Shown here: positions 1 through 64,000 of the stretch, piece by piece
Layout: each line of letters begins with the position of its first letter
Numbering within the stretch: position 1 is the stretch's first letter
Assembly: GCF_003033925.1 (NCBI RefSeq)
Contig: NZ_CP028365.1
Coordinates: 868,001 to 932,000 of the forward strand
Direction: 5' to 3'
DNA: 64,000 bases
From: Tannerella serpentiformis
GTDB lineage: Bacteria > Bacteroidota > Bacteroidia > Bacteroidales > Tannerellaceae
Notes under the pieces: model-generated
The model's database searches: none
What the model was told of the DNA's origin: nothing
What the model saw: only the letters and a program-made list of their open reading frames with translations
Program-made: the position numbers and the translations under genes

Positions 1-78
1 AGTGCTTCGGAGAACTTGTTGGCCGTTACAACATGCTATCAATGATATTCTCTATATGAATAAGGGTATCTCTTTCTT

Positions 79-95
79 TCGTCGAACTCACGTTA
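79..95. repeat. Solo IS982-like terminal end
   Basis: The bases GTCGAACTCACGTTA (81-95) match the inner part of the terminal inverted repeat of the IS982 copy at 52029-53058. No transposase is visible here; the rest of the element, if any, lies left of the window or has been lost. It is probably a remnant end. Confidence 0.45.
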
Positions 96-236
96 CGTAA
101 AACGAACGCTCTATCGACTCAAACAACCTCTTCATTCTCCCTCCCTCGCCATCGATCGATAAAACGGGATCACGCCTCCAGGCCGTAGTGTTGAAAAGCT
201 GCGTCATTAAACGAAAAGCCATTCCAAACAGATGAC

Positions 237-244
237 TACTTTTG
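237..244 (+). promoter_or_regulatory. Bacteroidetes -7 box before the thioredoxin-like gene
   Basis: TACTTTTG matches the Bacteroidetes sigma-A -7 consensus TAnnTTTG and lies 22 bases before the ATG at 266. I see no clear -33 TTTG at the usual distance, so the call rests on the -7 box and its position. Confidence 0.45.
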
Positions 245-265
245 TCCTATTGAAATGTTTTACAA

Positions 266-769
266 ATGAATAGTCGGAAACTCCTTTTGAGCATACTGGT
301 TGCGGCCACGGCCTGGGGCGGACTGAGGGCGGACAGCGGAACGAATGATTCGACGGCTATAGCTGGCGATTTCACCTACGCGCAGGCCTCCGGCGTCACA
401 GCTACCCTACACGCACTCACGGCACCGCGCGTGCTGGTCTACTTCTACGACCCGACGTGCGAGGACTGTGAGGCGCTGACCCGTCGACTGGCAAGCTCTG
501 AGCCGATCAACCGCCTCATTGACGAAGGACAACTGCAGGTGCTGGCCATCTATCCGGACAATGACTCAGCGCAGTGGGCAGCGCATGCCCCGTACGTGCC
601 CCCGCGCTGGATCAACGGCTACGACCGCGACCTGACCGTCATGCCGGCCGACGGCTTCCTCTTTCGCTCCCTGCCCGCGCTTTATATGCTGGACGAGTCG
701 AAGCGCTTCCTGCTCACGGAGGCCACGGCCGACGAGGTGGAAAGGGTGTTGACACTATTCGCTAATTGA
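266..769 (+). CDS. Exported thioredoxin-like protein with CxxC
   Basis: A 167-residue protein with an N-terminal signal peptide (about residues 1-22, no lipobox cysteine) followed by a short thioredoxin-like fold. The segment VLVYFYDPTCEDCEAL holds a CEDC motif (Cys65, Cys68) straight after a hydrophobic strand, as in thiol-disulfide oxidoreductases. Near the C-terminus the segment SLPALYMLD looks like the cis-proline strand (LPALY) of that fold. It resembles the DUF5106/thioredoxin-like exported proteins of Bacteroidales. It probably acts in the periplasm, but its substrate is unknown. It ends 18 bases before the bifunctional nuclease gene, so the three genes to 2130 may be one transcript. 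Confidence 0.7.
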   Translation: MNSRKLLLSILVAATAWGGLRADSGTNDSTAIAGDFTYAQASGVTATLHALTAPRVLVYFYDPTCEDCEALTRRLASSEPINRLIDEGQLQVLAIYPDNDSAQWAAHAPYVPPRWINGYDRDLTVMPADGFLFRSLPALYMLDESKRFLLTEATADEVERVLTLFAN

Positions 770-787
770 ATAAGGAGAAGATATATC

Positions 788-1405
788 GTGGACAACAAAG
801 TGGAATTGACCGTACAAGGCGTGGCCAACTCGCGCGTGCAGTCGAACGCCTATGCGCTCATCTTAAAGGACGATGGGACGCGAAGGCTACCGGTGATCAT
901 CGGGCTGCCCGAAGCGCAGTCCATCGCCGTCGCACTGGAGGGAATGGCCACACCGCGTCCCATGACGCACGACTTGATTGTGGGCATGACGCACGCCTTT
1001 CGGCTGAAGCTGAAAGAGGTGTTCATCTATCGTTTTGAAGACGGGGTGTTCTTTTCTGAGCTTGTATTTCAGGAGTCTGACGGGACGGAAGCTCGCATCG
1101 ACTCGCGCACGTCGGACGCTGTGGCGCTGGCCTTGCGGTTGAGGTGTCCCATCTACACGTTCGAGAGCCTGCTGCAACGCTGCGCCATCACGCCCGCAGC
1201 CGAGGCGGAAGAGGGTATGCCACCGGACGACACGGATCCGGAGGAGATCCACGACCCACAGCTGCTGCGCAAATGGCTCAAGCGGCAAGAGGCTTACGAG
1301 ATCGAGGCCATGCTGGAGCGAGCCGTAGGCGAAGAGAAATACGAGCTGGCTAAAATCTACCAGGACGAGCTCATGCGTCGCGAGCCGGCCAATCACCCGA
1401 AATGA
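788..1405 (+). CDS. Bifunctional nuclease (BFN/DUF151) family protein with UVR motif
   Basis: A 205-residue protein whose first 135 residues match the BFN/DUF151 fold (strands around LPVIIGLPEAQSIA and the segment RTSDAVALALR). The C-terminus (about 165-195) is a UvrB/UvrC-type helical motif (EEKYELAKIYQDELMRR). This two-part layout is typical of Bacteroidetes members; some family members have nuclease activity, but the role here is not proven. The start is GTG at 788, chosen because AAGGAG lies at 772-777 with good spacing; no ATG in this frame fits better. Its stop overlaps the rsmE start (ATGA), suggesting translational coupling. Confidence 0.85.
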   Translation: MDNKVELTVQGVANSRVQSNAYALILKDDGTRRLPVIIGLPEAQSIAVALEGMATPRPMTHDLIVGMTHAFRLKLKEVFIYRFEDGVFFSELVFQESDGTEARIDSRTSDAVALALRLRCPIYTFESLLQRCAITPAAEAEEGMPPDDTDPEEIHDPQLLRKWLKRQEAYEIEAMLERAVGEEKYELAKIYQDELMRREPANHPK

Positions 1406-2130
1406 AGCTGACCAACGCCATGACGCTGCCCATCTTTTACGCCCCGCAGATCGATACCGATCCCGTGCTGCCCGAGGAGGAGTCAGCGCACTGCACGAAG
1501 GTGCTGCGCCTCGGGCGTGGCGCGGAGTTGAACGTGACGGACGGCCGTGGAGCGTTCTATCGGGCAATGATTGAGGAGGCGCACCCGCGCCACTGTCGCG
1601 TGACAGTGGTGGAGCGCACCGTGGCGCCACCACTCTGGACCTATGGCCTACATGTGGCCGTGGCGCCAACGAAAAATATCGACCGCACGGAGTGGTTTTT
1701 AGAGAAAGCAGCGGAGGTGGGTATCGACAGTGTGACCCTCCTCCGCTGTCGTTATTCGGAGCGGCGGGAGGTGAAGATGGAGCGCCTGCAACGTGTGCTG
1801 GTAGCCGCCATGAAGCAATCTGGACAGGCACGACTGCCACAGCTCGTGGGCATGACGGACTTTGCCGACTTCATCGCCCAGCCCACCGCCGCCGACTGCC
1901 GACTGATTGCACACTGTCGCTCGTCGGAGCTGCCCACCGTGGGCGCATGCTACACCCGCGGCAGCGATGTGCTGATCCTCATCGGGCCGGAGGGCGATTT
2001 CAGCGCGGAGGAGGTGGCCATGGCCGAATCGGCCGGCTACCGCGGTGTCTCACTGGGGCGCACGCGACTACGTACGGAGACGGCGGCGCTGGCAGCCTGT
2101 CACGCTATCCATGTTTTAAACGATGAATAA
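1402..2130 (+). CDS. rsmE: 16S rRNA (uracil-1498-N3)-methyltransferase
   Basis: A 242-residue SPOUT methyltransferase that methylates U1498 of 16S rRNA with S-adenosylmethionine. The C-terminal knot is visible: LIGPEGDFS at about residues 193-201 and SLGRTRLRTETAAL at about 217-230, both signatures of RsmE. The N-terminal 70 residues form the PUA-like RNA-binding part. Length is normal for the family. It overlaps the preceding gene by four bases (ATGA) and is followed by a shared terminator facing the convergent pgl gene. Confidence 0.93.
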   Translation: MKLTNAMTLPIFYAPQIDTDPVLPEEESAHCTKVLRLGRGAELNVTDGRGAFYRAMIEEAHPRHCRVTVVERTVAPPLWTYGLHVAVAPTKNIDRTEWFLEKAAEVGIDSVTLLRCRYSERREVKMERLQRVLVAAMKQSGQARLPQLVGMTDFADFIAQPTAADCRLIAHCRSSELPTVGACYTRGSDVLILIGPEGDFSAEEVAMAESAGYRGVSLGRTRLRTETAALAACHAIHVLNDE

Positions 2131-2160
2131 ACGGCGCTTAAACGCAGTGCACGGAATATG

Positions 2161-2205
2161 AAGAAGCCCGAAGATGAACTGAATCGTCTCCGGGCTTCTT
2201 TTTAC
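2161..2205. terminator. Hairpin between convergent rsmE and pgl
   Basis: AAGAAGCCCG (2161-2170) pairs perfectly with CGGGCTTCTT (2191-2200), followed by a T run on the + strand and preceded by an A-rich start that gives T residues on the minus strand. It can act in both directions between two convergent genes. Confidence 0.85.
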
Positions 2206-2230
2206 CATTAAACAATCGGGGGCCGACCCG

Positions 2231-2941
2231 CTACGCGCCGTAGAGCGAGGCCGCGAGATCCAGCTTGAAAATGACTGACGCGAACGGTCTCAGCTTGACG
2301 TGCGAAATAGGATACTCGGGCTTGTTCTCCCGAAGCACTTCGTCGAGGATGCGGCGCTTCTTCTCCCCGGTGCAGAGCACCGTCACCCCGTAGGCGTTGT
2401 TGATCGTGTTGCCGGTCAGGGTGACGCGCCCCTGGCCGGTCACGGGGTGACGCGTCGTGGCCACGATGTCCGTCGTCTCAAAGAGGTCGAGGCGGTCGGG
2501 GAAGATGGAGGCCGTGTGGCCGTCCTCACCGACACCGAGGACGATCTCGTCGAACAGGGGATAGCCGTCCTCGAAGGGCACGTGCTTACGCAGTTCCTGC
2601 TCATAGTTCGCCGTCATTTGGTGGATATCCGGGTGATACTTGATGGGGTGGACGTTCTCCACGGGGATGATACCGGTGCCGACCAAAAGGCGGCGGAAGA
2701 CGGCGTAGTTACTCTCCGGATCATCCTCCGGCACATGACGCTCATCGACCCAGTAGAAGTGGGTGTTCATAAACGCGTCCGGATCGTCGACTGCCGCCAT
2801 CTTCTCAAACAAGAGCGTAGGCGTGGAGCCTCCCGAGAGGGCGATGTGAATCGGCTCGGAGATGGACGCGGGTATCGGCAGCGCTTCGGCCAGTTCTTCG
2901 CAGAGGATGTCTGCGTTTTCGTAGATCTGTATCTGTCGCAT
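2231..2941 (-). CDS. pgl: 6-phosphogluconolactonase
   Basis: A 236-residue DevB/SOL-type lactonase that hydrolyses 6-phosphogluconolactone, the second step of the oxidative pentose phosphate pathway, in the cytoplasm. Motifs: ALSGGSTPTLLF (residues 34-45), DERHVP (66-71) and GVGEDGHTASIFP in the second half. It lies 24 bases after the stop of zwf on the same strand, the natural partner enzyme, so the pair is almost certainly cotranscribed. Confidence 0.95.
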   Translation of the reverse strand: MRQIQIYENADILCEELAEALPIPASISEPIHIALSGGSTPTLLFEKMAAVDDPDAFMNTHFYWVDERHVPEDDPESNYAVFRRLLVGTGIIPVENVHPIKYHPDIHQMTANYEQELRKHVPFEDGYPLFDEIVLGVGEDGHTASIFPDRLDLFETTDIVATTRHPVTGQGRVTLTGNTINNAYGVTVLCTGEKKRRILDEVLRENKPEYPISHVKLRPFASVIFKLDLAASLYGA

Positions 2942-2965
2942 AATTCGGTGTGTATAATGTCTTGT

Positions 2966-4498
2966 CTACAGCTCGCAATAGCCGTCGTCAGAGGTGAGAT
3001 TTTTGCAGGGGTAGCGCCACGCGTGCCCGTCGGCGGCAAGGAGCGTGTCGGCCTGCTCCGGCCCCCACGAGCCTGCAGGATAGCCATAGAGCGGGATAGT
3101 GGGGTCGCTGGCCCAAGCGTCGAGGATGGGCTGCACGTACAGCCAGGTGGCCTCCACGGCGTCGCCGCGCTGATAGAGCGTCGCGTCGCCCGTCATGCAG
3201 TCGGAAAGCAGGCGTTCATAGGCGTCGGGGATATGCTTCTCGCCCAGCGATGAGTAGTGGAAATCCATGCTCACCTGATCGACGTGGAAGCCGGCGCCGG
3301 GCACCTTCATCCCGAACCGCAACAGGATGCCCTCGTCGGGCTGGATGCGCAGGACGAGCTGATTGCCCACGTTTTCCATGCCGCTGCGACGGGCGAAGAT
3401 GCGGTGCGGATTGGGCCGAAAGTGTACCACCACCTCCGTCACTCGTGTCGGCAGACATTTGCCCGTACGGATGTAGAACGGCACGCCGCTCCAGCGCCAG
3501 TTATCGATGTAGCACTTCATGGCGACGAACGTTTCCGTCTTCGAGTCTGGCGCCACGCCTTTCTCCTCGCGATAGGCCCGGAGCGGCTCGCCGCGACGCA
3601 CGGCACCCGTGTACTGCCCGCGGATGACGTACTCCGGCACCTGCTCGGGCGTCATCCGACGCAGGGAGAGGAACACCTTCAGCATCTCGTTGCGGATCGC
3701 GTTCGCATCCGACGACACAGGCGGATCCATCGCCCCGATGGCCAGCAGCTGTAGCAGGTGGTTCTGCACCATGTCGCGCAGTGCCCCGGCCGACTCGTAA
3801 TATCCTGCCCGCGACCCGACGCCGAGCGCCTCGGACGAGGTGATCTCGACGTACTCCACGTAATTCCTATTCCAGAGCGGCTCGAAGATGCCGTTCGAAA
3901 AGCGCATCACGAGCATATTTTGCACCGCCTCCTTGCCCAAGTAATGGTCGATGCGATAGATCTGATCTTCGCTGAAGTAGCGCAACAGTTCGCGGTTGAG
4001 ACTGGCCGCGCTGGGCGCATCGTGGCCGAACGGTTTCTCGATGATCACGCGCCGGAAGCCGCTCTGGGCCGATGTGCGACGCGTGAGCCCGACCGTGTGC
4101 AAGTACGACGCCACGGGCGCGTACATGAAGGGCGGCATGGCGAAGTAGTAGAGGTAATCGTCGCGGTCGGCCGTCTGGGAGAGCTCCCCGAGGCGCCGCC
4201 GCAGCCCCTCGTAATCCTTCGCCTCGTTCGTGTCCATCGCGTGATAATGCAGCTGCTGGAGGAAGTGCGCCATCCGCTGCTGATCCACAAAGCTGGCCGG
4301 CACAAAGCGGTCGAGCCCCTCCTTCATCTTCTCCCGGAACGACTCGTCCGTCAGCTGCGCCCGGCCCACGCCGAGCACCTTAAACCCGCCCGGCAACAGC
4401 CCGCGGTAATACATATCATAAAGTGCCGGCACGAGCTTGCGCCACGTCAGGTCGCCCGACGCGCCGAAGATCACCGACACGATGCTTTTATCTTCCAT
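2966..4498 (-). CDS. zwf: Glucose-6-phosphate 1-dehydrogenase
   Basis: A 510-residue full-length enzyme oxidising glucose 6-phosphate to the lactone with NADP. Visible: the nucleotide-binding loop GASGDLTWRKL (12-22), EKPFGHD (154-160), and the substrate-binding/catalytic motif RIDHYLGKE (182-190). It sits between an upstream DUF6261-like gene (33-base gap) and downstream pgl, giving the order DUF6261-zwf-pgl. NADPH supply for biosynthesis and redox defence is the known family role. Confidence 0.97.
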   Translation of the reverse strand: MEDKSIVSVIFGASGDLTWRKLVPALYDMYYRGLLPGGFKVLGVGRAQLTDESFREKMKEGLDRFVPASFVDQQRMAHFLQQLHYHAMDTNEAKDYEGLRRRLGELSQTADRDDYLYYFAMPPFMYAPVASYLHTVGLTRRTSAQSGFRRVIIEKPFGHDAPSAASLNRELLRYFSEDQIYRIDHYLGKEAVQNMLVMRFSNGIFEPLWNRNYVEYVEITSSEALGVGSRAGYYESAGALRDMVQNHLLQLLAIGAMDPPVSSDANAIRNEMLKVFLSLRRMTPEQVPEYVIRGQYTGAVRRGEPLRAYREEKGVAPDSKTETFVAMKCYIDNWRWSGVPFYIRTGKCLPTRVTEVVVHFRPNPHRIFARRSGMENVGNQLVLRIQPDEGILLRFGMKVPGAGFHVDQVSMDFHYSSLGEKHIPDAYERLLSDCMTGDATLYQRGDAVEATWLYVQPILDAWASDPTIPLYGYPAGSWGPEQADTLLAADGHAWRYPCKNLTSDDGYCEL

Positions 4499-4531
4499 CT
4501 GTTCTCTCGTTACTTAATTATAATGTATGGT

Positions 4532-5320
4532 TCATGCTCCCTCCGCGGCCTCGTCCTCCTTCCCGCGCCGCCGCCGTTGGCTGGCGCTTTTGCGGTGCGA
4601 CGTCTTGATGTTTCGCACCCGCTGATTCAGCTGTGCCACCAGCTCTTCGATCTTATTCCGCTCCTCCGCCGTCTGGGCGAAGAGGTATGACGCCTGGACA
4701 TATTGGCAGGCCAATTCGTACAGCTTGTCAGCCCTGGGCCGCAGATTGCGCATGCTCGGCCGGTTGTTGGCCAACCGCTCCGCATCGCGCTCCTTCACCA
4801 GCCTCTCGTACGCCTTATTGGCCTCCCTCAGGCAGTCGAACGACTCCTCGAGGTGCAGCGTGCTGATTTCCTTCTTAAGCCGCTCAGCATCCATGAGCAT
4901 GCTATCGATGTTTCCACTCTCCACATCGTAGCCCTGGTGGCGGATGTATCGGAAGTTCCGCAGCTTTATGTCGAGCTCCTCCGCCGCCTCGCGCTCCGCC
5001 GTGTGAGGCGAATGCAGCTGCGTGCGGATCATGCCAAAAATGTAGCGCAGCGCCTTGTCGCGCTCCGCATCCTTGGCCTTCAGCTGCTCCGTGAGCGTTG
5101 ACTTTTTCCTCTCAACCAGTGCGCCCGTCTCCAAATCGGCCATCTCGCCCAGCGCCTTCATCAGCCCCTCGGGAAAATGCAACCGCTCCTCCCCAAACTC
5201 CTTCAGCAGCGTGTACTGCGAGTTGATGAAGACCGCATGACTCGCCGCGTCGAACGTTTTTTGCGTTCCCGGCTCGATCTTAACCGAGCGCCAAGGCAAC
5301 TCCTCTATCTTTTCCTTCAT
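4532..5320 (-). CDS. DUF6261-like helical protein, paralogue 1
   Basis: A 262-residue protein without signal peptide or membrane segment, rich in charged helices. It is homologous to the proteins at 29025-29747 and 39699-40496: the C-terminus RNIKTSHRKSASQRRRR matches RINTSYKQSLSQRRAR of the third copy, and KDAERDKALRYIFGMIR matches KDAERTRAATFILGIVR. I think this is the Bacteroidetes family DUF6261, of unknown function; the family number is from memory. It is the first gene before zwf-pgl. Its upstream spacer is a decayed array with a period of about 41 bp, as also seen, better preserved, before the other two copies. Confidence 0.7.
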   Translation of the reverse strand: MKEKIEELPWRSVKIEPGTQKTFDAASHAVFINSQYTLLKEFGEERLHFPEGLMKALGEMADLETGALVERKKSTLTEQLKAKDAERDKALRYIFGMIRTQLHSPHTAEREAAEELDIKLRNFRYIRHQGYDVESGNIDSMLMDAERLKKEISTLHLEESFDCLREANKAYERLVKERDAERLANNRPSMRNLRPRADKLYELACQYVQASYLFAQTAEERNKIEELVAQLNQRVRNIKTSHRKSASQRRRRGKEDEAAEGA

Positions 5321-5372
5321 AGTATCTCTTGTCAGATCATTCTCTGCGCTTTACAGCCCCCATAGAAGGGCC

Positions 5373-5960
5373 GTTTCTTTCCTGAATGCGCTATCCAAAA
5401 GCCTGTACTTTCTGTCTTTTCTATAAACATACTATCTAAATACATTAAACCGTCGTTTCGACCATAAACGGGATGTCGAAAATCCTTACACCCCTGTTTA
5501 TATCGCAAAATCAGTATCTCAAACGCTTGATCAGCTTATTCACATCATAAGCATTGGCTCAAAAAACCTCTCTTCCCCGTTTACGATCAAAACCTGCGAT
5601 CCAAAAAAGTATTTTACCTTGATTATGTCATATTCGGAGGCAAAAATAGCGCTTATCCGTAAACCGCAAACTAAAACGATATATTTTTCTATAGTGATAT
5701 TGTTCATGGTCTAAACAGTACTTCAAACACACTTCGTATATCATCCATATTATCGAAGATATATATACGTATTTCGAATATCTATCTCTATCAAAAACAG
5801 ATAGAAAAGTATATTTTACATGCTATTTTTAGAACATACAATAGGTAAATCTATTTCTATAGCCTGTCTATAATCAGGAATAGAAGGAATACTATTTATA
5901 GTCCTTGTTCGTATCACAAACAGAATGTCCAAATTATTTTCATAGCCGTTCATAAACGAA
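5373..5960. repeat. Decayed AT-rich tandem array, period about 41-42 bp
   Basis: The gene-free stretch 5321-6115 is much AT-richer than its surroundings. Reading it in rows starting at 5373, 5414, 5455, 5496, about 5536, 5579 and 5621 shows a degenerate unit beginning with GTTTnnnTC, then an A-rich part and TATC(C/T)AAAA. Rows at about 5863, 5903 and 5946 look related. The middle part is too diverged to align by eye. No convincing gene is seen. Confidence 0.45.
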
Positions 5961-5964
5961 ACAA

Positions 5965-5998
5965 CCCTCGTCCACGGCATGCAAAGCGTGGCGAGGGG
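5965..5998 (-). terminator. Terminator after the ATP-grasp gene
   Basis: On the minus strand CCCTCGCCACG pairs with CGTGGACGAGGG around a small loop and is followed by TTGTTTCGTTT. It lies about 115 bases after the stop of the ATP-grasp gene and would end the DUF349/ATP-grasp transcript. Confidence 0.7.
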
Positions 5999-6115
5999 TA
6001 TTCCGAGGGTTTGAGCGGACAGGGGATTAGCGGCGACGTGTTCGCTGGAGAGCCGACGCGGCTGGGCAAAGGCGGCGAAGCCTTCGGCGGCACTTTGGCG
6101 CGGCCGAGGGAGGCG

Positions 6116-7336
6116 TCAAACGACTTCGATGAAGGCGCGGAAGAGGCTGGCTGGCGTGACGGGCACGAGGCTGAGGTAGCCCGCGCGCAGGCGACCGTCG
6201 GCGAAGTGGGCGGGGAGGCGCCGATTGTCGGCCTGATGGGCGCGGAGGGCGTCGCCGGGGGCGGGGCAGCGCGCGATGAGGAGGCGGCCGATGGCGTCGG
6301 GGTGCACCACGCGGCGGCTGAGCTCGACGGCCACGAGGCCCATCGTGTAGCGGAGGTTGAGCTCGATGAAGGGGTGGACGGCCGCGGAGCCGTCCGGACG
6401 GCGGTAGACGAGCATGTCGACGCCGAGGAAGCCGCTGTAGATGCGGCCGACGGTGTCGCAGAGGGTGTCGGTGACGGCCGTGCGGAGGCAGTCGAAAAGG
6501 GGGCCGCGGAGGATGTCGGGCAACTGCCCTCGGAGCCGGTTGGGGTCTCCGAGCCGGGCGCCGGTGAAGGCTCCGCGGGGGTGCGTGTCGAAGACGGAGA
6601 GGCCGGCGTAGGTGACGCAACCGTGGCCGTCGCTGTGAAACTCCAGGGCGAAGTCTGCCGTTTTGTCCAGCTTAGGCTCGATGCTGACCACGCCCCATCG
6701 ACGGAGGGCACCCTCGATCCAACACCGCTCTGGATCAGTGATCGAAGCGTTTTCGAGGGTGAGAATCCCACGACCGGAGCAGGAGAAGGGAGTCTTGAGC
6801 ATAAAGGGTGACTGACAAGTCTTCACGTAATCGACGACCTCACCCACCGACGTGCAGAAGCGGGGCACGGCAACGGGCGGCAACTCGGGCAACCGACGGA
6901 GCACGCGTTCCAAGCAACGAGCGGCGGTCTGCCGGTGGGTGAGCGTACGGAGGGCGTCGCTCCACGCAGGGACGAGGATCGGGGCGCCACGTCGGCGGAG
7001 GCGTTCGAAGGCGGCGAGGACGTCGGGCGAGAGTCCCCAAGGCATGGCGAGGAGCGGCCCCTCGACGTCCGCCGACAGCCGACAGAGCGCATCAGCAGTC
7101 AGCAGTCGGACGTCCGGGCGCAAAAAAAGAGGGAGCGAATCAAGGAATTGATCCGCCCCCTCGGTGTGGGTTATCCAGACGCTGTCGCCGCTGTCGGCGT
7201 ACCAAAGTGGAAGGGTTTCGAGGTCGTCCGCCATCCGGCGAGAGGCGGCGTCGGGGGTATAGTTGGCTTGGCCGATCCCGACAGCCGCCTCGTGTCCCGG
7301 ATTGAAACGGTGCAGGCGCCTACTCGAGGTTCTCAT
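6116..7336 (-). CDS. ATP-grasp-like protein of unknown substrate
   Basis: A predicted 406-residue protein starting at the ATG at 7336, inside the end of the DUF349 gene (17-base overlap). This start puts the conserved N-terminal RFNPGHEAAVG at residues 10-20, as in Bacteroidales relatives I recall that begin with a similar F-N-P-x-H-D/E motif. ATP-grasp features: a lysine-bearing strand FMLKTPFSCSGRGI (about 179-192) with a small-residue loop, and the metal-binding type segment FIELNLRYTMGL (about 324-335). The nearest description is an ATP-grasp ligase-like protein; the substrate cannot be read from the sequence. A longer reading to 7420 would only read the neighbour out of frame. Confidence 0.65.
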   Translation of the reverse strand: MRTSSRRLHRFNPGHEAAVGIGQANYTPDAASRRMADDLETLPLWYADSGDSVWITHTEGADQFLDSLPLFLRPDVRLLTADALCRLSADVEGPLLAMPWGLSPDVLAAFERLRRRGAPILVPAWSDALRTLTHRQTAARCLERVLRRLPELPPVAVPRFCTSVGEVVDYVKTCQSPFMLKTPFSCSGRGILTLENASITDPERCWIEGALRRWGVVSIEPKLDKTADFALEFHSDGHGCVTYAGLSVFDTHPRGAFTGARLGDPNRLRGQLPDILRGPLFDCLRTAVTDTLCDTVGRIYSGFLGVDMLVYRRPDGSAAVHPFIELNLRYTMGLVAVELSRRVVHPDAIGRLLIARCPAPGDALRAHQADNRRLPAHFADGRLRAGYLSLVPVTPASLFRAFIEVV

Positions 7337-9404
7337 CGATGGCTTCGATCTTCTTGACCACGAGTGCCATCTCTTCGCGCAGGCGTTCGAGCTTACGCTC
7401 CATCTCTTTGAGGAGGCCACTGCCGCCCTTGGACGAGATGTTGAGGAAGCCGAGGTTGTTTTCGTAGGTCTGGACCTCGCTTTTCATGCGCTCATAGGTG
7501 CGCATGAGGCGATCGCGCTCGCTGTGGATGCGGCCTTTGCCCTGCTCAGCCATCTCGGAGAGGCCGGAGCGGAAGGCCTGCATGCGACGGTCGGCCTGGG
7601 CCACGTTGAGGCGGTCGTACTGTTTGTCGACGGCGGTGCGGAAGGCGTTGTAGGCGTTCTCTTTATCGCGGAAGGGCACGTAGCCGATGGCGTTCCATTC
7701 GCTGATGAGCGCCTTAAGCGTGGTGATGGACTCGTCGGCGGAAAGGCTCTCGTCGAGATTCTGGATCTTACGAACGATCTCGTTTTTGGCGTCGAGATTA
7801 GCCTTCTCTTCGTTACGCTGGCCGGAGAAGGCGGCGTTCTTACGCTCGAAGAAGTAGTCGCAGGCGGCGTTGAAGCGCTTCCAAACGGCGTCAGACTGAC
7901 GGCGCTGCGTAGGCCCAACGGCCTTCCACTGGTTCTGCAACTCGATGAAGGCTTGGGTAGTTTCCTTCCAGTCGATGCTTTCCTTGAGCGCCTCAGCCTT
8001 CTCGAGCAGGGCCTTCTTCTGGCGGAGGTTCTCGTCGAAGTCCTTGCGGATCTCCTTGAAGAACTCGTTGCGGCGCTTGAAGAACTCGTCGCAGGCGGCG
8101 TGGAAGCGGTCGTAAATCTTCTGGTTCTGCTTCCGGGCGGCAAAGCCGATAGTGCGCCATTTTTGTTGCAGCTCGATGATTTCTGCGGCCTTCTTCTCCC
8201 AGTCGCGGTGGGTCTTCAGGTCGTCATATACGACGCCTTCGACGGTCTCACAGAGGGCTGTTTTGGCTTGCAGATTCTCTTCCTCACGGGCGCGAATGAC
8301 CTCGAAGTGCTCTTGGTGGCGTCGGTTGACCTTCGTCATGAGTTCCTTGAAGTGGTTCCAAACCTCGTCGCGCTGTTCGCGGGGCACAGGACCGATTTCG
8401 CGCCATTGCTGGAAGATCTGCTGCATGTTGCGGTAAGCCGACACGACGTCTGGCTCCTCGACCAGTTTTTCAGCAGCCTCGGTGAGTTCCAGCTTACGTT
8501 CGAGGTTCTTCTTGAAGTCGTAATCGCGCAGCTGATGGTTGATCTTGACGATATCGTAGAAACGTTCGGCTTGGATCTGGTAGTTGTTCCAAAGCTCCTT
8601 GACGTGTTCCTGCGGTACGGGGTCGTACTCTTTCCATTTCTGCTGGATTTCGCGGAACTCGTTGTATCGCCGGTTGAAGTCGTCCGTGCTTTCGACGAGG
8701 GCTTTCATGCGGTCGATGAGGCTCAACTTCTTGAGGTAGTTCTCCTCACGCACACGCGTTCTCTCTTTCTCCAGTTCGGCACGGCGCTCCTTGTATCGGT
8801 TTAGTAGGTCTTTAACGACGGGCAGCGTCTCGTCGGACGGATTCTCAAAATCGTCCTCGTTACCGCCACCTTCGACAAAGACGCGCTTGAGCTCGTCCGC
8901 CTCGGTCTTGAGGATGCGATAGTAGGACTGTCGCAGTCGATCGATCTCATCGCGCGGCGCGCTCTCTGCACGGCCGACCGCCTCTTTGAGTTTCTCGATG
9001 ATTTCGTGCTTGTTGAGCATACCGACTGCACCCGTCTCAATAGCCTCCTGTAACTCTCCGCAGTAGTCGTCGGGCGTGGTGGGCAGCTCCTTCATTTGCG
9101 GATCCTGCTGCACCGTAGCTTCGTTGACGACGATCTCGCGTACCGTCTCAGCGGGTGCCTCTTGCTGGGCGGGAGCTTCGGCTGTTGTAGCGGGCTCGGG
9201 CTGCTCAGTGGTCGGTTCAGGTGTTGACGCAGCGGGCGGCTCCGGAGCCGCTTCTGGGGCGAGCTCTGTTGTGATTACGTTTTGTTCGGGTGTGGTTTCT
9301 ACGTTTTGTGCTTCCACGTTTTCAGACAGATTGTCCGAAAGTTGCTCGGGCGTCCGATCCATTTCCGGCATGCCCGTCTCATTGGTGTCTTTTGTCAATT
9401 CCAT
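7320..9404 (-). CDS. DUF349 repeat coiled-coil protein
   Basis: A 694-residue protein. Residues 1-90 are acidic and rich in Glu, Pro, Ala and Thr, with no structure expected. From about residue 120 come several DUF349 repeats of roughly 70 residues, each with a W-(K/R)-x(2)-G-P/F motif (WREIGPVPREQRDEVW, WRTIGFAARKQNQ, WKAVGPTQRRQSDAVW, WNAIGYVPFRDKE). The last 50 residues form a leucine-rich coiled coil. This layout is common in Bacteroidetes; no enzymatic role is known to me. It overlaps the ATP-grasp gene, implying coupled expression. Confidence 0.88.
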   Translation of the reverse strand: MELTKDTNETGMPEMDRTPEQLSDNLSENVEAQNVETTPEQNVITTELAPEAAPEPPAASTPEPTTEQPEPATTAEAPAQQEAPAETVREIVVNEATVQQDPQMKELPTTPDDYCGELQEAIETGAVGMLNKHEIIEKLKEAVGRAESAPRDEIDRLRQSYYRILKTEADELKRVFVEGGGNEDDFENPSDETLPVVKDLLNRYKERRAELEKERTRVREENYLKKLSLIDRMKALVESTDDFNRRYNEFREIQQKWKEYDPVPQEHVKELWNNYQIQAERFYDIVKINHQLRDYDFKKNLERKLELTEAAEKLVEEPDVVSAYRNMQQIFQQWREIGPVPREQRDEVWNHFKELMTKVNRRHQEHFEVIRAREEENLQAKTALCETVEGVVYDDLKTHRDWEKKAAEIIELQQKWRTIGFAARKQNQKIYDRFHAACDEFFKRRNEFFKEIRKDFDENLRQKKALLEKAEALKESIDWKETTQAFIELQNQWKAVGPTQRRQSDAVWKRFNAACDYFFERKNAAFSGQRNEEKANLDAKNEIVRKIQNLDESLSADESITTLKALISEWNAIGYVPFRDKENAYNAFRTAVDKQYDRLNVAQADRRMQAFRSGLSEMAEQGKGRIHSERDRLMRTYERMKSEVQTYENNLGFLNISSKGGSGLLKEMERKLERLREEMALVVKKIEAIDENLE

Positions 9405-9980
9405 TTCGCTGTTCTAATTACTACAGGAGGGCCTTCCCTCCGTTATCCTCGGTGGACAAAGGAAACAGTTTTCGGGGGATTAACTATTGATGCCGACAAA
9501 AAGTGCTGATCGTGGGGCCATGAAGAGGAGATGATATGCCATGCAGGCAGTGGTTAAATGATCGTAAAACACACCAATCCAAGACTGGGCAGCTCAACGA
9601 TTTTGCTACTTAGGCGTTACATTTACAACGGGAAAGAGATTCCAAGCGTGGATTCATCACCTCCCACTAACGTCTAATTTCTTAAATTGTCAGAGCGATG
9701 AAAACATTATTCCCGAAGAATCCCACGTGGATTCTACACACACGTAACGGAGACATCGCAAAGAGTGACCCTGAAGCAGAAAAGAGGGATTACTACTGCG
9801 AGAGTCAGGAGCCCCGGGCGGAAGCGCCCGACGAACGGACGGTGACAGCGGTCCGTGGAGATAACCATGCAGGCGTAAAAAACAAGAGACAAAAGTTTAT
9901 CGCGTGCTACAACATGTTCTTTTAGCTACGGTCTATTCTGACCGTGGATGGTTCGTGGCAGCATCGATAGCCATTGCACG
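9405..9980. other. Gene-free spacer with hairpins, divergent promoter region
   Basis: The DUF349 gene and miaA diverge from here. I see no convincing coding region: a 75-codon reading frame at 9698-9925 has no ribosome site and no familiar motif. Several compact hairpins occur: GGAGGG/CCCTCC near 9427-9442, CGGGCG-GAAG-CGCCCG at 9815-9830, and ACGGTC/GACCGT near 9930-9947. A structured RNA is possible, but I could not match 6S RNA, SRP RNA, tmRNA or RNase P RNA by their core motifs. Confidence 0.35.
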
Positions 9981-10901
9981 ATGAAGGAGTACGAACTGAT
10001 CACTATTTTAGGGCCCACGGCTTGCGGCAAGACACATTTTGCTGCAGCGTGGGCCTTCCGTTTGCATACGGAGATCATCAGCGCCGATTCGCGGCAGGTC
10101 TACCGACGGATGGACATCGGTACGGGTAAGGATCTGGCCGACTATGTCGTCGAGGGGCAGCGGGTGGCTTGCCACCTTGTCGACATCTGTGAGCCGGGCA
10201 CACGCTACAATGTTTTTCGTTATCAGCACGACTTCTTCGACGTTTTTCGGCGGCTGCGAGAGGGCGGATTGGTGCCGATTCTCTGTGGCGGAACGGGGAT
10301 GTATATCGAGGCGGTGCTGAAGGGGTATCGCCTGTTGGATGTACCGCCAAACGAGGCGCTACGGGAGCGGCTGAAGGACGTGCCACTGGCTGAGCTGGAG
10401 CGGATCTTGGCGTCGTATAAGACGTTGCACAACAAGACGGACGTGGACAGTGCGCAGCGTGCCATCCGCGCGATCGAGATTGAGGAGTACTACCGTAGTC
10501 AGTCGCCGGAACGGACCGAGTTTGCGCCCATCAACAGCCTGATCATCGGGCTGGACATCGACCGAGAGCTGCGGCGTGAACGCATCTCGCGGCGGCTCGT
10601 TGCGCGGTTAGACGAGGGGCTTATCGATGAGGTGCGCGGGCTGCTGGACGAGGGGATCGCGGCGGAGGACTTGATATACTACGGGTTGGAGTATCGCTTC
10701 GTGACGGAGTACGTGACAGGCCTACGATCGCGCGAGGAAATGATCAGCGGGCTGGAGACGGCCATCCACCAGTTTGCCAAGCGGCAGATGACGTGGTTTC
10801 GCGGCATGGAACGGCGGGGATTCACGATCCATTGGATCGACGCCACGCTACCCGTGGAGGAGATGATCCAACGCGCCGAGGAGCTTATATATAAGGTATA
10901 G
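9981..10901 (+). CDS. miaA: tRNA dimethylallyltransferase
   Basis: A 306-residue enzyme that transfers a dimethylallyl group to A37 of tRNAs reading UNN codons. It shows the P-loop GPTACGKT (residues 11-18) and the MiaA signature DSRQVYRRMDIGTGK just after. The ATG at 9981 is preferred over the one at 9948 because the protein then begins MKEYELITILGPT, the family norm; the extra 11 residues are not conserved in type. Confidence 0.94.
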   Translation: MKEYELITILGPTACGKTHFAAAWAFRLHTEIISADSRQVYRRMDIGTGKDLADYVVEGQRVACHLVDICEPGTRYNVFRYQHDFFDVFRRLREGGLVPILCGGTGMYIEAVLKGYRLLDVPPNEALRERLKDVPLAELERILASYKTLHNKTDVDSAQRAIRAIEIEEYYRSQSPERTEFAPINSLIIGLDIDRELRRERISRRLVARLDEGLIDEVRGLLDEGIAAEDLIYYGLEYRFVTEYVTGLRSREEMISGLETAIHQFAKRQMTWFRGMERRGFTIHWIDATLPVEEMIQRAEELIYKV

Positions 10902-10979
10902 GGAATGGGGGGCGGGGAAGTCGGGCCCGGGGGACATGGATATGATTTTAGACAAACCATCAAACGAATGAGATAAACA

Positions 10980-11786
10980 ATGAACATCAATGATTTGACA
11001 AGCACAAAACAGTTCTTCCTGCTGGCCGGCCCGTGCGTGATTGAGGGCGAGGAGATGGCGCTGCGCATTGCGGAGCGTGTGGCGGAGATTACGGGCCGGC
11101 TGGGTATCCCGTATGTCTTCAAGGGGTCGTATCGCAAGGCGAATCGATCGCGTATTGATTCCTTCACGGGCATCGGTGACGAGCGGGCGCTCGGTATTCT
11201 CGGCAAGGTGCGCGAGCGGCTGGGCATCCCGACCGTGACCGATATTCACGAGACGCATGAGGCGACCTTGGCGGCGGAGTTTGTGGACGTGTTGCAAATC
11301 CCGGCCTTCCTCTGCCGGCAGACGGACCTGCTGATCGCGGCGGCGCATACGGGGCGGATCGTGAACATTAAAAAGGGGCAGTTTCTGGCGCCGGACGCGA
11401 TGCGTTTTGCGGCGCAAAAGGTGGTCGACGCGGGCAACCCGAACGTGATGCTGACGGAGCGCGGGACGACTTTTGGGTACACCGACCTTGTGGTCGACTT
11501 CCGCGGCATCCCACGCATGCAGGCCTTTGGTCACCCGGTGGTGACGGACATCACGCACTCGCTCCAGCAGCCGAACCTGGCGTCGGGTGTGGCGGGCGGA
11601 CTGCCAGAGCTGATCGAGACCATCGGGCGCGCGGCCGTGGCTGTGGGGACGGATGGGATCTTCCTTGAGACGCACCCGGACCCGGCCTCGGCGCTGTCGG
11701 ACGCGGCGAACATGCTCCCGCTCGACCGGCTGGAGGGACTGCTCACGCGGCTGGTGCGCATCCGCGAGGCGATCCTTGCGCAGTGA
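10980..11786 (+). CDS. kdsA: 3-deoxy-D-manno-octulosonate 8-phosphate synthase
   Basis: A 268-residue aldolase condensing phosphoenolpyruvate with arabinose 5-phosphate to Kdo-8-phosphate for the LPS inner core. Recognisable segments: LLAGPCVIEGEEMALRIAE near the N-terminus, FKGSYRKANRSR, and RGTTFGYTDLVVDFR. Length and ends are normal. It indicates that the cell makes a Kdo-containing LPS. It follows miaA on the same strand with a 78-base gap and is convergent with pnp. Confidence 0.96.
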   Translation: MNINDLTSTKQFFLLAGPCVIEGEEMALRIAERVAEITGRLGIPYVFKGSYRKANRSRIDSFTGIGDERALGILGKVRERLGIPTVTDIHETHEATLAAEFVDVLQIPAFLCRQTDLLIAAAHTGRIVNIKKGQFLAPDAMRFAAQKVVDAGNPNVMLTERGTTFGYTDLVVDFRGIPRMQAFGHPVVTDITHSLQQPNLASGVAGGLPELIETIGRAAVAVGTDGIFLETHPDPASALSDAANMLPLDRLEGLLTRLVRIREAILAQ

Positions 11787-11834
11787 GCGCTGCCTGATCC
11801 TGCCTGTCTGTTGCCTCAATATTTACCGGGCTCC

Positions 11835-12093
11835 GATTTACGGTAAATCAGCCCCAAGCAGGCTTGCATGGCCCGATATACAGTATATCAGCTTCAAACA
11901 GGCTTGCATGGCTCCGATATACAGTATATCAAGCCCAAACAGGCTTGCATAGCTCCGATATACAGTATATCAGCCCCGAGCAGGCTTGCATAGCTCCGAT
12001 ATACAGTATATCAGCCCCGAGCAGGCTTGCATAGCTTCGATATACAGTATATCAGCCCCGAGCAGGCTTGCATGGACCGATATACAGTATATC
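11835..12093. repeat. Seven-copy 41-bp array with 15-bp palindrome
   Basis: Seven units with palindromes starting at 11835, 11875, 11916, 11957, 11998, 12039 and 12079. Six carry the perfect palindrome GATATACAGTATATC; the first is a diverged GATTTACGGTAAATC. The rest of the unit reads roughly AGCCCCGAGCAGGCTTGCAT. It fills most of the spacer between the convergent kdsA and pnp genes. Confidence 0.95.
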
Positions 12094-12113
12094 AAGCGCC
12101 GTCGTCTCCCCCC

Positions 12114-12166
12114 AAAAAGAAGTCCCCCGAGCCATGGACCTACCATCCATGCCCGGGGGACTTTTT
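12114..12166. terminator. Bidirectional terminator between kdsA and pnp
   Basis: AAAAAGAAGTCCCCCG (from 12114) pairs with CCGGGGGACTTTTT (to 12166), with an inner CCATGGA/TCCATG extension. T runs follow on both strands. It serves the convergent kdsA and pnp genes. Confidence 0.92.
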
Positions 12167-12190
12167 CATGCGATCGACAGTCGGCGCGGC

Positions 12191-14374
12191 TTACCGACGA
12201 CCGCCGCCGTTGCCACCTTGGCGAGGCGGACGACTGCCACGGGCCGCAGGCTCCGTGTAGCCTTCGGGTTTCGGCATGAGCGCACGGCGCGAGAGCTTGA
12301 ACTTGCCCGTCTTCGGGTCGATGTCCACGAGCTTCACCACAACGCGGTCGCCCTCCTTGAGGCCGGCCTCTTCAACCGTCTCGAGGCGCTTCCAATCGAT
12401 CTCCGAGATGTGCAGCAGGCCGTCCTTGCCGGGCATGAACTCGACGAAGGCGCCGTAAGGCATGATGGACGAGATCTTGCCCTCGTACGTCTCACCGACC
12501 TCAGGCACAGCGACGATGGCGCGGATGGCGCGCAGGGCTGCGTCGATCGATTCCTTGTTCGTGGCGGCCACCTCGACGATGCCGACGTTGTCCACCTCGT
12601 CGATGGAGATCGTGGCGCCAGATTTCTCCTGAATGCCCTGGATAATCTTTCCGCCCGGGCCGATGACGGCGCCGATGAACTCCTTGCCGATGGTGAAGGT
12701 TTCGATGCGCGGAGCGTGCGGTTTAAGCTCGACACGCGGTTCGGGTTGCGCCTCGACGATCTTATTAAGGATGTGCAGGCGTCCCTCCTTGGCTTGTGCC
12801 AGGGCGCGCTCGAGGATCTCGTACGAGAGGCCGTCCACCTTGATGTCCATCTGTGTGGCAGTGATGCCGTCGCGCGTGCCGGTCACTTTGAAGTCCATGT
12901 CGCCCAGGTGATCCTCATCGCCGAGGATGTCGGAGAGGATGGCGTAGTTCGTTCCCTTGTTTTCGGAGATCAACCCCATGGCGATGCCCGACACCGGTTT
13001 GCGGATGGGTACGCCAGCATCCATCAGCGCCAGTGTGCCAGCGCAAACGGTGGCCATCGACGAGGAGCCGTTCGATTCGAGGATGTCAGATACGACGCGC
13101 AGCACATACGGGTAATCCTTCGGGATCATGCGCTTGAGGGCGCGGTGAGCCAAGTTGCCGTGACCGATCTCGCGACGGCCTACACCGCGCTGCGACTTGG
13201 CCTCGCCGGTGGAGAAGGGCGGGAAGTTGTAATGCAACAGGAAGCGGTCGCGACCCTGATTGAGCACATCGTCCACGATCTTCTCATCGCTCTTCGTGCC
13301 CAGCGTGACGGTCGTCAGCGACTGCGTCTCGCCGCGGGTGAAGACGGCCGATCCGTGCGGTCCCGGCAGGTAGTCCGGCTCGATCCATATGGGTCGGATG
13401 TCCGTCGTGCGACGGCCGTCGAGGCGCTTGCCTTCGTCAAGGATGGCGCGGCGCATGGCCTCTTTCTCCACGTCGTGATAGTAGCGATCGATGAGGGCTG
13501 CCTTTTCCTCCAGCTCTTCCTCGGTGTAGTTCGCCTTAAAGTCCTCCACGATCTTTTCGAAAGCCTCGGCACGCTCCTGCTTGCCCTGTCCGGAGACAGA
13601 GATGGCGTACGCCTTGGCGTAAAGCTCATCGTGCACCTTTTGGCGCAGCTCCTCGTCGTTCTCTTCGTGGCAATATTCACGCTTCACCGTCTTGCCGCAG
13701 GCAGCTTCGAGCTCCTTTTGCACCAGGCAGTGCTGCTTGATAGCTTCATGGGCCACGCGGATAGCCTCGAGCATTTCAGCCTCCTGCACCTCATCCATTT
13801 CGCCTTCCACCATCATAATGTTCTCGTACGTTGCACCCACCATGATGTCAATGTCAGCCTTCTCCAGCTGCTCAAAGGTGGGGTTGATGACAAACCGTCC
13901 GTCGATGCGTGCCACGCGCACCTCCGAGATCGGTCCGCCGAAGGGAATGTCGGAGACAGCCAGCGCCGACGATGCTGCCAGTCCAGCCAGTGCATCGGGC
14001 ATATCGATGCCGTCGGACGAGAGCAGGATGACGTTGACGTACACCTCCGCGTGATAATTGTCCGGGAAGAGGGGGCGCAGTACGCGGTCCACCAAGCGAG
14101 ACGTCAGAATCTCGTAGTCAGAGGGTTTACCCTCTCTGCGCGTAAAGCCACCGGGGAAGCGCCCGAAGGCTGCATATTTCTCTTTGTAGTCCACCTGAAG
14201 GGGCATGAAATCCGTGCCCGGCACCGCATCTTTCGCGGCACACACCGCAGCCAGCAACACCGTGTTGCCCATGCGTACGGTCACGGATCCATCGGCCTGC
14301 TTAGCCAATTTCCCCGTTTCGATGGTGATGCTTCGTCCGTCACCCAGATCAATCGTCTTTTGAATCACATTCAT
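12191..14374 (-). CDS. pnp: Polyribonucleotide nucleotidyltransferase (PNPase)
   Basis: A 727-residue phosphorolytic 3'-5' exoribonuclease. In order: RNase PH domain 1, the helical linker, RNase PH domain 2 (contains [20 protein letters not shown]), a KH domain with the [10 protein letters not shown] loop, and an S1 domain ([17 protein letters not shown]). The tail is Gly/Arg-rich. The ATG at 14374 gives the family start [16 protein letters not shown]; an upstream ATG at 14443 would add 23 unlikely residues. Confidence 0.97.
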
Positions 14375-14796
14375 CTTGTTCGTTCTTTTTACTATCTTAT
14401 TTACTTCAAAAAATTGCGCCAAATGTACACTCAAATCGTTCATCAGTGGCTTTCAAGGGATTTGCGAGGGAAGACGTTTGGGCGGGAGCGGAGTTTCGAC
14501 GAGTTATCGGATATACTAAAAGATCATGTCGTGAATGCCGAATATATCCGCCCGCACACTTACCTGCACACCTTCTCTCATCGTACTTCGCTCATTCGAG
14601 CCTCAAAGGAGCCTTAAGGTAGCCGTATGTTTTTCCGCTCGCACCTCCTTCCAACACACCCGTCAAGCTACCCACCGAACCTCCGCGGTCCCCGCTTCGG
14701 GGCGGTCACCCCTACTAAAGCGTCCTGCCGGATGAAGAGGCGATCGTGTACTCTCATCCGGCAGGACTCGGTTGTTCTCAGCGACAGGGCTGACGG
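14375..14796. other. Spacer between pnp and purL with one strong inverted repeat
   Basis: No gene is supported. A 13-14 bp perfect inverted repeat (TCCTGCCGGATGA and its complement, 14723-14767, loop about 18) lies just downstream of purL on its strand. It probably ends purL transcription, although the T run after it is short. Confidence 0.6.
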
Positions 14797-17700
14797 CTAA
14801 CGCCGCTTGCTCTCTACCCAGCGGCGGGCATTGACAAAGGCTTGCATCCAGGGCGCGACCTCGTCTTGACGACGGTCGGCGGGGTAATGGGCGCACTGCC
14901 AGGGGAAGATCGACCGCTCCGGATGGGGCATCATGGCTAGGTGACGGCCGTCGGCGGAGGTCAGCGCGGCAACGCCCCACTGTGAGCCGTTGGGATTGGC
15001 GGGGTAGCTGTCGTAACTGTAACGCGCCGCTATGCGGTAACGCGACTCCTCATAGGGGAAGTCGAAGCGGCCTTCACCGTGGGCGACCCATACGCCGATC
15101 CGAGCGCCGGAGAGCGAGCCTAACATGACGGAATCGTTCTGCGGAATGTCGAGCGTGACGAAGCTCGATTCAAACTTGTGTGAGCGGTTGTGGAGCAGGG
15201 CGTGACGTTCCGTATGGTCGGGGTAGAGGAGACCGAGGTGGGCCATGAGTTGGCAACCGTTGCAGACGCCGAGGCTGAGCGTGTCCGGGCGGTCGTAGAA
15301 GCGGTTGATGGCAGAGCAAGCGCGGTCGTTATGGAGTATGCCTGCCGCCCAGCCCTTGGCGGATCCGAGGACGTCGGAGTTGGAAAAACCGCCGCAGAAG
15401 ACGGCAAAATCGATGTCGTCGAGTGTCTCGCGGCCCGTGGCGAGGTCGGTCAGGTGGACGTCCTTCACGTCGAACCCGGCCAGATAGAGGGCGTAGGCCA
15501 TCTCGCGCTCGCCGTTCGTGCCTTTATCGCGGAGGATGGCCGCACGGACGCCGCTCCGTTCGGTGCGGGCGGTGGAGAGTCCGAGGCTGGCGGTCGATCC
15601 GACGAATGTGTCAGGGATACGGAAACGCAGCGGCTGCATCTTATACTGTTCGTAACGGGTAGCTGCGCACTCCTCGCCGCTCTGAAGACGGTCGAGCAGG
15701 TAGGAGGAGCGATACCAGACGTCTCGCATATAATCGATACCGAAGTGGTAATCGGCGCCGTCCTTCGTGATGAGCAGGTGACGCTCGTCAGTCGGACGGG
15801 CCACGCGATAGAACCGCACGCCGGCCTCGCGAAGGATCGCCTCCAGACGGTCGTCTGCGGGCACTTGCAAGAGTACGGCGGGGTTTTCGGAGAAGAGGAT
15901 CTTGACCAGATCCGGGTCGGGGATGGCGTCCAGATCGACCTCGAGGCCGCCGTCAACGTTAGCGAAACACATCTCCAGTAGGGCGACCAGCATGCCGCCG
16001 GCCGATACGTCGTGACCAGCCTGCACCAAACCCGACCCGACGGCCGTCTGCACGGCCCCGAAGGCTCGGCGGAAATAGTCCGTATCCAAAACGTCCGGCA
16101 CCTCCGACCCCACGCTACCGAGTGATTGCGCGAAGGCCGACCCGCCCAGCCTTAGCTCGCAGCCTGAGAAATCCACATAATAGACGGCCGTCGCTGGGTC
16201 GTTCGATAGTACGGGGGAGATGATCCGATGGATGTCACTCACCTCGGCGGCTGCGGAGATGATGACCGTACCCGGCGCCAGTACCTTCTCCTCACCATAC
16301 TTCTGAGTCATCGAGAGCGAATCCTTGCCGGTCGGGATGTTGATACCGAGGGCACAAGCGAAGTCAGATGCGGCTTCAACAGCATGATAGAGACGTGCGT
16401 CCTCGCCAGGGTTGCGGCAGGGCCACATCCAGTTGGCGCTCAGGGAGACGCTACGTAGGCCGTCGGCCAGGTGGGCAAAGACGATGTTGGTCAGCGCTTC
16501 GGCAATAGCCAGCCGCGAGCCAGCTGCGGGGTCGACGAGGGCGGCTTGCGGGGCGTGACCGATGGAGGTGGCCATGCCGTGCCTTCCGTGGAAGTCGAGT
16601 GCGACGGCACCCAGATCGCTCAGCGGTAGCTGTAACTCGCCCACACACTGCTGTCGGGCCACGCGACCCGTGACGCTCCGGTCTGCTTTGTTCGTCAGCC
16701 AGTCCTTGCAGGCTACAGCTTCCATCTGTAAAACGTTCTCCAGATAGGTATGCAGTTCGGATAACCGATAGGTCAGGGCGGGGAACGAGGGCTGGAGGTT
16801 GCTGTCCTCCATGATGGTGCGCGGAGGATTGCCGAACATATCTTCCAAGCGGAGGTCGATCGGGCAGGTGCCGTTGCGCTGAGCAAAGACAAACCGCATG
16901 TCGCCCGTAGTCTCGCCCACCACATACATCGGTGCGCGCTCCCGTTCGGCGATGCGCCGCACGCGGGCGGTATCCTCATCCTTAATCAACAAGCCCATGC
17001 GCTCCTGGCTCTCGTTGCCAATTATCTCGCGGGCGGAGAGGGTCGGATCGCCGACAGGTAGGCTATCCATGTCGATTCGCCCACCGGTGGCCTCCACCAG
17101 TTCCGAAAGACAGTTCAGATGACCTCCTGCGCCGTGGTCGTGGATCGATACGATGGGGTTGTCATCCGATTCGGCCAGAGCCCGTATCACGTTTGCAGCA
17201 CGCTTCTGCATTTCCGGATTGGCTCGCTGCACGGCATTCAGCTCAATACCAGAGGCGTAGCGACCCGTGTCAACCGACGAAACGGCCCCGCCACCCATAC
17301 CAATGCGGTAATTGTCTCCGCCTAACACGACCACTTTTTCACCTGCCTCGGGCTGCCCCTTCAGGGCGTCGCGCCGATTAGCGAAGCCCATGCCGCCGGC
17401 CAGCATGATAACCTTGTCGTAGGCGTAACTGCGACCGTCCGGCGCTTTGTATTCAAACGTCAGCAAGGAGCCACAGATGAGCGGTTGGCCGAACTTGTTA
17501 CCAAAGTCAGAGGCACCGTTGGAGGCCTTGACTAAGATCTGCGCGGGCGTTTGGTAGAGCCACGAGCGCGGGTCCAAGACGCGCTCCCAAGCGCGATCGG
17601 GGTCGGTGCGCGGGTAGGCTGTCATGTAGACGGCTGTACCGGCCAGTGGCAGCGAGGCGCGGCCGCCTCCAAGACGGTCGCGGATCTCCCCCCCGGTGCC

Positions 17701-18486
17701 GGTAGCGGCTCCGTTGAAGGGTTCGACCGTAGTGGGGAAGTTGTGCGTTTCGGCTTTCAGCGCCAGCACGGTAGGGATGGGCCGCGTGACAAAGAAATCA
17801 GGCCCGTCAGCCGAAGCGGGGGCGAACTGCTCTACCGTCGGCCCGGCGTTAAAGGCCACGTTGTCCTTGTAGGCCGAGACGAGACCGTTCGGGTTGACGG
17901 ACGACGTGCGCTTGATCATTGCAAAGAGGCTATCGGGTTGCTCAACCCCGTCGATGACGAACTTGCCTCCGAAGATCTTGTGGCGGCAGTGCTCAGAGTT
18001 GACCTGCGAAAAACCGAACACTTCGCTGTCGGTCAGCTTGCGCCCCAGTCGGTGGCTCAAGTCGTTCAGGTAACGCACCTCGTCGTCGCTGAGGGCCAGA
18101 CCTTCGCGGCGATTGTAGTCCGCGATGTCGTCGATATAGACGATGGGTTCGGGCTGCCGATCGGTGGTGAAGAGGCGTTGGTCGAGCCGGTCGTAGAGGC
18201 GTTGTAGCATGGGGTCGCAGTCGGCCTGATCGGTAGCGGGCAGGTATTCCTCGATGCGCGAGATGCCCTTGAGACCCATGTTTTGGGTGATCTCCACGGC
18301 GTTGGTGCTCCACGGGGTGATCATTTCGCGGCGAGGCCCGACGAATCGGCCTTCGATTTCGGGAGAGTCTACGGCAGCTGCCTGGCCAAAGAGCCAGCTG
18401 AGTGGGGCGCGTTCATCCTCGGTCAGGGCGTGGTCTACTTCAACGGCATAGACCGTTCCGGCGGGTAGGTGGAAGAATTGGATCAT
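14797..18486 (-). CDS. purL: Phosphoribosylformylglycinamidine synthase (single chain)
   Basis: A 1229-residue large-type FGAM synthase, converting FGAR, glutamine and ATP to FGAM in purine synthesis. The N-terminal linker and two AIR-synthase-like halves are visible (AATGTGGEIRDRLGGGR, the ammonia/ATP region, and HDVSAGGMLVALLEMCFANVDG). The C-terminal glutamine amidotransferase has the nucleophile motif GVCNGCQLMAHLG and the HPERS histidine near the end. The single-chain form replaces the separate PurS/PurQ/PurL of other bacteria. It is not in an obvious pur operon here. Confidence 0.97.
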   Translation of the reverse strand: MIQFFHLPAGTVYAVEVDHALTEDERAPLSWLFGQAAAVDSPEIEGRFVGPRREMITPWSTNAVEITQNMGLKGISRIEEYLPATDQADCDPMLQRLYDRLDQRLFTTDRQPEPIVYIDDIADYNRREGLALSDDEVRYLNDLSHRLGRKLTDSEVFGFSQVNSEHCRHKIFGGKFVIDGVEQPDSLFAMIKRTSSVNPNGLVSAYKDNVAFNAGPTVEQFAPASADGPDFFVTRPIPTVLALKAETHNFPTTVEPFNGAATGTGGEIRDRLGGGRASLPLAGTAVYMTAYPRTDPDRAWERVLDPRSWLYQTPAQILVKASNGASDFGNKFGQPLICGSLLTFEYKAPDGRSYAYDKVIMLAGGMGFANRRDALKGQPEAGEKVVVLGGDNYRIGMGGGAVSSVDTGRYASGIELNAVQRANPEMQKRAANVIRALAESDDNPIVSIHDHGAGGHLNCLSELVEATGGRIDMDSLPVGDPTLSAREIIGNESQERMGLLIKDEDTARVRRIAERERAPMYVVGETTGDMRFVFAQRNGTCPIDLRLEDMFGNPPRTIMEDSNLQPSFPALTYRLSELHTYLENVLQMEAVACKDWLTNKADRSVTGRVARQQCVGELQLPLSDLGAVALDFHGRHGMATSIGHAPQAALVDPAAGSRLAIAEALTNIVFAHLADGLRSVSLSANWMWPCRNPGEDARLYHAVEAASDFACALGINIPTGKDSLSMTQKYGEEKVLAPGTVIISAAAEVSDIHRIISPVLSNDPATAVYYVDFSGCELRLGGSAFAQSLGSVGSEVPDVLDTDYFRRAFGAVQTAVGSGLVQAGHDVSAGGMLVALLEMCFANVDGGLEVDLDAIPDPDLVKILFSENPAVLLQVPADDRLEAILREAGVRFYRVARPTDERHLLITKDGADYHFGIDYMRDVWYRSSYLLDRLQSGEECAATRYEQYKMQPLRFRIPDTFVGSTASLGLSTARTERSGVRAAILRDKGTNGEREMAYALYLAGFDVKDVHLTDLATGRETLDDIDFAVFCGGFSNSDVLGSAKGWAAGILHNDRACSAINRFYDRPDTLSLGVCNGCQLMAHLGLLYPDHTERHALLHNRSHKFESSFVTLDIPQNDSVMLGSLSGARIGVWVAHGEGRFDFPYEESRYRIAARYSYDSYPANPNGSQWGVAALTSADGRHLAMMPHPERSIFPWQCAHYPADRRQDEVAPWMQAFVNARRWVESKRR

Positions 18487-18569
18487 TTGTAGTTACGAGT
18501 GGTTAGGGGTAGGGAGTGCCGGGAGTCATCAGCCATCGGGGCGCCGCGCTACCACCGTTTAACGATGCG

Positions 18570-18577
18570 CAAAAATA
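18570..18577 (-). promoter_or_regulatory. -7 box for purL
   Basis: On the minus strand TATTTTTG fits TAnnTTTG, 84 bases before the purL ATG. No -33 element was found. Confidence 0.3.
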
Positions 18578-18842
18578 CAGGTTCTTGCCGTGGGGTGTAC
18601 TCACGCGGGGGTCCAAAATATATATCTGTATGCTGAACCCTAAACCTATGGCGGTTCAACACTCCTATCCCGCGGCCGTCCCCTGCGGGGCCGTTTGTGG
18701 GGCGTATGCTGTTGCGGCCCTACGCCGGGTACACGCATCACATCAAAATCCGGATCGGTTACGTGAATCCCCCAAACGTATCGCTTCCCAATCCGGGTTG
18801 GTTACGTGAACCCGCGGCGGCCTCAGGGCGAGGCGATTTTGC

Positions 18843-18850
18843 TACCTTTG
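18843..18850 (+). promoter_or_regulatory. -7 box for the LysE-type gene
   Basis: TACCTTTG fits the Bacteroidetes -7 consensus and lies 83 bases before the start codon. No -33 element was found at the usual spacing. Confidence 0.4.
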
Positions 18851-18932
18851 CAACCATCATGCGCAGACAGTCCACAATGACCCTACGATTTGCCCAACCC
18901 CTGACTCCTCACACTTCCTTTGACGCAACAAG

Positions 18933-19562
18933 ATGATGGTGGATTTACTGGAACTCTTTCGCACGGGGATGATTATAGGCATACTGGTGTCGGCTCCGAT
19001 GGGCCCCATCGGCATGCTCTGCATCCAGCGCACCCTCTCCGAAGGTCGTTGGCACGGCTTTGTAAGCGGACTCGGGGCGGCCCTCTCTGACGTGATCTAT
19101 GCCGCCGTGACAGCCCTCTCGATGGGATTGGTGGTCAACTTTGTCGAGGCACACCAGAAGCCGCTCGAGGTATTTGGCAGTTTGGTACTCGGCGCCTTTG
19201 GTTACTACATTTTCCAGGCCAATCCCGTCAAACGTTTACGCAAGAACAGCGCCTCGCGCCTCTCCTTGGTGCAAGATTTTATCTCAGCCTTTCTGCTCAC
19301 CCTGAGCAATGTACTGATTGTATTCCTATATATCGGCCTCTTCGCCCGGTTCTCCTTCGTCTTTTCGGCCAGCGTCTGGGACGTGCCCATTGGTCTGACC
19401 GGTATTGCCGCCGGAGCCGTCCTGTGGTGGCTGTTGATCACCTACCTCGTGTCGCGCCTCCGCCGATGGTTCAACATTCGCAGTATCCGCATACTGAACC
19501 GCATCGTAGGCTCCGCCATCATCCTCCTCTCCATCCTCGGGCTCGTCTACGCCTTCGCCTAA
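18933..19562 (+). CDS. LysE/RhtB family exporter
   Basis: A 209-residue membrane protein with about six hydrophobic segments. The N-terminal stretch GMIIGILVSAPMGPIGMLCIQRTL carries the LysE signature of a proline-glycine loop after the first helix, and LGAALSDVIYA follows. The family exports amino acids or related small solutes; the substrate is unknown. A second ATG at 18936 could also be the start. A repeat field begins directly after the stop. Confidence 0.85.
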   Translation: MMVDLLELFRTGMIIGILVSAPMGPIGMLCIQRTLSEGRWHGFVSGLGAALSDVIYAAVTALSMGLVVNFVEAHQKPLEVFGSLVLGAFGYYIFQANPVKRLRKNSASRLSLVQDFISAFLLTLSNVLIVFLYIGLFARFSFVFSASVWDVPIGLTGIAAGAVLWWLLITYLVSRLRRWFNIRSIRILNRIVGSAIILLSILGLVYAFA

Positions 19563-20040
19563 TTCGGAAAACACGGCCGTATTTTGATGGATAACGTGTA
19601 TCCGGTTCGGAAAACACGGCCGTATTTTGATGGATAACGCGTACCCGGTTCGAAAAACACATTCGTATTTCGATGGATAACGTGTACCGGGTACGGAAAA
19701 CATGTCCGTATCCCTAACCGAAACACATACCCCGTTCGAAAAACGTATTCGTATTTTGATGTACGGCATGTAACGCGTGTAGGGGCGTATTGCATACGCC
19801 CCACGAACGCCGCCCATAGGTGGCGAAAACATGTCCGTATCCCCAACCGAAATATGTACCCCGTTCGGAAAACGTATTCGTATTTCGATGTATGGCATGT
19901 AACACGTGTAGGGGCGTATTGCATACGCCCTACAAACGCCGCCCATAGGTGGCGAAAACATGTCCGTATCCCTAACCGAAACATATTCCCGATTCGGAAA
20001 ACATATCCATATACCTAACCGTCGCCCCCAAAAACCACCC
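19563..20040. repeat. Repeat field on a 43-bp period
   Basis: It begins with 43-bp tandem units (CGGAAAACACGGCCGTATTT then GATGGATAACGTGTATCCGG). A longer composite follows, containing the palindromic module GGGGCGTATTGCATACGCCC; its copies at 19779 and 19908 are 129 bp apart, exactly three 43-bp steps. Reading frames on the minus strand through it are by-products of the repetition. Confidence 0.9.
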
Positions 20041-20164
20041 ATAACATGACCATCATTCGGCCCCATGGGGCCGTCTGTGGGGCGTATTCAATACGCCCCT
20101 ACAACCGGGGACACGCCTTATTTGGAATAACATGGCCGTATTTCTAACTGCCGATAGGTTTGAT
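20041..20164. repeat. Single inverted copy of the GGGGCGTAT module
   Basis: GGGGCGTATTCAATACGCCC lies at about 20079-20100 in the opposite orientation to the two copies before it, flanked by GGCCCCATGGGGCC. It belongs to the same dispersed family as the fields at 19.6 kb and 24.4 kb. Confidence 0.7.
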
Positions 20165-20315
20165 ATGACAATACGGCAGGTATTTTGAACTACCGAGGGG
20201 TATTACATGAAAATACGGCAGGTATTTTCAACTCCGGAGTGGTAGGGACTGAAAATACGGCAGGTATTTTCAACTCCTGAGCCTCGGTAGTTCAAAATAC
20301 CTGCCGTATTGTCAT
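20165..20315. repeat. 42-bp repeats closed by a 34-bp perfect inverted repeat
   Basis: ATACGGCAGGTATTTT occurs at 20171, 20213 and 20255 (42 bp apart), each followed by a variant of GAACTACCGAGG or CAACTCCGGAG. The 34 bases at 20165-20198 are repeated in perfect inverted form at 20282-20315, so the block can fold into a long stem. The bases to 20620 hold further looser copies of ATACGG motifs and no gene. Confidence 0.9.
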
Positions 20316-20614
20316 ACATATGCGCTCGGTAGTTGTCTTGACGGTCGTGTTACGGGGTATCACGGGGTCCTATGGTTGAAAATACGGTCGTGTTACGACC
20401 ACCGCGGAAGGGCCGCACCTATGTATTCGGTCGTGTTATAGGATGTTTTTGGGGACGGCGGTTGGAAATACGGATATGTTTTCCGAACCCGGTACACGTC
20501 ATACATTAAAATACGGACACGTTCCCCCGACCCAATACACGCCACACACAGAAAAACACACCCTATTTTTCAACATTCGTCCAATGGGGGTAACCATGAC
20601 CGGGAGGTTTGGCC

Positions 20615-20622
20615 TACCTTTG
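20615..20622 (+). promoter_or_regulatory. -7 box for the DUF4254 gene
   Basis: TACCTTTG lies 41 bases before the ATG at 20663 and fits TAnnTTTG. No -33 element was found. Confidence 0.4.
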
Positions 20623-20662
20623 GGGCCGTTCATTTCAAGAATAACGTATTAAAGACCTACTT

Positions 20663-21277
20663 ATGACACCTTTCAGTAAGACCGCCTATCCGATTTTTGA
20701 ACGCGCCATAGACGATTATCACGTCTCAGACGATGTCGACGCACCTATCCGCAACCCTTACCCCGCACCCGGGATTGAGGCCAACTTGTATCTCAAGAAC
20801 TGGATCGACACGGTGCAATGGCATTTGGAAGACATTGTGCGCGACCCTGAGATCGACCCTATTCGTGCCCTGCAGATCAAGCGCCGGATAGATCGCTCGA
20901 ACCAGGAGCGGACGGATCTGGTGGAGCGCATTGATAGCTATTTCTTGACCCTATACAAGGACGTGCAGCCAGCGGCAGATGCTACGATCAATACTGAAAG
21001 CCCAGCTTGGGCCGTCGACCGCCTCTCGATACTGGCCCTGAAGATCTACCACATGCGTCAGGAGGTTGACCGTACGGATGTCGACGAGGCTCATCGGGAG
21101 GCTTGCCGGCGTAAGCTGGCGGTGCTGTTGGAGCAGCGCGCAGACCTCTCACTGGCCTTGGATCAGCTGCTGGCGGACATTGCGGCGGGCCGTAAGTACA
21201 TGAAAGTCTACCGACAGATGAAGATGTACAACGATCCCTCGCTTAACCCCGTGCTGTATGGCAAGAAAGAAGGGTGA
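20663..21277 (+). CDS. DUF4254 family protein
   Basis: A 204-residue, soluble, helical protein. The segments NLYLKNWIDTVQWHLEDIVRDPEID, RRIDRSNQERTDLVE and MRQEVDRTD are typical of the Bacteroidetes DUF4254 family. Family function is unknown to me. It overlaps the following glycosyltransferase 9 gene by 20 bases, and this pairing suggests a role near LPS or surface glycan synthesis; that is inference from context only. Confidence 0.85.
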   Translation: MTPFSKTAYPIFERAIDDYHVSDDVDAPIRNPYPAPGIEANLYLKNWIDTVQWHLEDIVRDPEIDPIRALQIKRRIDRSNQERTDLVERIDSYFLTLYKDVQPAADATINTESPAWAVDRLSILALKIYHMRQEVDRTDVDEAHREACRRKLAVLLEQRADLSLALDQLLADIAAGRKYMKVYRQMKMYNDPSLNPVLYGKKEG

Positions 21278-22331
21278 CGGGTCGCTCCGCGCGCTCGTGA
21301 TCCGCTTCCGCCGGGTCGGCGACGCCGTCTTGGCGGTTGCCGCGTGCAGCTCCCTGAAGCGCTCCTTTCCCGATATACGTGTGGATTTCGTACTCAACGA
21401 GGCCATCGCTCCCCTTTTCGAGGGTCATCCGGACATCGATCGCGTGGTCACGTTTACCGATACGGACAATGCGAACCCATGGCGGTACGTCCGGCGTGTC
21501 TTCGACGTCATGCGCAAGACACGTTACGACATCCTGATCGACATGCGCGCTACCCCGCGGACGTTGCTCTTCAGCCTCTTCTCCCTCCGTACCCCTTATC
21601 GCATCGGGACGCGCAAGCCCTACAGTCGCCTCCTCCATAACTATCGCGTAGCCGACCGCATCGACCCCTCGCTCGACATGGTGCAGCGCGACTTGCTCCT
21701 GCTCTCGCCCCTCGAGCGACTCGGGCCGTTGCGCTTAGATCCCACGTTCCGCCTCTACGTCTCCGACAAGGATCGGGCTACCTACCGCGCTTATATGGAG
21801 GGCAAAGGGGTCGATTTCACGAAGCCCATCGTGCTGGCGGCTGTTGCAACACGCATCGAGGGCAAAGGCTGGGAGATGGAGCGTATGGTCGGCGTGCTCC
21901 GACACGTAATCGACACCTTCCACCCCCAGATCATCCTGAACCATTCCGGCTACCGCGAGCTGGAGATCAGTCTCATGCTTTACGAGCGCATGGACTACGA
22001 CCCGCATATCCTTCCCGAGATCGAGGCCACAACGCTACGCGAACTGCGCGCCCTGACCTCGCTCTGCGACTTCTTCTTTGGTAACGAGGGCGGCCCCCGG
22101 CACATCGCCCAGGCGCTCGACACCCCCTCGTACGCCATCTATCCCCCGGGCATCAGTCGGCGGCTATGGCTGCCCGGCGACAGTCCGCGACACCGTGGCA
22201 TCAGCCCGGACGACATCGCCCCCCCCTCCCCCACCGCTACCCGTGCCGAGCGCTTCGACCTGGTGACAGTCGACCGCGTCTGGTCCGACCTCGAACCCAT
22301 GATGCGGGAATATCTGGGCTACGCCCAGTAG
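21258..22331 (+). CDS. Glycosyltransferase family 9 (heptosyltransferase-like)
   Basis: A 357-residue GT-B enzyme of the ADP-heptose:LPS heptosyltransferase family. It begins RALVIRFRRVGDAVLAVAACSSLKRSFPD, the usual first Rossmann strand and loop, and ends with the FFFGNEGGPRHIAQALDTPSYAIY region where the nucleotide-sugar site with G-N/T-x-G-x-x-H is found. It starts inside the DUF4254 gene. Likely role: adding a sugar to LPS core or another surface glycan; donor and acceptor are not readable. Confidence 0.88.
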   Translation: MARKKGDGSLRALVIRFRRVGDAVLAVAACSSLKRSFPDIRVDFVLNEAIAPLFEGHPDIDRVVTFTDTDNANPWRYVRRVFDVMRKTRYDILIDMRATPRTLLFSLFSLRTPYRIGTRKPYSRLLHNYRVADRIDPSLDMVQRDLLLLSPLERLGPLRLDPTFRLYVSDKDRATYRAYMEGKGVDFTKPIVLAAVATRIEGKGWEMERMVGVLRHVIDTFHPQIILNHSGYRELEISLMLYERMDYDPHILPEIEATTLRELRALTSLCDFFFGNEGGPRHIAQALDTPSYAIYPPGISRRLWLPGDSPRHRGISPDDIAPPSPTATRAERFDLVTVDRVWSDLEPMMREYLGYAQ

Positions 22332-23396
22332 CATCCGGCCTCTGGCCGGGGTAGTGGGGGCTGCGCCCCGGTAGTTACGCGCCCTTGGCGCGGGTAGTCA
22401 AGGGCTACGCCCAGTAGCATCCGGCCTCTAGCCGGGGTAGTAGGGGCTGCGCCCCGGTAGTTACGCGCCCTTGGCACGGGTAGTCAAGGGCTACGCCCGG
22501 TAGCTTCCGGCCTCTGGCCGGGGTAGTAGGGGCTGCGCCCCGGTAGTTACGCGCCGTTGGCGCGGGTAGTCAAGGGCTACGCCCGGTAGCTTCCGGCCTC
22601 TGGCCGGGGTAGTAGGGGCTGCGCCCCGGTAGTTACGCGCCGTTGGCACGGGTAGTCAAGGGCTACGCCCGGTAGCTTCCGGCCTCTGGCCGGGGTAGTA
22701 GGGGCTGCGCCCCGGTAGTTACGCGCCGTTGGCGCGGGTAGTCAAGGGCTACGCCCGGTAGCTTCCGGCCTCTGGCCGGTGTAGTAGGGGCTGCGCCCCG
22801 GTAGTTACGCGCCGTTGGCGCGGGTAGTTAGAAGTAGTTTAATGTAGCTTCTACCTACTGACGTCTCCACTATACGCGCCGCAAGGCGCATAACTACCGA
22901 CCGAAGGCCGTAATCCCTGCGCCGCAAGGCGCATAACTACCGGCCGAAGGCCGCACTACCCGCACCGCAAGGCGCATCACTACCGGCCGAAGGCCGTACT
23001 ACCTGCGCCGTAAGGCGCATAACTACCGGCCGAAGGCCGAACTCCTCGCGCCGCAAGGTGCATCACTACCGGCCGAAGGCCATACTCCCTGCGCCGCAAA
23101 GCGCATAACTACCGGCCGAAGGCCGTAATCCCTGCGCCGCAAGGCGCATCACTACCGGCCGAAGGCCGTAATCCCTGCGCCGCAAGGCGCATCACTACCG
23201 GCCGAAGGCCGTAATCCCTGCGCCGCAAGGCGCATCACTACCGGCAGAAGGCCGTAATCCCCGCGCCGCAAGGCGCATAACTACCGGCCGAAGGCCGTAA
23301 TCCCCGCGCCGTAAGGCGCATAACTACCGGCCGAATGCCGTAATCCCCGCGCCGCAAGGCGCATCACTACCGGCCGAAGGCCATACTACCTATTTT
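22332..23396. repeat. Bipartite array of short GC hairpins (1.06 kb)
   Basis: The whole spacer is a chain of small hairpins joined by GGTAGTTA linkers. Left arm (22332-22830): units of 86 bp with four hairpins each (GGCCTCTGGCC, GGGGCTGCGCCCC, GCGCCGTTGGCGC, GGGCTACGCCC). Centre (about 22825-22880): GGGTAGTTAGAAGTAG followed by TTCTACC. Right arm (22880-23396): 43-bp units with two hairpins (GCGCCGCAAGGCGC and GGCCGAAGGCC), with the linker reversed (TAACTACC). The two arms therefore point in opposite directions. No coding region is supported. Confidence 0.95.
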
Positions 23397-24206
23397 ATGG
23401 ACATCTTTCAATACACCTTCTTTCAGAACGCCCTCCTCGGAGCACTTTTCACGACCATCGCCTGCGGCATAGTCGGCACATACGTTGTGTCACGCCGACT
23501 CGTCTTCATCAGCGGTGGCGTCACCCACGCCTCCTTCGGAGGTCTCGGCCTCGGCTTCTACCTCGGTCTGGATCCGTTTTGGGCCGCCCTTACGTTCGCC
23601 GTCCTCTCGGCCTTTGGGATCGAGTGGGTAGGTCGCTCCGGGCGTGTCCGCGAAGACTCCGCCATCGCCGCCTTCTGGTCGCTCGGCATGGCTGTCGGGG
23701 CCATCTTTATCGTCCTCACGCCGGGCTACGCTCCCAATCTCTCGTCGTATCTCTTTGGCAACATCCTCACCATCTCCCGTGCCGACATCGGTCTGACAGC
23801 CGCCTTCGCCACCGCCTTGAGTCTCTTTTTCGCCCTCCTCTACCGCCCGATCGTCTACACGGCCTTCGACCGCGATTTTGCCCAAGTGCAAGGCCTCCCC
23901 GTTCGGCGTATCGAGTCCGCCATGACCCTCTTCACGGCCATCACCATCGTCCTCTCGATCCGCCTCGTGGGCATCATGCTCCTGATGAGCCTCCTGACCG
24001 TCCCTCAGATGACAGTCAACCTCTTCACCGCCGACTTCCGCCGAATCCTCTTCGGCAGCATCGCCCTAGGGTTCTTCGCCTGCGTGTGCGGATTATGGTT
24101 GTCGTTTGTGCTGCAAGTCCCCTCGGGCGCCTTTATTATCGTAGTCCTGATCGTCATCTTCCTCCTCGCCAAACTCATTCACGCCCGTCTCCTCCGCAAG
24201 CGGTAG
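23397..24206 (+). CDS. Zinc/manganese-type ABC transporter permease
   Basis: A 269-residue integral membrane protein with about eight hydrophobic segments, matching the ABC-3 family (ZnuB/MntB). Signature stretches: LGALFTTIACGIVGTYVVSRRLVFISGGVTHASFGG near the N-terminus (quoted here as adjoining segments), and LVGIMLLMSLLTVPQMT in the C-terminal half. It would form the membrane channel for Zn or Mn import. No ATPase or binding protein gene is adjacent. Its start codon follows the hairpin array directly, so that array forms its 5' region. Confidence 0.88.
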   Translation: MDIFQYTFFQNALLGALFTTIACGIVGTYVVSRRLVFISGGVTHASFGGLGLGFYLGLDPFWAALTFAVLSAFGIEWVGRSGRVREDSAIAAFWSLGMAVGAIFIVLTPGYAPNLSSYLFGNILTISRADIGLTAAFATALSLFFALLYRPIVYTAFDRDFAQVQGLPVRRIESAMTLFTAITIVLSIRLVGIMLLMSLLTVPQMTVNLFTADFRRILFGSIALGFFACVCGLWLSFVLQVPSGAFIIVVLIVIFLLAKLIHARLLRKR

Positions 24207-25670
24207 CCCCCACCGCCCCACCTCCCAAAAATCCCCGCCCCTCCGGTCGAGAGATCCCATCGGTATTTCGAAGGATCGCACGTATCCGGTTGGGGAATCG
24301 CATCGGTATTTCGAAGAATCGCACGTATCCAGTTGGAGAATCGCATCGGTATTTCGAAGGATCGCACATACCCGGTTGGGGCATTGCATCGGTATTTCGA
24401 AGGATCGCACGTACCCGGTCGTAGGGGCGTATCGCATATACCCCACAGACGGCCCCGAAGGGGACGAAAACAGGATAGTTTTTTGAAGGGCCACACGTAT
24501 CCAGTCGTAGGGGCGTATCGCATACGCCCCACAAGCGTCCCCAAAGGGGACGAAAACAGGACAGTTTTTTGAACCCTCACACGTACCCAGTCGTAGGATC
24601 GCATCGGTATTTCGAAGAATCGCACGTACCCATCCGTAGGGGCGCAAAAGAATACGCCCACCAGATGGCCCCAAGGGGGACGAATACAGATCCTTTTTTT
24701 AAACCCTCGCACGTACCCAGTTGGAGAATTGCATCAGTATTTCGAAGGATCACATGTACCCAGTTGTAGGGGCGTATCGAATACGCCCCACAGTCGGCCC
24801 CGAAGGGGACGAAAACGGGATAGTTTTTTGAAGGGCCGCACATACCCGGTCGTAGGGGCGTATTGCATACGCCCCACAGACGGCCCCGAAGGGGGACGAA
24901 AACAGAACAGTTTTTCGAAGGGCAGCACGTACCCGGTTGGGGAATTGCATCGGCATTTTGAAGGATTGCATGTACCCAGTCGTAGGGGCGTATTGAATAC
25001 GCCCCACAAGCGGCCCCGAAGGGGACGAAAATGGGATAGTTTTTCGAAGGGCCGCACGTACCCGGTTGGGAAATTGCATCGGTATTTTGAAGAATTGCAC
25101 GTATCCAGTTGTAGAGGCGTATTGAATACGCCCCATAGGCGGCCCCGAGGGGGACAAAAACGGGACAGTTTTTCGAAGGGCCGCACGTACCCAGTTGGGG
25201 AATAGCTTCGGTATTTCGAAGGATTGCACATACCCAGTTGTAGGGGCGTATCGAATACGCCCCACAAGCGACCCCGAAGGGGACGGAAACGGGACAGTTT
25301 TTCGAAGGGCCGCACGTACCCAGTTGGGGAATAGCTTCGGTATTTCGAAGGATTGCACGTACCCAGTCGTAGGGGCGTATTGAATACGCCCCACAAGCGG
25401 CCCCGAAGGGGACGAAAACGGGACAGTTTTTTGAAGGGCAGCACATACCCGGTCGTAGGGGCGTATCGCATACGCTCCACAGACGGCCCCAAGGGGGACG
25501 AAAACGAGATAGTTTTTTGGAGGGCCGCACGTACCCGATTGTAGGGGCGTATTGCATACGCCCCACAGACGGCCCCGAAGGGGACGAAAACGGGACAGTT
25601 TTCGCATCCGTTGGCGGTGTTTAGTTGGGCGTATGCAATACGCCCCTACCCTACCGGCTGACAAGGATTC
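24207..25670. repeat. Large composite repeat field on a strict 43-bp lattice
   Basis: Two module types alternate. Module B (43 bp) contains TCGGTATTTCGAAGGAT and CGCACGTACCCGGT. Module A (86 bp) contains GTAGGGGCGTATTGCATACG, CGGCCCCGAAGGGGACGAAA and GACAGTTTTTTGAAGGGC. Module A begins at 24421, 24507, 24636, 24766, 24852, 24982, 25111, 25240, 25369, 25455 and 25541; the intervals are 86 or 129-130 bp. A final copy near 25625-25650 is inverted. The many minus-strand reading frames are by-products. Confidence 0.95.
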
Positions 25671-25711
25671 AATGAACAGACACGCATTTGCAACCTCTAA
25701 TAGACAATCCT

Positions 25712-26012
25712 AAGGATAATGTTTTCGGAAAGCCTACTTTCTGGAGATGAGTGTAAGGATGACATTTTCGGAGAATCTGCTTTCTAAAGACAAGACTAAG
25801 GATAACGTTTTTGGAGATTCTACCTTCTGAAGAGGAGAGTAAGGATAACATTTTCGGAGATCCTACTTTCCGAAGATGAGAGTAAGGATAACTTTTTTGG
25901 AAAGCCTACTTTCTGGAGATGATAGTAAGGATAATGTTTTCGGATAATCTACCTCCAGAAGACAAGACTAAGGATAACATTTTTGGAAAACATACTTTCT
26001 GGAGATGAGACA
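25712..26012. repeat. Seven-copy 43-bp AT-rich array
   Basis: AAGGAT starts at 25712, 25755, 25798, 25841, 25884, 25927 and 25970, exactly 43 bp apart. The unit is roughly AAGGATAACATTTTCGGAGA plus TCCTACTTTCCGAAGATGAG, with moderate divergence between copies. An eighth, badly decayed unit may follow. The spacer to 26126 holds nothing else clear. Confidence 0.95.
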
Positions 26013-26126
26013 AAGAGGTAGATTTTTTAAGGGGTACTTTTCTGGTGAGAGAGTAAGGGATACGTCCGTCTATAAGCAAGCTCGCAGGGCGTCCAGTCGC
26101 CCTCTCCATGTCCGACGACAGACGCG

Positions 26127-26161
26127 AAAAAAGGCACCCCCTACGATAGGGAGTGCCTTTT
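26127..26161. terminator. Terminator after the phosphohexomutase gene
   Basis: AAAAAAGGCACCCCCT pairs with AGGGAGTGCCTTTT around ACGAT. On the minus strand it lies about 45 bases after the stop codon and is followed by T residues. Confidence 0.88.
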
Positions 26162-26204
26162 CAAACAGCTATGCGTGCGCCTGCCGGCTGACGGACAGTT
26201 CGGT

Positions 26205-27956
26205 TCAGATACCGAGCGAAGCCTTGATGGCCTCCACCTTCTCCAAGGCATGTGCCTCGGCGGCATGCAAGTCTTCCACAGAACGGATATGGGGCACGTG
26301 CACCTCGATATAGAACTTGATCTTAGGTTCCGTGCCAGATGGGCGGATAGAGACCTTCGTCTGATCCTCCGTGTAATACTGGAGCACGTTCGACGTGGTT
26401 GGCATGTGGAGTGAGAAATTCTCACCGTCGGTAAAGCTGTGTCCCTTCAACGACGAGTAATCGTAGAGTGTGACCACCTTAGACCCAGCCAAATCGGTCG
26501 GTGGATTGTTGCGGAAACGGGTCATCATGGCCTCGATCTCCTCGGCGCCGCTCTTACCCTTCTTCACCACTGAGATGTTCACCTCCTTCGAGTAACCGTA
26601 CTCGCGATAGATCTCCTGAAGCAGACGATAAAGTGTCAAGCCCCGATCCTTAGCCCATGCCGCGATCTCGGCGAGCATGCAACAGCCGGATACCGCGTCT
26701 TTGTCGCGCACAAAGTCCTCACAAAGGAAGCCGTAGCTCTCCTCGCCTCCACCAATGAATTGCTTCTTGCCCTCATTGCGACGCATAATGTCGGCGATCC
26801 ATTTGAAGCCCGTGTAGACGTCGTACATCTCCACGCCATTACGCTCTGCGATAGCCCGGATGGTCTCGGACGTGACGATCGTTTTGACGATATACTCCCG
26901 CCCAGTGAGCCGACCTGTCTCTTTCCATCGGGTGAGGAGGTAGTAGACGTACAGGATGGCGTTCTGATTGCCGTTCAAAAGCACCCACTCGCCTGCCTCG
27001 TTCTTGACGGCCGATCCGACACGGTCGGCGTCAGGGTCGGAGGCTAACACGAGCTCCGCGTCCGTCTCACGCGCCTTCTCGACAGCTAAGCGTAACGCAG
27101 CCGCCTCTTCAGGATTGGGCGAGATGACGGTGGGGAAGTCACCACTGATCACGTCCTGCTCTGGCACGTGGATCACGTTAGTGAAGCCGAAGGCCTGGAG
27201 CGCTTTGGGGATGATGTGCGTCCCCGTGCCATGAATGGGCGTGTAGACGATCTTCATGTCGTGCTGACGACGGATAACGTCGGGAGAGAGCGAGATGGCG
27301 GTCAGATCACGGATGTAGCGCTCATCCATCTCTGCGCCGATGATTTCGATGAGCGACTTATCGCCATGGAAGTGGATGTCGGAGGCGTTGCGGATCTTGT
27401 TCACCTCGGCGATGGTGTTCTTGTCGTGCGGTGCGATCATCTGTGCGCCGTCGTCCCAATAGGCCTTGTAGCCGTTGTATTCCTTGGGATTGTGCGAGGC
27501 TGTGATGATGATGCCGCTCTGGCAACCAAGATGGCGAATGGCATACGAGGTCTCGGGCGTCGGACGGAGGGCGTCGAAGAGGTAAACCTTGATGCCGTTG
27601 GCTGAGAATATATCGGCCGAAATCTCAGCGAATCGACGGCTGTTGTTTCGACAGTCATGGCCGATGACAACCTTAATCTGCGGCAGTTCCGCGAACTCCT
27701 TCTTCAGGTAGTTCGAGAGGCCTTGCGTGGCGGCTCCCACGGTGTAGATGTTCATGCGATTGGTGCCCACGCCCATGATGCCGCGCAGGCCTCCGGTGCC
27801 GAACTCCAAGTCTTTGTAGAAGGCCTCGATGAGGTCCGTCGGGTCGTCCTTGTCGAGCAGGGCTTGCACCTCGCGACGGGTCTCTTCGTCATACTCCGGG
27901 CCCAGCCAGACCTGAGCTTTCTTTCTCACGATTTCCAATAATTCCGAATTCTCCAT
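26205..27956 (-). CDS. Phosphoglucomutase/phosphomannomutase (phospho-sugar mutase)
   Basis: A 583-residue alpha-D-phosphohexomutase interconverting hexose 1- and 6-phosphates. The catalytic serine loop is ITASHNPKEYNGYKAYW (Ser144), the metal loop is DPDADRVG, the sugar loop includes GGGEESYGF, and the C-terminal phosphate-binding domain has SIRPSGTEPK. The length fits the long PgmB-like group of Bacteroidetes and Firmicutes. The ATG at 27956 gives MENSELLEIVRKKAQVW, normal for the family; a longer reading upstream is not supported. Its -7 box TACATTTG is at 27997-28004. Confidence 0.93.
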   Translation of the reverse strand: MENSELLEIVRKKAQVWLGPEYDEETRREVQALLDKDDPTDLIEAFYKDLEFGTGGLRGIMGVGTNRMNIYTVGAATQGLSNYLKKEFAELPQIKVVIGHDCRNNSRRFAEISADIFSANGIKVYLFDALRPTPETSYAIRHLGCQSGIIITASHNPKEYNGYKAYWDDGAQMIAPHDKNTIAEVNKIRNASDIHFHGDKSLIEIIGAEMDERYIRDLTAISLSPDVIRRQHDMKIVYTPIHGTGTHIIPKALQAFGFTNVIHVPEQDVISGDFPTVISPNPEEAAALRLAVEKARETDAELVLASDPDADRVGSAVKNEAGEWVLLNGNQNAILYVYYLLTRWKETGRLTGREYIVKTIVTSETIRAIAERNGVEMYDVYTGFKWIADIMRRNEGKKQFIGGGEESYGFLCEDFVRDKDAVSGCCMLAEIAAWAKDRGLTLYRLLQEIYREYGYSKEVNISVVKKGKSGAEEIEAMMTRFRNNPPTDLAGSKVVTLYDYSSLKGHSFTDGENFSLHMPTTSNVLQYYTEDQTKVSIRPSGTEPKIKFYIEVHVPHIRSVEDLHAAEAHALEKVEAIKASLGI

Positions 27957-27996
27957 AATGATGTGATGATTATATGATGATGAATGAATGGGTTCA

Positions 27997-28004
27997 CAAA
28001 TGTA
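27997..28004 (-). promoter_or_regulatory. -7 box for the phosphohexomutase gene
   Basis: TACATTTG on the minus strand fits TAnnTTTG and lies 41 bases before the ATG. No -33 TTTG was seen at the usual distance. Confidence 0.4.
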
Positions 28005-28032
28005 CGGGCTTTCCGTTACGGTCATTTGCGAC

Positions 28033-29028
28033 TCATCGGAATGTGGCCACGATCGGCAGATGGTCGCTGAAGCCGCCTTCGTAGCGAAAGCCGTTGTAGA
28101 TGCGATGTGGGCGACGGGAACGACGCCGACCGTCGTCGGTGAGCAGGAAGTCAGGAGCAAAGACACGTGCCGATATGACGCGTTCGGCCAGCAGGGGACT
28201 GACGAGCATTTGATCCAACTGCGCCCATGCGCCGCGGTAATAATGACTGCCTGCGAAGCCTGTCCGGTGCGGATCGGAGAAGAGGTTCGTGAGGCGGAGA
28301 TGACGTGCGCCGCCGTCGGTCATGAGGTGGATGCTGCGATCTGTGGGCGTATCGTTGAAGTCGCCCATGACGATCAGCTGTGGGCGGCGACGCGAACGAC
28401 CGAGCGAGTCGCAGAGCCGACGTACGCATCGCGCAGCATCTATCCGATCCGGTTCGGATGCCTTCCGACCGTTGCGACGCGAGGGGAAATGGCAGACGAT
28501 GACGTCGAGCGTATCCCCCGAGGCGATGCGTCCCCAAGCGTGAAGCAGGTCGCGCGAGCGTTTCGCACGATCAGCAAAGGGGATGCGCACGGAACGCCAA
28601 CCGAGCAATCGGAATCGGTCCTGACGGTAGAGCAGCGCATTGTTGATGCCACGCGGATCGTTGCCGCGGGTGATGCAACTGCGGTAGCCCTCACTACGCA
28701 GCTGCGTATGGCGGATGAGCTGCTGGAGGACGGCCTCGTTCTCCACCTCACACAGCCCCACGAGGGCCGGTGACTCCCATGCACCAGCTGCCAGAATGAC
28801 ACGTGCCGTCTGTTCCAAATGGCTGCGGTAGCGCTTCTGTGTCCAGTGGCGTGTGCCATCGGGCAGGAACTCGTTGTCGTTCGTATGCGGATCGTCGGAC
28901 GTATCGAAGAGGTTCTCAACGTTGTAACTCATCACTTGGAATGCGCCCTCGCGTGGCTTTTTCTTCGCGCAGGCTCCCGTGGAGAGGAGTAGCAGCAGGG
29001 AGATGCAGAGCAGTGAAAAGCGCTTCAT
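28033..29028 (-). CDS. Endonuclease/exonuclease/phosphatase family lipoprotein
   Basis: A 331-residue protein with a lipoprotein signal (about residues 1-20, STGAC lipobox). The EEP fold motifs are all present: VMSYNVENLFD, GLCEVENEAVL, the region around VIVCHFPS, MGDFNDTPTD and the C-terminal SDHLPIVATF. It is likely a membrane-anchored, metal-dependent nuclease or phosphatase; the substrate is unknown. The ATG at 29028 overlaps the stop of the upstream DUF6261-like gene (ATGA), so the two are coupled. Confidence 0.88.
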   Translation of the reverse strand: MKRFSLLCISLLLLLSTGACAKKKPREGAFQVMSYNVENLFDTSDDPHTNDNEFLPDGTRHWTQKRYRSHLEQTARVILAAGAWESPALVGLCEVENEAVLQQLIRHTQLRSEGYRSCITRGNDPRGINNALLYRQDRFRLLGWRSVRIPFADRAKRSRDLLHAWGRIASGDTLDVIVCHFPSRRNGRKASEPDRIDAARCVRRLCDSLGRSRRRPQLIVMGDFNDTPTDRSIHLMTDGGARHLRLTNLFSDPHRTGFAGSHYYRGAWAQLDQMLVSPLLAERVISARVFAPDFLLTDDGRRRSRRPHRIYNGFRYEGGFSDHLPIVATFR

Positions 29029-29747
29029 GCCTCGGTCTTGTCTGTTGGGGCGACTGCCACTTTGTCTTTCTTCCGATCGTTCTTGTAGACGATCGCGGCG
29101 GCTTTTACCAGCTCGTTGACTTCGCCATAAATCATATCCCAACCCTCCAGGCTGCGCATGGCCGTCAGGAGGTTGATGTAGTCGCGCAGGGCACGCTCCA
29201 ACCGACGACGGATGGCCGTGGCCGATGGTGTGGCACGCAGGGCCGCGTTGGCTGAAGCCTGCTCAGCGTAGAGGTCCTCAAAGCCCTCATAGAGCGCTTT
29301 CAGCTCATCGAAGGCGGGTTTTAGCTTCAGCTTTTTGAGTCGCTCGGCATGCTCCGGCTTCTCCAGTTCCTCGACCAGCAGCTTCATCTCGGCCGATTTC
29401 TCCGCATAGTTCATCCGCCGAATATCAAACCGCCTCATGACCTTATACAGCTCCGCGGCATCCTTATAATCAGCCAGCAGCGGCATCTCGCCATAAGCCT
29501 TGAGATAGGCTCGAAGCCGTTGGTAAGCCTTCGTGCGCGCCGCATCAGCCGCCAGCACACTGCGTCCCTTTTGGCTGTAGGCGGGCTTCGTGTACGCCTG
29601 GGTGTATTCCCTTGACTCGTCTTCGAGCTTCTTGAGCAGCACGTGTTCTTCCGGCAACTTGTACGTGCCGCTTTTGGAAGCCTGAATCACTTGCTGTGCC
29701 AGCACTCCGAGGTTCTTTGTTTTGATTTTGTGGAAGGATATCTGCAT
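29025..29747 (-). CDS. DUF6261-like helical protein, paralogue 2
   Basis: A 240-residue protein starting MQISFHKIKTKNLGVLAQQ. It is related to the proteins at 4532-5320 and 39699-40496 in length, helical charge pattern and segments such as VEELEKPEHAERLKKLKLKPAFDEL (compare the LKKPEHTAHIGRLGLTAALEAL of copy 3). Function unknown. The start at 29747 is chosen by alignment with copy 3 (MKHTIQIKKIGLDKL); the frame stays open upstream only because it runs into a 42-bp repeat array. It is coupled to the EEP-family lipoprotein gene downstream. Confidence 0.75.
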   Translation of the reverse strand: MQISFHKIKTKNLGVLAQQVIQASKSGTYKLPEEHVLLKKLEDESREYTQAYTKPAYSQKGRSVLAADAARTKAYQRLRAYLKAYGEMPLLADYKDAAELYKVMRRFDIRRMNYAEKSAEMKLLVEELEKPEHAERLKKLKLKPAFDELKALYEGFEDLYAEQASANAALRATPSATAIRRRLERALRDYINLLTAMRSLEGWDMIYGEVNELVKAAAIVYKNDRKKDKVAVAPTDKTEA

Positions 29748-29929
29748 GGTTCTTGGATGAAAACGGGCGCAAGGTAGGCCTTTTGCCACTCGTCGACAAT
29801 CACCTTTCCCGTTCAGGGTGAAAAACTTCTCCCGCGTTTTTTCCGTATGCAACTGGCTGGAGCATGTCACCTGCCGATATTCTTCTTTCTCCATTGACCA
29901 TAAGATTAACTCCTTCCGTAATTTACCGC

Positions 29930-30475
29930 CATGCAATTGATTTACGATCAATGACTTTGGTAATTGATTGCCCTGCAAATGATTTCCGATCAATGAACGT
30001 AGTAATTTATTATCATGCAAATGCTTTGCGATTAATGAATACGATAATTTATCGCCATGCAAATGATTTGTGAGAAATGACTTTGGTAATTGATTACCAT
30101 GCAAATGCTTTGCGATCAATGAACGCAGTAATTTATTATCATGCAAATGATTTCCGATCAATGACTGAGATAATTTATCGCCATGCAAATGCTTTGCGAT
30201 CAATGAACGCGGTAATTGATCTCCATGCAATTGCTTTGCGAGAAATTATTGCGGCAATTTATCGCCATGCAACTGATTTGTGAGAAATGACTGCGGTAAT
30301 TGATCGCCATGCAAATGCTTTGCGATCAATGAACGCGGTAATTGATCTCCATGCAAATGCTTTATGAGAAATGACTGCAGTAATTGGTCTCCATGCAAAT
30401 GATTTGCGATCAATGAACGCGGCAATTTATTACCATGCAAATGATTTGCGAGAAATGACCGACGAAGGAATTCCT
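29930..30475. repeat. Thirteen-copy 42-bp array
   Basis: The core CATGCAA (one copy CCTGCAA) repeats from 29930 to 30434 in exact 42-bp steps, giving 13 copies. The unit is roughly GCGGTAATTGATCTCCATGC then AAATGCTTTGCGATCAATGA. Because 42 is divisible by three, the minus strand reads as 14-residue repeats (HLHGDQLPRSLIAK-like). I see no start signal that would make this a real protein. Confidence 0.95.
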
Positions 30476-30510
30476 ACGCAAGTTGTTTCCGAACGTCGGA
30501 CAGAAAAAGA

Positions 30511-30558
30511 AAGCTCCCGCCGGAGGATCTTTGATGTGATCCTTGGGGCGGGAGCTTT
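30511..30558. terminator. Terminator at the end of the polyene-like operon
   Basis: AAAGCTCCCGCC pairs with GGGGCGGGAGCTTT around a 22-base loop region (30511-30558), with T residues beyond it on both strands. It lies just after the last gene of the operon. Confidence 0.9.
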
Positions 30559-30580
30559 ACGCATTCGGTGAGCGTGTCCG

Positions 30581-30838
30581 CTACTTCGTGCGATTGGCTT
30601 GGATAAATTCGGCCATCGTGCGGACGGAGCGGAATATCTCTTTGCCCTGTGCGGGGTCTTTGAGCTTGATGCCGTAGTTCTTCTCCAGGAGCACGATCAG
30701 CTCCAGGGCGTCGATGGAGTCGAGGCCGAGGCCGCCGCCAAAGAGCTCGTCGTCGGTGGCGATGTCCTCCGGCTTGACGCCTTCGAGGTTCAGGACGTTG
30801 ATGATTTCGTTCTTTAATTCTAAGATCAATTCTTCCAT
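30581..30838 (-). CDS. Acyl carrier protein (operon copy 1)
   Basis: An 85-residue acyl carrier protein. The phosphopantetheine attachment serine is Ser41 in GLGLDSIDALEL. Helix pattern and length fit type II ACPs; the loop DELFGGGLGLDS has an extra glycine, as in carriers of polyene-type clusters. It is the last gene of the 37.3-30.6 kb operon and presumably carries the growing chain together with the second ACP at 36270-36509. Confidence 0.93.
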   Translation of the reverse strand: MEELILELKNEIINVLNLEGVKPEDIATDDELFGGGLGLDSIDALELIVLLEKNYGIKLKDPAQGKEIFRSVRTMAEFIQANRTK

Positions 30839-30857
30839 TGTAGTCTATAATAAGTAG

Positions 30858-31478
30858 TTAGGGGAACAGTTGGAGGAGGGCCTCGGGCGTCAGCTCGGGG
30901 CTATTTCCATGAGGCCGGTCGACGCAAAGCACGGCCCGAGCGTCAAGGCGATCGGTGTCGATGTCGATCCACCCGACAAAGACGCGATGAAGGTCGGCGT
31001 CGGCGATTGTTTCGCGGACGATGTGACAAATTGTCTCGGGGTTGAAGGCACGCAGGACGTAAAAGGCGGTCTCGCCCTGTATGTGATGTCGGATCGCGAT
31101 CTCGCCCGTGACGATGTTCGGCAACGTGTAGACAAAGTCCGACGGCGAGGGGAAAAAGTCGTCGCCCGCGGGGATGGTGCGCTGATAAGCCCGATCAGCA
31201 GCGAGCGAGGCGGTGCTGTTGAAGCAGATGAGGCCCATCTCCTCGCCTGAAGGGTCGGCCTCAGCGGGCTGCGGGAGGATCAGCTCCGCGGCCAAGAATC
31301 CGAGGCGCGAAAGGGGGTCCATCTTGTAGAACTTGCGATAATCGATGCCCATGCTTCGGAACGCATCGGCCAAAAAGTCAGTTCCGGAAGCGTGTCCATC
31401 GGAGGCTTCGAAGCGCGTCTGACCGTCTACCATAACGCGGCGGTCGTGAATGCGACAGGATTTCTGGATATACATCAT
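30858..31478 (-). CDS. Degenerate ketosynthase-like protein (chain length factor-like)
   Basis: A 206-residue protein resembling only part of a beta-ketoacyl synthase. SDFVYTLPNIVTGEIAIRHHIQGETAFYV aligns (in pieces) with the region that leads to the active-site cysteine in ketosynthases, but Phe replaces that cysteine and the two histidine motifs of the C-terminal half are absent. Such KS-like partners occur in aryl-polyene and flexirubin clusters, where they pair with the active ketosynthase. The start may be Met1 or Met2. It follows the true ketosynthase after three bases. Confidence 0.75.
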   Translation of the reverse strand: MMYIQKSCRIHDRRVMVDGQTRFEASDGHASGTDFLADAFRSMGIDYRKFYKMDPLSRLGFLAAELILPQPAEADPSGEEMGLICFNSTASLAADRAYQRTIPAGDDFFPSPSDFVYTLPNIVTGEIAIRHHIQGETAFYVLRAFNPETICHIVRETIADADLHRVFVGWIDIDTDRLDARAVLCVDRPHGNSPELTPEALLQLFP

Positions 31479-31481
31479 GGG

Positions 31482-32657
31482 TCAGCAGTCAGGAAGGGAA
31501 ACGAGTAGGGCGGCGTTGCATCCGCCAAAACCGGAGAGCATTTTGATGCAGCGGCGGGCCGTGATGGGCGCCGTGGCGTTGGTGACACGGATCGGGTGAG
31601 TGACTCCGAGCGTGTGGAAACCGGCGGTAGGGAGCGCGATGCCTGCGCGCAAAGACTCCGCGGCGAGGATGGTCTCAAGCACACCGGCGGCACCCAGCGT
31701 GTGACCCAGATAACCCTTGAGGCTGTTCACGGGCACGCGGTCGAGGGCGGCACGGGTGAGGGCGACGGACTCCATCTCGTCGTTGTAAGGCGTGGCTGTG
31801 CCGTGGGCATTGACGAAAGCGACCTCGTCCGTGAGGCGTTCCTCGGGGATGTGGCGGAGGATGTGCCGGAGGGCACGGAAGCACCCTTCGCCCGTTCGCG
31901 AAGGGCCGGAGATGTGGTTGGCGTCGTTGCGGATGGCTCCATCGGTGAGCAGCACGTCGGAGGGCTCCAGATTGTTCACGGCTCGACGGGTAAGGATGAC
32001 GGTGGAGGCCGCCTCGCCGAGGTTCAAGCCCGTCCGATCGGCGTCGAAGGGCCGACAGGGCTCGGGGGAAAGCGCTTTGAAGGATTGGAAGCCCGAGACG
32101 ACGAAGCGCGAAAGCATGTCTGCGCCGATGACGATGGCCGTATCGATGCGACCCGCCAACAGTTCGCGACGAGCCGCAATGAGTGCAGCGGCACCGGAGA
32201 TGCAGGCGTTGGAGATGACGAGCGGGGGCGTGATATTGCCGAAGAAATGCGCAATGCGGTAGGCGGTGTGCCAGAGGTAGAGTTGGTCGGCGCTGTGGCC
32301 AGCCGTCTCACGTGGGTCGAGCAGATGGACGTTGCCCTTCGTGGTGGAGAGGAAGAAGCGGACGCGCAAAGTGGTCGGGTCGATGTCCGTCTGACGGAGC
32401 GCGTCATCCGCAGAAACGATGGCTGCCTGCTCGAATCGGGTATAGGCGCCGTCTGGCCAGGTAGGCGGATGCAGTCGGTCGAAAGCCTCGTCCAGTCGTG
32501 CGCGGTCGATGAGGGACGCCATGAACGGTTCGGGCAAGTCGAAGTGGTCAGACTGCAGGCTCAGGCCGGTGCGTCCCTGACGGATGTTGTCGAACACCTC
32601 GTCGGTCGTTAAGCCGAGCGCAGAGACGATGTTAGTGGCCTCAAAGACGGTGGTCAT
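31482..32657 (-). CDS. Beta-ketoacyl-ACP synthase (KAS II-like)
   Basis: A 391-residue condensing enzyme with a complete Cys-His-His triad: Cys152 in ISNACISGAAAL, His285 in NAHGTATP and His319 in LKGYLGHTLGAAG. It would elongate an ACP-bound chain by decarboxylative condensation with malonyl-ACP. The ATG at 32657 overlaps the stop of the thioesterase gene (ATGA), so I prefer it to an upstream ATG at 32708 that lies inside that gene. It is the catalytic partner of the degenerate ketosynthase next to it. Confidence 0.92.
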   Translation of the reverse strand: MTTVFEATNIVSALGLTTDEVFDNIRQGRTGLSLQSDHFDLPEPFMASLIDRARLDEAFDRLHPPTWPDGAYTRFEQAAIVSADDALRQTDIDPTTLRVRFFLSTTKGNVHLLDPRETAGHSADQLYLWHTAYRIAHFFGNITPPLVISNACISGAAALIAARRELLAGRIDTAIVIGADMLSRFVVSGFQSFKALSPEPCRPFDADRTGLNLGEAASTVILTRRAVNNLEPSDVLLTDGAIRNDANHISGPSRTGEGCFRALRHILRHIPEERLTDEVAFVNAHGTATPYNDEMESVALTRAALDRVPVNSLKGYLGHTLGAAGVLETILAAESLRAGIALPTAGFHTLGVTHPIRVTNATAPITARRCIKMLSGFGGCNAALLVSLPDC

Positions 32658-33082
32658 AGCTGGCCGTGACGGATTTTCCATGCTTCGTAAAAAGGGGGAT
32701 TGGTCCAAATCAGTTGATAATTGAGGTCGAGGAAGACCTGTGTGGAGGAGCCAGTGGCGATGAGCGTGTCGGCCTCGTCGAGGCGATGGATGGCATAGTC
32801 AAAGACCACCTTGGCCGCGGGCGTGTTGCGGTAGGTGATGACCGTGCGAGCGCGTTCGCCGTGGCGAAGGGGTTGGCGGTAGCTGAATTGCAGATCGACA
32901 AGCGGGGCGTAGCAACCATTTTCGACATAGCTCGAATAGCTCAGCCCGAAGACACGCCCGAACTCCTCGCGAGCGTCCTCGAAATAGAGGGCGTACGAGC
33001 CATGCCAGACGATGTGCATCGAATCGACCTCACTGAAGCGGATGTCGAAGGTCTTGGATGTTTGAAGGACGGGAGAAGTCAA
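32654..33082 (-). CDS. 4HBT-family acyl thioesterase
   Basis: A 142-residue hotdog-fold protein of the YbgC/4-hydroxybenzoyl-CoA thioesterase type. RFSEVDSMHIVWHGSYALYFEDAREEF (read in parts) carries Asp20, His23 and the HGSY turn, the usual active-site region. In this operon it probably releases or edits the acyl chain. It overlaps the ketosynthase gene by four bases. Confidence 0.87.
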   Translation of the reverse strand: MTSPVLQTSKTFDIRFSEVDSMHIVWHGSYALYFEDAREEFGRVFGLSYSSYVENGCYAPLVDLQFSYRQPLRHGERARTVITYRNTPAAKVVFDYAIHRLDEADTLIATGSSTQVFLDLNYQLIWTNPPFYEAWKIRHGQL

Positions 33083-33123
33083 AAGTGGAGAGAGGTCAAG
33101 AGGAGTAATTAGAAGAAAAAGGC

Positions 33124-33143
33124 GGCAAGCATCTGGCGCTTGC
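33124..33143 (-). terminator. Internal operon hairpin after the barrel protein gene
   Basis: On the minus strand GGCAAGC pairs with GCTTGCC, followed by GCCTTTTTCTTCT. It lies between the small barrel protein gene and the thioesterase gene and could reduce expression of the distal five genes. Confidence 0.6.
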
Positions 33144-33153
33144 CACTTGTTAC

Positions 33154-33720
33154 TTACCGGCCGAGGGCATTGAGGCGGAAGCCAATGCTAACGTAGGGCG
33201 TGAAATAGTCGCTACGCCCATCGGTGCGCGTGAGCATATGCTTGACGCCAAGGCCAACGTAGGCGTTGACAAAGCGATTCTGTTCGCCAAGGTAGAGGCG
33301 CGCGCCAGCGTCGTAATAGTAGAAGCTCCAAGGATCGGTCTTACTCTTGAGTGAGCAGCCCGCCTCGCCATTGAGGCGAAGGCGCCAAAGCGAGCGTTGG
33401 ATGGCGTTCCATCCGGCGCCGACTCCGACGGTGCCCGTATTTTCGTAAGTGCTATGGAGGCCGGGACTATCGCCCCGGAAGAGGCCGGTGGTCAGCGTGA
33501 GGGGGACGTAAGCAGAAAAACGCGGGGTGAAGGCGTAGCCAAACGACACATTCAAGTCGCGCGAAGTGAAGTGATAGTCGCTACCGTTCAATGAACCGGT
33601 GCCAAAGGAGGCTCCAAGCTCGGTGTGAAACTTAGCGGGGGTTGAGGCACTCTGCGCCCGCAGCGTGCCGACGGCAACAAGCAGGGTTGCCATGATAAAA
33701 AGCAGAATTCTCTTGTTCAT
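33154..33720 (-). CDS. Small outer membrane beta-barrel protein within the operon
   Basis: A 188-residue protein with a clear signal peptide (residues 1-22, ending LRAQS) followed by alternating amphipathic strands (FHTELGASFGTGSL, LNVSFGYAFTPRFSAYVPL, VGVGAGWNAI, VNAYVGLGVKHML, TPYVSIGFRL) and the terminal aromatic-type strand. It fits an eight-stranded barrel. It is unusual inside a lipid biosynthesis operon and could help place or bind the product at the outer membrane; that is inference. Confidence 0.7.
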   Translation of the reverse strand: MNKRILLFIMATLLVAVGTLRAQSASTPAKFHTELGASFGTGSLNGSDYHFTSRDLNVSFGYAFTPRFSAYVPLTLTTGLFRGDSPGLHSTYENTGTVGVGAGWNAIQRSLWRLRLNGEAGCSLKSKTDPWSFYYYDAGARLYLGEQNRFVNAYVGLGVKHMLTRTDGRSDYFTPYVSIGFRLNALGR

Positions 33721-33804
33721 ATTGTTTATAGTTACGGGTTAGGGAGCCACAAGTGCCAGATACTCGTAACTCGTAGTTTACGATTTGTAGGCCAGTCAGG
33801 GCGT

Positions 33805-34251
33805 TTAAGCTGTTGTCGGTACACGGTCGGTCAGGAAGATCTTCATGCTACACGTGGCGATGGTCTCACCGCTCGCTTCGACGACAGTCTCAACGAGTGT
33901 GGTGGAGAAGATGTCCTCCTTCACCTCGACGGTTGTGGTGAGCATCTCGCCTATGCGCGGCGCACGGAGGATGTGCAGCGGACGGATCATGCCGATGAAG
34001 CCGATCTTGACCATGCCATCGCGTGAAGGTTCCGTCTTTTCGCGATAGCCCATCCTCGCAGCACATGTTTGGGCTATAATCTCCACGAGTGCAGCCTCTT
34101 CCACGCGTCCATCTCCGGTGCAGAAGATGTTGTCGGGGCGGATAGTAAACTCAGATCGGGCCACGACAGGATCGTAGTAGATCAGCCGATCGACCATAAC
34201 GAAAGGTGGGCGCTGCGGCAGCAGTTCGAGGATGTCGAAGGGACGAATCAC
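33805..34251 (-). CDS. 3-hydroxyacyl-ACP dehydratase-like hotdog protein
   Basis: A 148-residue FabZ/ApeP-like protein. The N-terminal motif reads LLPQRPPFVMVD: the FabZ catalytic histidine position is Gln13 here. The second motif, EEAALVEIIAQTCAA, matches the FabZ helix with the catalytic acid. I recall similar Gln-bearing relatives in Bacteroidetes clusters, so this may be a subfamily feature and not decay. It overlaps the methyltransferase gene by four bases (ATGA). Confidence 0.82.
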   Translation of the reverse strand: MIRPFDILELLPQRPPFVMVDRLIYYDPVVARSEFTIRPDNIFCTGDGRVEEAALVEIIAQTCAARMGYREKTEPSRDGMVKIGFIGMIRPLHILRAPRIGEMLTTTVEVKEDIFSTTLVETVVEASGETIATCSMKIFLTDRVPTTA

Positions 34252-35348
34252 GACCGCTCAGCGGGTTTCCGACAGACAAGAATCGAGTGGCCGCCCTTTA
34301 GACCATCGTGGATCGTCTCCACCTCCAGTCCGCCCGCGTGGATGCAGCGTATGAGGTCGTCGGAATGGTACATCTTGCTGTTGCCATTGGCCATGACGGT
34401 GAAGTAAAGGCTGATCTGCGTCAGGCAGAAGGCTGCAATGTCGTTCGACTGCCTATCCCAGAGCGTTTCCATGACATAGAGGCGGGTGCGATCTGTCATC
34501 GCCTCCGCGGCACGTCGTATGATGCTCGTGATTTCACCTTCCGAGAAGCAATCGAGGAACTGACTCATCCAAATAGCGTCTGCCCCGGTGGGGAAGGGGG
34601 CCGTAACGTCGAGTAAGTCGATGGCGTAGCCTTCGATGCGATCTGCACCGCGGCGATCAGCCATCTGACGGCGCACCATGTCGAGCTGTTGCGGCAAATC
34701 CATGATTGTCACATGCACATCGGGGGAATAATCCACGCAGCGTGCGGCCCATCGGCCCGTATTCCCACCTACATCGAGCAAGCGTTTCGGTCGTTGGGCA
34801 AAGACGATCTCTAATGCCTCGTCGAAAGAGTGATCCGAATAGAAATGATCGAAGCGGAACCAACTTTCACGTGCCGGATCGGGCAACTCGGAGAGGCCCT
34901 CGTAGATCGTTTTCCAATCGCCAAACACGCGCAAGCCTTCTGGCTTACCTTCAAGGAGCGCCTGCTCCATGCGATGCAAACCGAGGTAGTTGACATCATG
35001 GTTAAAGTCGATGTTCACGGCAATGAGCGGATCTGTAAGTAGGATCCAGCCCAGCTTTGAGAGCACAAATCGATCGTCTGTGCAGCAAACCATCCCGGCC
35101 GTGAGGGCCGACTCAAGAAGTACCTGCACCGCATAGTGCGAAAGCGCTGGGGAGCGTTCGGTAAGCTCCTCCAGCGTCAAGCCTTGGCGTGCTTCATTCA
35201 ATAAAGCGAAGAGACCGAACTTGCGCATGAGTCTTGCCACCTGAAAAGTGACTGGCGCAAAGGCGATCTCGTGTGCTCGCCGTTGTGCCTCGAGGATCCT
35301 CATCCGATCTTTGGTAAAAGTCCGCTCAAGAGCGGGTGACATTTTCAT
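34248..35348 (-). CDS. SAM-dependent O-methyltransferase-like protein
   Basis: A 366-residue two-domain protein. The N-terminal 100 residues are a winged-helix/dimerisation region (FGLFALLNEARQGLTLEELTE), and the C-terminal half is a class I methyltransferase with motif I LLDVGGNTGRW at 190-200 and acidic IMDLP about 25 residues on. This is the layout of the small-molecule O-methyltransferase_2 family. In aryl-polyene clusters a methyltransferase modifies the aromatic head group. Both ends overlap neighbours by four bases. Confidence 0.87.
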   Translation of the reverse strand: MKMSPALERTFTKDRMRILEAQRRAHEIAFAPVTFQVARLMRKFGLFALLNEARQGLTLEELTERSPALSHYAVQVLLESALTAGMVCCTDDRFVLSKLGWILLTDPLIAVNIDFNHDVNYLGLHRMEQALLEGKPEGLRVFGDWKTIYEGLSELPDPARESWFRFDHFYSDHSFDEALEIVFAQRPKRLLDVGGNTGRWAARCVDYSPDVHVTIMDLPQQLDMVRRQMADRRGADRIEGYAIDLLDVTAPFPTGADAIWMSQFLDCFSEGEITSIIRRAAEAMTDRTRLYVMETLWDRQSNDIAAFCLTQISLYFTVMANGNSKMYHSDDLIRCIHAGGLEVETIHDGLKGGHSILVCRKPAERS

Positions 35349-36235
35349 CTTTTCCAGAACGTATAAAAGTTAAACCATTGTTCGGGGTAACGCCGCACGA
35401 TGCGTTCGAGTTCATGGGCATAGGCGCGGGTCATGGACTCGATGCGTTCGCGTTTTGTTCCCCCTGCGGGCGAAGGGATGCGAGAAACATGGATGCGATA
35501 GCCTGAGGCCGAGACCTTCAGCACGAACATAGCCAGCACAGGCACCCCAAATTGCTCAGCCAACACGAATGCGCCGATGGGGAAGTCAGCTGGCGCACCG
35601 AGGAAGTCGCACGTCACACACTTGCTACTGCCCAGCGTGCGATCGCACGGCATACTTACCATCTCGCCCCCTTGTAACGCCTCGTTGACGAGGAAGATGT
35701 GCGACAAATCGTCCGATACGGGGATGGCGCGGATGTTATTCCGCTCCAATATTTTGATGCGATTTTTCTGCACTTCCTTAGCTTCACCGCCATAGATGAG
35801 GCAATTGATGCGCTTTTTCTGCTGACTCAGCAGGTAACCACTCAACTCCGGATTGCCCACATGGGCGCTGGCCACGATGCAGCCCTCTGGCCGATCGAGC
35901 ATGGCGAGAAAAAGCGGGTTATCAGGGTTATCGACGCTGAATTTTGCCCTTCCAGCATAGACCGCAAACCGATCCAGCATGGCCTGACCAAAAAGGAAAT
36001 GGTTGCGGTAGGTCTTGAGCAATGATTTCAGCGGTCCATAGCCGTGACGACGGCGAAAATAGCCGTAGATGGCCACGTAACCCTTGTGATGAAAGAGCAT
36101 ATAGAAGGGGACGACGAAGGCCAGCAGGACGTAGCCGATGCGGACGTCGAGGATGGACAGCATGACCTTCATGGCCTTCTGTCCGAGCGTCGTGCCGCCC
36201 GTTACGCCGTCCCATTCGTCGCTTTTCTGCACCAT
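35345..36235 (-). CDS. LpxL/HtrB-like acyltransferase
   Basis: A 296-residue protein from the ATG at 36235; an earlier GTG frame start overlaps the ACP gene and is not supported. A hydrophobic helix lies near residues 25-45. The acyltransferase motif HVGNPE (H-x4-E) is present, with the downstream MPCDRTLG and FPIGAFVLAEQFGVPVLAMFVL segments of the lysophospholipid acyltransferase family. In polyene-like clusters this enzyme is thought to attach the chain to a lipid or glycerol carrier. Confidence 0.88.
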   Translation of the reverse strand: MVQKSDEWDGVTGGTTLGQKAMKVMLSILDVRIGYVLLAFVVPFYMLFHHKGYVAIYGYFRRRHGYGPLKSLLKTYRNHFLFGQAMLDRFAVYAGRAKFSVDNPDNPLFLAMLDRPEGCIVASAHVGNPELSGYLLSQQKKRINCLIYGGEAKEVQKNRIKILERNNIRAIPVSDDLSHIFLVNEALQGGEMVSMPCDRTLGSSKCVTCDFLGAPADFPIGAFVLAEQFGVPVLAMFVLKVSASGYRIHVSRIPSPAGGTKRERIESMTRAYAHELERIVRRYPEQWFNFYTFWKR

Positions 36236-36269
36236 CGTGACGCCTTGATCGATCCTTCCAGTCTCGTCT

Positions 36270-36509
36270 TTAGAGCTTCGATTCGATATAGTTGTAGAAG
36301 GCACCCACCGTCTTCACGTCGGCCATCTCTTCGGGCTTGATTTTGAAGCCAAAAGTGCGCTCGACAATCACAACGATGTCCACAAAATCCAGGCTGTCTA
36401 ACCCCAGATCCTCCTTCAGCAAGGCCTCAGGTTTGATCTTCTCCGCCTCGATCTCCATCTCTTCCACTAAAAAGTCGTTCACCTTCTCTTCTATCTCTCT
36501 TCTTTCCAT
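36270..36509 (-). CDS. Acyl carrier protein (operon copy 2)
   Basis: A 79-residue acyl carrier protein with Ser39 in DLGLDSLDFVDI as the phosphopantetheine site. It is closer to the standard AcpP pattern than the first copy. Two ACPs in one operon are typical of aryl-polyene clusters. Gaps are 97 bases to fabG upstream and 34 bases to the acyltransferase downstream. Confidence 0.94.
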   Translation of the reverse strand: MERREIEEKVNDFLVEEMEIEAEKIKPEALLKEDLGLDSLDFVDIVVIVERTFGFKIKPEEMADVKTVGAFYNYIESKL

Positions 36510-36606
36510 CTTTATCTCTATAGTCTTCTTGATTGTTTCGTGTATGTGTCCTATACCTTATATATACCTCCCCCAGGGAAGGGAATTTTAGGCCCAAAGA
36601 AGCCCT

Positions 36607-37335
36607 TCACAAGAGGCCTCCGTTGATAGATATGACCTGCCCAGTGATGTAATCGGCCCTGTCTGAGGCTAAAAAGCCGACCAATGCGGCCACCTCGTCC
36701 GGCCTACCGAAACGCCCCGCAGGGACAGTCTGCTTCAGCGTCGCCTCGTCCAGATCTTTCGTCATATCGGTCGCAATAAAGCCCGGGGCGACGGCATTCA
36801 CCGTCACATGACGCCGCGCCACCTCCTGCGCCAGGGCTTTCGTGGCGCCGATCACGGCCGCCTTAGCCGCCGAATAGTTCGTCTGGCCCGGCATACCCTT
36901 CAAACCGGACAGGGAGACCATATTGATGATGCGTCCATGGCGGCGCATCAGCATGTCCTTCAGCACGCGGCGGGTGACATAGAAAAAGCCATCGACGGAG
37001 GCATTGATCACCTCGTGCCAATCCTTATCCTGCATGAAGATCATCATCGCGTCTTGACGAATACCCGCATTGTTGACCAGCACCTCGATCGCATCCTCCG
37101 GGTGACCCGCTTCCCAAGCCTCCAAGGCAGCATCTACCGCCGCAGAGTCGGCCACATCGAACGGAATCACCTCTGCCACTCCGCCGCGAGCCCTCACCTC
37201 AGCCTCGACTTCGGATGCCGCCTCGAGGTTAGCCCGACAATTGATCAGCACCGCGTATCCCGCGGCCGCCAACTCCAGACAAACGGCCCGCCCAATGCCT
37301 CGTGAGCCCCCTGTAACCAACGCATATTTCGCCAT
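36607..37335 (-). CDS. 3-oxoacyl-ACP reductase (FabG-like)
   Basis: A 242-residue short-chain dehydrogenase reducing 3-ketoacyl-ACP with NADPH. TGGSRGIG (8-15), NNAG (88-91), Ser at about 141-143 and YSAAK (Tyr154, Lys158) are all in place, with the C-terminal GQVISINGGLL. It is the first gene of the operon and follows a good -7 box. The housekeeping fabG is probably elsewhere; this copy likely serves the cluster. Confidence 0.92.
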   Translation of the reverse strand: MAKYALVTGGSRGIGRAVCLELAAAGYAVLINCRANLEAASEVEAEVRARGGVAEVIPFDVADSAAVDAALEAWEAGHPEDAIEVLVNNAGIRQDAMMIFMQDKDWHEVINASVDGFFYVTRRVLKDMLMRRHGRIINMVSLSGLKGMPGQTNYSAAKAAVIGATKALAQEVARRHVTVNAVAPGFIATDMTKDLDEATLKQTVPAGRFGRPDEVAALVGFLASDRADYITGQVISINGGLL

Positions 37336-37388
37336 AACTACATTCGCTTATCTTACTAATAATCGCCCATCTACGGATGGAGCGGGCG

Positions 37389-37417
37389 CAAAAGTAGAAA
37401 AAATGCCACACGGCAAA
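37389..37417 (-). promoter_or_regulatory. Promoter of the polyene-like operon
   Basis: On the minus strand TTTG (37414-37417) and TACTTTTG (37389-37396) are 17 bases apart, close to the Bacteroidetes -33/-7 layout. The ATG of the reductase gene is 53 bases further on. It sits back to back with the box at 37499-37506. Confidence 0.6.
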
Positions 37418-37498
37418 TCTGGCTAATCATGCGGGAAAATTAGCCCCTCAGCACACCCCCTCTGGGGGCTTTCATCATGTATCACTGCCCAAAGTCTC

Positions 37499-37506
37499 TA
37501 CTTTTG
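37499..37506 (+). promoter_or_regulatory. -7 box for the Sua5-family gene
   Basis: TACTTTTG fits TAnnTTTG and ends 25 bases before the ATG at 37532. Confidence 0.5.
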
Positions 37507-37531
37507 CCACCCTCATCAAACAGCCCATACC

Positions 37532-38149
37532 ATGCTTCTAAAAATTTACCCCAACAACCCCAACCAGAAGGATCTGGATCGCGTCGCCAGCACCTTGCGT
37601 GACGGTGGACTTGTCATCTATCCCACCGACACGCTCTATGCCATCGGTTGCGACGCCCTCAACGTCCGCGCCGTGGAGCGCATTTGCCGCATCAAGGGCG
37701 TCGACCCGCAAAAGAGCAAGCTCTCCATCGTCTGCCATGACCTCTCCGAGGCCGGCGCCTACACGCGCATCGATAACGATGCCTTCAAACTCCTCAAGCG
37801 CCACCTTCCCGGCGCCTTCACCTTCATTCTGCCCGCCGGCGCCGACCTTCCGCGCATCTACAAAAGCCGACGCGAGGTAGGCCTACGCATCCCTGACAAC
37901 CCCATAGCCCTCGAGCTGGTCCGCACACTGGGAAATCCCCTCCTCACCATGTCCGTCCACGACCCCGCCAGCGACAATGAGGAGCCGGAATACCTCACCG
38001 ACCCCGAGCTTATCCATGAAAAGTTCGACGGACGTGTCGACCTCGTCATCGATGGCGGCATCGGCCGCACCGAAGGCTCCACCGTGGTCGATTGCACCGC
38101 TTCCCCCTTCACCATCCTGCGCCAAGGTCGAGGCGCCATCGACCTCTGA
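37532..38149 (+). CDS. Sua5/YciO/YrdC family protein
   Basis: A 205-residue protein with the YrdC-like RNA-binding fold. DGGLVIYPTDTLYAIGCDALN near residue 27 (in parts) and the KxR-type segment KSKLSIVCHDLSEA are family hallmarks; LPGAFTFILPAG and LRIPDNPIA follow. Members make threonylcarbamoyladenylate for t6A37 of tRNA, but the YciO group of this length has less certain activity. I see no Sua5 C-terminal domain. Confidence 0.87.
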   Translation: MLLKIYPNNPNQKDLDRVASTLRDGGLVIYPTDTLYAIGCDALNVRAVERICRIKGVDPQKSKLSIVCHDLSEAGAYTRIDNDAFKLLKRHLPGAFTFILPAGADLPRIYKSRREVGLRIPDNPIALELVRTLGNPLLTMSVHDPASDNEEPEYLTDPELIHEKFDGRVDLVIDGGIGRTEGSTVVDCTASPFTILRQGRGAIDL

Positions 38150-38208
38150 CCCTTTGTTTATCTGTCTCTTTTTGGGCTCACTACAAACCGACTTACAAAA
38201 AACCGCAT

Positions 38209-38216
38209 ACCTTTGC
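38209..38216 (+). promoter_or_regulatory. -7 box before the outer membrane protein gene
   Basis: TACCTTTG fits TAnnTTTG, 72 bases before the preferred start at 38289. Confidence 0.4.
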
Positions 38217-38288
38217 CGCGGCAGTATCCGAAAAGCCCATATGAATAGAGTAGGAATGAAAAAAACCAAACAAAGAGAACAAAACAGT

Positions 38289-38852
38289 ATGAAGAAATTT
38301 CTGATGAGTGCGATTGTATTCGCACTGTGCTCCATCGGAGCAGCAAATGCACAGCTCGAGAAAGGTAGCGTATTGGTTGGTGGAAGCATCGGCGACATTC
38401 AGTTCGGTCTGGGTAGCGGCAGCTACTTCTCGCTCAACCTCACTCCGCGTGTAGGCTATTTCGTGCAGGACAACTTGGCCTTTGGTGCCAAAGTGAATGC
38501 CGGCTTCACCGGTCAGCGCGGTGGCAACACCACGTTCAGCTATGGCCTCAACGCCTTCGGTCGTTACTATCTCGGCAATAAAGAGGTAGAGATCGGCCCA
38601 AAAGAAGGCCACTTCTTTGGTGAAGTCGGCGTCGGTCTGGGTGGTGTCCAAGGTGCACCAGTTGGATTCAACGTCAACTTTGGTCCTGGCTACGCTTACT
38701 TCCTGAACGAGCACGTAGCGCTTGAAGCATTGGCACTCTACAACGGCCAGTTCGGCAAAGGCTCCGTAAACGGTCTTTCGCTCAACGTAGGTCTCCAGAT
38801 CTACCTCCCAGTTTCCAAACTGGAAGCTCGTGCTAAGAGCTTGAAGAAGTAA
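38289..38852 (+). CDS. Outer membrane beta-barrel protein
   Basis: A 187-residue protein. The ATG at 38289 is chosen because it gives a clean signal peptide (MKKFLMSAIVFALCSIGAANA). The mature part is a run of glycine-rich amphipathic strands (VLVGGSIGDIQFGLGSGSYF, LTPRVGYFVQDNLAFGAKV, GEVGVGLGGVQG, GYAYFLNEHVALEALALY, SLNVGLQIYLPV), matching the small OmpA-like/porin-family barrels of Bacteroidetes. An in-frame ATG at 38241 would place a charged leader before the signal and is less likely. Confidence 0.8.
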   Translation: MKKFLMSAIVFALCSIGAANAQLEKGSVLVGGSIGDIQFGLGSGSYFSLNLTPRVGYFVQDNLAFGAKVNAGFTGQRGGNTTFSYGLNAFGRYYLGNKEVEIGPKEGHFFGEVGVGLGGVQGAPVGFNVNFGPGYAYFLNEHVALEALALYNGQFGKGSVNGLSLNVGLQIYLPVSKLEARAKSLKK

Positions 38853-38930
38853 TCCTCGGGCCAACGTAACTATTACACTTGTCAATCTGTCTGGTGTGCA
38901 ACCCGACGCCGAGGGTAGCCACCGAGATTC

Positions 38931-38977
38931 AGCAGGGGGGAGAGTCACAACCGACTCTCTTCCCTGCTCTCTTTTTG
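38931..38977 (+). terminator. Terminator after the outer membrane protein gene
   Basis: AGCAGGGGGGAGAGTC pairs with GACTCTCTTCCCTGCT around ACAACC, followed by CTCTTTTTG. A strong factor-independent terminator. Confidence 0.9.
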
Positions 38978-39023
38978 TCCCTCCCCAACGCATAGGCATC
39001 CTTCCCCCTTCCGCGGCTCATTT

Positions 39024-39191
39024 CGGAATGTCCACCTACATGAAAGAGGTAAACGCGGTTGATCTCGGAATGCCCATCAACATGGAACTGCCTCCAGCGA
39101 CTGATTTCGGAATGCCCATCAACTTGGAAGAGATAAACGTGGCTGATCTCGGAATGCCCATCAACATGGAAGAGGTAAACGCGGCGTGTTT
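39024..39191. repeat. Four-copy 42-bp array
   Basis: CGGAATG starts at 39024, 39066, 39108 and 39150, exactly 42 bp apart. The unit reads roughly CGGAATGCCCATCAACATGG then AAGAGGTAAACGCGGCTGAT. It has no sequence in common with the 42-bp array that follows at 39243. Confidence 0.93.
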
Positions 39192-39242
39192 CCCTATGTA
39201 GCAGCCGTAAGAGTCGAGAGAAAGAGACTGTTTCCTAATCTA

Positions 39243-39640
39243 TACGCCGTATGGCTCTACAAAAAGAAGCTGTTTCTCACTTCATACACGGTATAAGTTC
39301 ACCGAAAGACGCTGTTTTGCACCTCATACGCGGTATGATCTAAGAAATAGAGTCTGTTTTGCATATCATACGCCGTCAAACTCCCTCGAGATCCTCTTTT
39401 GAGGGCACTTTACGGCGTACACATCACGAAAAAGAGGCTATTTCCAGACCTATACCAGGTATGAATAGAGAAACAGAGGCCGTTTGGGGACTCTTACCAA
39501 GTATGAATAACGAAAAAGAGCCTCTTTACGGACTCATACGGGTGCTGAATCACGCGAAAGAGGCTTTTTCGAGCATACGACCTCGTACGCTTACCGAAAA
39601 GCGACAATTTATTTCATTTGTAGGCGCTAACGATCGGGAA
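39243..39640. repeat. Diverged 42-bp array upstream of DUF6261-like paralogue 3
   Basis: Units carry TACGCCGTATGA-like and AAAAGAGGCTGTTT-like halves; anchors at 39243, 39285, 39327 and later 39459 and 39501 keep the 42-bp step. About nine or ten units, more diverged in the middle (a stretch CTCGAGATCCTCTTTTGAGG near 39385). It ends some 60 bases before the DUF6261-like start. Confidence 0.85.
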
Positions 39641-39698
39641 ACGCGACGCGTGAGGCACTCCGATCGAGGTGTCAATCCCCATATCCATCAAAAACGAG

Positions 39699-40496
39699 AT
39701 GAAGCACACGATTCAGATCAAGAAAATCGGCTTAGACAAGTTAGACAACGCACTCCACGCACGATTCCACTGCGAGGCGTGCGACTTGGTGCGCGAGGTG
39801 AACGCAAAAACGACCGACATACCGACCGAATTATCCGACGAGTGGTATGCCCTGGCCCGTAAAGAGATCGATCAGGCCGTCGAGATCCGCGCCACGGTCT
39901 ATACCAAGGCTATGCACGAAAAGGATGCGGAACGTACGCGAGCCGCGACGTTTATCCTCGGTATCGTGCGCATCATGCGGCTCTCGCCCGACAAGGCGCA
40001 GGTGGAAGCTGCCCACGCGCTGCACATCGTGACACGTCAGTTCGTGCGACTCCAGAACCTCTCCACCGATCGCCGATCGGCCGACCTGCTATCGCTCATC
40101 TACGACCTGAAAAAGCCTGAGCACACCGCACACATAGGGCGCCTCGGCCTCACCGCGGCATTAGAGGCGCTGGAAAGGCTCGACGGGGAGTACTTAACGC
40201 TGAGTCGACAGCGTCGAGACGAGCGTGTGGAGCAAAAGGAGCAACCCGCTATGCTTGAAGTGCGGCACCAGTCGGACGAGATCTATCAGCACATCATCAT
40301 GCTGCTCCAAATGGCCTACCTCAAAGCCAATTCCGAGGCCTCGCGTACGGAGCTCGAGGCCCTGGCCGAACGTCTCACCGCCCTCACCGCCCGCATCAAC
40401 ACCTCCTACAAGCAGAGCCTCTCGCAACGTCGTGCCCGCCGCCAAAAAGCTACGGGGACGGAGGAGCCGAAGGAGGTATCTTTGCCCACGAATTAG
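39699..40496 (+). CDS. DUF6261-like helical protein, paralogue 3
   Basis: A 265-residue soluble helical protein, homologous to the products at 4532-5320 and 29025-29747 (C-terminal RINTSYKQSLSQRRAR and central KDAERTRAATFILGIVR). Function unknown. The ATG at 39699 is preferred because the protein then begins MKHTIQIKKIGLDKL, like copy 2; an ATG at 39669 would add ten residues. It is the third family copy in 36 kb, again directly behind a 42-bp array. A broken higB follows 15 bases after the stop. Confidence 0.75.
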   Translation: MKHTIQIKKIGLDKLDNALHARFHCEACDLVREVNAKTTDIPTELSDEWYALARKEIDQAVEIRATVYTKAMHEKDAERTRAATFILGIVRIMRLSPDKAQVEAAHALHIVTRQFVRLQNLSTDRRSADLLSLIYDLKKPEHTAHIGRLGLTAALEALERLDGEYLTLSRQRRDERVEQKEQPAMLEVRHQSDEIYQHIIMLLQMAYLKANSEASRTELEALAERLTALTARINTSYKQSLSQRRARRQKATGTEEPKEVSLPTN

Positions 40497-40511
40497 GCGA
40501 GCGAAAGAGAG

Positions 40512-40657
40512 ATGGAGATCACGTTTGATAAGGCGTATCTGAAAGAACTCTACGAGACGGGAAAGACGGGCGCATCGAGTTCAAGACAGAGCGAGTCGTC
40601 TCCGAGACGGTCGTCACGATCTGCAACATCATAGAATTGTCGAATCATTATCAATAA
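40512..40657 (+). pseudogene. Remnant of a HigB/RelE-type toxin gene
   Basis: The frame from 40512 reads MEITFDKAYLKELYETGK, the usual start of Bacteroidetes HigB toxins, then loses the pattern. A shifted frame before 40657 reads YRIEFKTERV-like residues ending ICNIIELSNHYQ, the usual toxin C-terminus. The middle of the roughly 110-residue toxin is missing and the two ends are out of frame, so the toxin is inactivated by an internal deletion. The intact antitoxin follows. Confidence 0.75.
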
Positions 40658-40662
40658 CAGCA

Positions 40663-40974
40663 ATGGGAAATTTAGGCTACGGCTATACCCCGACGCATCC
40701 GGGGGAAGTGTTGCGGGATGAGATCGAATGCCGGGGCATCTCGCTTTCACGCTTGGCGCGACAAATGGGCGTCTCCTATCGGGCGCTGAATGATATACTG
40801 AACGAGCGGCGGTCGCTTACGACACGGACGGCCATGCGCTTTGAGGCAGCGCTGAACGTGCCAGCCGATTCTCTGATGCGCCTGCAATTGAAGTACGATC
40901 TGCACATGGCTCAGACCGACAAGAAGCTCAGCGGCACGTTAGCACGGATACGTCAGGCAGCAGCTGTTCTCTGA
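40663..40974 (+). CDS. higA: HigA-type antitoxin, orphaned
   Basis: A 103-residue XRE-type helix-turn-helix protein. YTPTHPGEVLRDEIECRGIS is the signature start of HigA antitoxins, followed by the HTH (LSRLARQMGVSYRALNDILNERRS) and a C-terminal helix. It normally neutralises HigB and represses the operon; here the partner toxin gene just upstream is broken, so only the regulator is left. Confidence 0.9.
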   Translation: MGNLGYGYTPTHPGEVLRDEIECRGISLSRLARQMGVSYRALNDILNERRSLTTRTAMRFEAALNVPADSLMRLQLKYDLHMAQTDKKLSGTLARIRQAAAVL

Positions 40975-41059
40975 GAGCCCCGGTCGCTCGTTTTTCCCCT
41001 TTTCCCTTCTTTTGCAAGCCGTTTAACTGCGGCGCAAACATCATTTAATCACTTTAATT

Positions 41060-43084
41060 ATGAACAGAAAGAGACACCTGAACAGGGCGTGCACCTTCCG
41101 CTTCCGGCGGTTTGCACGCAAGGCATACAGCGCTTTCAGCAGTATGCACCGAGTAGTTAACATCGGCGTGGTGGCCGGCTGTATGCTGACCTTCGCCCAC
41201 GCCACGCAGACGGCAGCACAGCCTGCGGCGGCACCCGACGCCTTGCCCACGGACAGCCTCCGCGAAGAGACGCTCGAGGAAGTGACCGTCACGGCTTCAC
41301 ACCTCGAGACGCCGCTCAGCCAGACGTCCAAGATCGTCACCGTCATCACCCGCGCACAGATCGAGCAGGCGCCCGTCCGAAGCATCCAAGACTTGCTGGT
41401 CTACGCCGCTAACGTGGACGTAATCCAACGCGGCGGCCACGGCGTACAGTCCGACATCTCCATCCGCGGCGGCTCAGCCGACCAAACAGCCGTCCTCCTC
41501 AACGGCGTCAACTTCTCCAACCCCCACACGGGCCATTACAGCTTCGATCTCCCCATTAACCTTTCCGACATCGAGCGCATCGAGATCGTACACGGCCCAT
41601 CAGCGCTCATCTACGGTTCGTCGGCCTTCTCCGGCGGCATCAACATCATCACGAAACAGAAAGTCGAAACTCCCCTCTACCTCGCAGCCGAAGCCGGTAT
41701 GCACGCCCTGCGCGGCGGCGAAGTGCGCGGCGCACTCGAGGCGGGACCCACCACAAGCAGCCTCTCCGTCGGCCATCGCGCCTCAGACGGATACATCGCC
41801 GGCAGCGACTACGCCATCTGGAACGCCTTCTGGCAGACGCGCGTGCGCTTTAGCGGCGACAACCGCCTCGACATTCAGGCGGGCTATGAAAGCAAGAACT
41901 ACGGCGCCAACACCTTCTACACCGCCCTCTACCCCAACCAATACGAGCGCACGAGCTCCTGGGCCGGATCCGTCAAAGGAGCCTTTGGCGGCGCACTGAA
42001 GGTGGTGCCGATCCTCTACTGGAATCGTCATTATGATCAGTTCGACCTCATCAAGGACACCGACAAGGGCCGCAACTTCCACCGCGGCGACACGTACGGG
42101 GCGAACCTCATCTTCCAATATACCTGGCGCGGCGGCGTGACCAGCCTCGGCGGCGAACTGCGGCGCGAGGAGATCATCAGCAGCAAGCTCGGTACACCGA
42201 TGGCCACCCCGAACGGTCACTACACACGCAGCGACGCCCGCACCATCGTCAGCGCTACGGCTGAGCACACCTGGACGTGGCAGCGCTGGGCCGCCTCGGC
42301 CGGCGTGATGATGCAGCGCAACACCCTGCTCGACGGCGTGCGCTTCTACCCCTCGGCCGGCTTGGCCTATCGCCCGACGGACGACCTGAAGCTGAACGCT
42401 ACCTGGAGTCGCTCGACCCGTATGCCGACCTTCACCGACCTCTACTACACCACCGAGACGCACACGGCCAACGTGGGCCTGAAGCCCGAACGCTCTGAGT
42501 CGGTCGACCTCGGTGTGACGTTCACGCGCCCCGCAGTAACGCTCCGCCTCGTGGGCTACCTGATGTGGGGACGCGACGTGATCGACTGGGTGCGCGACTC
42601 GGGCACGGCCAAGTGGGCGTCATGGAACTTCACGGAGATAGACAAGCAGGGCGTCGAGATGGGCGCCACCTTCCGCCCGGGCGCCATCTGGCCCTCGATG
42701 CGCGGCACGGTGCTCAACGTGGACTATGCACGCATGAATCAGACGGCCGACAGCCACGGCCTGGAGTCGCGCTACTCGCTGAACTACCTGCGTGACAAGG
42801 TGACCGTCGGACTGCAGCACCCGATCTTTCGCGGGCTGACGGCCTCGTGGCACTTCCGCGCGCAGAAGCGCATGGGCAGCTATCGCCGATACGTGGACAA
42901 GAAGGACATGGGCCTGGAGCCTTACCCGGCCTTCTCGACCCTCGACCTGAAGCTGAACTATGCCGTCCGCAAGTTTGACTTCCACCTCGACCTGAACAAC
43001 ATGTTCAACGTCACCTATTACGACATCGGCAACGTGCCCCAGGCCGGCTTCTGGCTCATGGGCGGCGTCGCATTCAAGCTGTAA
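41060..43084 (+). CDS. TonB-dependent outer membrane receptor
   Basis: A 674-residue receptor. The first 50 residues form an extended signal: a basic leader with RRFARKAYSAF and HRVVNIGVV, then a hydrophobic core; this type is common in Bacteroidetes TonB receptors. The TonB box region (EETLEEVTVTAS) precedes the plug (about 85-195: IEQAPVRSIQDLLVYAANV, GGSADQTAVLLNGV, IERIEIVHGPSALIYGSSAFSGGINI). The rest is a 22-strand barrel. Sequence style is closest to BtuB/vitamin or siderophore receptors, not SusC. No ABC partner is adjacent, so the ligand is unknown. Confidence 0.9.
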   Translation: MNRKRHLNRACTFRFRRFARKAYSAFSSMHRVVNIGVVAGCMLTFAHATQTAAQPAAAPDALPTDSLREETLEEVTVTASHLETPLSQTSKIVTVITRAQIEQAPVRSIQDLLVYAANVDVIQRGGHGVQSDISIRGGSADQTAVLLNGVNFSNPHTGHYSFDLPINLSDIERIEIVHGPSALIYGSSAFSGGINIITKQKVETPLYLAAEAGMHALRGGEVRGALEAGPTTSSLSVGHRASDGYIAGSDYAIWNAFWQTRVRFSGDNRLDIQAGYESKNYGANTFYTALYPNQYERTSSWAGSVKGAFGGALKVVPILYWNRHYDQFDLIKDTDKGRNFHRGDTYGANLIFQYTWRGGVTSLGGELRREEIISSKLGTPMATPNGHYTRSDARTIVSATAEHTWTWQRWAASAGVMMQRNTLLDGVRFYPSAGLAYRPTDDLKLNATWSRSTRMPTFTDLYYTTETHTANVGLKPERSESVDLGVTFTRPAVTLRLVGYLMWGRDVIDWVRDSGTAKWASWNFTEIDKQGVEMGATFRPGAIWPSMRGTVLNVDYARMNQTADSHGLESRYSLNYLRDKVTVGLQHPIFRGLTASWHFRAQKRMGSYRRYVDKKDMGLEPYPAFSTLDLKLNYAVRKFDFHLDLNNMFNVTYYDIGNVPQAGFWLMGGVAFKL

Positions 43085-43440
43085 AACGGGGCTGAAGCCC
43101 CGGGTAGTTATGCGCCTTGCGGCGCTGTAGTTACGGGCTTCGCCCGGGTAGTTATGCAGCCTGTCGGCCTCGGTAGTTACGGGCTTCGCCCGGGTAGTTA
43201 TGCGCCTTGCGGCGCGGTAGTTACGGGCTTCGCCCGGGTAGTCAGAGGGTAGTTACATGGTAGAATCTACTTCTAACTACCCGTAACTACCCGGGGCTTT
43301 AGCCCCGTACTACCACGGCCGCAAGGCCGCATTACTACCCGGCGCGAAGCGCCATAACTACCGGGCGTATGCAATACGCCTACTACCCGGCCGTTAGGCC
43401 GATAACTACCGCGGCCGCAAGGCCGCATAACTACTTTATA
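43085..43440. repeat. Second bipartite GC-hairpin array
   Basis: It is built like the array at 22332-23396. Left arm: GGTAGTTA linkers with GCGCCTTGCGGCGC, GGGCTTCGCCC (a stable UUCG loop when transcribed) and GCCTGTCGGC, with units of about 44-46 bp. Centre near 43250-43290: GTAGAATCTACTTCTAACTACCC, which in reverse reads GGGTAGTTAGAAGTAG as in the first array. Right arm: TAACTACC linkers with GGGGCTTTAGCCCC, GGCCGCAAGGCC and GGCGCGAAGCGCC. It fills the spacer between two co-directional genes. Confidence 0.93.
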
Positions 43441-43444
43441 ACAT

Positions 43445-44230
43445 ATGAACCTGAAACAAATCATTGCCGCAGGGATCCTCCTTATGTCGCTTGCGGCCTG
43501 CGTCGAAGAACGCAGCAATCAAGGTGAGACGGCCCCCGGATGGGTCGCCTTCGAGTACACCTCGGCGCTGGTGGAGCGCTGTGGCATCACGGCGGAATAC
43601 CTCCACCGCTTCGACCGTTATTTAGAGCAAAACACCTCGTCTGGACGCGACTCGGTGGATAGACTCTACTTCTCCAACGTAAAGATCCAGCGCGACCAAG
43701 AGCCCAACGCGTGGACGCTTCGCCTCAAGGAGCGCTACGGGAATGAGCGCACCATTACGATCCGCAACGCCGTACGCGGTGGGATGTGGGAGGTGGTCGG
43801 CGAAGGCTTGGCCACGAAGTTCAGCCCACGCTCGGAGCGTGCCGTGGATCACTTCCGCGTCAACACGGGGAAGAGTGGCACGTGGTACATGGAGCACATC
43901 GGACGCGACCGAGAGTTTGCCGACAGCTCCGCGTGGATGGTGCAATTCGTCAGCGACGGCAGCCTACAGCTCGTGGGGAATGGCGTGCGGACAAGTCTGG
44001 CTGTGCCTACACTGCGGCTGGACTTCAAGACCGATTTACCCCTGAGTTACACCCTGCGAAACACCTCTACGTTCACGCTCGTGGACGGGCAACTGCGGAT
44101 CATAGCCACTGGCCCCAACGGTCTGCCGGAGACAACCGCGGTCACAGCCATCGGTAGCGATCGCATACGGATTAACTACAACAACAAGCACAGCGCTGAG
44201 GGCAATTGGAACTCGGCGATTGAGCTTTGA
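43445..44230 (+). CDS. Lipoprotein of unknown function
   Basis: A 261-residue protein with a clear lipoprotein signal (MSLAAC lipobox, Cys19). I do not recognise the mature domain. It is rich in beta strands (WTLRLKERYGNERTITIRN, WMVQFVSDGSLQLVGNGV, RIIATGPNGLPETTAVT) with few cysteines, which suggests a surface or periplasmic beta fold. It follows the TonB receptor across the hairpin array; whether they share a transcript cannot be told. Confidence 0.7.
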   Translation: MNLKQIIAAGILLMSLAACVEERSNQGETAPGWVAFEYTSALVERCGITAEYLHRFDRYLEQNTSSGRDSVDRLYFSNVKIQRDQEPNAWTLRLKERYGNERTITIRNAVRGGMWEVVGEGLATKFSPRSERAVDHFRVNTGKSGTWYMEHIGRDREFADSSAWMVQFVSDGSLQLVGNGVRTSLAVPTLRLDFKTDLPLSYTLRNTSTFTLVDGQLRIIATGPNGLPETTAVTAIGSDRIRINYNNKHSAEGNWNSAIEL

Positions 44231-44266
44231 TCCGAGGCCTCTTCGCAGGCTTGGCAACCAGCCGAC

Positions 44267-44316
44267 GGAGGCAGCCCGGGAAGAAACTCCTCCCTCGGCT
44301 GCCTCTGTTGCTTTTA
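44267..44316 (+). terminator. Terminator after the lipoprotein gene
   Basis: GGAGGCAGCCCGGG pairs with CCTCGGCTGCCTC around a loop, followed by TGTTGCTTTTAT. It separates the lipoprotein gene from the array before dxs. Confidence 0.75.
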
Positions 44317-44339
44317 TAGCCCCAAGCCATCGGGGCCGT

Positions 44340-44850
44340 TTACCCCTTGCACGCCGTGCAAACACCGAAATGACCCTCATTTTACCCCTTGCACGCTGTG
44401 CGAGCACCAAAATGACCCTCATTTTACCCCTTGCACGCCGTGCAAACACCGAAATGACCCTCATTTTACCCCTTGCATGCCGTGCAAACACTGAAATGAC
44501 CCTCATTTTACCCCTTGCACGCCGTGCAAACACCGAAATGACCCTCATTTTGCCCCTTGCATGCCGTGCGAGCACCAAAATGACCCTCATTTTGCCTCTT
44601 GCATGCCGTGCGAGCACCGAAATGACCCTCATTTTACCCCTTGCATGCCGTGCGAGTACCAAAATGACCCTCATTTTGCCCCTTGCATGCCGTGCGAGTA
44701 CTGAAATGACCCTCATTTTGCCTCTTGCATGCCGTGCGAGTACCAAAATGACCCTCATTTTGCCCCTTGCATGCCGTGCAAACACCGAAATGACCCTCAT
44801 TTTACCCCTTGCATGCCGTGCGAGTACCAAAATGACCCTCGATGGCCTGC
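44340..44850. repeat. Twelve-copy 42-bp array upstream of dxs
   Basis: TGACCCTC starts at 44371 and repeats in exact 42-bp steps to 44833, 12 copies. The unit is roughly AAATGACCCTCATTTTACCC then CTTGCATGCCGTGCGAGTAC. Both strands stay open over the array because 42 is a multiple of three; I do not regard these frames as genes. Confidence 0.96.
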
Positions 44851-44876
44851 CGACAAGGCTGGGGAATGTGCTTTCC

Positions 44877-44906
44877 TTGCTGCCCTTACTTCCGGTGCTA
44901 CCTTTG
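44877..44906 (+). promoter_or_regulatory. Promoter of the dxs-trkA operon
   Basis: TTG (44877-44879) and TACCTTTG (44899-44906) are 19 bases apart, matching the Bacteroidetes -33/-7 layout. The dxs ATG lies 32 bases after the -7 box. The 42-bp array ends some 30-40 bases before the -33 box. Confidence 0.65.
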
Positions 44907-44938
44907 CCCGATAAAAACGAACAGTAAGGAACACAGGA

Positions 44939-46858
44939 ATGGCTGATAGCAACCAATATCATCTGTTGAGCCGGATAGATAGCCCGGCTGATTTGCGGAA
45001 ACTCGCCGTCGATAAGCTCCCCGCGGTATGCGATGAGCTGAGGAAATACATCATCGACGTACTCTCAGAGCGGCCCGGACACCTCGGCGCCAGCCTCGGC
45101 GCCGTGGAGCTGACCGTGGCCCTGCATTACGTCTTCAACACGCCCGACGACCGCATCGTCTGGGACGTCGGGCATCAGGCTTATAGTCACAAGATACTCA
45201 CCGGCCGACGCGAGGCCTTCCACACCCTCCGCCAGTTCGGCGGCATCGGCGGATTCCCCCACCCCGAAGAGAGCGCCTACGATACCTTCATCGCCGGGCA
45301 CGCCTCGAACTCCATCTCTGCCGCCCTGGGCATGTCCACCGCCTTCGAGATAGCCGGCGAAGGGGGCCGACACGTCGTGGCCGTCATTGGCGACGGCGCC
45401 ATGACCGGCGGACTGGCCTTCGAGGGCATCAATAACGCCTCCATCGACCCCAACAACCTGCTGATTGTGCTTAACGATAACGACATGTCGATCGACCGCA
45501 ACGTGGGTGGCATGAACCGTTACCTTGTCGACATCACCACCAGCCAGACCTACAACCACATCCGCTACGAGGTCTACCAGAGGCTCCTCAAGCTGAACCT
45601 CATCTCCGAAGATCGGCGCGAGAACATCCTGCGCTTCAATAACAGCCTCAAGGCTCTCATCAACCGCCAGCACAACCTCTTTGAGGGCTTCAGTATCCGC
45701 TACTTCGGGCCTATCGACGGCCACGACGTAGGCGATCTGGTCAAGAAGCTGGGCGACATCAAGGAAATGAAGGGCCCCAAGCTGCTCCACATCAAAACGA
45801 AGAAAGGCAAGGGCTACAAACCCGCCGAGCAGTCGGCTACCGTCTGGCACGCGCCCGGGCGCTTCAATAAGGATACCGGCCAGCGCCTCCTACCCGAACG
45901 GACGAACGAGCCGCAGCTCTATCAGGACGTCTTCGGCCATACGCTCGTGGAGTTGGCCGAGAAAGATCAGCGCATCACGGGTGTCACCCCGGCCATGCCC
46001 ACGGGTTGCTCCATGACGTACATGATGAAAGCCTTCCCCGATCGCGCCTTCGACGTCGGCATCGCCGAGGGCCACGCCGTGACCTTCTCAGCGGGCATGG
46101 CCAAGGAGGGCATGATCCCCTTCTGCAACATCTACTCCTCCTTCCTACAGCGCGCCTATGATCAGGTGATCCACGATGCAGCCATACTGAAATTGCACGT
46201 CGTGCTCTGCCTCGACCGCGCGGGCCTCGTGGGTGAGGATGGCGTCACGCACCACGGCGCCTTCGACCTGGCTTACCTCCGCCCCATTCCGAACCTAATC
46301 ATCTCCTCCCCCCTCAACGAGATCGACCTCCGCAACCTCATGTTCACGGCTTACAAGACCGACCGTGGCCCCTTCGTCATCCGCTATCCGCGCGGCAAAG
46401 GCGAGCTGCGTGATTGGCAGAACGAGATGGAGCTGTTGCCCGTCGGTCGTGGCCGTCGACTGCGCGAGGGGACAGACGTAGCCGTCGTCACGATCGGCCC
46501 CATCGGCAACGTGGCGCGTCAGGCCATCGAAGCCGCCGCCGCGGAAGGCATCTCCGCCGCGCATTACGATATGATCTATCTCAAGCCCATCGACGAGGAG
46601 CTGCTGCATGAGATCGGCCGTCGCTACTCGCGCATCATCACCGTAGAGAACGGTACTGTGGTCGGCGGACTCGGCACTGCCGTCATGGAGTTCATGATGG
46701 AGCATGGCTATACACCCCGCGTGCAACGCATTGGCATCCCCGACCGCTTCATCGAGCATGGCAGCATAGCCGAACTCTATAACCTCTGCGGCATGGACGC
46801 CCCACACATCCTCGAGGCCATCCGCTCACTCGCCGGACAGAAAGGAGGCCAGGCATGA
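44939..46858 (+). CDS. dxs: 1-deoxy-D-xylulose-5-phosphate synthase
   Basis: A 639-residue thiamine-diphosphate enzyme that joins pyruvate and glyceraldehyde 3-phosphate, the first step of the MEP isoprenoid pathway. The ThDP motif [18 protein letters not shown], the HKILTGR segment, and [27 protein letters not shown] (in parts) in the transketolase-like central domain are all present. It overlaps trkA by four bases (ATGA). Confidence 0.97.
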
Positions 46859-48198
46859 GAGTCGTCATTGCGGGTGCCGGTGAGGTAGGCCGCCATCTGG
46901 CGAAAATGCTTTCGCGCGAACGCCACGACATCATCCTCCTTGACCCTAAGGAGGAGAATCTGGCCTTCGCCAAGACGGGCATGGAGATCCTGCCCATCGT
47001 CGGTAATCCCACTTCGCTGCACGATCTGGAGAACGCCGACGTCCGTGACGCCCACCTCTTCGTCAGCGTCACCACGGAGGAGTCGACCAACATCACGGCC
47101 TGCATGCTGGCCAGCAACCTCGGTGCACGCAAGACCTTCGCCCGCATCAACAACCATGAGTACCTCCTGCCACGCAACAATGAGCTCTTCCAGAAGATCG
47201 GCGTCAACTCCATGATCTGCCCCGAGATCTTGGCCGCCAAAGAGATCGTAGCAGCCATCCGTCGGCCTTGGACACGACAGTACTGGGAACTCTTCGGCGG
47301 CGGACTCATCCTGCTCGGCATTAAGGTGCGCGACGATGCACCAATCATCAACCGCTCGCTGATAGAGCTGATGCAGCACGACAAGAAATGCTATCACATC
47401 GTAGCCATACAGCGCTGCAACGGCGAGATGATCATCCCCCGCGGTATGGACCACATCAAGTCTGGCGACATCGTCTTTGTCACCACCACCCGCGAACACA
47501 TCGAGGATGTACGCATCAAGACCGGTAAGCAGAATCCGGAGGTGAAGAAGATCATCATCATGGGCGGCGGACGCATCGCTATCAAGACGGCGCACTTTCT
47601 GCCTGACAACATTCACATCACCATCATCGAAGCCGACCGCGACAAGTGTGCAAAGATCTCCGCACAGGTGCCCAAGAACGTGCTCGTCATCCACGGTGAT
47701 GGGCGCGACACCGACTTGCTTGTGCAGGAGGGCATCGACGACGCCCAGGCCTTCGTGGCCCTGACCGAAATCGCGGGCACGAACATCTTGGCCTGTCTGG
47801 CAGCCAAGCGTTACGGCGTCTTCAAGACCATCGCACAGGTGGAGAACCTTGACTACATCTCCCTGGCCGCCAAGGTGGACATTGGCACGGTAATCAATAA
47901 GAAGCTCATCGCCGCGGGGCACATCTACCAGTTCCTCCTCGACGCCGACGTGGCCAACGTCAAGTGCCTCGCCTTTGCTCGCGCCGACGTGGCCGAGCTC
48001 GTGGCCAAACCCGACTCGAAGATCACCCGCAAGCCCATCAAGGACATGCGTCTGCCGAAGGACATGACCCTGGGCGGACTCATCCGCAACGGTATCCCCA
48101 TGATGGTAGAGGGTGACACGCAGATCCGCGCCAACGATCACGTCATGGTCTTCTGCTTCGACTCAGCCATGCGCAAACTCAAGGATTACTTCAACTGA
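46855..48198 (+). CDS. trkA: Trk potassium uptake regulatory subunit
   Basis: A 447-residue cytoplasmic protein with two TrkA-N (Rossmann, NAD-binding) and two TrkA-C domains. The first begins [19 protein letters not shown]; the second begins [17 protein letters not shown] at about residue 230. It gates the TrkH channel by binding nucleotides. The start overlaps the dxs stop. Its partner trkH lies 2.2 kb downstream, separated by an SLC13 transporter gene and a repeat array. Confidence 0.95.
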
Positions 48199-48362
48199 AT
48201 ATAAAGGGTGATACAGGGGTATAGGATGGTGGATAGTCAACGCGCTGATGCCCTCCTTATCGATTGTCATGTCTAAAAAGCATCAGAGAGCACCTCATGG
48301 TTAGTTGTTTTATTCAACTAAACTTGCAGCCCTGTTTTATTAATCCATTAACGCAACACACC

Positions 48363-49832
48363 ATGACAGAAGTAATCGGAAAACTCTCAGATCAATTTGA
48401 GATGAAAAAACTCATCTCATCACTTGTTATCCTGCTGCTCGCACTAATCGTTTGGAACCTGCCCAGCACATCGTTCGGGATAGATGGGCTCACGACAGTA
48501 CAACAGCGGGTTATTGCCATTTTCGTGCTCGCCACCCTGCTGTGGATTACCGAAGCCATCCCATCGTGGGCCACCTCGTTGGTCATCATCACGACGATGT
48601 GCTTAACGGTATCGGACAACAGTCTATCATTCTTGAAGAGCGATAGCGAGTCGTTCGGGACTCTGATGAGCTCGAAAGAGATCATGGCCACGTTTGCCAA
48701 CCCTGTGATCATGCTGTTTCTCGGCGGATTTATCCTCGCCATCGCAGCCACCAAATCTGGGTTAGACGTGCTACTGGCCAAGACGCTGATCAAACCCTTC
48801 GGGAAACGCTCGGAAACCGTCCTGCTGGGGTTCATTCTGATCACAGGCACCTTCTCCATGTTTATAAGTAATACGGCGACGGCAGCCATGATGCTTGTCT
48901 TCCTCACACCCGTATTTGCAGCCTTGCCACCAGACGGTAAGGGACGTACGGCGCTGACGCTCTCCATACCCATCGCGGCCAATCTCGGCGGAATGGCAAC
49001 ACCTATTGGAACCCCACCGAACGCCATCGCCCTGCAAGCATTGAACGATCCAGAAGGCTTGAACATGCACATCGGTTTCGGGGACTGGGTGGCCTTTATG
49101 TTCCCTCTGGTCATCGTATTACTCTTCATCTCGTGGTACCTCATAAAAAAGCTGTTCCCGTTCAAGAAGAAAACGATTGAGCTTTCGATCACCGGGGAGA
49201 TACATAGCGGATGGAGAATGAAGGTCGTATCGATCACCTTCATCATTACCGTCCTGATGTGGCTGTTCGACCGATATACCGGGGTCGACGCCAATACGGT
49301 CGCGATGATTCCGATGGGCGTCTTTGCCGTCACCGGAGTCATTACGAAGCGAGATCTACAGTCGATCAATTGGAGTGTGATTTGGATGGTAGCAGGCGGA
49401 TTTGCTCTCGGCCTCGGGTTGAACGGCTCTGGCCTAGCCGGTGCCGTCATTCGGTCGATCCCGTTCGGAGGATGGTCACCCATGCTGATCCTTATCATAT
49501 CGGGCGCGATCTGCTACATCCTCTCCAACTTCATCTCTAACACAGCTACGGCGGCGCTGCTTGTGCCCATTCTTGTCGTAGCCTGCACGGGAATGGGAGA
49601 CGCTCTGAAACAGATCGGCGGAACGTCGACAGTCATCATCGGTATAGCCCTCTCTGCATCCAGTGCCATGTGCCTACCGATATCGACCCCTCCGAACGCC
49701 ATAGCCCATTCTACAGGACTGGTCGAACAGAAGGATATGCTCAAGATCGGACTGATCGTTGGCATGGTCTCTTTAATACTCGGCTATCTGCTCTTGTTCT
49801 TTGTGGGGAAAACGGGGCTGATCGGAGGATAA
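48363..49832 (+). CDS. SLC13/DASS family anion:sodium symporter
   Basis: A 489-residue membrane protein with about eleven to twelve hydrophobic segments. The two SNT motifs of the divalent anion:Na+ symporter family are present: FISNTATAAMM in the first half and NFISNTATAALL in the second, with TPIGTPPNAIA and LPISTPPNAIAHS as the paired proline loops. It should import dicarboxylates such as succinate, or sulfate. The ATG at 48363 follows the family start; a longer frame from 48264 adds a non-conserved leader. Confidence 0.9.
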   Translation: MTEVIGKLSDQFEMKKLISSLVILLLALIVWNLPSTSFGIDGLTTVQQRVIAIFVLATLLWITEAIPSWATSLVIITTMCLTVSDNSLSFLKSDSESFGTLMSSKEIMATFANPVIMLFLGGFILAIAATKSGLDVLLAKTLIKPFGKRSETVLLGFILITGTFSMFISNTATAAMMLVFLTPVFAALPPDGKGRTALTLSIPIAANLGGMATPIGTPPNAIALQALNDPEGLNMHIGFGDWVAFMFPLVIVLLFISWYLIKKLFPFKKKTIELSITGEIHSGWRMKVVSITFIITVLMWLFDRYTGVDANTVAMIPMGVFAVTGVITKRDLQSINWSVIWMVAGGFALGLGLNGSGLAGAVIRSIPFGGWSPMLILIISGAICYILSNFISNTATAALLVPILVVACTGMGDALKQIGGTSTVIIGIALSASSAMCLPISTPPNAIAHSTGLVEQKDMLKIGLIVGMVSLILGYLLLFFVGKTGLIGG

Positions 49833-50317
49833 CAAACGTGAGTTCGGCGTAAGAATGAGGTCTCTTATCTTATCTCTGGAGCATGTCTTTGATTGAGCGC
49901 TGTAACGGCCAAAGTGCTTCTGGAAACGCTTGCAACACTGTTGCAAGTCTCACGAAAAACTTTTTGGCGTTTGCAGCAATGCTGCAAATGCCTCGAAAAA
50001 CTTTTTGGAGTTTGCAGGAACGCTGCAAGTGTCCCGAAAAACTTTTTGGAGTTTGCAGAAACGCTGCAAGTGCCTCGAAAAACTTTTTGGAGTTTGCAGG
50101 AACGCTGCAAGTGCCTCGAAAAACTTTTCGGCGTTTGCAGGAATGCTGCAAGTGCCTCGAAAAACTTTTCGGAGTTTGCAGAAATGCTGCAAGTGCCCCG
50201 AAAAACTTTTTGGCGTTTGCAGGAATGCTGCAAGCATTTCCAGAAATGTTTTAGCCCATCGCGAGTCATCCGTAGAACCTCTCTGCTGGCTTTGTTCTTA
50301 CGTCAAACTCACGCTAA
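49833..50317. mobile_element. MITE-like segment with IS982-like ends carrying a 41-bp array
   Basis: The left end ACGTGAGTTCGGCGTAAG (about 49836-49853) and the right end CTTACGTCAAACTCACGC (50297-50314) are inverted to each other and match the terminal repeats of the IS982 copy at 52029-53058 with two or three changes. The roughly 485-bp interior has no transposase, only a 41-bp tandem array. It looks like a non-autonomous element moved or once moved by IS982. Confidence 0.55.
49953..50239. repeat. Seven-copy 41-bp array
   Basis: CGAAAAAC starts at 49953, 49994, 50035, 50076, 50117, 50158 and 50199, exactly 41 bp apart. The unit is roughly CGAAAAACTTTTTGGAGTTT then GCAGGAACGCTGCAAGTGCC, with an inner GCAGGAACGCTGC near-palindrome. 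Confidence 0.96.
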
Positions 50318-50318
50318 C

Positions 50319-50388
50319 AAGAAGCTGTTTCGAATTTATTGAATGATTATTCTGAGGAGCTGCCGAAATCGATTCGAGACAGCTTCTA
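50319..50388. repeat. Imperfect inverted repeat before trkH
   Basis: AGAAGCTGTTTCGAAT (about 50319) and ATTCGAGACAGCTTCT (to about 50388) are inverted to each other with one mismatch. A partial copy, AAGAAGCTGTTTGGGATTTA, occurs at about 51934. It may be a transcription terminator or a small mobile repeat. Confidence 0.55.
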
Positions 50389-50406
50389 AATCCCATCCCC
50401 CCATCT

Positions 50407-51867
50407 ATGTTTCACCAACTTAACGTCCGCTTCATCATCAAGTTCTTGGGCACGATGCACATGCTCGAGAGCCTCTTTATGCTCTCCGCCGTAGCCGTCT
50501 CCTTCTGGTATCACGACAGCGACCTCATCCCGCTCGCTATCTCCTGCGCCATCATGTTCTCTGCCGGACTCGCCATGTATATCACCGGTCGCCACGCCAA
50601 CGACTATCGCTCCGGCCGCCGCGAAGGCATGATCAGCGTCACCCTGACGTGGATCTTCCTCTCCTTCTTTGGTATGCTACCTTACCTCATCAGCGGCTAC
50701 ATCCCGAACGTCACCGACGCCTTTTTCGAGACCATCTCCGGCTTCACCACCACCGGTGCCACCATCCTGGACGACATCGAGCGGCTGCCTCACGGACTGC
50801 TCTTCTGGCGAAGCCTCACCCAGTGGCAGGGTGGCATTGGCATGATTGTCTTCACTGTCGCCCTATTACCCATGTTCGGTGGTGCCGCCTCCCAGCTATT
50901 CGACGCCGAAACGCCCGGTATCACCCACGATCGCTTCCGCCCGCGCATCACCCAGGTAGCCAAGCGCATCTTCGGACTCTACGTCCTCATCACTCTGGCC
51001 TTCCTTCTCCTCCTTTGGATCGGCCCCATGAACCTATTCGATGCCCTCAACCACGCCATGACCACCGTAGCCACCGGCGGCTATTCCACCAAAAACAATG
51101 GCCTCGCCTACTGGCACTCCGCCTACACGGAGTATATCGTCATCCTGGGCATGTTCATCGGCGCCACCAACTTCACGCTGCTCTACTTCGCCCTCCGCGG
51201 ACACAGCCAAAAGCTCTTTCACGACCACGAATTCCGCTGGTTCTGCATCGTCATCGCCACCACCACCATAGTGACCACCGCGTGGATCCTGCTGCGTCAC
51301 AACGAGACCAACCCCGAGCTGGCCTTCCGCCACGCCCTCTTTCACAGCACCGCCCTCGTCTCTAACACCGGCTTACTGACCGTCAACTATTCCTCCTGGG
51401 GCTCCTTCTTTGCCGTCATCGCCCTCTTCGTCATCATCGTGGCCGGGTGCGCTGGCTCCACCAGTGGCGGACTCAAGATGGGTCGCTTCATGATCCTCGT
51501 CAAGGACCTGCTCAACGAGTTCAAACGCCAAACGCATCCCCACGCCGTTCTGCCCCTGCGGGCGGGCGGGCAAGTCATCCCCGAGCATGTCGTCCAGCGC
51601 GTCTACACCTTCGCCATCATCTACGTCGGCCTCATCCTTTTCGGCTGTACCGTCCTCACCTTCGAGGGCATCGACCTCGGTGACGCCCTCGGCTTGGCCG
51701 CCACCTCCATCAGCAACGCCGGCCCCGGCATCGGCCACTTTGCGGACGGCAACTTCTCCACCATCTCCTCCTTCAACAAGTGGATCCTCTCCTTCCTAAT
51801 GATCGTCGGCCGATTAGAGATCTTCACCGTCCTCACCCCCCTTCTACCCGGCTTCTGGCGACGGTAA
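50407..51867 (+). CDS. trkH: Trk potassium uptake channel subunit
   Basis: A 486-residue membrane protein of the TrkH/KtrB family. Four pore-loop selectivity segments are visible: ISGFTTTGATIL, TTVATGGYSTKN, VSNTGLLTVN and SISNAGPGIG, with the conserved glycine in each. It forms the K+ conduction path, with TrkA (46855-48198) as cytoplasmic gate. Length is normal. Confidence 0.95.
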   Translation: MFHQLNVRFIIKFLGTMHMLESLFMLSAVAVSFWYHDSDLIPLAISCAIMFSAGLAMYITGRHANDYRSGRREGMISVTLTWIFLSFFGMLPYLISGYIPNVTDAFFETISGFTTTGATILDDIERLPHGLLFWRSLTQWQGGIGMIVFTVALLPMFGGAASQLFDAETPGITHDRFRPRITQVAKRIFGLYVLITLAFLLLLWIGPMNLFDALNHAMTTVATGGYSTKNNGLAYWHSAYTEYIVILGMFIGATNFTLLYFALRGHSQKLFHDHEFRWFCIVIATTTIVTTAWILLRHNETNPELAFRHALFHSTALVSNTGLLTVNYSSWGSFFAVIALFVIIVAGCAGSTSGGLKMGRFMILVKDLLNEFKRQTHPHAVLPLRAGGQVIPEHVVQRVYTFAIIYVGLILFGCTVLTFEGIDLGDALGLAATSISNAGPGIGHFADGNFSTISSFNKWILSFLMIVGRLEIFTVLTPLLPGFWRR

Positions 51868-51965
51868 AACGCTTATTCGTCCAATAGATCTCGCTCGAGC
51901 TGCTTCCTCAAAAAAACGCTCTCACTGATCCTAAGAAGCTGTTTGGGATTTATTTCGGGGGGAAT

Positions 51966-52030
51966 AACGTTCCGAGGTGGTCGTAATACGTTCGGAACGT
52001 GGTTAAATATCCCTCGGAACGATATTAAAT
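51966..52030. repeat. Three 22-bp repeats next to the IS982 end
   Basis: ATAACGTTCCGAGGTGGTCG, ATACGTTCGGAACGTGGTTA and TATCCCTCGGAACGATATTA follow each other at 22-bp steps, about half the usual array period. They abut the left end of the IS982 copy. Confidence 0.5.
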
Positions 52031-53058
52031 AACGCGAGTTCGACCTAAGCAACCGGCAGGAAAGAGGGATGTACAAACTCCTCGGCGGTGTTGATGGAGG
52101 GCTTTTTGTCGAAAAAGGAGAAAGCAGCCAAAGCCGATAACAGATTGATGATGAAGTTCGAGAAGCATCGATGACGAGTATGTTCTATCTGACAGATATT
52201 CTTCAGTTGATCATTAACTGTCTTGATCAGAGATCTTTTCCGGAGCACAATCTTGTCATGTTGGAACATCAAGGTATTCTTCACAGACCCTTTTTCAGAC
52301 GCGTGATGAGGTGGACTCCGTCAATGAAGAGCTGTTCGAAGAGGTCTTTCGAGATATAGCCCCTGTCTCCGAAGAGCTTCCCGAAGATCCGTTTGTGGAA
52401 GTCCATGTGTTTCAAGGGGGGTCTGTCGTCTACATTGCCCGGAGTCAGAAGAAAACCCGAGCAGTTCCCCCTTGTCATTAATGATCAAGTGGAGTTTGAA
52501 TCCATAGAACCACCCCAGCGTACTTTTCCCTTTCCGGGCAAATTCCTTGAAGGTTTTATGCTGCTTTTCTCTTTTGATATGGCAGCTTCGGATGGGAGTA
52601 GAATCGATAAAAGATATGCCGGCACATTGCCCCAAAGCCTTCATTTTTAGGAAGACAGCAAGCGGGATACAGACTTTTCGCTCTAACTCTACAAATCGGT
52701 TGTAGGACACGGTATGGGGGAAATCAGACTTCATGTGTGATCGGACGAAGAGATAAAAATGCTTCAGATCCCGAAAAGAGGAGAAGTGGAAAAGGATGAG
52801 AATCGTCATCACCTCACTACCGGACATAGTGAATTTGCGGTTCCTCCTTTTCTTTGGGGCCCCTTCTTCCAAGGAATGACTTTTGATTACGGCGTCGTAT
52901 TCTTTCAAGAATTCGTCGACAAGATAGTAGATCTCTACCGTTTTATTGGTGGAAATCATTGTTGGATTTGCTCTTTGTTTTCAACGCATTAAAGATACAA
53001 ACCTCACTCTTGACTCCCACCTCTTTTTGCCCCTTTTCTTAGGTCGAACTCACGTTAT
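52029..53058 (-). mobile_element. IS982 family insertion sequence, decayed
   Basis: The ends are TAACGCGAGTTCGACCTAAG (52030-52049) and its near-complement CTTAGGTCGAACTCACGTTA (53038-53057). The length of about 1030 bp is normal for IS982. It contains a transposase reading frame on the minus strand broken by at least two frameshifts, so it cannot move by itself. Related ends at 79-95 and at 49836/50297 show that the family has been active in this region. Confidence 0.88.
52045..52959 (-). pseudogene. IS982 family transposase, frameshifted
   Basis: Three overlapping frame pieces give one IS982 transposase: 52959 to about 52455 (MISTNKTVEIYYLVDEFLKE, then SGSEVMTILILFHFS, FIDSTPIRSCHIKRE, and GFKLHLIINDKGELLGF), then about 52470-52290 in a second frame (LTPGNVDDRPPL and GDRGYISKDLFEQLFIDGV), then 52284-52045 in a third (KIVLRKRSLIKTVNDQLKN, IEHTRHRCFSNFIINLLSAL). 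The catalytic aspartates and the final glutamate region are spread over these pieces. Two single-base indels are the simplest cause. Confidence 0.88.
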
Positions 53059-53423
53059 ATTTACTACAACAAGAACACCAATACTTATTCATGTAGAGAA
53101 ATTGTGCAAGGGCCAGTCACTCAAGGATGTAGAGGGACAAATGCAAATGTTAGCTTAGGGAAAGTCATTGATAATACGACAGTCTGTGCTTTTTTTCATT
53201 GCCATACGACTTTGCAGTATTGCCCTAAAGAAACAAAGAGAAGGACAGGCCGTCTTCTGCTGATAAAAGTTTTGCTAGTAAAAATAAGTCACCCAGTGTA
53301 TTATATGATTATGCCAAGCGAGAAAGAGGGGGAGATAGGAAAGATCTTCCAAAGAAAATATATACGCTTTGGTCCATCAAAGCGTTCCATCTAATCTAAA
53401 TAATCAATATAGCGGTTTATATT
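53059..53423. other. AT-rich spacer, possible 3' end of an interrupted gene
   Basis: A plus-strand frame is open from the IS982 end to 53394 without a good start codon (internal GTG at 53104). It contains a cysteine-bearing stretch (VCAFFHCHTTLQYCPKE) but no family I recognise. It could be the C-terminal remnant of a gene cut by the IS, or chance. Base composition is much more AT-rich than the neighbouring trk genes. Confidence 0.3.
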
Positions 53424-53957
53424 ATGAAGTACTTACTTGGTGTTTTTGTGATGATTTTGGGTGTAGGCTCATCATATGCCCAATCAGTAAATATAGATAA
53501 AATTCCCACTAAAGATCGGCATGTGATTTTGATCGAAATCGCACAGAATGTGGCAGAAACGTTAGGACCTGGATATGCGTCATACTTTGGAAAGCCTATA
53601 GTATCTCCTCCCAAAAAGTTATGTAGGGATGATTATGATGATAGCTCTCCTGAAATAAGAAAGAATCTTGGACGTGCGTATTATACTGTTACATTTCCAT
53701 ATGATAGTAGCATTGTGAAATTCGAGTTTGATTATGCTGCTGAAGTGCGGATATGGAAAGATACGGGTGAACCCATGGATGTTACTTTTGGAAATGGTAT
53801 GGGGAGGAATTTTTTTTCGTCAAGTTTTGAAGAACAGACTAATCGTCCTTTAAGAATCAAAGATAGAAATCACGTAAGGAGAGCCCCTATGTCTTCAAAA
53901 ACAATAGAGGTGGTACCTCTACAAACAAGAGATGAGGAACAATCTATATGGAACTAA
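53424..53957 (+). CDS. Exported hypothetical protein, AT-rich
   Basis: A 177-residue protein with a signal peptide (MKYLLGVFVMILGVGSSYA) and a mature part without transmembrane segments. I do not recognise the family. The segment YYTVTFPYDSSIVKFEFDYAAEVRIW suggests a beta-sandwich, and the tail is basic. Codons are strongly A/T-ending, unlike the GC-rich core genes, which suggests recent acquisition together with the mobile DNA on either side. Confidence 0.65.
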   Translation: MKYLLGVFVMILGVGSSYAQSVNIDKIPTKDRHVILIEIAQNVAETLGPGYASYFGKPIVSPPKKLCRDDYDDSSPEIRKNLGRAYYTVTFPYDSSIVKFEFDYAAEVRIWKDTGEPMDVTFGNGMGRNFFSSSFEEQTNRPLRIKDRNHVRRAPMSSKTIEVVPLQTRDEEQSIWN

Positions 53958-54111
53958 GTCAATCCGTATAATGGTAATACTACGGATGTGCCTTTACAAA
54001 GCGACTCGCTGTAATTCTTACTTAAACTGAGGGTGAACTAAGTCTATAGTCAAGAATGAGTGCGTGAGTTAATTTGTAAAATCAACAACAATGATATCTG
54101 CCTCCACCCAC

Positions 54112-55178
54112 TCAGCGCACACGCAGCTTCGTTTCGTTACCAGGTAGTGGCCGTTCAGCTTTGGTGGCCGGCGGCTCTAGAACGGAAACCTGCTTACCGA
54201 TCGCAGCTTCGTCTTCTTTCGCCTCGTTCTTCTTTAATGAGAGCGCGATCTTCCGATCCAGCTCCGCCGCGTTCCTCTTCAGCGTACGTAGCTCGTCCTC
54301 TTTCCGCCAGACGCCTGAGGCGGCTGCCTCAAAGACCGGAATCTGCTCCTTCGTCTTGGCCAACTCCTTCTCGTGCGTCTCGATGACTTTCGGGATCCGC
54401 TCTAGTGCGTTCAGGAAGTTTTGGCAAGCGAGCTTCGGATCAGCGGCCAGACGACCATTGTTATAGGTATAGTAAATGCCGCTGCAGCCTTGCACGAAAA
54501 AGCGGTTGACGGAGCAATCGAAAAGATCCTTCGCCGTGCTTTCCGTCTTCACCATGACCGGGAAACCATAGATCTCACCGATCTTGTTGTACTCGCCTTC
54601 GGTGCGCGCCTTCTCCGCAATCTCCTGCAAGCGCGCAGCCACAGCCTTAACGTCCGCACCATCCGGCACACCTTTTACCGACAGCTTATTGACCGGCACA
54701 CCGTCGGCGTTACGCTTTACTTGGCTCTCAAAATGTGCTCGATCCGCCTGGGCTTCCCGGATCTTGTCTGAATGGAAAACGACAGAGCCCTTGATCTCCT
54801 CGAGCTTGGCTGCGGCCGTGTCGCGCTCTTTAAGGAAGCCCTTTCGCTCCGATTCCAAAGTGACGATCTTCTTCTCCAGCTTCGCTTTCTCGAGTAGATC
54901 AGTGTTGCCCGACAGCACGGCCACATACTCCGAGAAGTTCATGCCGCTGTCCTCGTCCATCGAACCTTCGTCGATGGAGCGACTGCCGAGCGTGTTCGTC
55001 TTGAGTTGGTTGATGAAGAGCTGTTTGTTGTGCAGCAAGTTGAACTTGTAACTGTCGAGCGAGCGCTCCACGGCATAGATGATCACGTCCACTTTGTTAT
55101 CGGCAAACTGTTTGGCCACCTCGTTGCCTTTGCGGACGGCACGCCCGTTGCGCTGCTCGAGATCAGATGGGCGATCGG
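54112..55178 (-). pseudogene. C-terminal remnant of an ICE-type helicase/DNA methylase
   Basis: About 355 codons remain. The fragment begins inside helicase motif VI (PDRPSDLEQRNGRAVRKGN, with the arginine fingers) and continues with the typical YAVERSLDSYKFNLLHNKQLFINQLK segment, a coiled coil and a C-terminal domain. The family is the very large SNF2-type helicase/adenine methylase carried by Bacteroidetes integrative elements. The N-terminal 1400 or so residues are missing: the upstream side is occupied by a group II intron and beyond it lies a different gene. Confidence 0.75.
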
Positions 55179-57636
55179 GTAGGTCAAGGGCATTACTACC
55201 CTCTTCCCCCCTAAGAACCGTACATGAGAGTTTCCCCTCATACGGCTCAAGCTTTTCTAAATCCCTATTCTTATATAGAGACCGGCTCATATTACTTGTT
55301 GTTGTCATTGGATTTGTGGGATAATTTGAAACATTCATCATGAACCAATAGATTGCACTTTCGCCCATTTTGGACGGTAGGCATCACATTCCATGCCTTG
55401 TGCGTGTCTATCGGCTCACCGCATATTGGACATTTTCTTCCTTGCTTTTCCCATAGGTAAAGCAAAGACTTACGTCCTTTCAGTGAAACAAGCATTTTCG
55501 ACTTCATTCTTTGGTTGAAGTATAAACGACAGTCCACGTCAAACGGATTCATATCCCCTTTTATCTGCGTATATTGCAGAAAAGGGAATGAGGAAGCCAA
55601 AGTCAACAATGTGAGTTGGTCTTCCTTTCCATTTGACTTCTTGAACTTGGCAGCAAAAGTCCAGCTGTTACCTCGGATATTATGCCAGTAGCGGTCTTTA
55701 ATCCATCGCTTCCCTTTCTTGGAGTGGCGACGTTTAGCCCATTGCCATAGGGAGAGGAATATCTGATGGTCAACTCTGTGAAAGGAGTCACGCGTTGCGC
55801 CATGCTGATAGTAAGCTCCCCATCCTCGGATTTTAGCATTCAACATTCTGATTAAGGACTCCTGCCTGCACCCCTTGTTGCCTTTTATTACCTTACGGAT
55901 ATTCTCCATAAAGCGTTTTTCGGCTTTCTTGGTAGGCTTGGTCAATATTTCATTGCTGTATTTGCGGATATTGAAACCGAGAAAATCGAAACCGTCACAA
56001 ATATTGGTTATCACCGTCTTTTCTTCTGATAAGGTCAGACCTCTTTCAGACATAAAGTCGGCTACCAATGGCTTTATTTCCTTTTCAAGTGTTTCACGGT
56101 TCTCGCAGGTAATTATAAAGTCATCAGCGTAGCGGACAAGATTCACCATTGGCGAATATAACTTGCCTTTGATTCTAACTCGTTTATATTTCTCTGCAAG
56201 GACTTTCTGCAATCCGTCCAATGTCATATTGGCAAGCGTGGGAGAGATAATGCCACCTTGTGGTGTTCCCTCCTCTGTCGGGAACATCTGTTTGTTGAAG
56301 ATATAGCCGCATTTCAGCCACTTACGGAGCATTGCCTTATCCATAGGGATGTTGGCAAGCAGCCATTCATGGCTGATATGGTCGAAGCACCCCTTTATGT
56401 CACCCTCCAGAATCCATTCGGGAGAATAGCCTTTCCGGAGAATGTTATGACATTGCTGAACAGCATCCATACAGCGGCGTTCCTTGCGGAAACCGTATGA
56501 ACGTGTGTCGGCTGTTGTTTCCGACACTGGTTCCAATGCCATGAGGTAGAGTGCTTGCATGGCTCTGTCTTTCATTGTCGGTATTCCCAACGGTCGCAGT
56601 TTGCCATTACTCTTTTTGATGTGGACTCTTCTCAATGGCTTCGGCTGATAGCCTCTGCGTTTGAGTTCGCTTATCGCTTGTGTTTTTGCTTCGGGTTTCT
56701 CCCATGTTTCCATGTCCACCCCGGGGGTGTTGCCACCTCCGTTGGAAGTAACTCTCTTTACGGCTAAGGCTTTTGCGTAAAAAGAGTGGGTCAGCGTCCA
56801 CTGCAAGGCTTTCACCTTGCCCGTTCTGCCTTCCTTCTGAGCCTTTACAATACGCGCTTGTAGCTTTCTGACAGCCAACTCCGCTTCAGTCCAGTCTATT
56901 CTGTCCCAAAGTGTTTGCTGATTGTCAGCAGGCGCACACGATGTCTTGTTGTCGTTCATTTGCTTTCCTCCTTTTAAAAGTTCTAAAAGTTAATTGTAAA
57001 GAATCACCATTTGATGACATTCGGTTTGTTTGTCTACCGAGTGTCATCACAGAAGTTTGCCCACTTTCGTGTCGGATGATGTTACCCAAATCAACCCGTG
57101 ATGTCGGCTCAATCCGTATCCGCTCCATTACAGAACGGCATTCGCTTTTTCTGCTGTCTTATACCTGCACACCGTTCGGCTTCCATTGCTGTCAGCTCAC
57201 CCGTCATTTTGACATGACGGGTGATATACAGGCTTACCATGTTCCACATAGATAACTAACGGATAGGTTAGGTTCTGTCTCATCCTCCGTCGGTGCTTAT
57301 ATCCGTGTAATCCTACCTTGGAGAGGATTAACCGACCGCTTCCCTTTTGGGGATAGTGTACCAGTATCTTACACTCTTTCGTGACGTTACGAAGTTTACT
57401 GACAGTTCGCTTACGCTAACCATACTATCCAGTCTCGCCACTCTACGGTATGATACTAACCGTGCTTGACTTTCCCTCACGGTTCTGTCTTGTCTTACGA
57501 AAGTGTACTTTGTCCCGACCGCTTAATACAACGTTAAGGTGCATTGGTCGGTAGGCTACCGCTGACGGAACAGCGGGTTAAAGCTGATACCCATAAGTAT
57601 CATTTCAACAATTATCTATGCGACTTCATGTCGCAC
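55179..57636 (-). mobile_element. Group II intron
   Basis: On the minus strand the element begins GTGCGACATGAAGTCGCA (from 57636), the GUGYG start with the usual first stem. It ends after domain V (GAGCCGTATGAGGGGAAACT to CATGTACGGTTCT, about 55210-55250) and domain VI, at a likely ...GACCTAC end near 55179. The 2.46-kb length suits a ribozyme with its open reading frame in domain IV. The end position may be off by a few bases. Confidence 0.85.
55292..56959 (-). CDS. ltrA: Group II intron reverse transcriptase/maturase
   Basis: A 555-residue intron-encoded protein. The RT domain has RRVHIKKSNGKLRPLGIP, ILEGDIKGCFDHISHEWL, GTPQGGIISPTLANM and the active-site box YADD (277-280). The maturase domain X follows (SLIRMLNAKIRGWGAYYQHGA-type segment). 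The C-terminus has a CPICG knuckle (from about 510) and HDECF, resembling an HNH endonuclease, but the usual HH pair after the tryptophan is absent (AWNVMPTV), so the endonuclease is probably inactive. Confidence 0.95.
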   Translation of the reverse strand: MNDNKTSCAPADNQQTLWDRIDWTEAELAVRKLQARIVKAQKEGRTGKVKALQWTLTHSFYAKALAVKRVTSNGGGNTPGVDMETWEKPEAKTQAISELKRRGYQPKPLRRVHIKKSNGKLRPLGIPTMKDRAMQALYLMALEPVSETTADTRSYGFRKERRCMDAVQQCHNILRKGYSPEWILEGDIKGCFDHISHEWLLANIPMDKAMLRKWLKCGYIFNKQMFPTEEGTPQGGIISPTLANMTLDGLQKVLAEKYKRVRIKGKLYSPMVNLVRYADDFIITCENRETLEKEIKPLVADFMSERGLTLSEEKTVITNICDGFDFLGFNIRKYSNEILTKPTKKAEKRFMENIRKVIKGNKGCRQESLIRMLNAKIRGWGAYYQHGATRDSFHRVDHQIFLSLWQWAKRRHSKKGKRWIKDRYWHNIRGNSWTFAAKFKKSNGKEDQLTLLTLASSFPFLQYTQIKGDMNPFDVDCRLYFNQRMKSKMLVSLKGRKSLLYLWEKQGRKCPICGEPIDTHKAWNVMPTVQNGRKCNLLVHDECFKLSHKSNDNNK

Positions 57637-57794
57637 GCAAGGAGCGTCAAGATGGCAGTCCATTCTTCCGAAACGCCTATGGCTTTCAACGCCACAATAC
57701 AGACGACGATCCAAACGATTTTTTGCGGTAATGCGAGGAGGCGTCGTTTCGTTTCAAATCCGTTTTGGGGGTGATAAGATCTTTCCGTTTTCAT
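57637..57794 (-). pseudogene. Small membrane protein gene cut by the intron
   Basis: The first 53 codons (MKTERSYHPQNGFETKRRLL, then the hydrophobic KIVWIVVCIVALKAIGV, then SEEWTAILTLLA) run into the 5' end of the intron. One transmembrane helix is predicted. The sequence after the intron is not its continuation but a helicase fragment in another context, so the 3' end of this gene is lost. I do not recognise the family; it resembles small integrative-element membrane proteins in style. Confidence 0.55.
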
Positions 57795-57821
57795 CGTGCT
57801 GACATTTTTTTTGCGTTCAAA

Positions 57822-58024
57822 GCTCGGAGTATGTCGGTTTCGTTTCGAGGGCAACAAAGGGCAGACGATGAGGGGATAAGGCAAGGCTCTACGCCGATAA
57901 AATACGCTGTGAAGCAGGAAGATTTTATCGGTGGCGAAGGCTTTGGGGGCGTTCGGCCTTGACGTCACCCTTATCGTCTGCTGACCTTTGCCCGAAGACA
58001 AGGAAACCGACATCGGCTCCGAGC
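57822..58024. repeat. 200-bp imperfect inverted repeat
   Basis: The arm from 57822 (GCTCGGAGTATGTCGGTTTC, then GGGCAACAAAGGGCAGACGA, later CGATAAAAT at about 57895) is matched in reverse complement by 57922-58024 (ATTTTATCG ... TTATCGTCTGC ... CCGACATCGGCTCCGAGC). The loop is about 18 bases. It can form a long cruciform or RNA hairpin with bulges. It lies between DUF1896 and the intron-split gene of the integrative element. Confidence 0.75.
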
Positions 58025-58161
58025 CGCGAACAAAAAGTGGAAGCAGGGAAACTCATAGAGGGAAGATCCTCGGAATTGGGTATGCAGGTATCGGGGTCAG
58101 AAAAACGGCCGCAGCGGAGTACCACGGCCGAATGAAAAACGGGATGCAGAAGGGGCGGAGG

Positions 58162-58617
58162 CTACGAGAGCACTTTCACGCCGTCCGCTTCGAGTAGTTC
58201 GACGATGACGCCGGTCAGTTCAGTGTAGAGCTGGTCGTACTCCGAACTGCCGTCGAAATCGTCGCCCGGCTCGTACTTCGCGATGGTCTCGCGGATAGTG
58301 TCACTCTGCAACAGCCGCAGCGCAAAGTCCGCGGCGCGTTCAGGCGGAACCACGTTGGCAAACTCGTTCTCGATGATCTGCTCGAGCGTGTAGTACGGCG
58401 AAAAATGCAGTCCTGCGAAGAGGACTTCCGTAGCGATATACCCGGCCTCGAGAACGGGATAGCCTTGCCGGAAAGCGTCTTCATAGGCCTGCGCCGCGGC
58501 GTCCGATCGGTCGCGGATAAATGCCTCGTCGGCCAGCCGTTCGGGGTGATAATCTTTCAAATAGGACTCTAATCGCAGTCGGTAATAGGAGAACTCCTTC
58601 TTGTTTGTTGTTTTCAT
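58162..58617 (-). CDS. DUF1896 family protein
   Basis: A 151-residue protein with the DUF1896 pattern: FSYYRLRLESYLKDYHPERLAD at the start, QGYPVLEAGYIATEVLFAGLHFSPYY (in parts) in the middle and an acidic C-terminus. The family is nearly always found in Bacteroidetes conjugative transposons next to the helicase/methylase gene, as here. Function unknown. It lies 37 bases after the integrase gene on the same strand. Confidence 0.88.
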   Translation of the reverse strand: MKTTNKKEFSYYRLRLESYLKDYHPERLADEAFIRDRSDAAAQAYEDAFRQGYPVLEAGYIATEVLFAGLHFSPYYTLEQIIENEFANVVPPERAADFALRLLQSDTIRETIAKYEPGDDFDGSSEYDQLYTELTGVIVELLEADGVKVLS

Positions 58618-58654
58618 ATCGTGTTTCTGTTTTTGATGTGACTTGGCTATTGTA

Positions 58655-59884
58655 TCAGATCCCCATCGCGGAGTTGAACTTACCGAGCTTCTCGGACAGT
58701 TGCTCCATGTCGTGTTCGATCTTCTTGTTCGTGATGCGGGCGTAGATCTGCGTCGTGCGGATGTTCGTATGGCCTAACATCTTGGAAACAGATTCAATGG
58801 GGACGCCTTTGCTTAGCGACATGGTGGCAAAGGTGTGGCGAGCGAGGTGGAACGTCAGCTTCTTCTTGATCCCGCAGAGGTCCGCGATCTCCTTGAGGTA
58901 CGAATTGGTCTTCTGATTCGTCAGGACGGGAAAGAGCTTGCCGTCCCGATACGTCTTGTGGCTGTACTTCGCGATGATTGCTCTCGGGATGTCGAGGAGC
59001 AGCACATTGGTCTCCACGCTCGTTTTCTGTCGCTTGGTCATGATCCATTGTTTGTCGTCCATCGTCACAATGTGGTCGGGCGTGAGGTTGGCCACGTCGA
59101 TGTAGGCCAGTCCGGTGAAGCAGGAAAAGATGAAGATGTCCCGCACCAACTCCAGTCGCTGGATACCTAAATCCTTGTTGGCTACTCGGAGGATCTCTTC
59201 GTCCGTCAGGAAGCCTCGATCTACCGGCTCCATGTGAAAGCGGAGATTGACGAAGGGATCATGGTGGAGAACGCCAAGCTTTCCCCCGAAGAGAGTTATG
59301 GTCTTGAAAGTCTTCAACGTCTTGGTGGCCGTGTTGGGCGCTTGCCCGACGGTTGTCCGAAGGTATAGATCGAAATCATGGAGCACGACGTAGGTCAGTT
59401 CGGAGAGCTTTAAGTCGGTGCGGCTGTACTTGCTTTTCAGGAAGGTCGTAAAATGCTTTTTGCATACGTTGTATTTCTGCAATGTCGCGGAAGAAACCGA
59501 CACGCCGACCTGCTTCTTGACATCGGTAATATGCCTGTCAAAAAGCTCCATGATCGTACCGATGTCCTCTTTCTTTCCGAGGAACTCCATTTTGATGCGC
59601 TCCAAGGATAGATAATCACCCAGCTCCATTCTCCTGAAGATGTTTTGCAATCCGTTTTGAATGTTATCCAATTCGAGATTGATGCTGAGCACTTCCGTGC
59701 TTCTTCCTTTCACACGTTCCTTCTTGCCATCCCATTGAGATCGAAGGATGGCTATACCGGTAGAGCCGAGCGAGAGGCGCTCGTTGTTGAGATAAATTCT
59801 CAGCATGACGGGTACCTTCCCGTCTTTGTTCACGTAGTTGCTTCTGAGATAGAAAGCGGTTCTGAATATGGTCTTCATACACAT
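58655..59884 (-). CDS. int: Tyrosine recombinase (integrative element integrase)
   Basis: A 409-residue integrase. Order: arm-binding N-terminus (FYLRSNYVNKDGKVPVMLRIYLNNERLSL), SAM-like core-binding domain (about 110-215), catalytic domain. Visible residues: the HLARH box (His346, Arg349), LGH (His372) and Tyr381. The first catalytic arginine, expected in TGL(R)Y, is Ala in FTGLAYIDVANL, as in other Bacteroidetes integrases of the IntDOT group, so it is not a sign of decay. Met3 (59878) may be the true start. It points away from tRNA-Ser, the likely integration target. Confidence 0.92.
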   Translation of the reverse strand: MCMKTIFRTAFYLRSNYVNKDGKVPVMLRIYLNNERLSLGSTGIAILRSQWDGKKERVKGRSTEVLSINLELDNIQNGLQNIFRRMELGDYLSLERIKMEFLGKKEDIGTIMELFDRHITDVKKQVGVSVSSATLQKYNVCKKHFTTFLKSKYSRTDLKLSELTYVVLHDFDLYLRTTVGQAPNTATKTLKTFKTITLFGGKLGVLHHDPFVNLRFHMEPVDRGFLTDEEILRVANKDLGIQRLELVRDIFIFSCFTGLAYIDVANLTPDHIVTMDDKQWIMTKRQKTSVETNVLLLDIPRAIIAKYSHKTYRDGKLFPVLTNQKTNSYLKEIADLCGIKKKLTFHLARHTFATMSLSKGVPIESVSKMLGHTNIRTTQIYARITNKKIEHDMEQLSEKLGKFNSAMGI

Positions 59885-60183
59885 GACTGTTTTTGGCTGC
59901 AGTCATGATCTTCAGAAAAGAAGTGTAGCCAAGGCCTCTGCCAATTGTAGCCGGATACAGTGTTTTGGCGCAAACTTTTTCCCTTCGATCACGCTTGCAA
60001 AGTTCTACATAGATGACTGAAAAACAGCTGTATATGAGTGCTCCCGACGTGCTCTCTACGGACTCTTGGCTACAATTTTCATTTGGCCGAAAAAGTTGTA
60101 GCCAAATTGTAGCCGTTGGGGAGTATTTTGAGCGTTTCGGCTGCTTCAATACGTGCTCTGAAAGATAGGTAGGCACAAAAGAA
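59885..60183. promoter_or_regulatory. Candidate integrase binding region with repeated TTGTAGCC
   Basis: Between the integrase start and the tRNA the octamer TTGTAGCC occurs at 59945-59952, 60096-60103 and 60107-60114, inverted at 60068-60075 (forming TTGGCTACAA/TTGTAGCCAA), and as GTGTAGCC at 59923-59930. Such spaced direct and inverted copies resemble arm-type sites of tyrosine integrases. No gene is supported here. Confidence 0.6.
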
Positions 60184-60215
60184 AAGTGCCATAACTCCTT
60201 CAAGTTATGGCACTT
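60184..60215 (-). terminator. Terminator of tRNA-Ser
   Basis: AAGTGCCATAAC pairs perfectly with GTTATGGCACTT around TCCTTCAA. On the minus strand it lies 50 bases after the tRNA and is followed by TTCTTTTG. Confidence 0.85.
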
Positions 60216-60264
60216 ACATTTCCCCTAAAAAGTCTCTGAATGCTTTTTTTCAGAGTACCTCAAG

Positions 60265-60351
60265 CGGAAGGAGGGGGATTCGAACCCCCGGTACGGTAAC
60301 CCGTACGACAGTTTAGCAAACTGTTGGTTTCAGCCACTCACCCATCCTTCC
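60265..60351 (-). tRNA. tRNA-Ser (anticodon GCU)
   Basis: On the minus strand the acceptor stem GGAAGGA/TCCTTCC, the D region GGGTGAGTGGCTGAAACC, the anticodon arm CAGTTTGCTAAACTG (anticodon GCT), a long class II variable arm (CGTACGGGTTACCGTAC) and GGTTCGAATCC in the T arm are all present. The long variable arm and the anticodon identify serine for AGC/AGU codons. CCA is not encoded directly. The integrase-side flank is the 3' end, a usual attachment site. Confidence 0.96.
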
Positions 60352-60426
60352 TTACTGACTCAGCAGTGTGGCTTGTTTCAAAAAGACGGGGCAAAGATAG
60401 ACCCGTTTTCCATTTACACAAATGTC

Positions 60427-61023
60427 TCACTTCAGCCCCATCTCTTCAAACATCCGCCGATATTTCTCGGCCTTCTTCTCCACCGAAAGCGGATAGGCGC
60501 GCGATGACGAGGGCATACGATAGAGTCGGAAATGCCGATCGTCTAACGCAGCGTCCGTCCATTCGCCCGTCTTCGGAGGTGGTGAGGGTGCCGAGACGAG
60601 TGTCAATAGCGTGTCGAGCGCCTTTTGACCCGTTACGGCGATGGCGCGGCAGGACGGAAGCAGAGCCAGGGTCTGCCGAAGGTCGATCGGGCGAAGTACC
60701 TCGAGGAACTTGTCTGAGGCGTTGCCTTGGAGGCGACTGACCTCCATCGCTGTGTCCCAGATGGCGATGCCACGCTCGGTGAGAAAACGGCGGAGTTCGG
60801 CCTCGCGAAACGCATGTCCATCGTCGGTAAGGAAGTGCGACTTGTCGCCGAAGAAGACTAAGCCGAAGATGCGCCACATGTCGTTCTGAAAATTGGGATA
60901 AAAGAAGTCCATCCGCCAACGCTCACGCGGCGGAGGAAAGCTGCCCAGCATCAGCAGCCGGGCACCCTCCGGTGCAAAAAGCGTCAGGGGATGGACTTCC
61001 CGTGTGCGTTCCTCCACGGTCAT
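60427..61023 (-). CDS. Uracil-DNA glycosylase superfamily protein
   Basis: A 198-residue protein with the UDG fold. MLGSFPPPRERWRMDFFYPNFQNDMWRIFG (in parts) resembles the substrate-binding and water-activating loop of the mismatch-specific (MUG/TDG-like) group, and the C-terminal RMPSSSRAYP matches the intercalation loop. It probably removes uracil or a similar lesion from DNA. It starts inside the stop of the proline dehydrogenase gene (ATGA overlap). Confidence 0.82.
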   Translation of the reverse strand: MTVEERTREVHPLTLFAPEGARLLMLGSFPPPRERWRMDFFYPNFQNDMWRIFGLVFFGDKSHFLTDDGHAFREAELRRFLTERGIAIWDTAMEVSRLQGNASDKFLEVLRPIDLRQTLALLPSCRAIAVTGQKALDTLLTLVSAPSPPPKTGEWTDAALDDRHFRLYRMPSSSRAYPLSVEKKAEKYRRMFEEMGLK

Positions 61024-62192
61024 TTCGCCCGCTTGCGGCGGTCGGTTTCGAGGTTAAGCATGTTCAGCTCGCGGGTGGTCTGTCCGGCCACGGAGGTGTT
61101 CTCCTCTGCGCGGCGGAGGAGGTACGGAAGCACGTCGCGCACCTTGGCGTAGGGTACGTATTTGGTCACGTTGTAACCCGCGTGGGCGAGGTTGAAGGAG
61201 ATGTTGTCGCTCATGCCGAGCAGCTGGGCGAAAAAGATGCGCGGATCGTCATGACGGAGACCTTTCTTCTCGATCAGCTTGGCCAGGCGATAGTTGCTCT
61301 CCTCGTTGTGTGTGCCCATGAAAAGCTCGAAGTGGTCGAGGTTTTCGATGACGAACTCCACGCCTTGGTTGTAGTTATCGTCGGTGGCCTGCTTGTTTTT
61401 GCAGATCGGGTCGGGGTAGCCCATGGCGGCGGCACGGGCGCGCTCGTCCTCCATGTAGGCACCGCGGACGAACTTGATGCCTGCCGTATAACCCTTCTCC
61501 TTGGCGTCCTCGAGGATGCGGCGGAGGTATGGCATGCGATCGTGGCGATACATCTGGAGGGTGGCGAAGACGATGGCGCGGCGCTTATTGAACATACGCA
61601 TGGCCTCGTCCGTCATGGCGTCGATGGAATCCTGGAAGCAGTAATCTTCGGCATCGACGAGGATGCGGACATCGTTATCGTAAGCGCGTTGGCAGAGGGC
61701 GAGGAAACGCTGGTGATAGGCCTCGTGAGCGGCTTTCTCGTCGGCCGTCAGTTGGTCGGGATGTTCGGAGGCTTTGGCGAGCAGGGCATCGGTGGTGAGG
61801 GTGGAGGGCTTGAAGACGGCGTAGGCGATGTCCGGGTTGCCCTTTGCATTGTCCACCGAGCGGAGCGTCTCCTTCATCGTGGCCTCGATGCCCTCGGGGG
61901 TCTGCTCACTTTCGGCCGAATAGTCGAGTGTCGACTTGACGCCGAAGCGCCTCAGCCCAGCCACGGTGCGGGCACAGCCTTCGATCGTTTCTCCGCCCAC
62001 AAATTGCTTGTAGAGCGTCGGTTTCACGATCCACCCCAGCGGGAAGTGGATCCCCAGCGCAATGTTCGTCCCAAGCTTTGCCAACTTCACCAACCCGGGG
62101 TGTTTGATGGTGCCAAACAGCAGGCGGGCGTTTCTCAGTTCACTGTCTGATTTCGCCTCAAAGGCGATCTGAGTATCATTAAAATCTAACAT
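61020..62192 (-). CDS. Proline dehydrogenase family protein
   Basis: A 390-residue TIM-barrel flavoenzyme that oxidises proline to pyrroline-5-carboxylate. Segments: STLDYSAE, VFKPSTL, ILVDAEDYCFQDSID, GIKFVRGAYMEDER, GTHNEESN and QLLGMSDNISFNLAHAGYNVTKYVPYAKV (in parts), the last with the proline-binding region. It is the single-function type. The ATG at 62192 gives MLDFNDTQIAFEAKSD, typical of Bacteroidetes; the frame upstream to 62270 is not supported. Confidence 0.9.
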   Translation of the reverse strand: MLDFNDTQIAFEAKSDSELRNARLLFGTIKHPGLVKLAKLGTNIALGIHFPLGWIVKPTLYKQFVGGETIEGCARTVAGLRRFGVKSTLDYSAESEQTPEGIEATMKETLRSVDNAKGNPDIAYAVFKPSTLTTDALLAKASEHPDQLTADEKAAHEAYHQRFLALCQRAYDNDVRILVDAEDYCFQDSIDAMTDEAMRMFNKRRAIVFATLQMYRHDRMPYLRRILEDAKEKGYTAGIKFVRGAYMEDERARAAAMGYPDPICKNKQATDDNYNQGVEFVIENLDHFELFMGTHNEESNYRLAKLIEKKGLRHDDPRIFFAQLLGMSDNISFNLAHAGYNVTKYVPYAKVRDVLPYLLRRAEENTSVAGQTTRELNMLNLETDRRKRAK

Positions 62193-62869
62193 ATAGGTAC
62201 TTGCTAAGCGATTTGAAATCGGGCCGAATGTATTCCGTTTTCCATAACGCCACCCTCCCCCCCGTAACAATTTTCTCCCGAGGCGGCCCTGCGCGCTTAT
62301 GATCTACAATCAAACGGGGTGAAAAACGACCGGCTTATATACCCGCAAAGCCTCTGAGAAAGGCTTGCCAGACGCCCCCTCCGGCGTGTGATCCGAGTCG
62401 GAGACTCCGAAAAGGCTGCGCAAGGCTTGCATGATCATTTCGGAGACTGTGAAAAGGCCGAGCAGGTGTTGCATAGTCACGCCGCACACTGTGAAAGGGC
62501 TGTGCAGGTGTTGCATAGTCCCGCCACACACTGTGAAAGGGCTGTGCAAGGGTTGCATAGTCACGCCGCACACTGTGAAAGGGCCACGCAAGCGTTGCAT
62601 GGTCGTTTCACACACTGTGAAAGGGCTGTGCAGGTGTTGCATGGTCATTTCACACACTGTGAAAGGGCCGCGCAAGCGTTGCATGATCGTTTCGCACACT
62701 TTGCCGGTGCCACGCAGGTGTTGCACACTCGTTTCGCACACTGCGACGGCCTGTGCAAGGGATGAAAGAGACCTTTCAGGATGGCTCCCAAACGGCTTCG
62801 CAGCGTCCGGGAGATCATTTGAGGCTGAATGCATATCGCTATCTATGCACCCACTAACAGATATACAGT
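62193..62869. repeat. Spacer with a 42-bp array between divergent genes
   Basis: From about 62401 to 62760 units of 42 bp repeat: CACACTG starts at 62485, 62527 and 62569 and the step continues on both sides (about eight or nine units). The unit is roughly CACACTGTGAAAGGGCTGTG then CAGGTGTTGCATAGTCACGC. The remainder (62193-62400 and 62761-62869) has no clear element except a short CGCCCCCTCCGGCG hairpin near 62372. Confidence 0.93.
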
Positions 62870-63697
62870 ATGAATACACGAATTCCAATCATTTGTCTAT
62901 TGATGGCCGGCTGCATGAGCGTGTCGGCCCAGCACGCGGCGCAAGGGAAGTATGCGTGCATCTATGAGTACGACGTGAAAAGTGCGGACGGAAACGTCGA
63001 TCGGGGCACCACCCTGTTGCAGATCGCCGATGCCTTTGCGGTGTTCACGGATTATTCGGCCTTTCAGCTCGATTCGGTCGCTCGGCAGCCGGGCGCGTCG
63101 GAAGTGCAGCGGAAGGAGATGGAGGAACGGGTGGAGCGAAACGACCACTTTTTCGATCAAGCAGTCTATCAGAACGACCCGAGCAATCGCCTCACGGTGC
63201 ACAGCGTGATCGCCCCTTATCGATACACCTACGAGGAGAAGATCAACCCCATCGCTTGGCGCCTTGTGGACGAGGAGAAGGAAGTCTGCGGCTACCCTTG
63301 CAAGAAGGCGACCGGGACGTACGGCGGCCGCGAATGGATCGCGTGGTACGCCCCGGAGGTGGCCATCCCCTTCGGGCCTTGGAAGATCGTCGGGCTGCCC
63401 GGCCTGGTGATGGCGGCCGAAGATGCGGCAGGGGTGCATCGCTTCACCGCCATACAGTTTCGGGCCGCGTCGGGACCTGTCGTGACGGGCGAGCTGCCCG
63501 ATGAAATCAAGACGACGCGCGAGAAGTTCATCGAGGCCAAGAACCGTTTCGAGCAGAACCCCATGGCCAATCTGCCGCCCGAGGCGCTGTCGGACATGAC
63601 GATTCGCAAGAGGGAAGGCGGGCAAAAGTCAATCTTCGTCAACGGGGTGCAGCTGCGCATGCGGGCTAACGGATACACGCCGCTGGAAGTCGAATGA
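62870..63697 (+). CDS. GLPGLI family exported protein
   Basis: A 275-residue protein with a signal peptide (residues 1-20, ending VSAQ) and the family motif VGLPGLVMAAED at about residue 180. The middle segment CGYPCKKATGTYGGREWIAWYAPEV (in parts), with its two cysteines, is also typical. Members are periplasmic or surface proteins of unknown function in Bacteroidetes. The stop overlaps the next start (ATGA), so it is coupled to the following surface protein gene, a common arrangement in this family. Confidence 0.9.
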   Translation: MNTRIPIICLLMAGCMSVSAQHAAQGKYACIYEYDVKSADGNVDRGTTLLQIADAFAVFTDYSAFQLDSVARQPGASEVQRKEMEERVERNDHFFDQAVYQNDPSNRLTVHSVIAPYRYTYEEKINPIAWRLVDEEKEVCGYPCKKATGTYGGREWIAWYAPEVAIPFGPWKIVGLPGLVMAAEDAAGVHRFTAIQFRAASGPVVTGELPDEIKTTREKFIEAKNRFEQNPMANLPPEALSDMTIRKREGGQKSIFVNGVQLRMRANGYTPLEVE

Positions 63698-64000
63698 AGT
63701 GGCTCTTGTTCCTCGTCTTTGTGCTGACCGGAGCGCTTCCGCTCCGCGCCGGGCACACGTTACGCGGCACCGTCGCGAACGCCTCGGGCAAGGCCGTCGA
63801 GGCAGCCACGGTGGAAATCGTGGATCGCGATAAGACCATCGCCTATGCCTTTACCGATGCGCAGGGCGGTTACGTTGTCACGTATGAGGCCGACGCCGCG
63901 CAGCAGCTCCGGATCGTCGTCTCGCACCTCTCTTACGAAAAGCACACTGCGCAGATCAACGTCGGGGACAAGCGTCACGATGTGCGATTGAAGGACAAGA
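63694..64000 (+). CDS. Start of a surface protein with carboxypeptidase-like regulatory domain (partial)
   Basis: The first 102 codons are in the window. A signal peptide (MKWLLFLVFVLTGALPLRA) is followed by a CarboxypepD_reg-like beta domain (LRGTVANASGKAVEAATVEIV, TDAQGGYVVTYEA, LSYEKHTAQINVG). In genes coupled to GLPGLI proteins this usually begins an outer membrane TonB-like or barrel protein. The gene continues beyond the window. Confidence 0.8.
   Translation, partial: MKWLLFLVFVLTGALPLRAGHTLRGTVANASGKAVEAATVEIVDRDKTIAYAFTDAQGGYVVTYEADAAQQLRIVVSHLSYEKHTAQINVGDKRHDVRLKDK

What the first reader, a model, noticed from the sequence alone, without database searches (positions are those of the whole stretch)
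5373..62760. At least thirteen intergenic arrays, mostly unrelated in sequence, share one 41-43 bp period
Measured from fixed anchors, the arrays step by 41 bp (11835-12093; 49953-50239), 42 bp (20171-20255; 29930-30434; 39024-39150; 39243-39501; 44371-44833; 62485-62569) and 43 bp (19563-20040; 24240-25650; 25712-25970; right arm of 22332-23396, with 86 bp in its left arm). The hairpin array at 43.1-43.4 kb is near 44 bp, and the decayed field at 5373 near 41 bp. Between the simple arrays I find no common sequence. Ordinary slippage would give arbitrary periods. A shared length close to four turns of B-DNA suggests a common generating mechanism or a DNA-bound protein that fixes the spacing on one helix face.
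Basis: partly seen in the sequence, partly recalled or inferred. Interest (0 to 1): 0.92.

Follow-up and report, generated by a model that had tools for sequence, protein, structure and literature searches.

The report
Palindrome ladders with fixed 41-42-bp step
Many short DNA repeat arrays between the genes of this mouth bacterium have mostly unrelated sequences yet share one repeat length of 41 or 42 letters, and each repeat tends to hold two mirror-symmetric sites exactly half a repeat apart, which suggests that geometry rather than sequence is being kept.

Summary
Observation confirmed, and it holds genome-wide in a sample. The window lies in a 3.01-Mb Tannerella chromosome. In the window plus 58 systematic 20-kb stretches (1.224 Mb) TRF gives 245 arrays at score 100 or more; of 218 intergenic ones 62 have period 41 and 74 period 42; shuffled DNA gives none. 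They form about 80 sequence clusters. What they share is geometry: the strongest palindrome of a unit has a second dyad exactly half a unit away (20.5 or 21 bp; z 9.7 over 55 clusters). Array ends prefer palindrome edges. Arm changes inside arrays are compensatory. Mismatches show no G-U bias, so the symmetry looks DNA-level. Unit number differs by whole units between two pairs of paralogous loci. Two families searched are absent from 30 other genomes of the genus, mostly drafts. A minority sit in MITEs whose ends match an IS in the window. Other Bacteroidales loci show a 22-bp peak. Best reading: ladders of dyads two helical turns apart, length kept by a sequence-tolerant dimeric DNA-binding protein (inferred, 0.4) or by a palindrome-copying generator (0.3). 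Closest known: P. gingivalis BrickBuilt and 464/PgRS.

The parts
5373..5990 (.). decayed array, residual period 41
   Evidence: lags 41, 82, 123 best (z 6.6, 5.3, 4.3)
11829..12094 (.). array, period 41, 6.5 copies; starts and ends on the palindrome GATWTACRGTAWATC
   Evidence: TRF; units printed; convergent gap between a DAHP synthase gene and a PNPase gene
19563..20040 (.). array, period 43 with 86 and 129 higher-order forms
   Evidence: TRF; lags; begins right after the ORF ending at 19562
20165..20300 (.). short array, period 42
   Evidence: TRF
22316..23382 (.). hairpin array: left arm period 86, right arm period 43; fills the gap between ORFs ending at 22331 and starting at 23397
   Evidence: TRF, ORFs, lags; same cluster as the array at 43.1 kb
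24254..25602 (.). array, period 43 with 86, 129, 216 and 345 higher-order forms
   Evidence: TRF; lags
25696..26058 (.). array, period 43
   Evidence: TRF; lags
29918..30461 (.). array, period 42, 12.9 copies; clusters with L140:15994-16321 and L122:7493-7994
   Evidence: TRF
39012..39185 (.). array, period 42
   Evidence: TRF
39243..39539 (.). array, period 42, partly decayed
   Evidence: lags; TRF calls only 39426-39539
43099..43434 (.). hairpin array of 23- and 44-48-bp steps between ORFs ending at 43084 and starting at 43445
   Evidence: TRF; lags; ORFs
44339..44840 (.). array, period 42, 12.0 copies, upstream of dxs; relatives at three other places in the genome
   Evidence: TRF; units
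49836..50314 (.). MITE with terminal inverted repeats ACGTGAGTTCGRYGTA that encloses the next array
   Evidence: trkA-trkH gap of four relatives lacks it
49942..50234 (.). array, period 41, 7.1 copies; family with 48 matches at 24 places in this genome
   Evidence: TRF
52032..53055 (.). IS with the same kind of ends as the MITE; ORF 52321-52959 (-) matches the first half of DDE_Tnp_1_3
62409..62757 (.). array, period 42, 8 copies, divergent gap
   Evidence: TRF; units; clusters with L135:2647-2971 and L164:1541-1969

Best explanation
These are palindrome ladders: intergenic minisatellites that read roughly P1-P2-P1-...-P1, where P1 is a 15-17-bp palindrome and P2 a weaker one, with dyad axes 20.5 or 21 bp apart, two turns of B-DNA, so that the full unit is 41 or 42 bp (shown as a statistical property of the class, not for every array). 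Units are gained and lost whole (shown at two paralogous locus pairs) and each array homogenises and drifts on its own, so sequences diverge while geometry stays (inferred). Some families are carried to new sites in MITEs with IS-type ends (shown for a minority). What fixes the length is my inference: a symmetric, dimeric DNA-binding protein that tolerates many sequences but needs two-fold sites on one face of the helix at two-turn spacing, so that the arrays act as binding lattices of the nucleoid between genes.
For: Periods 41 and 42 in 136 of 218 intergenic arrays, none in shuffled DNA. A second dyad exactly half a unit from the strongest one: 0.391 complementarity against 0.253 at other offsets, 55 clusters, z 9.7, 0 of 20,000 permutations; by unit length 0.375 at 20.5 bp and 0.433 at 21.0 bp; unchanged when units with similar halves are left out (z 8.8-8.9). 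Array ends on palindrome edges, 51 of 128 against 24.7 expected. Compensatory changes at the main dyad inside arrays, 142 against 84. No GT over AC bias in transcript sense (332 to 320). Arrays in all gap types, including 28 of 85 divergent gaps. Length held more tightly than a crude neutral model allows: 68 of 80 clusters at 41-42 against 44-61% expected given 39-44.
Against: No binding protein found; HU-HIG proteins are not expanded here (3 matches, 1-12 in other genus members). Per-turn values differ: 10.4 bp here, 11.0 for the 22-bp class elsewhere. No 10-11-bp autocorrelation inside units. Complementarity between the two dyads falls to background, and the second dyad shows no covariation of its own (22 against 19.5). 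Control axes also exceed their shuffles slightly (174 against 152, maximum 171), so part of the covariation is relatedness. Substitution-to-indel ratio inside arrays is ordinary (14.7). Quasi-palindrome correction can make arms covary without selection (established knowledge, recalled).
Confidence: 0.4

Rival explanations
1. A palindrome-templated generator sets the length and there is no function: snap-back or template-switch synthesis (for example on a 41-42-nt dumbbell of two hairpins) makes units of the form X plus its reverse complement, and unequal recombination then expands and homogenises them.
For: It predicts dyads half a unit apart, ends at the palindrome turn-round points, compensatory change without selection, whole-unit copy change and unrelated sequences with one length.
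Against: Complementarity in mid-unit is near background (0.42-0.50 at 8-10 bp from the main dyad), which a whole-unit dumbbell does not predict unless it has decayed; no enzyme known to make such circles.
Confidence: 0.3
2. Common descent: all arrays come from one or a few old repeats; unequal crossing-over keeps the period while the sequence drifts.
For: A small excess of similarity between clusters (66 pairs against 24-35; 9 against 1.3-1.7 at score 14); clusters differ in period mostly by one base; within arrays indels are single bases (224 events, 230 bases).
Against: Most of 2,485 pairs are at background; a crude neutral model gives 44-61% at 41-42, observed 85%; other genera have 22 bp; it does not predict the half-unit dyad.
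Confidence: 0.15
3. The arrays are passengers of MITEs, as in BrickBuilt, and their common length comes from the carrier.
For: Inverted flanks in 20 of 173 arrays above the 99% null; MITE ends on both sides of 5 and on one side of 6 of 179 arrays; IS with such ends in the window.
Against: 168 of 179 arrays lack these ends, and clusters found at many places share little flank.
Confidence: 0.08
4. The arrays work as RNA hairpins in untranslated regions (stability, termination or regulatory RNA).
For: Palindromes could fold as hairpins; [quoted passage not shown]
Against: No GT over AC excess in co-directional gaps (332 to 320; 34 arrays against 36); 28 of 85 divergent gaps hold arrays; no Rfam match to an array of the window at the gathering score. 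In convergent gaps, where the strand is arbitrary, the count was GT 21 and AC 52, which I cannot interpret.
Confidence: 0.06

Closest known systems
BrickBuilt minisatellite-MITE of Porphyromonas gingivalis (PMC4596501; abstract and passages seen)
   Same: Tandem repeat without spacers, intergenic, many copies per genome, predicted stem-loops, partly inside a MITE with short inverted ends, whole-unit length difference between strains of the same locus; same order.
   Different: One sequence family with a 23-nt unit and 19 copies in ATCC 33277; here about 80 clusters with a 41-42-bp unit and an estimated 400 arrays, and MITE ends on few of them.
464/PgRS elements and the 41-, 23- and 22-nt repeats of P. 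gingivalis W83 (as told in passages of PMC4596501)
   Same: 41-nt tandem repeats, unrelated in sequence to the 23-nt ones; the same set of lengths recurs.
   Different: A few families in one species; no shared geometry was described in the passages seen. Their sequences were not compared here.
REP/BIME palindromes with RAYT (Y1) transposases (recalled)
   Same: Intergenic palindromes in clusters; this genome has one Y1_Tnp gene with hairpin repeats on both sides.
   Different: REPs share one sequence type per genome; these arrays do not, and the repeats beside the Y1 gene have steps of 29-35 bp.
CRISPR arrays (recalled)
   Same: Regular spacing, partly palindromic repeated element, array begins and ends with it.
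   Different: The part between palindromes is itself repeated, not unique (units printed).

Membership tests
Minisatellite / VNTR | tandem units of about 10-100 bp | tested here: met
   TRF
Minisatellite / VNTR | copy number varies by whole units | tested here: met
   five locus pairs compared: two have homologous flanks on both sides and arrays of 324/242 and 246/372 bp; one pair is identical; two share only 29-38 bp of flank
Minisatellite / VNTR | copy number varies between strains | not testable with these tools
   no second strain held; the one matching viral contig is this genome
BrickBuilt MITE | 23-nt unit | tested here: not met
   41/42 dominate; 23 bp does not occur among 218 intergenic arrays at score 100 or more
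BrickBuilt MITE | leader and tail with terminal inverted repeats | tested here: not met
   as a class not met: one MITE end type on both sides of 5 and one side of 6 of 179 arrays; inverted flanks above the null in 20 of 173
BrickBuilt MITE | intergenic position | tested here: met
   218 of 245 arrays, 149 of 162 at 40-44 bp (own gene caller)
464/PgRS | 41-nt tandem unit | tested here: met
   62 of 218 intergenic arrays have exactly 41
464/PgRS | sequence of the element | not tested
   P. gingivalis element sequence not fetched
REP/BIME with RAYT | one conserved palindrome sequence recognised by the transposase | tested here: not met
   80 clusters
REP/BIME with RAYT | Y1 transposase gene flanked by the repeats | tested here: inconclusive
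   one Y1_Tnp match in the genome; hairpin repeats on both sides, and one P-S-P stretch like cluster 9 by eye downstream, but no 41-42 array there
CRISPR | unique spacers between repeats | tested here: not met
   units repeat throughout
Known structured RNA (Rfam) | match at gathering score | tested here: not met
   three matches in the window: two to the group II intron, one tRNA
Protein-bound DNA lattice | a protein bound to the arrays | not testable with these tools
   needs pull-down or footprinting

The most novel reading that the evidence does not exclude
Bacteroidales keep a class of intergenic satellite DNA in which geometry, not sequence, is conserved: dyads about two helical turns apart (21-22 bp, doubled to 41-42 in this Tannerella), a sequence-free structural code that is read by a nucleoid protein or written by a dedicated palindrome-copying process.
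Probability: 0.3. Interest if true: 0.95.

Novelty: new variant of a known kind. Interest (0 to 1): 0.8.

Why it matters
Minisatellites are usually treated as locus-specific accidents of slippage. A length rule that holds over dozens of unrelated sequences, with a symmetric half-unit, means that something measures DNA length when these arrays are made or kept. A new nucleoid-binding lattice or a new repeat-making mechanism would follow. It is directly testable, because one genome carries an estimated 400 natural replicates (scaled up) and loci of other Bacteroidales show a related 22-bp class.

Tried and rejected
HU-HIG proteins as the array binder: 3 matches in this genome, 1-12 in other genus members searched, so no expansion. 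RAYT/REP as the general maker: one Y1 gene, neighbouring repeats with 29-35-bp steps. Rfam: only the group II intron and a tRNA in the window. A-tract or 10-11-bp phasing inside units: autocorrelation at lags 10 and 11 is 0.265 and 0.282 against 0.276 expected for 42-bp units, and 0.257 and 0.240 against 0.268 for 41-bp units. Strain comparison through viral contigs: of 23 loci one, L266, matches this genome, at 100% over 13.8 kb to L172, and is therefore the same genome. A preference for convergent gaps: none. A fall in W/S content around dyads rests on 18 clusters and was not used.

Limits. Ten of 22 arrays in called genes have period 41 or 42; 42 bp is 14 codons, so a stop-free array opens a long ORF and may be miscalled; not proved. 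Gene calls come from my own hexamer caller. Dropped before counts: TRF rows under score 100 or under 50 or 70; 23 of 179 arrays not placed in a gap; arrays below a dyad threshold; L008-L009 left out of the Bacteroidales set. At up to 3 mismatches the MITE-end scan gave 39 hits, with 5 in shuffles of 20 of the 59 stretches, so roughly 15 of the 39 may be chance; the paired ones have at most 2 mismatches. The neutral length model is crude: one-base indels only, ratio taken from divergence to a consensus. Most other genomes are drafts, which lose repeats (arrays lie at or near contig starts in L177 and L181), so densities there and the absence of families in the genus are lower bounds. E. coli is the only control outside the order.
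Full report
What was checked. The window is bases 868,001-932,000 of a single 3,013,500-bp contig. By the DXS protein the nearest named relatives are two Tannerella forsythia records at 78-79% identity, and 24 of 40 relatives drawn are of the same genus. I take it to be a Tannerella, probably T. serpentiformis; the species name is inference and was not tested. The hairpin array at 43.1-43.4 kb is irregular (23/46/90) rather than 44.

Genome scale. At TRF score 100 or more there are 245 merged arrays: 218 intergenic by my gene caller, 22 in called genes, 5 mixed. Periods among the 218: 41 in 62, 42 in 74, 40 in 7, 43 in 5, 44 in 1; the next value is 22 with 10; values at 81-86 (16), 123-129 (7), 168 (3) and 210 (2) are mostly higher-order forms. 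Ten of the 22 in called genes are 41 or 42. The 162 arrays of 40-44 bp cover 47,534 bases, 3.9% of the sample, and 13.5% of its intergenic DNA; a Markov-shuffled copy gives none. Scaled up, that is about 400 per genome (inference). After masking all arrays of score 50 or more, the best lag of intergenic DNA is still 42, with 84 and 21 among the next four, so decayed arrays seem common; masked coding DNA also has lag 42 second best among codon multiples, which weakens this.

Sequence. One unit per array (179 arrays) gives 80 clusters at a linking score of 16, where 3,000 shuffled comparisons never exceeded 13; 47 arrays are singletons. Between one representative per cluster (71 with 40-42-bp units, 2,485 pairs) there is a small excess of similarity: 66 pairs at score 11 or more against 24 and 35 in two kinds of shuffle, and 9 at 14 or more against 1.7 and 1.3. 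Some clusters are distant cousins, but most pairs are at background.

Geometry. Units hold palindromes: the longest perfect arm averages 6.07 bases against 4.51 in shuffles, and 18 of 71 cluster representatives have a dyad of at least 7 of 8 pairs, 25% against 3.7% in shuffles. Taking the strongest dyad of each unit and asking where a second one lies gives one sharp answer, exactly half a unit away. For 41-bp units (23 clusters) complementarity is 0.375 at an offset of 20.5 bp against a mean of 0.250 over offsets; for 42-bp units (28 clusters) it is 0.433 at 21.0 bp against 0.263. Over 55 clusters it is 0.391 against 0.253, z 9.7, and none of 20,000 permutations reaches it. The pairs tested do not overlap those used to choose the first dyad, and leaving out units whose two halves resemble each other changes nothing (z 8.8 and 8.9). 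Array ends prefer the outer edges of the palindrome: in 64 arrays of 23 clusters, 51 of 128 ends against 24.7 expected, P about 2e-4 when whole clusters are rotated; both ends in 11 arrays against 2.4. So an array typically reads P1-P2-P1-...-P1.

DNA rather than RNA. In dyads of arrays between co-directional genes, read in transcript direction, mismatches are G-T 332 and A-C 320; arrays with more of one or of the other are 34 and 36, with 12 ties, P 0.90. RNA pairing would favour G-U. In divergent gaps the counts are 78 and 74; in convergent gaps, where the strand is arbitrary, 21 and 52. Arrays occur in 88 of 463 co-directional, 18 of 80 convergent and 28 of 85 divergent gaps. No array of the window matches Rfam at the gathering score.

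Dynamics. Inside arrays, main-dyad pairs changed on both sides that still match number 142 against 84 in shuffles (maximum 98), ratio 1.69; control axes give 174 against 152 (maximum 171), ratio 1.14, and the second dyad 22 against 19.5, no signal. Between members of a cluster the arms change together, for example TTGCGGG..CCCGCAA, TTGCAAC..GTTGCAA and TTTCGGG..CCCGAAA on a common scaffold. Of five locus pairs compared, two have homologous flanks on both sides (90, 96 and 79% in three left-hand pieces and 94% on the right; 93 and 94%) and arrays of 324 against 242 and 246 against 372 bp, differences of about two and exactly three units; one pair is identical throughout; two share only 29-38 bp of flank. 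In 150 arrays there are 3,299 substitutions and 224 indel events, an ordinary ratio of 14.7. A crude neutral model with that ratio leaves 44-61% of lineages at 41-42 among those at 39-44, against 68 of 80 clusters observed.

Spread. The family of the window array at 49942 has 48 matches at 24 places in this genome (place count mine) and none in 30 other genomes of the genus. Another family has 25 matches at 9 places and none in the same number of genomes. Only 12 of those 30 are at least 90% complete with low contamination, and drafts lose repeats. Some arrays travel in a MITE with ends near ACGTGAGTTCGAYGTA: 5 of 179 arrays have it on both sides and 6 on one, in three clusters; its core occurs 58 times in the genome with at most one mismatch, 0 for the reversed control. 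Such ends also border an IS at 52032-53055 whose ORF matches the first half of DDE_Tnp_1_3; that this domain marks the IS982 family is recalled. At 48198-50407 a CitMHS-type transporter gene and the MITE lie between trkA and trkH, whose matches are 2-15 bp apart in two T. forsythia loci, one Parabacteroides and one Tannerella MAG.

Beyond this genome. In 78 loci of other Bacteroidales around dxs (1.44 Mb), 94 arrays score 70 or more, 37 of them at 22 bp and 54 at 21-23, in 24 of the 78 loci; ten of the 54 units have a dyad of 7 of 8 or better, 1.2 expected. A Markov-shuffled copy gives 6 at the looser score of 50, where the real loci give 198; E. coli K-12 gives one array in 200 kb at score 70. 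Part of the 22-bp arrays lie inside ORFs by a crude test (14 of 37). The same-genus sample (G014, taken as T. forsythia because one contig has the length of L008's record, and G016) holds a few arrays at 21, 23, 41, 42 and 83 bp; G018 and G023 hold none at 40-44. Five other order members show no such peak in 484 kb, 13 arrays, so it is not uniform.

Literature. In P. gingivalis a 23-nt minisatellite in a MITE (BrickBuilt), 41-nt repeats in 464/PgRS elements, and 22-, 23- and 41-nt repeats in W83 are told of, the 23- and 41-nt ones as unrelated in sequence (PMC4596501; abstract, and passages). PMC5771137 (passages) annotates BrickBuilt among intergenic repeats. PMC13298647 (passages) treats Tannerella pangenomes; the passages shown do not mention such arrays. 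PMC4060949 (passages) surveys close repeats and palindromes in prokaryotes; the passages shown report no period rule. The ten searches of an open-access library listed no paper whose title or abstract start describes a shared 41-42-bp or 22-bp period; other listed papers were not opened, and most subscription journals are not held.

Interpretation. The anatomy is well supported: palindrome ladders with dyads half a unit apart, conserved in geometry and free in sequence. What fixes the length is not shown. I favour a sequence-tolerant dimeric DNA-binding protein (0.4) over a palindrome-templated generator (0.3), because length is tighter than the neutral model and arrays sit in all kinds of gap; but the generator explains the half-unit symmetry and the palindromic ends about as well. 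Common descent alone, MITE carriage alone and RNA function fit less. The different per-turn values (10.4 here, 11.0 for the 22-bp class) are the main warning against a simple helical-phase story.

Noticed in passing
L010-L087 (78 Bacteroidales loci around dxs): Tandem arrays of unrelated sequence peak at 22 bp (37 of 94 at score 70 or more), many with one palindrome per unit.
   Followed up: partly
window 22316-23382 and 43099-43434: Hairpin arrays fill the space between two genes, from just behind or at one stop codon to just before the next start codon.
   Followed up: no
L118:13790-13980 and L125:9711-9886: Arrays of a 7-bp unit TAGAGGG followed within 20-50 bp by a shorter array of its reverse complement.
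   Followed up: no
L123:18546-18714 and 18946-19071: Two 42-bp arrays that by eye are reverse complements of each other, 231 bp apart.
   Followed up: no
L148:9462-9919 and L161:7618-8075: Identical 458-bp arrays with 600 bp of identical flank on both sides: a recent larger duplication.
   Followed up: no
L228:3882-5558 (G000:C1:1378882-1380558): A Y1_Tnp gene with similar hairpin repeats on both sides and an HU-HIG gene just upstream.
   Followed up: partly
window 55174-57577 (-): Group II intron: both RNA ends match Rfam, with a reverse transcriptase/maturase ORF at 55292-56959.
   Followed up: no
flanks of many arrays, for example L140:8426-8610: Other dispersed repeats next to arrays of different clusters (GTAGGGGCGTATTGCATACGCCCC; GGCCGGGTACC): 52 flanks of 40 arrays join in one cluster.
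   Followed up: partly
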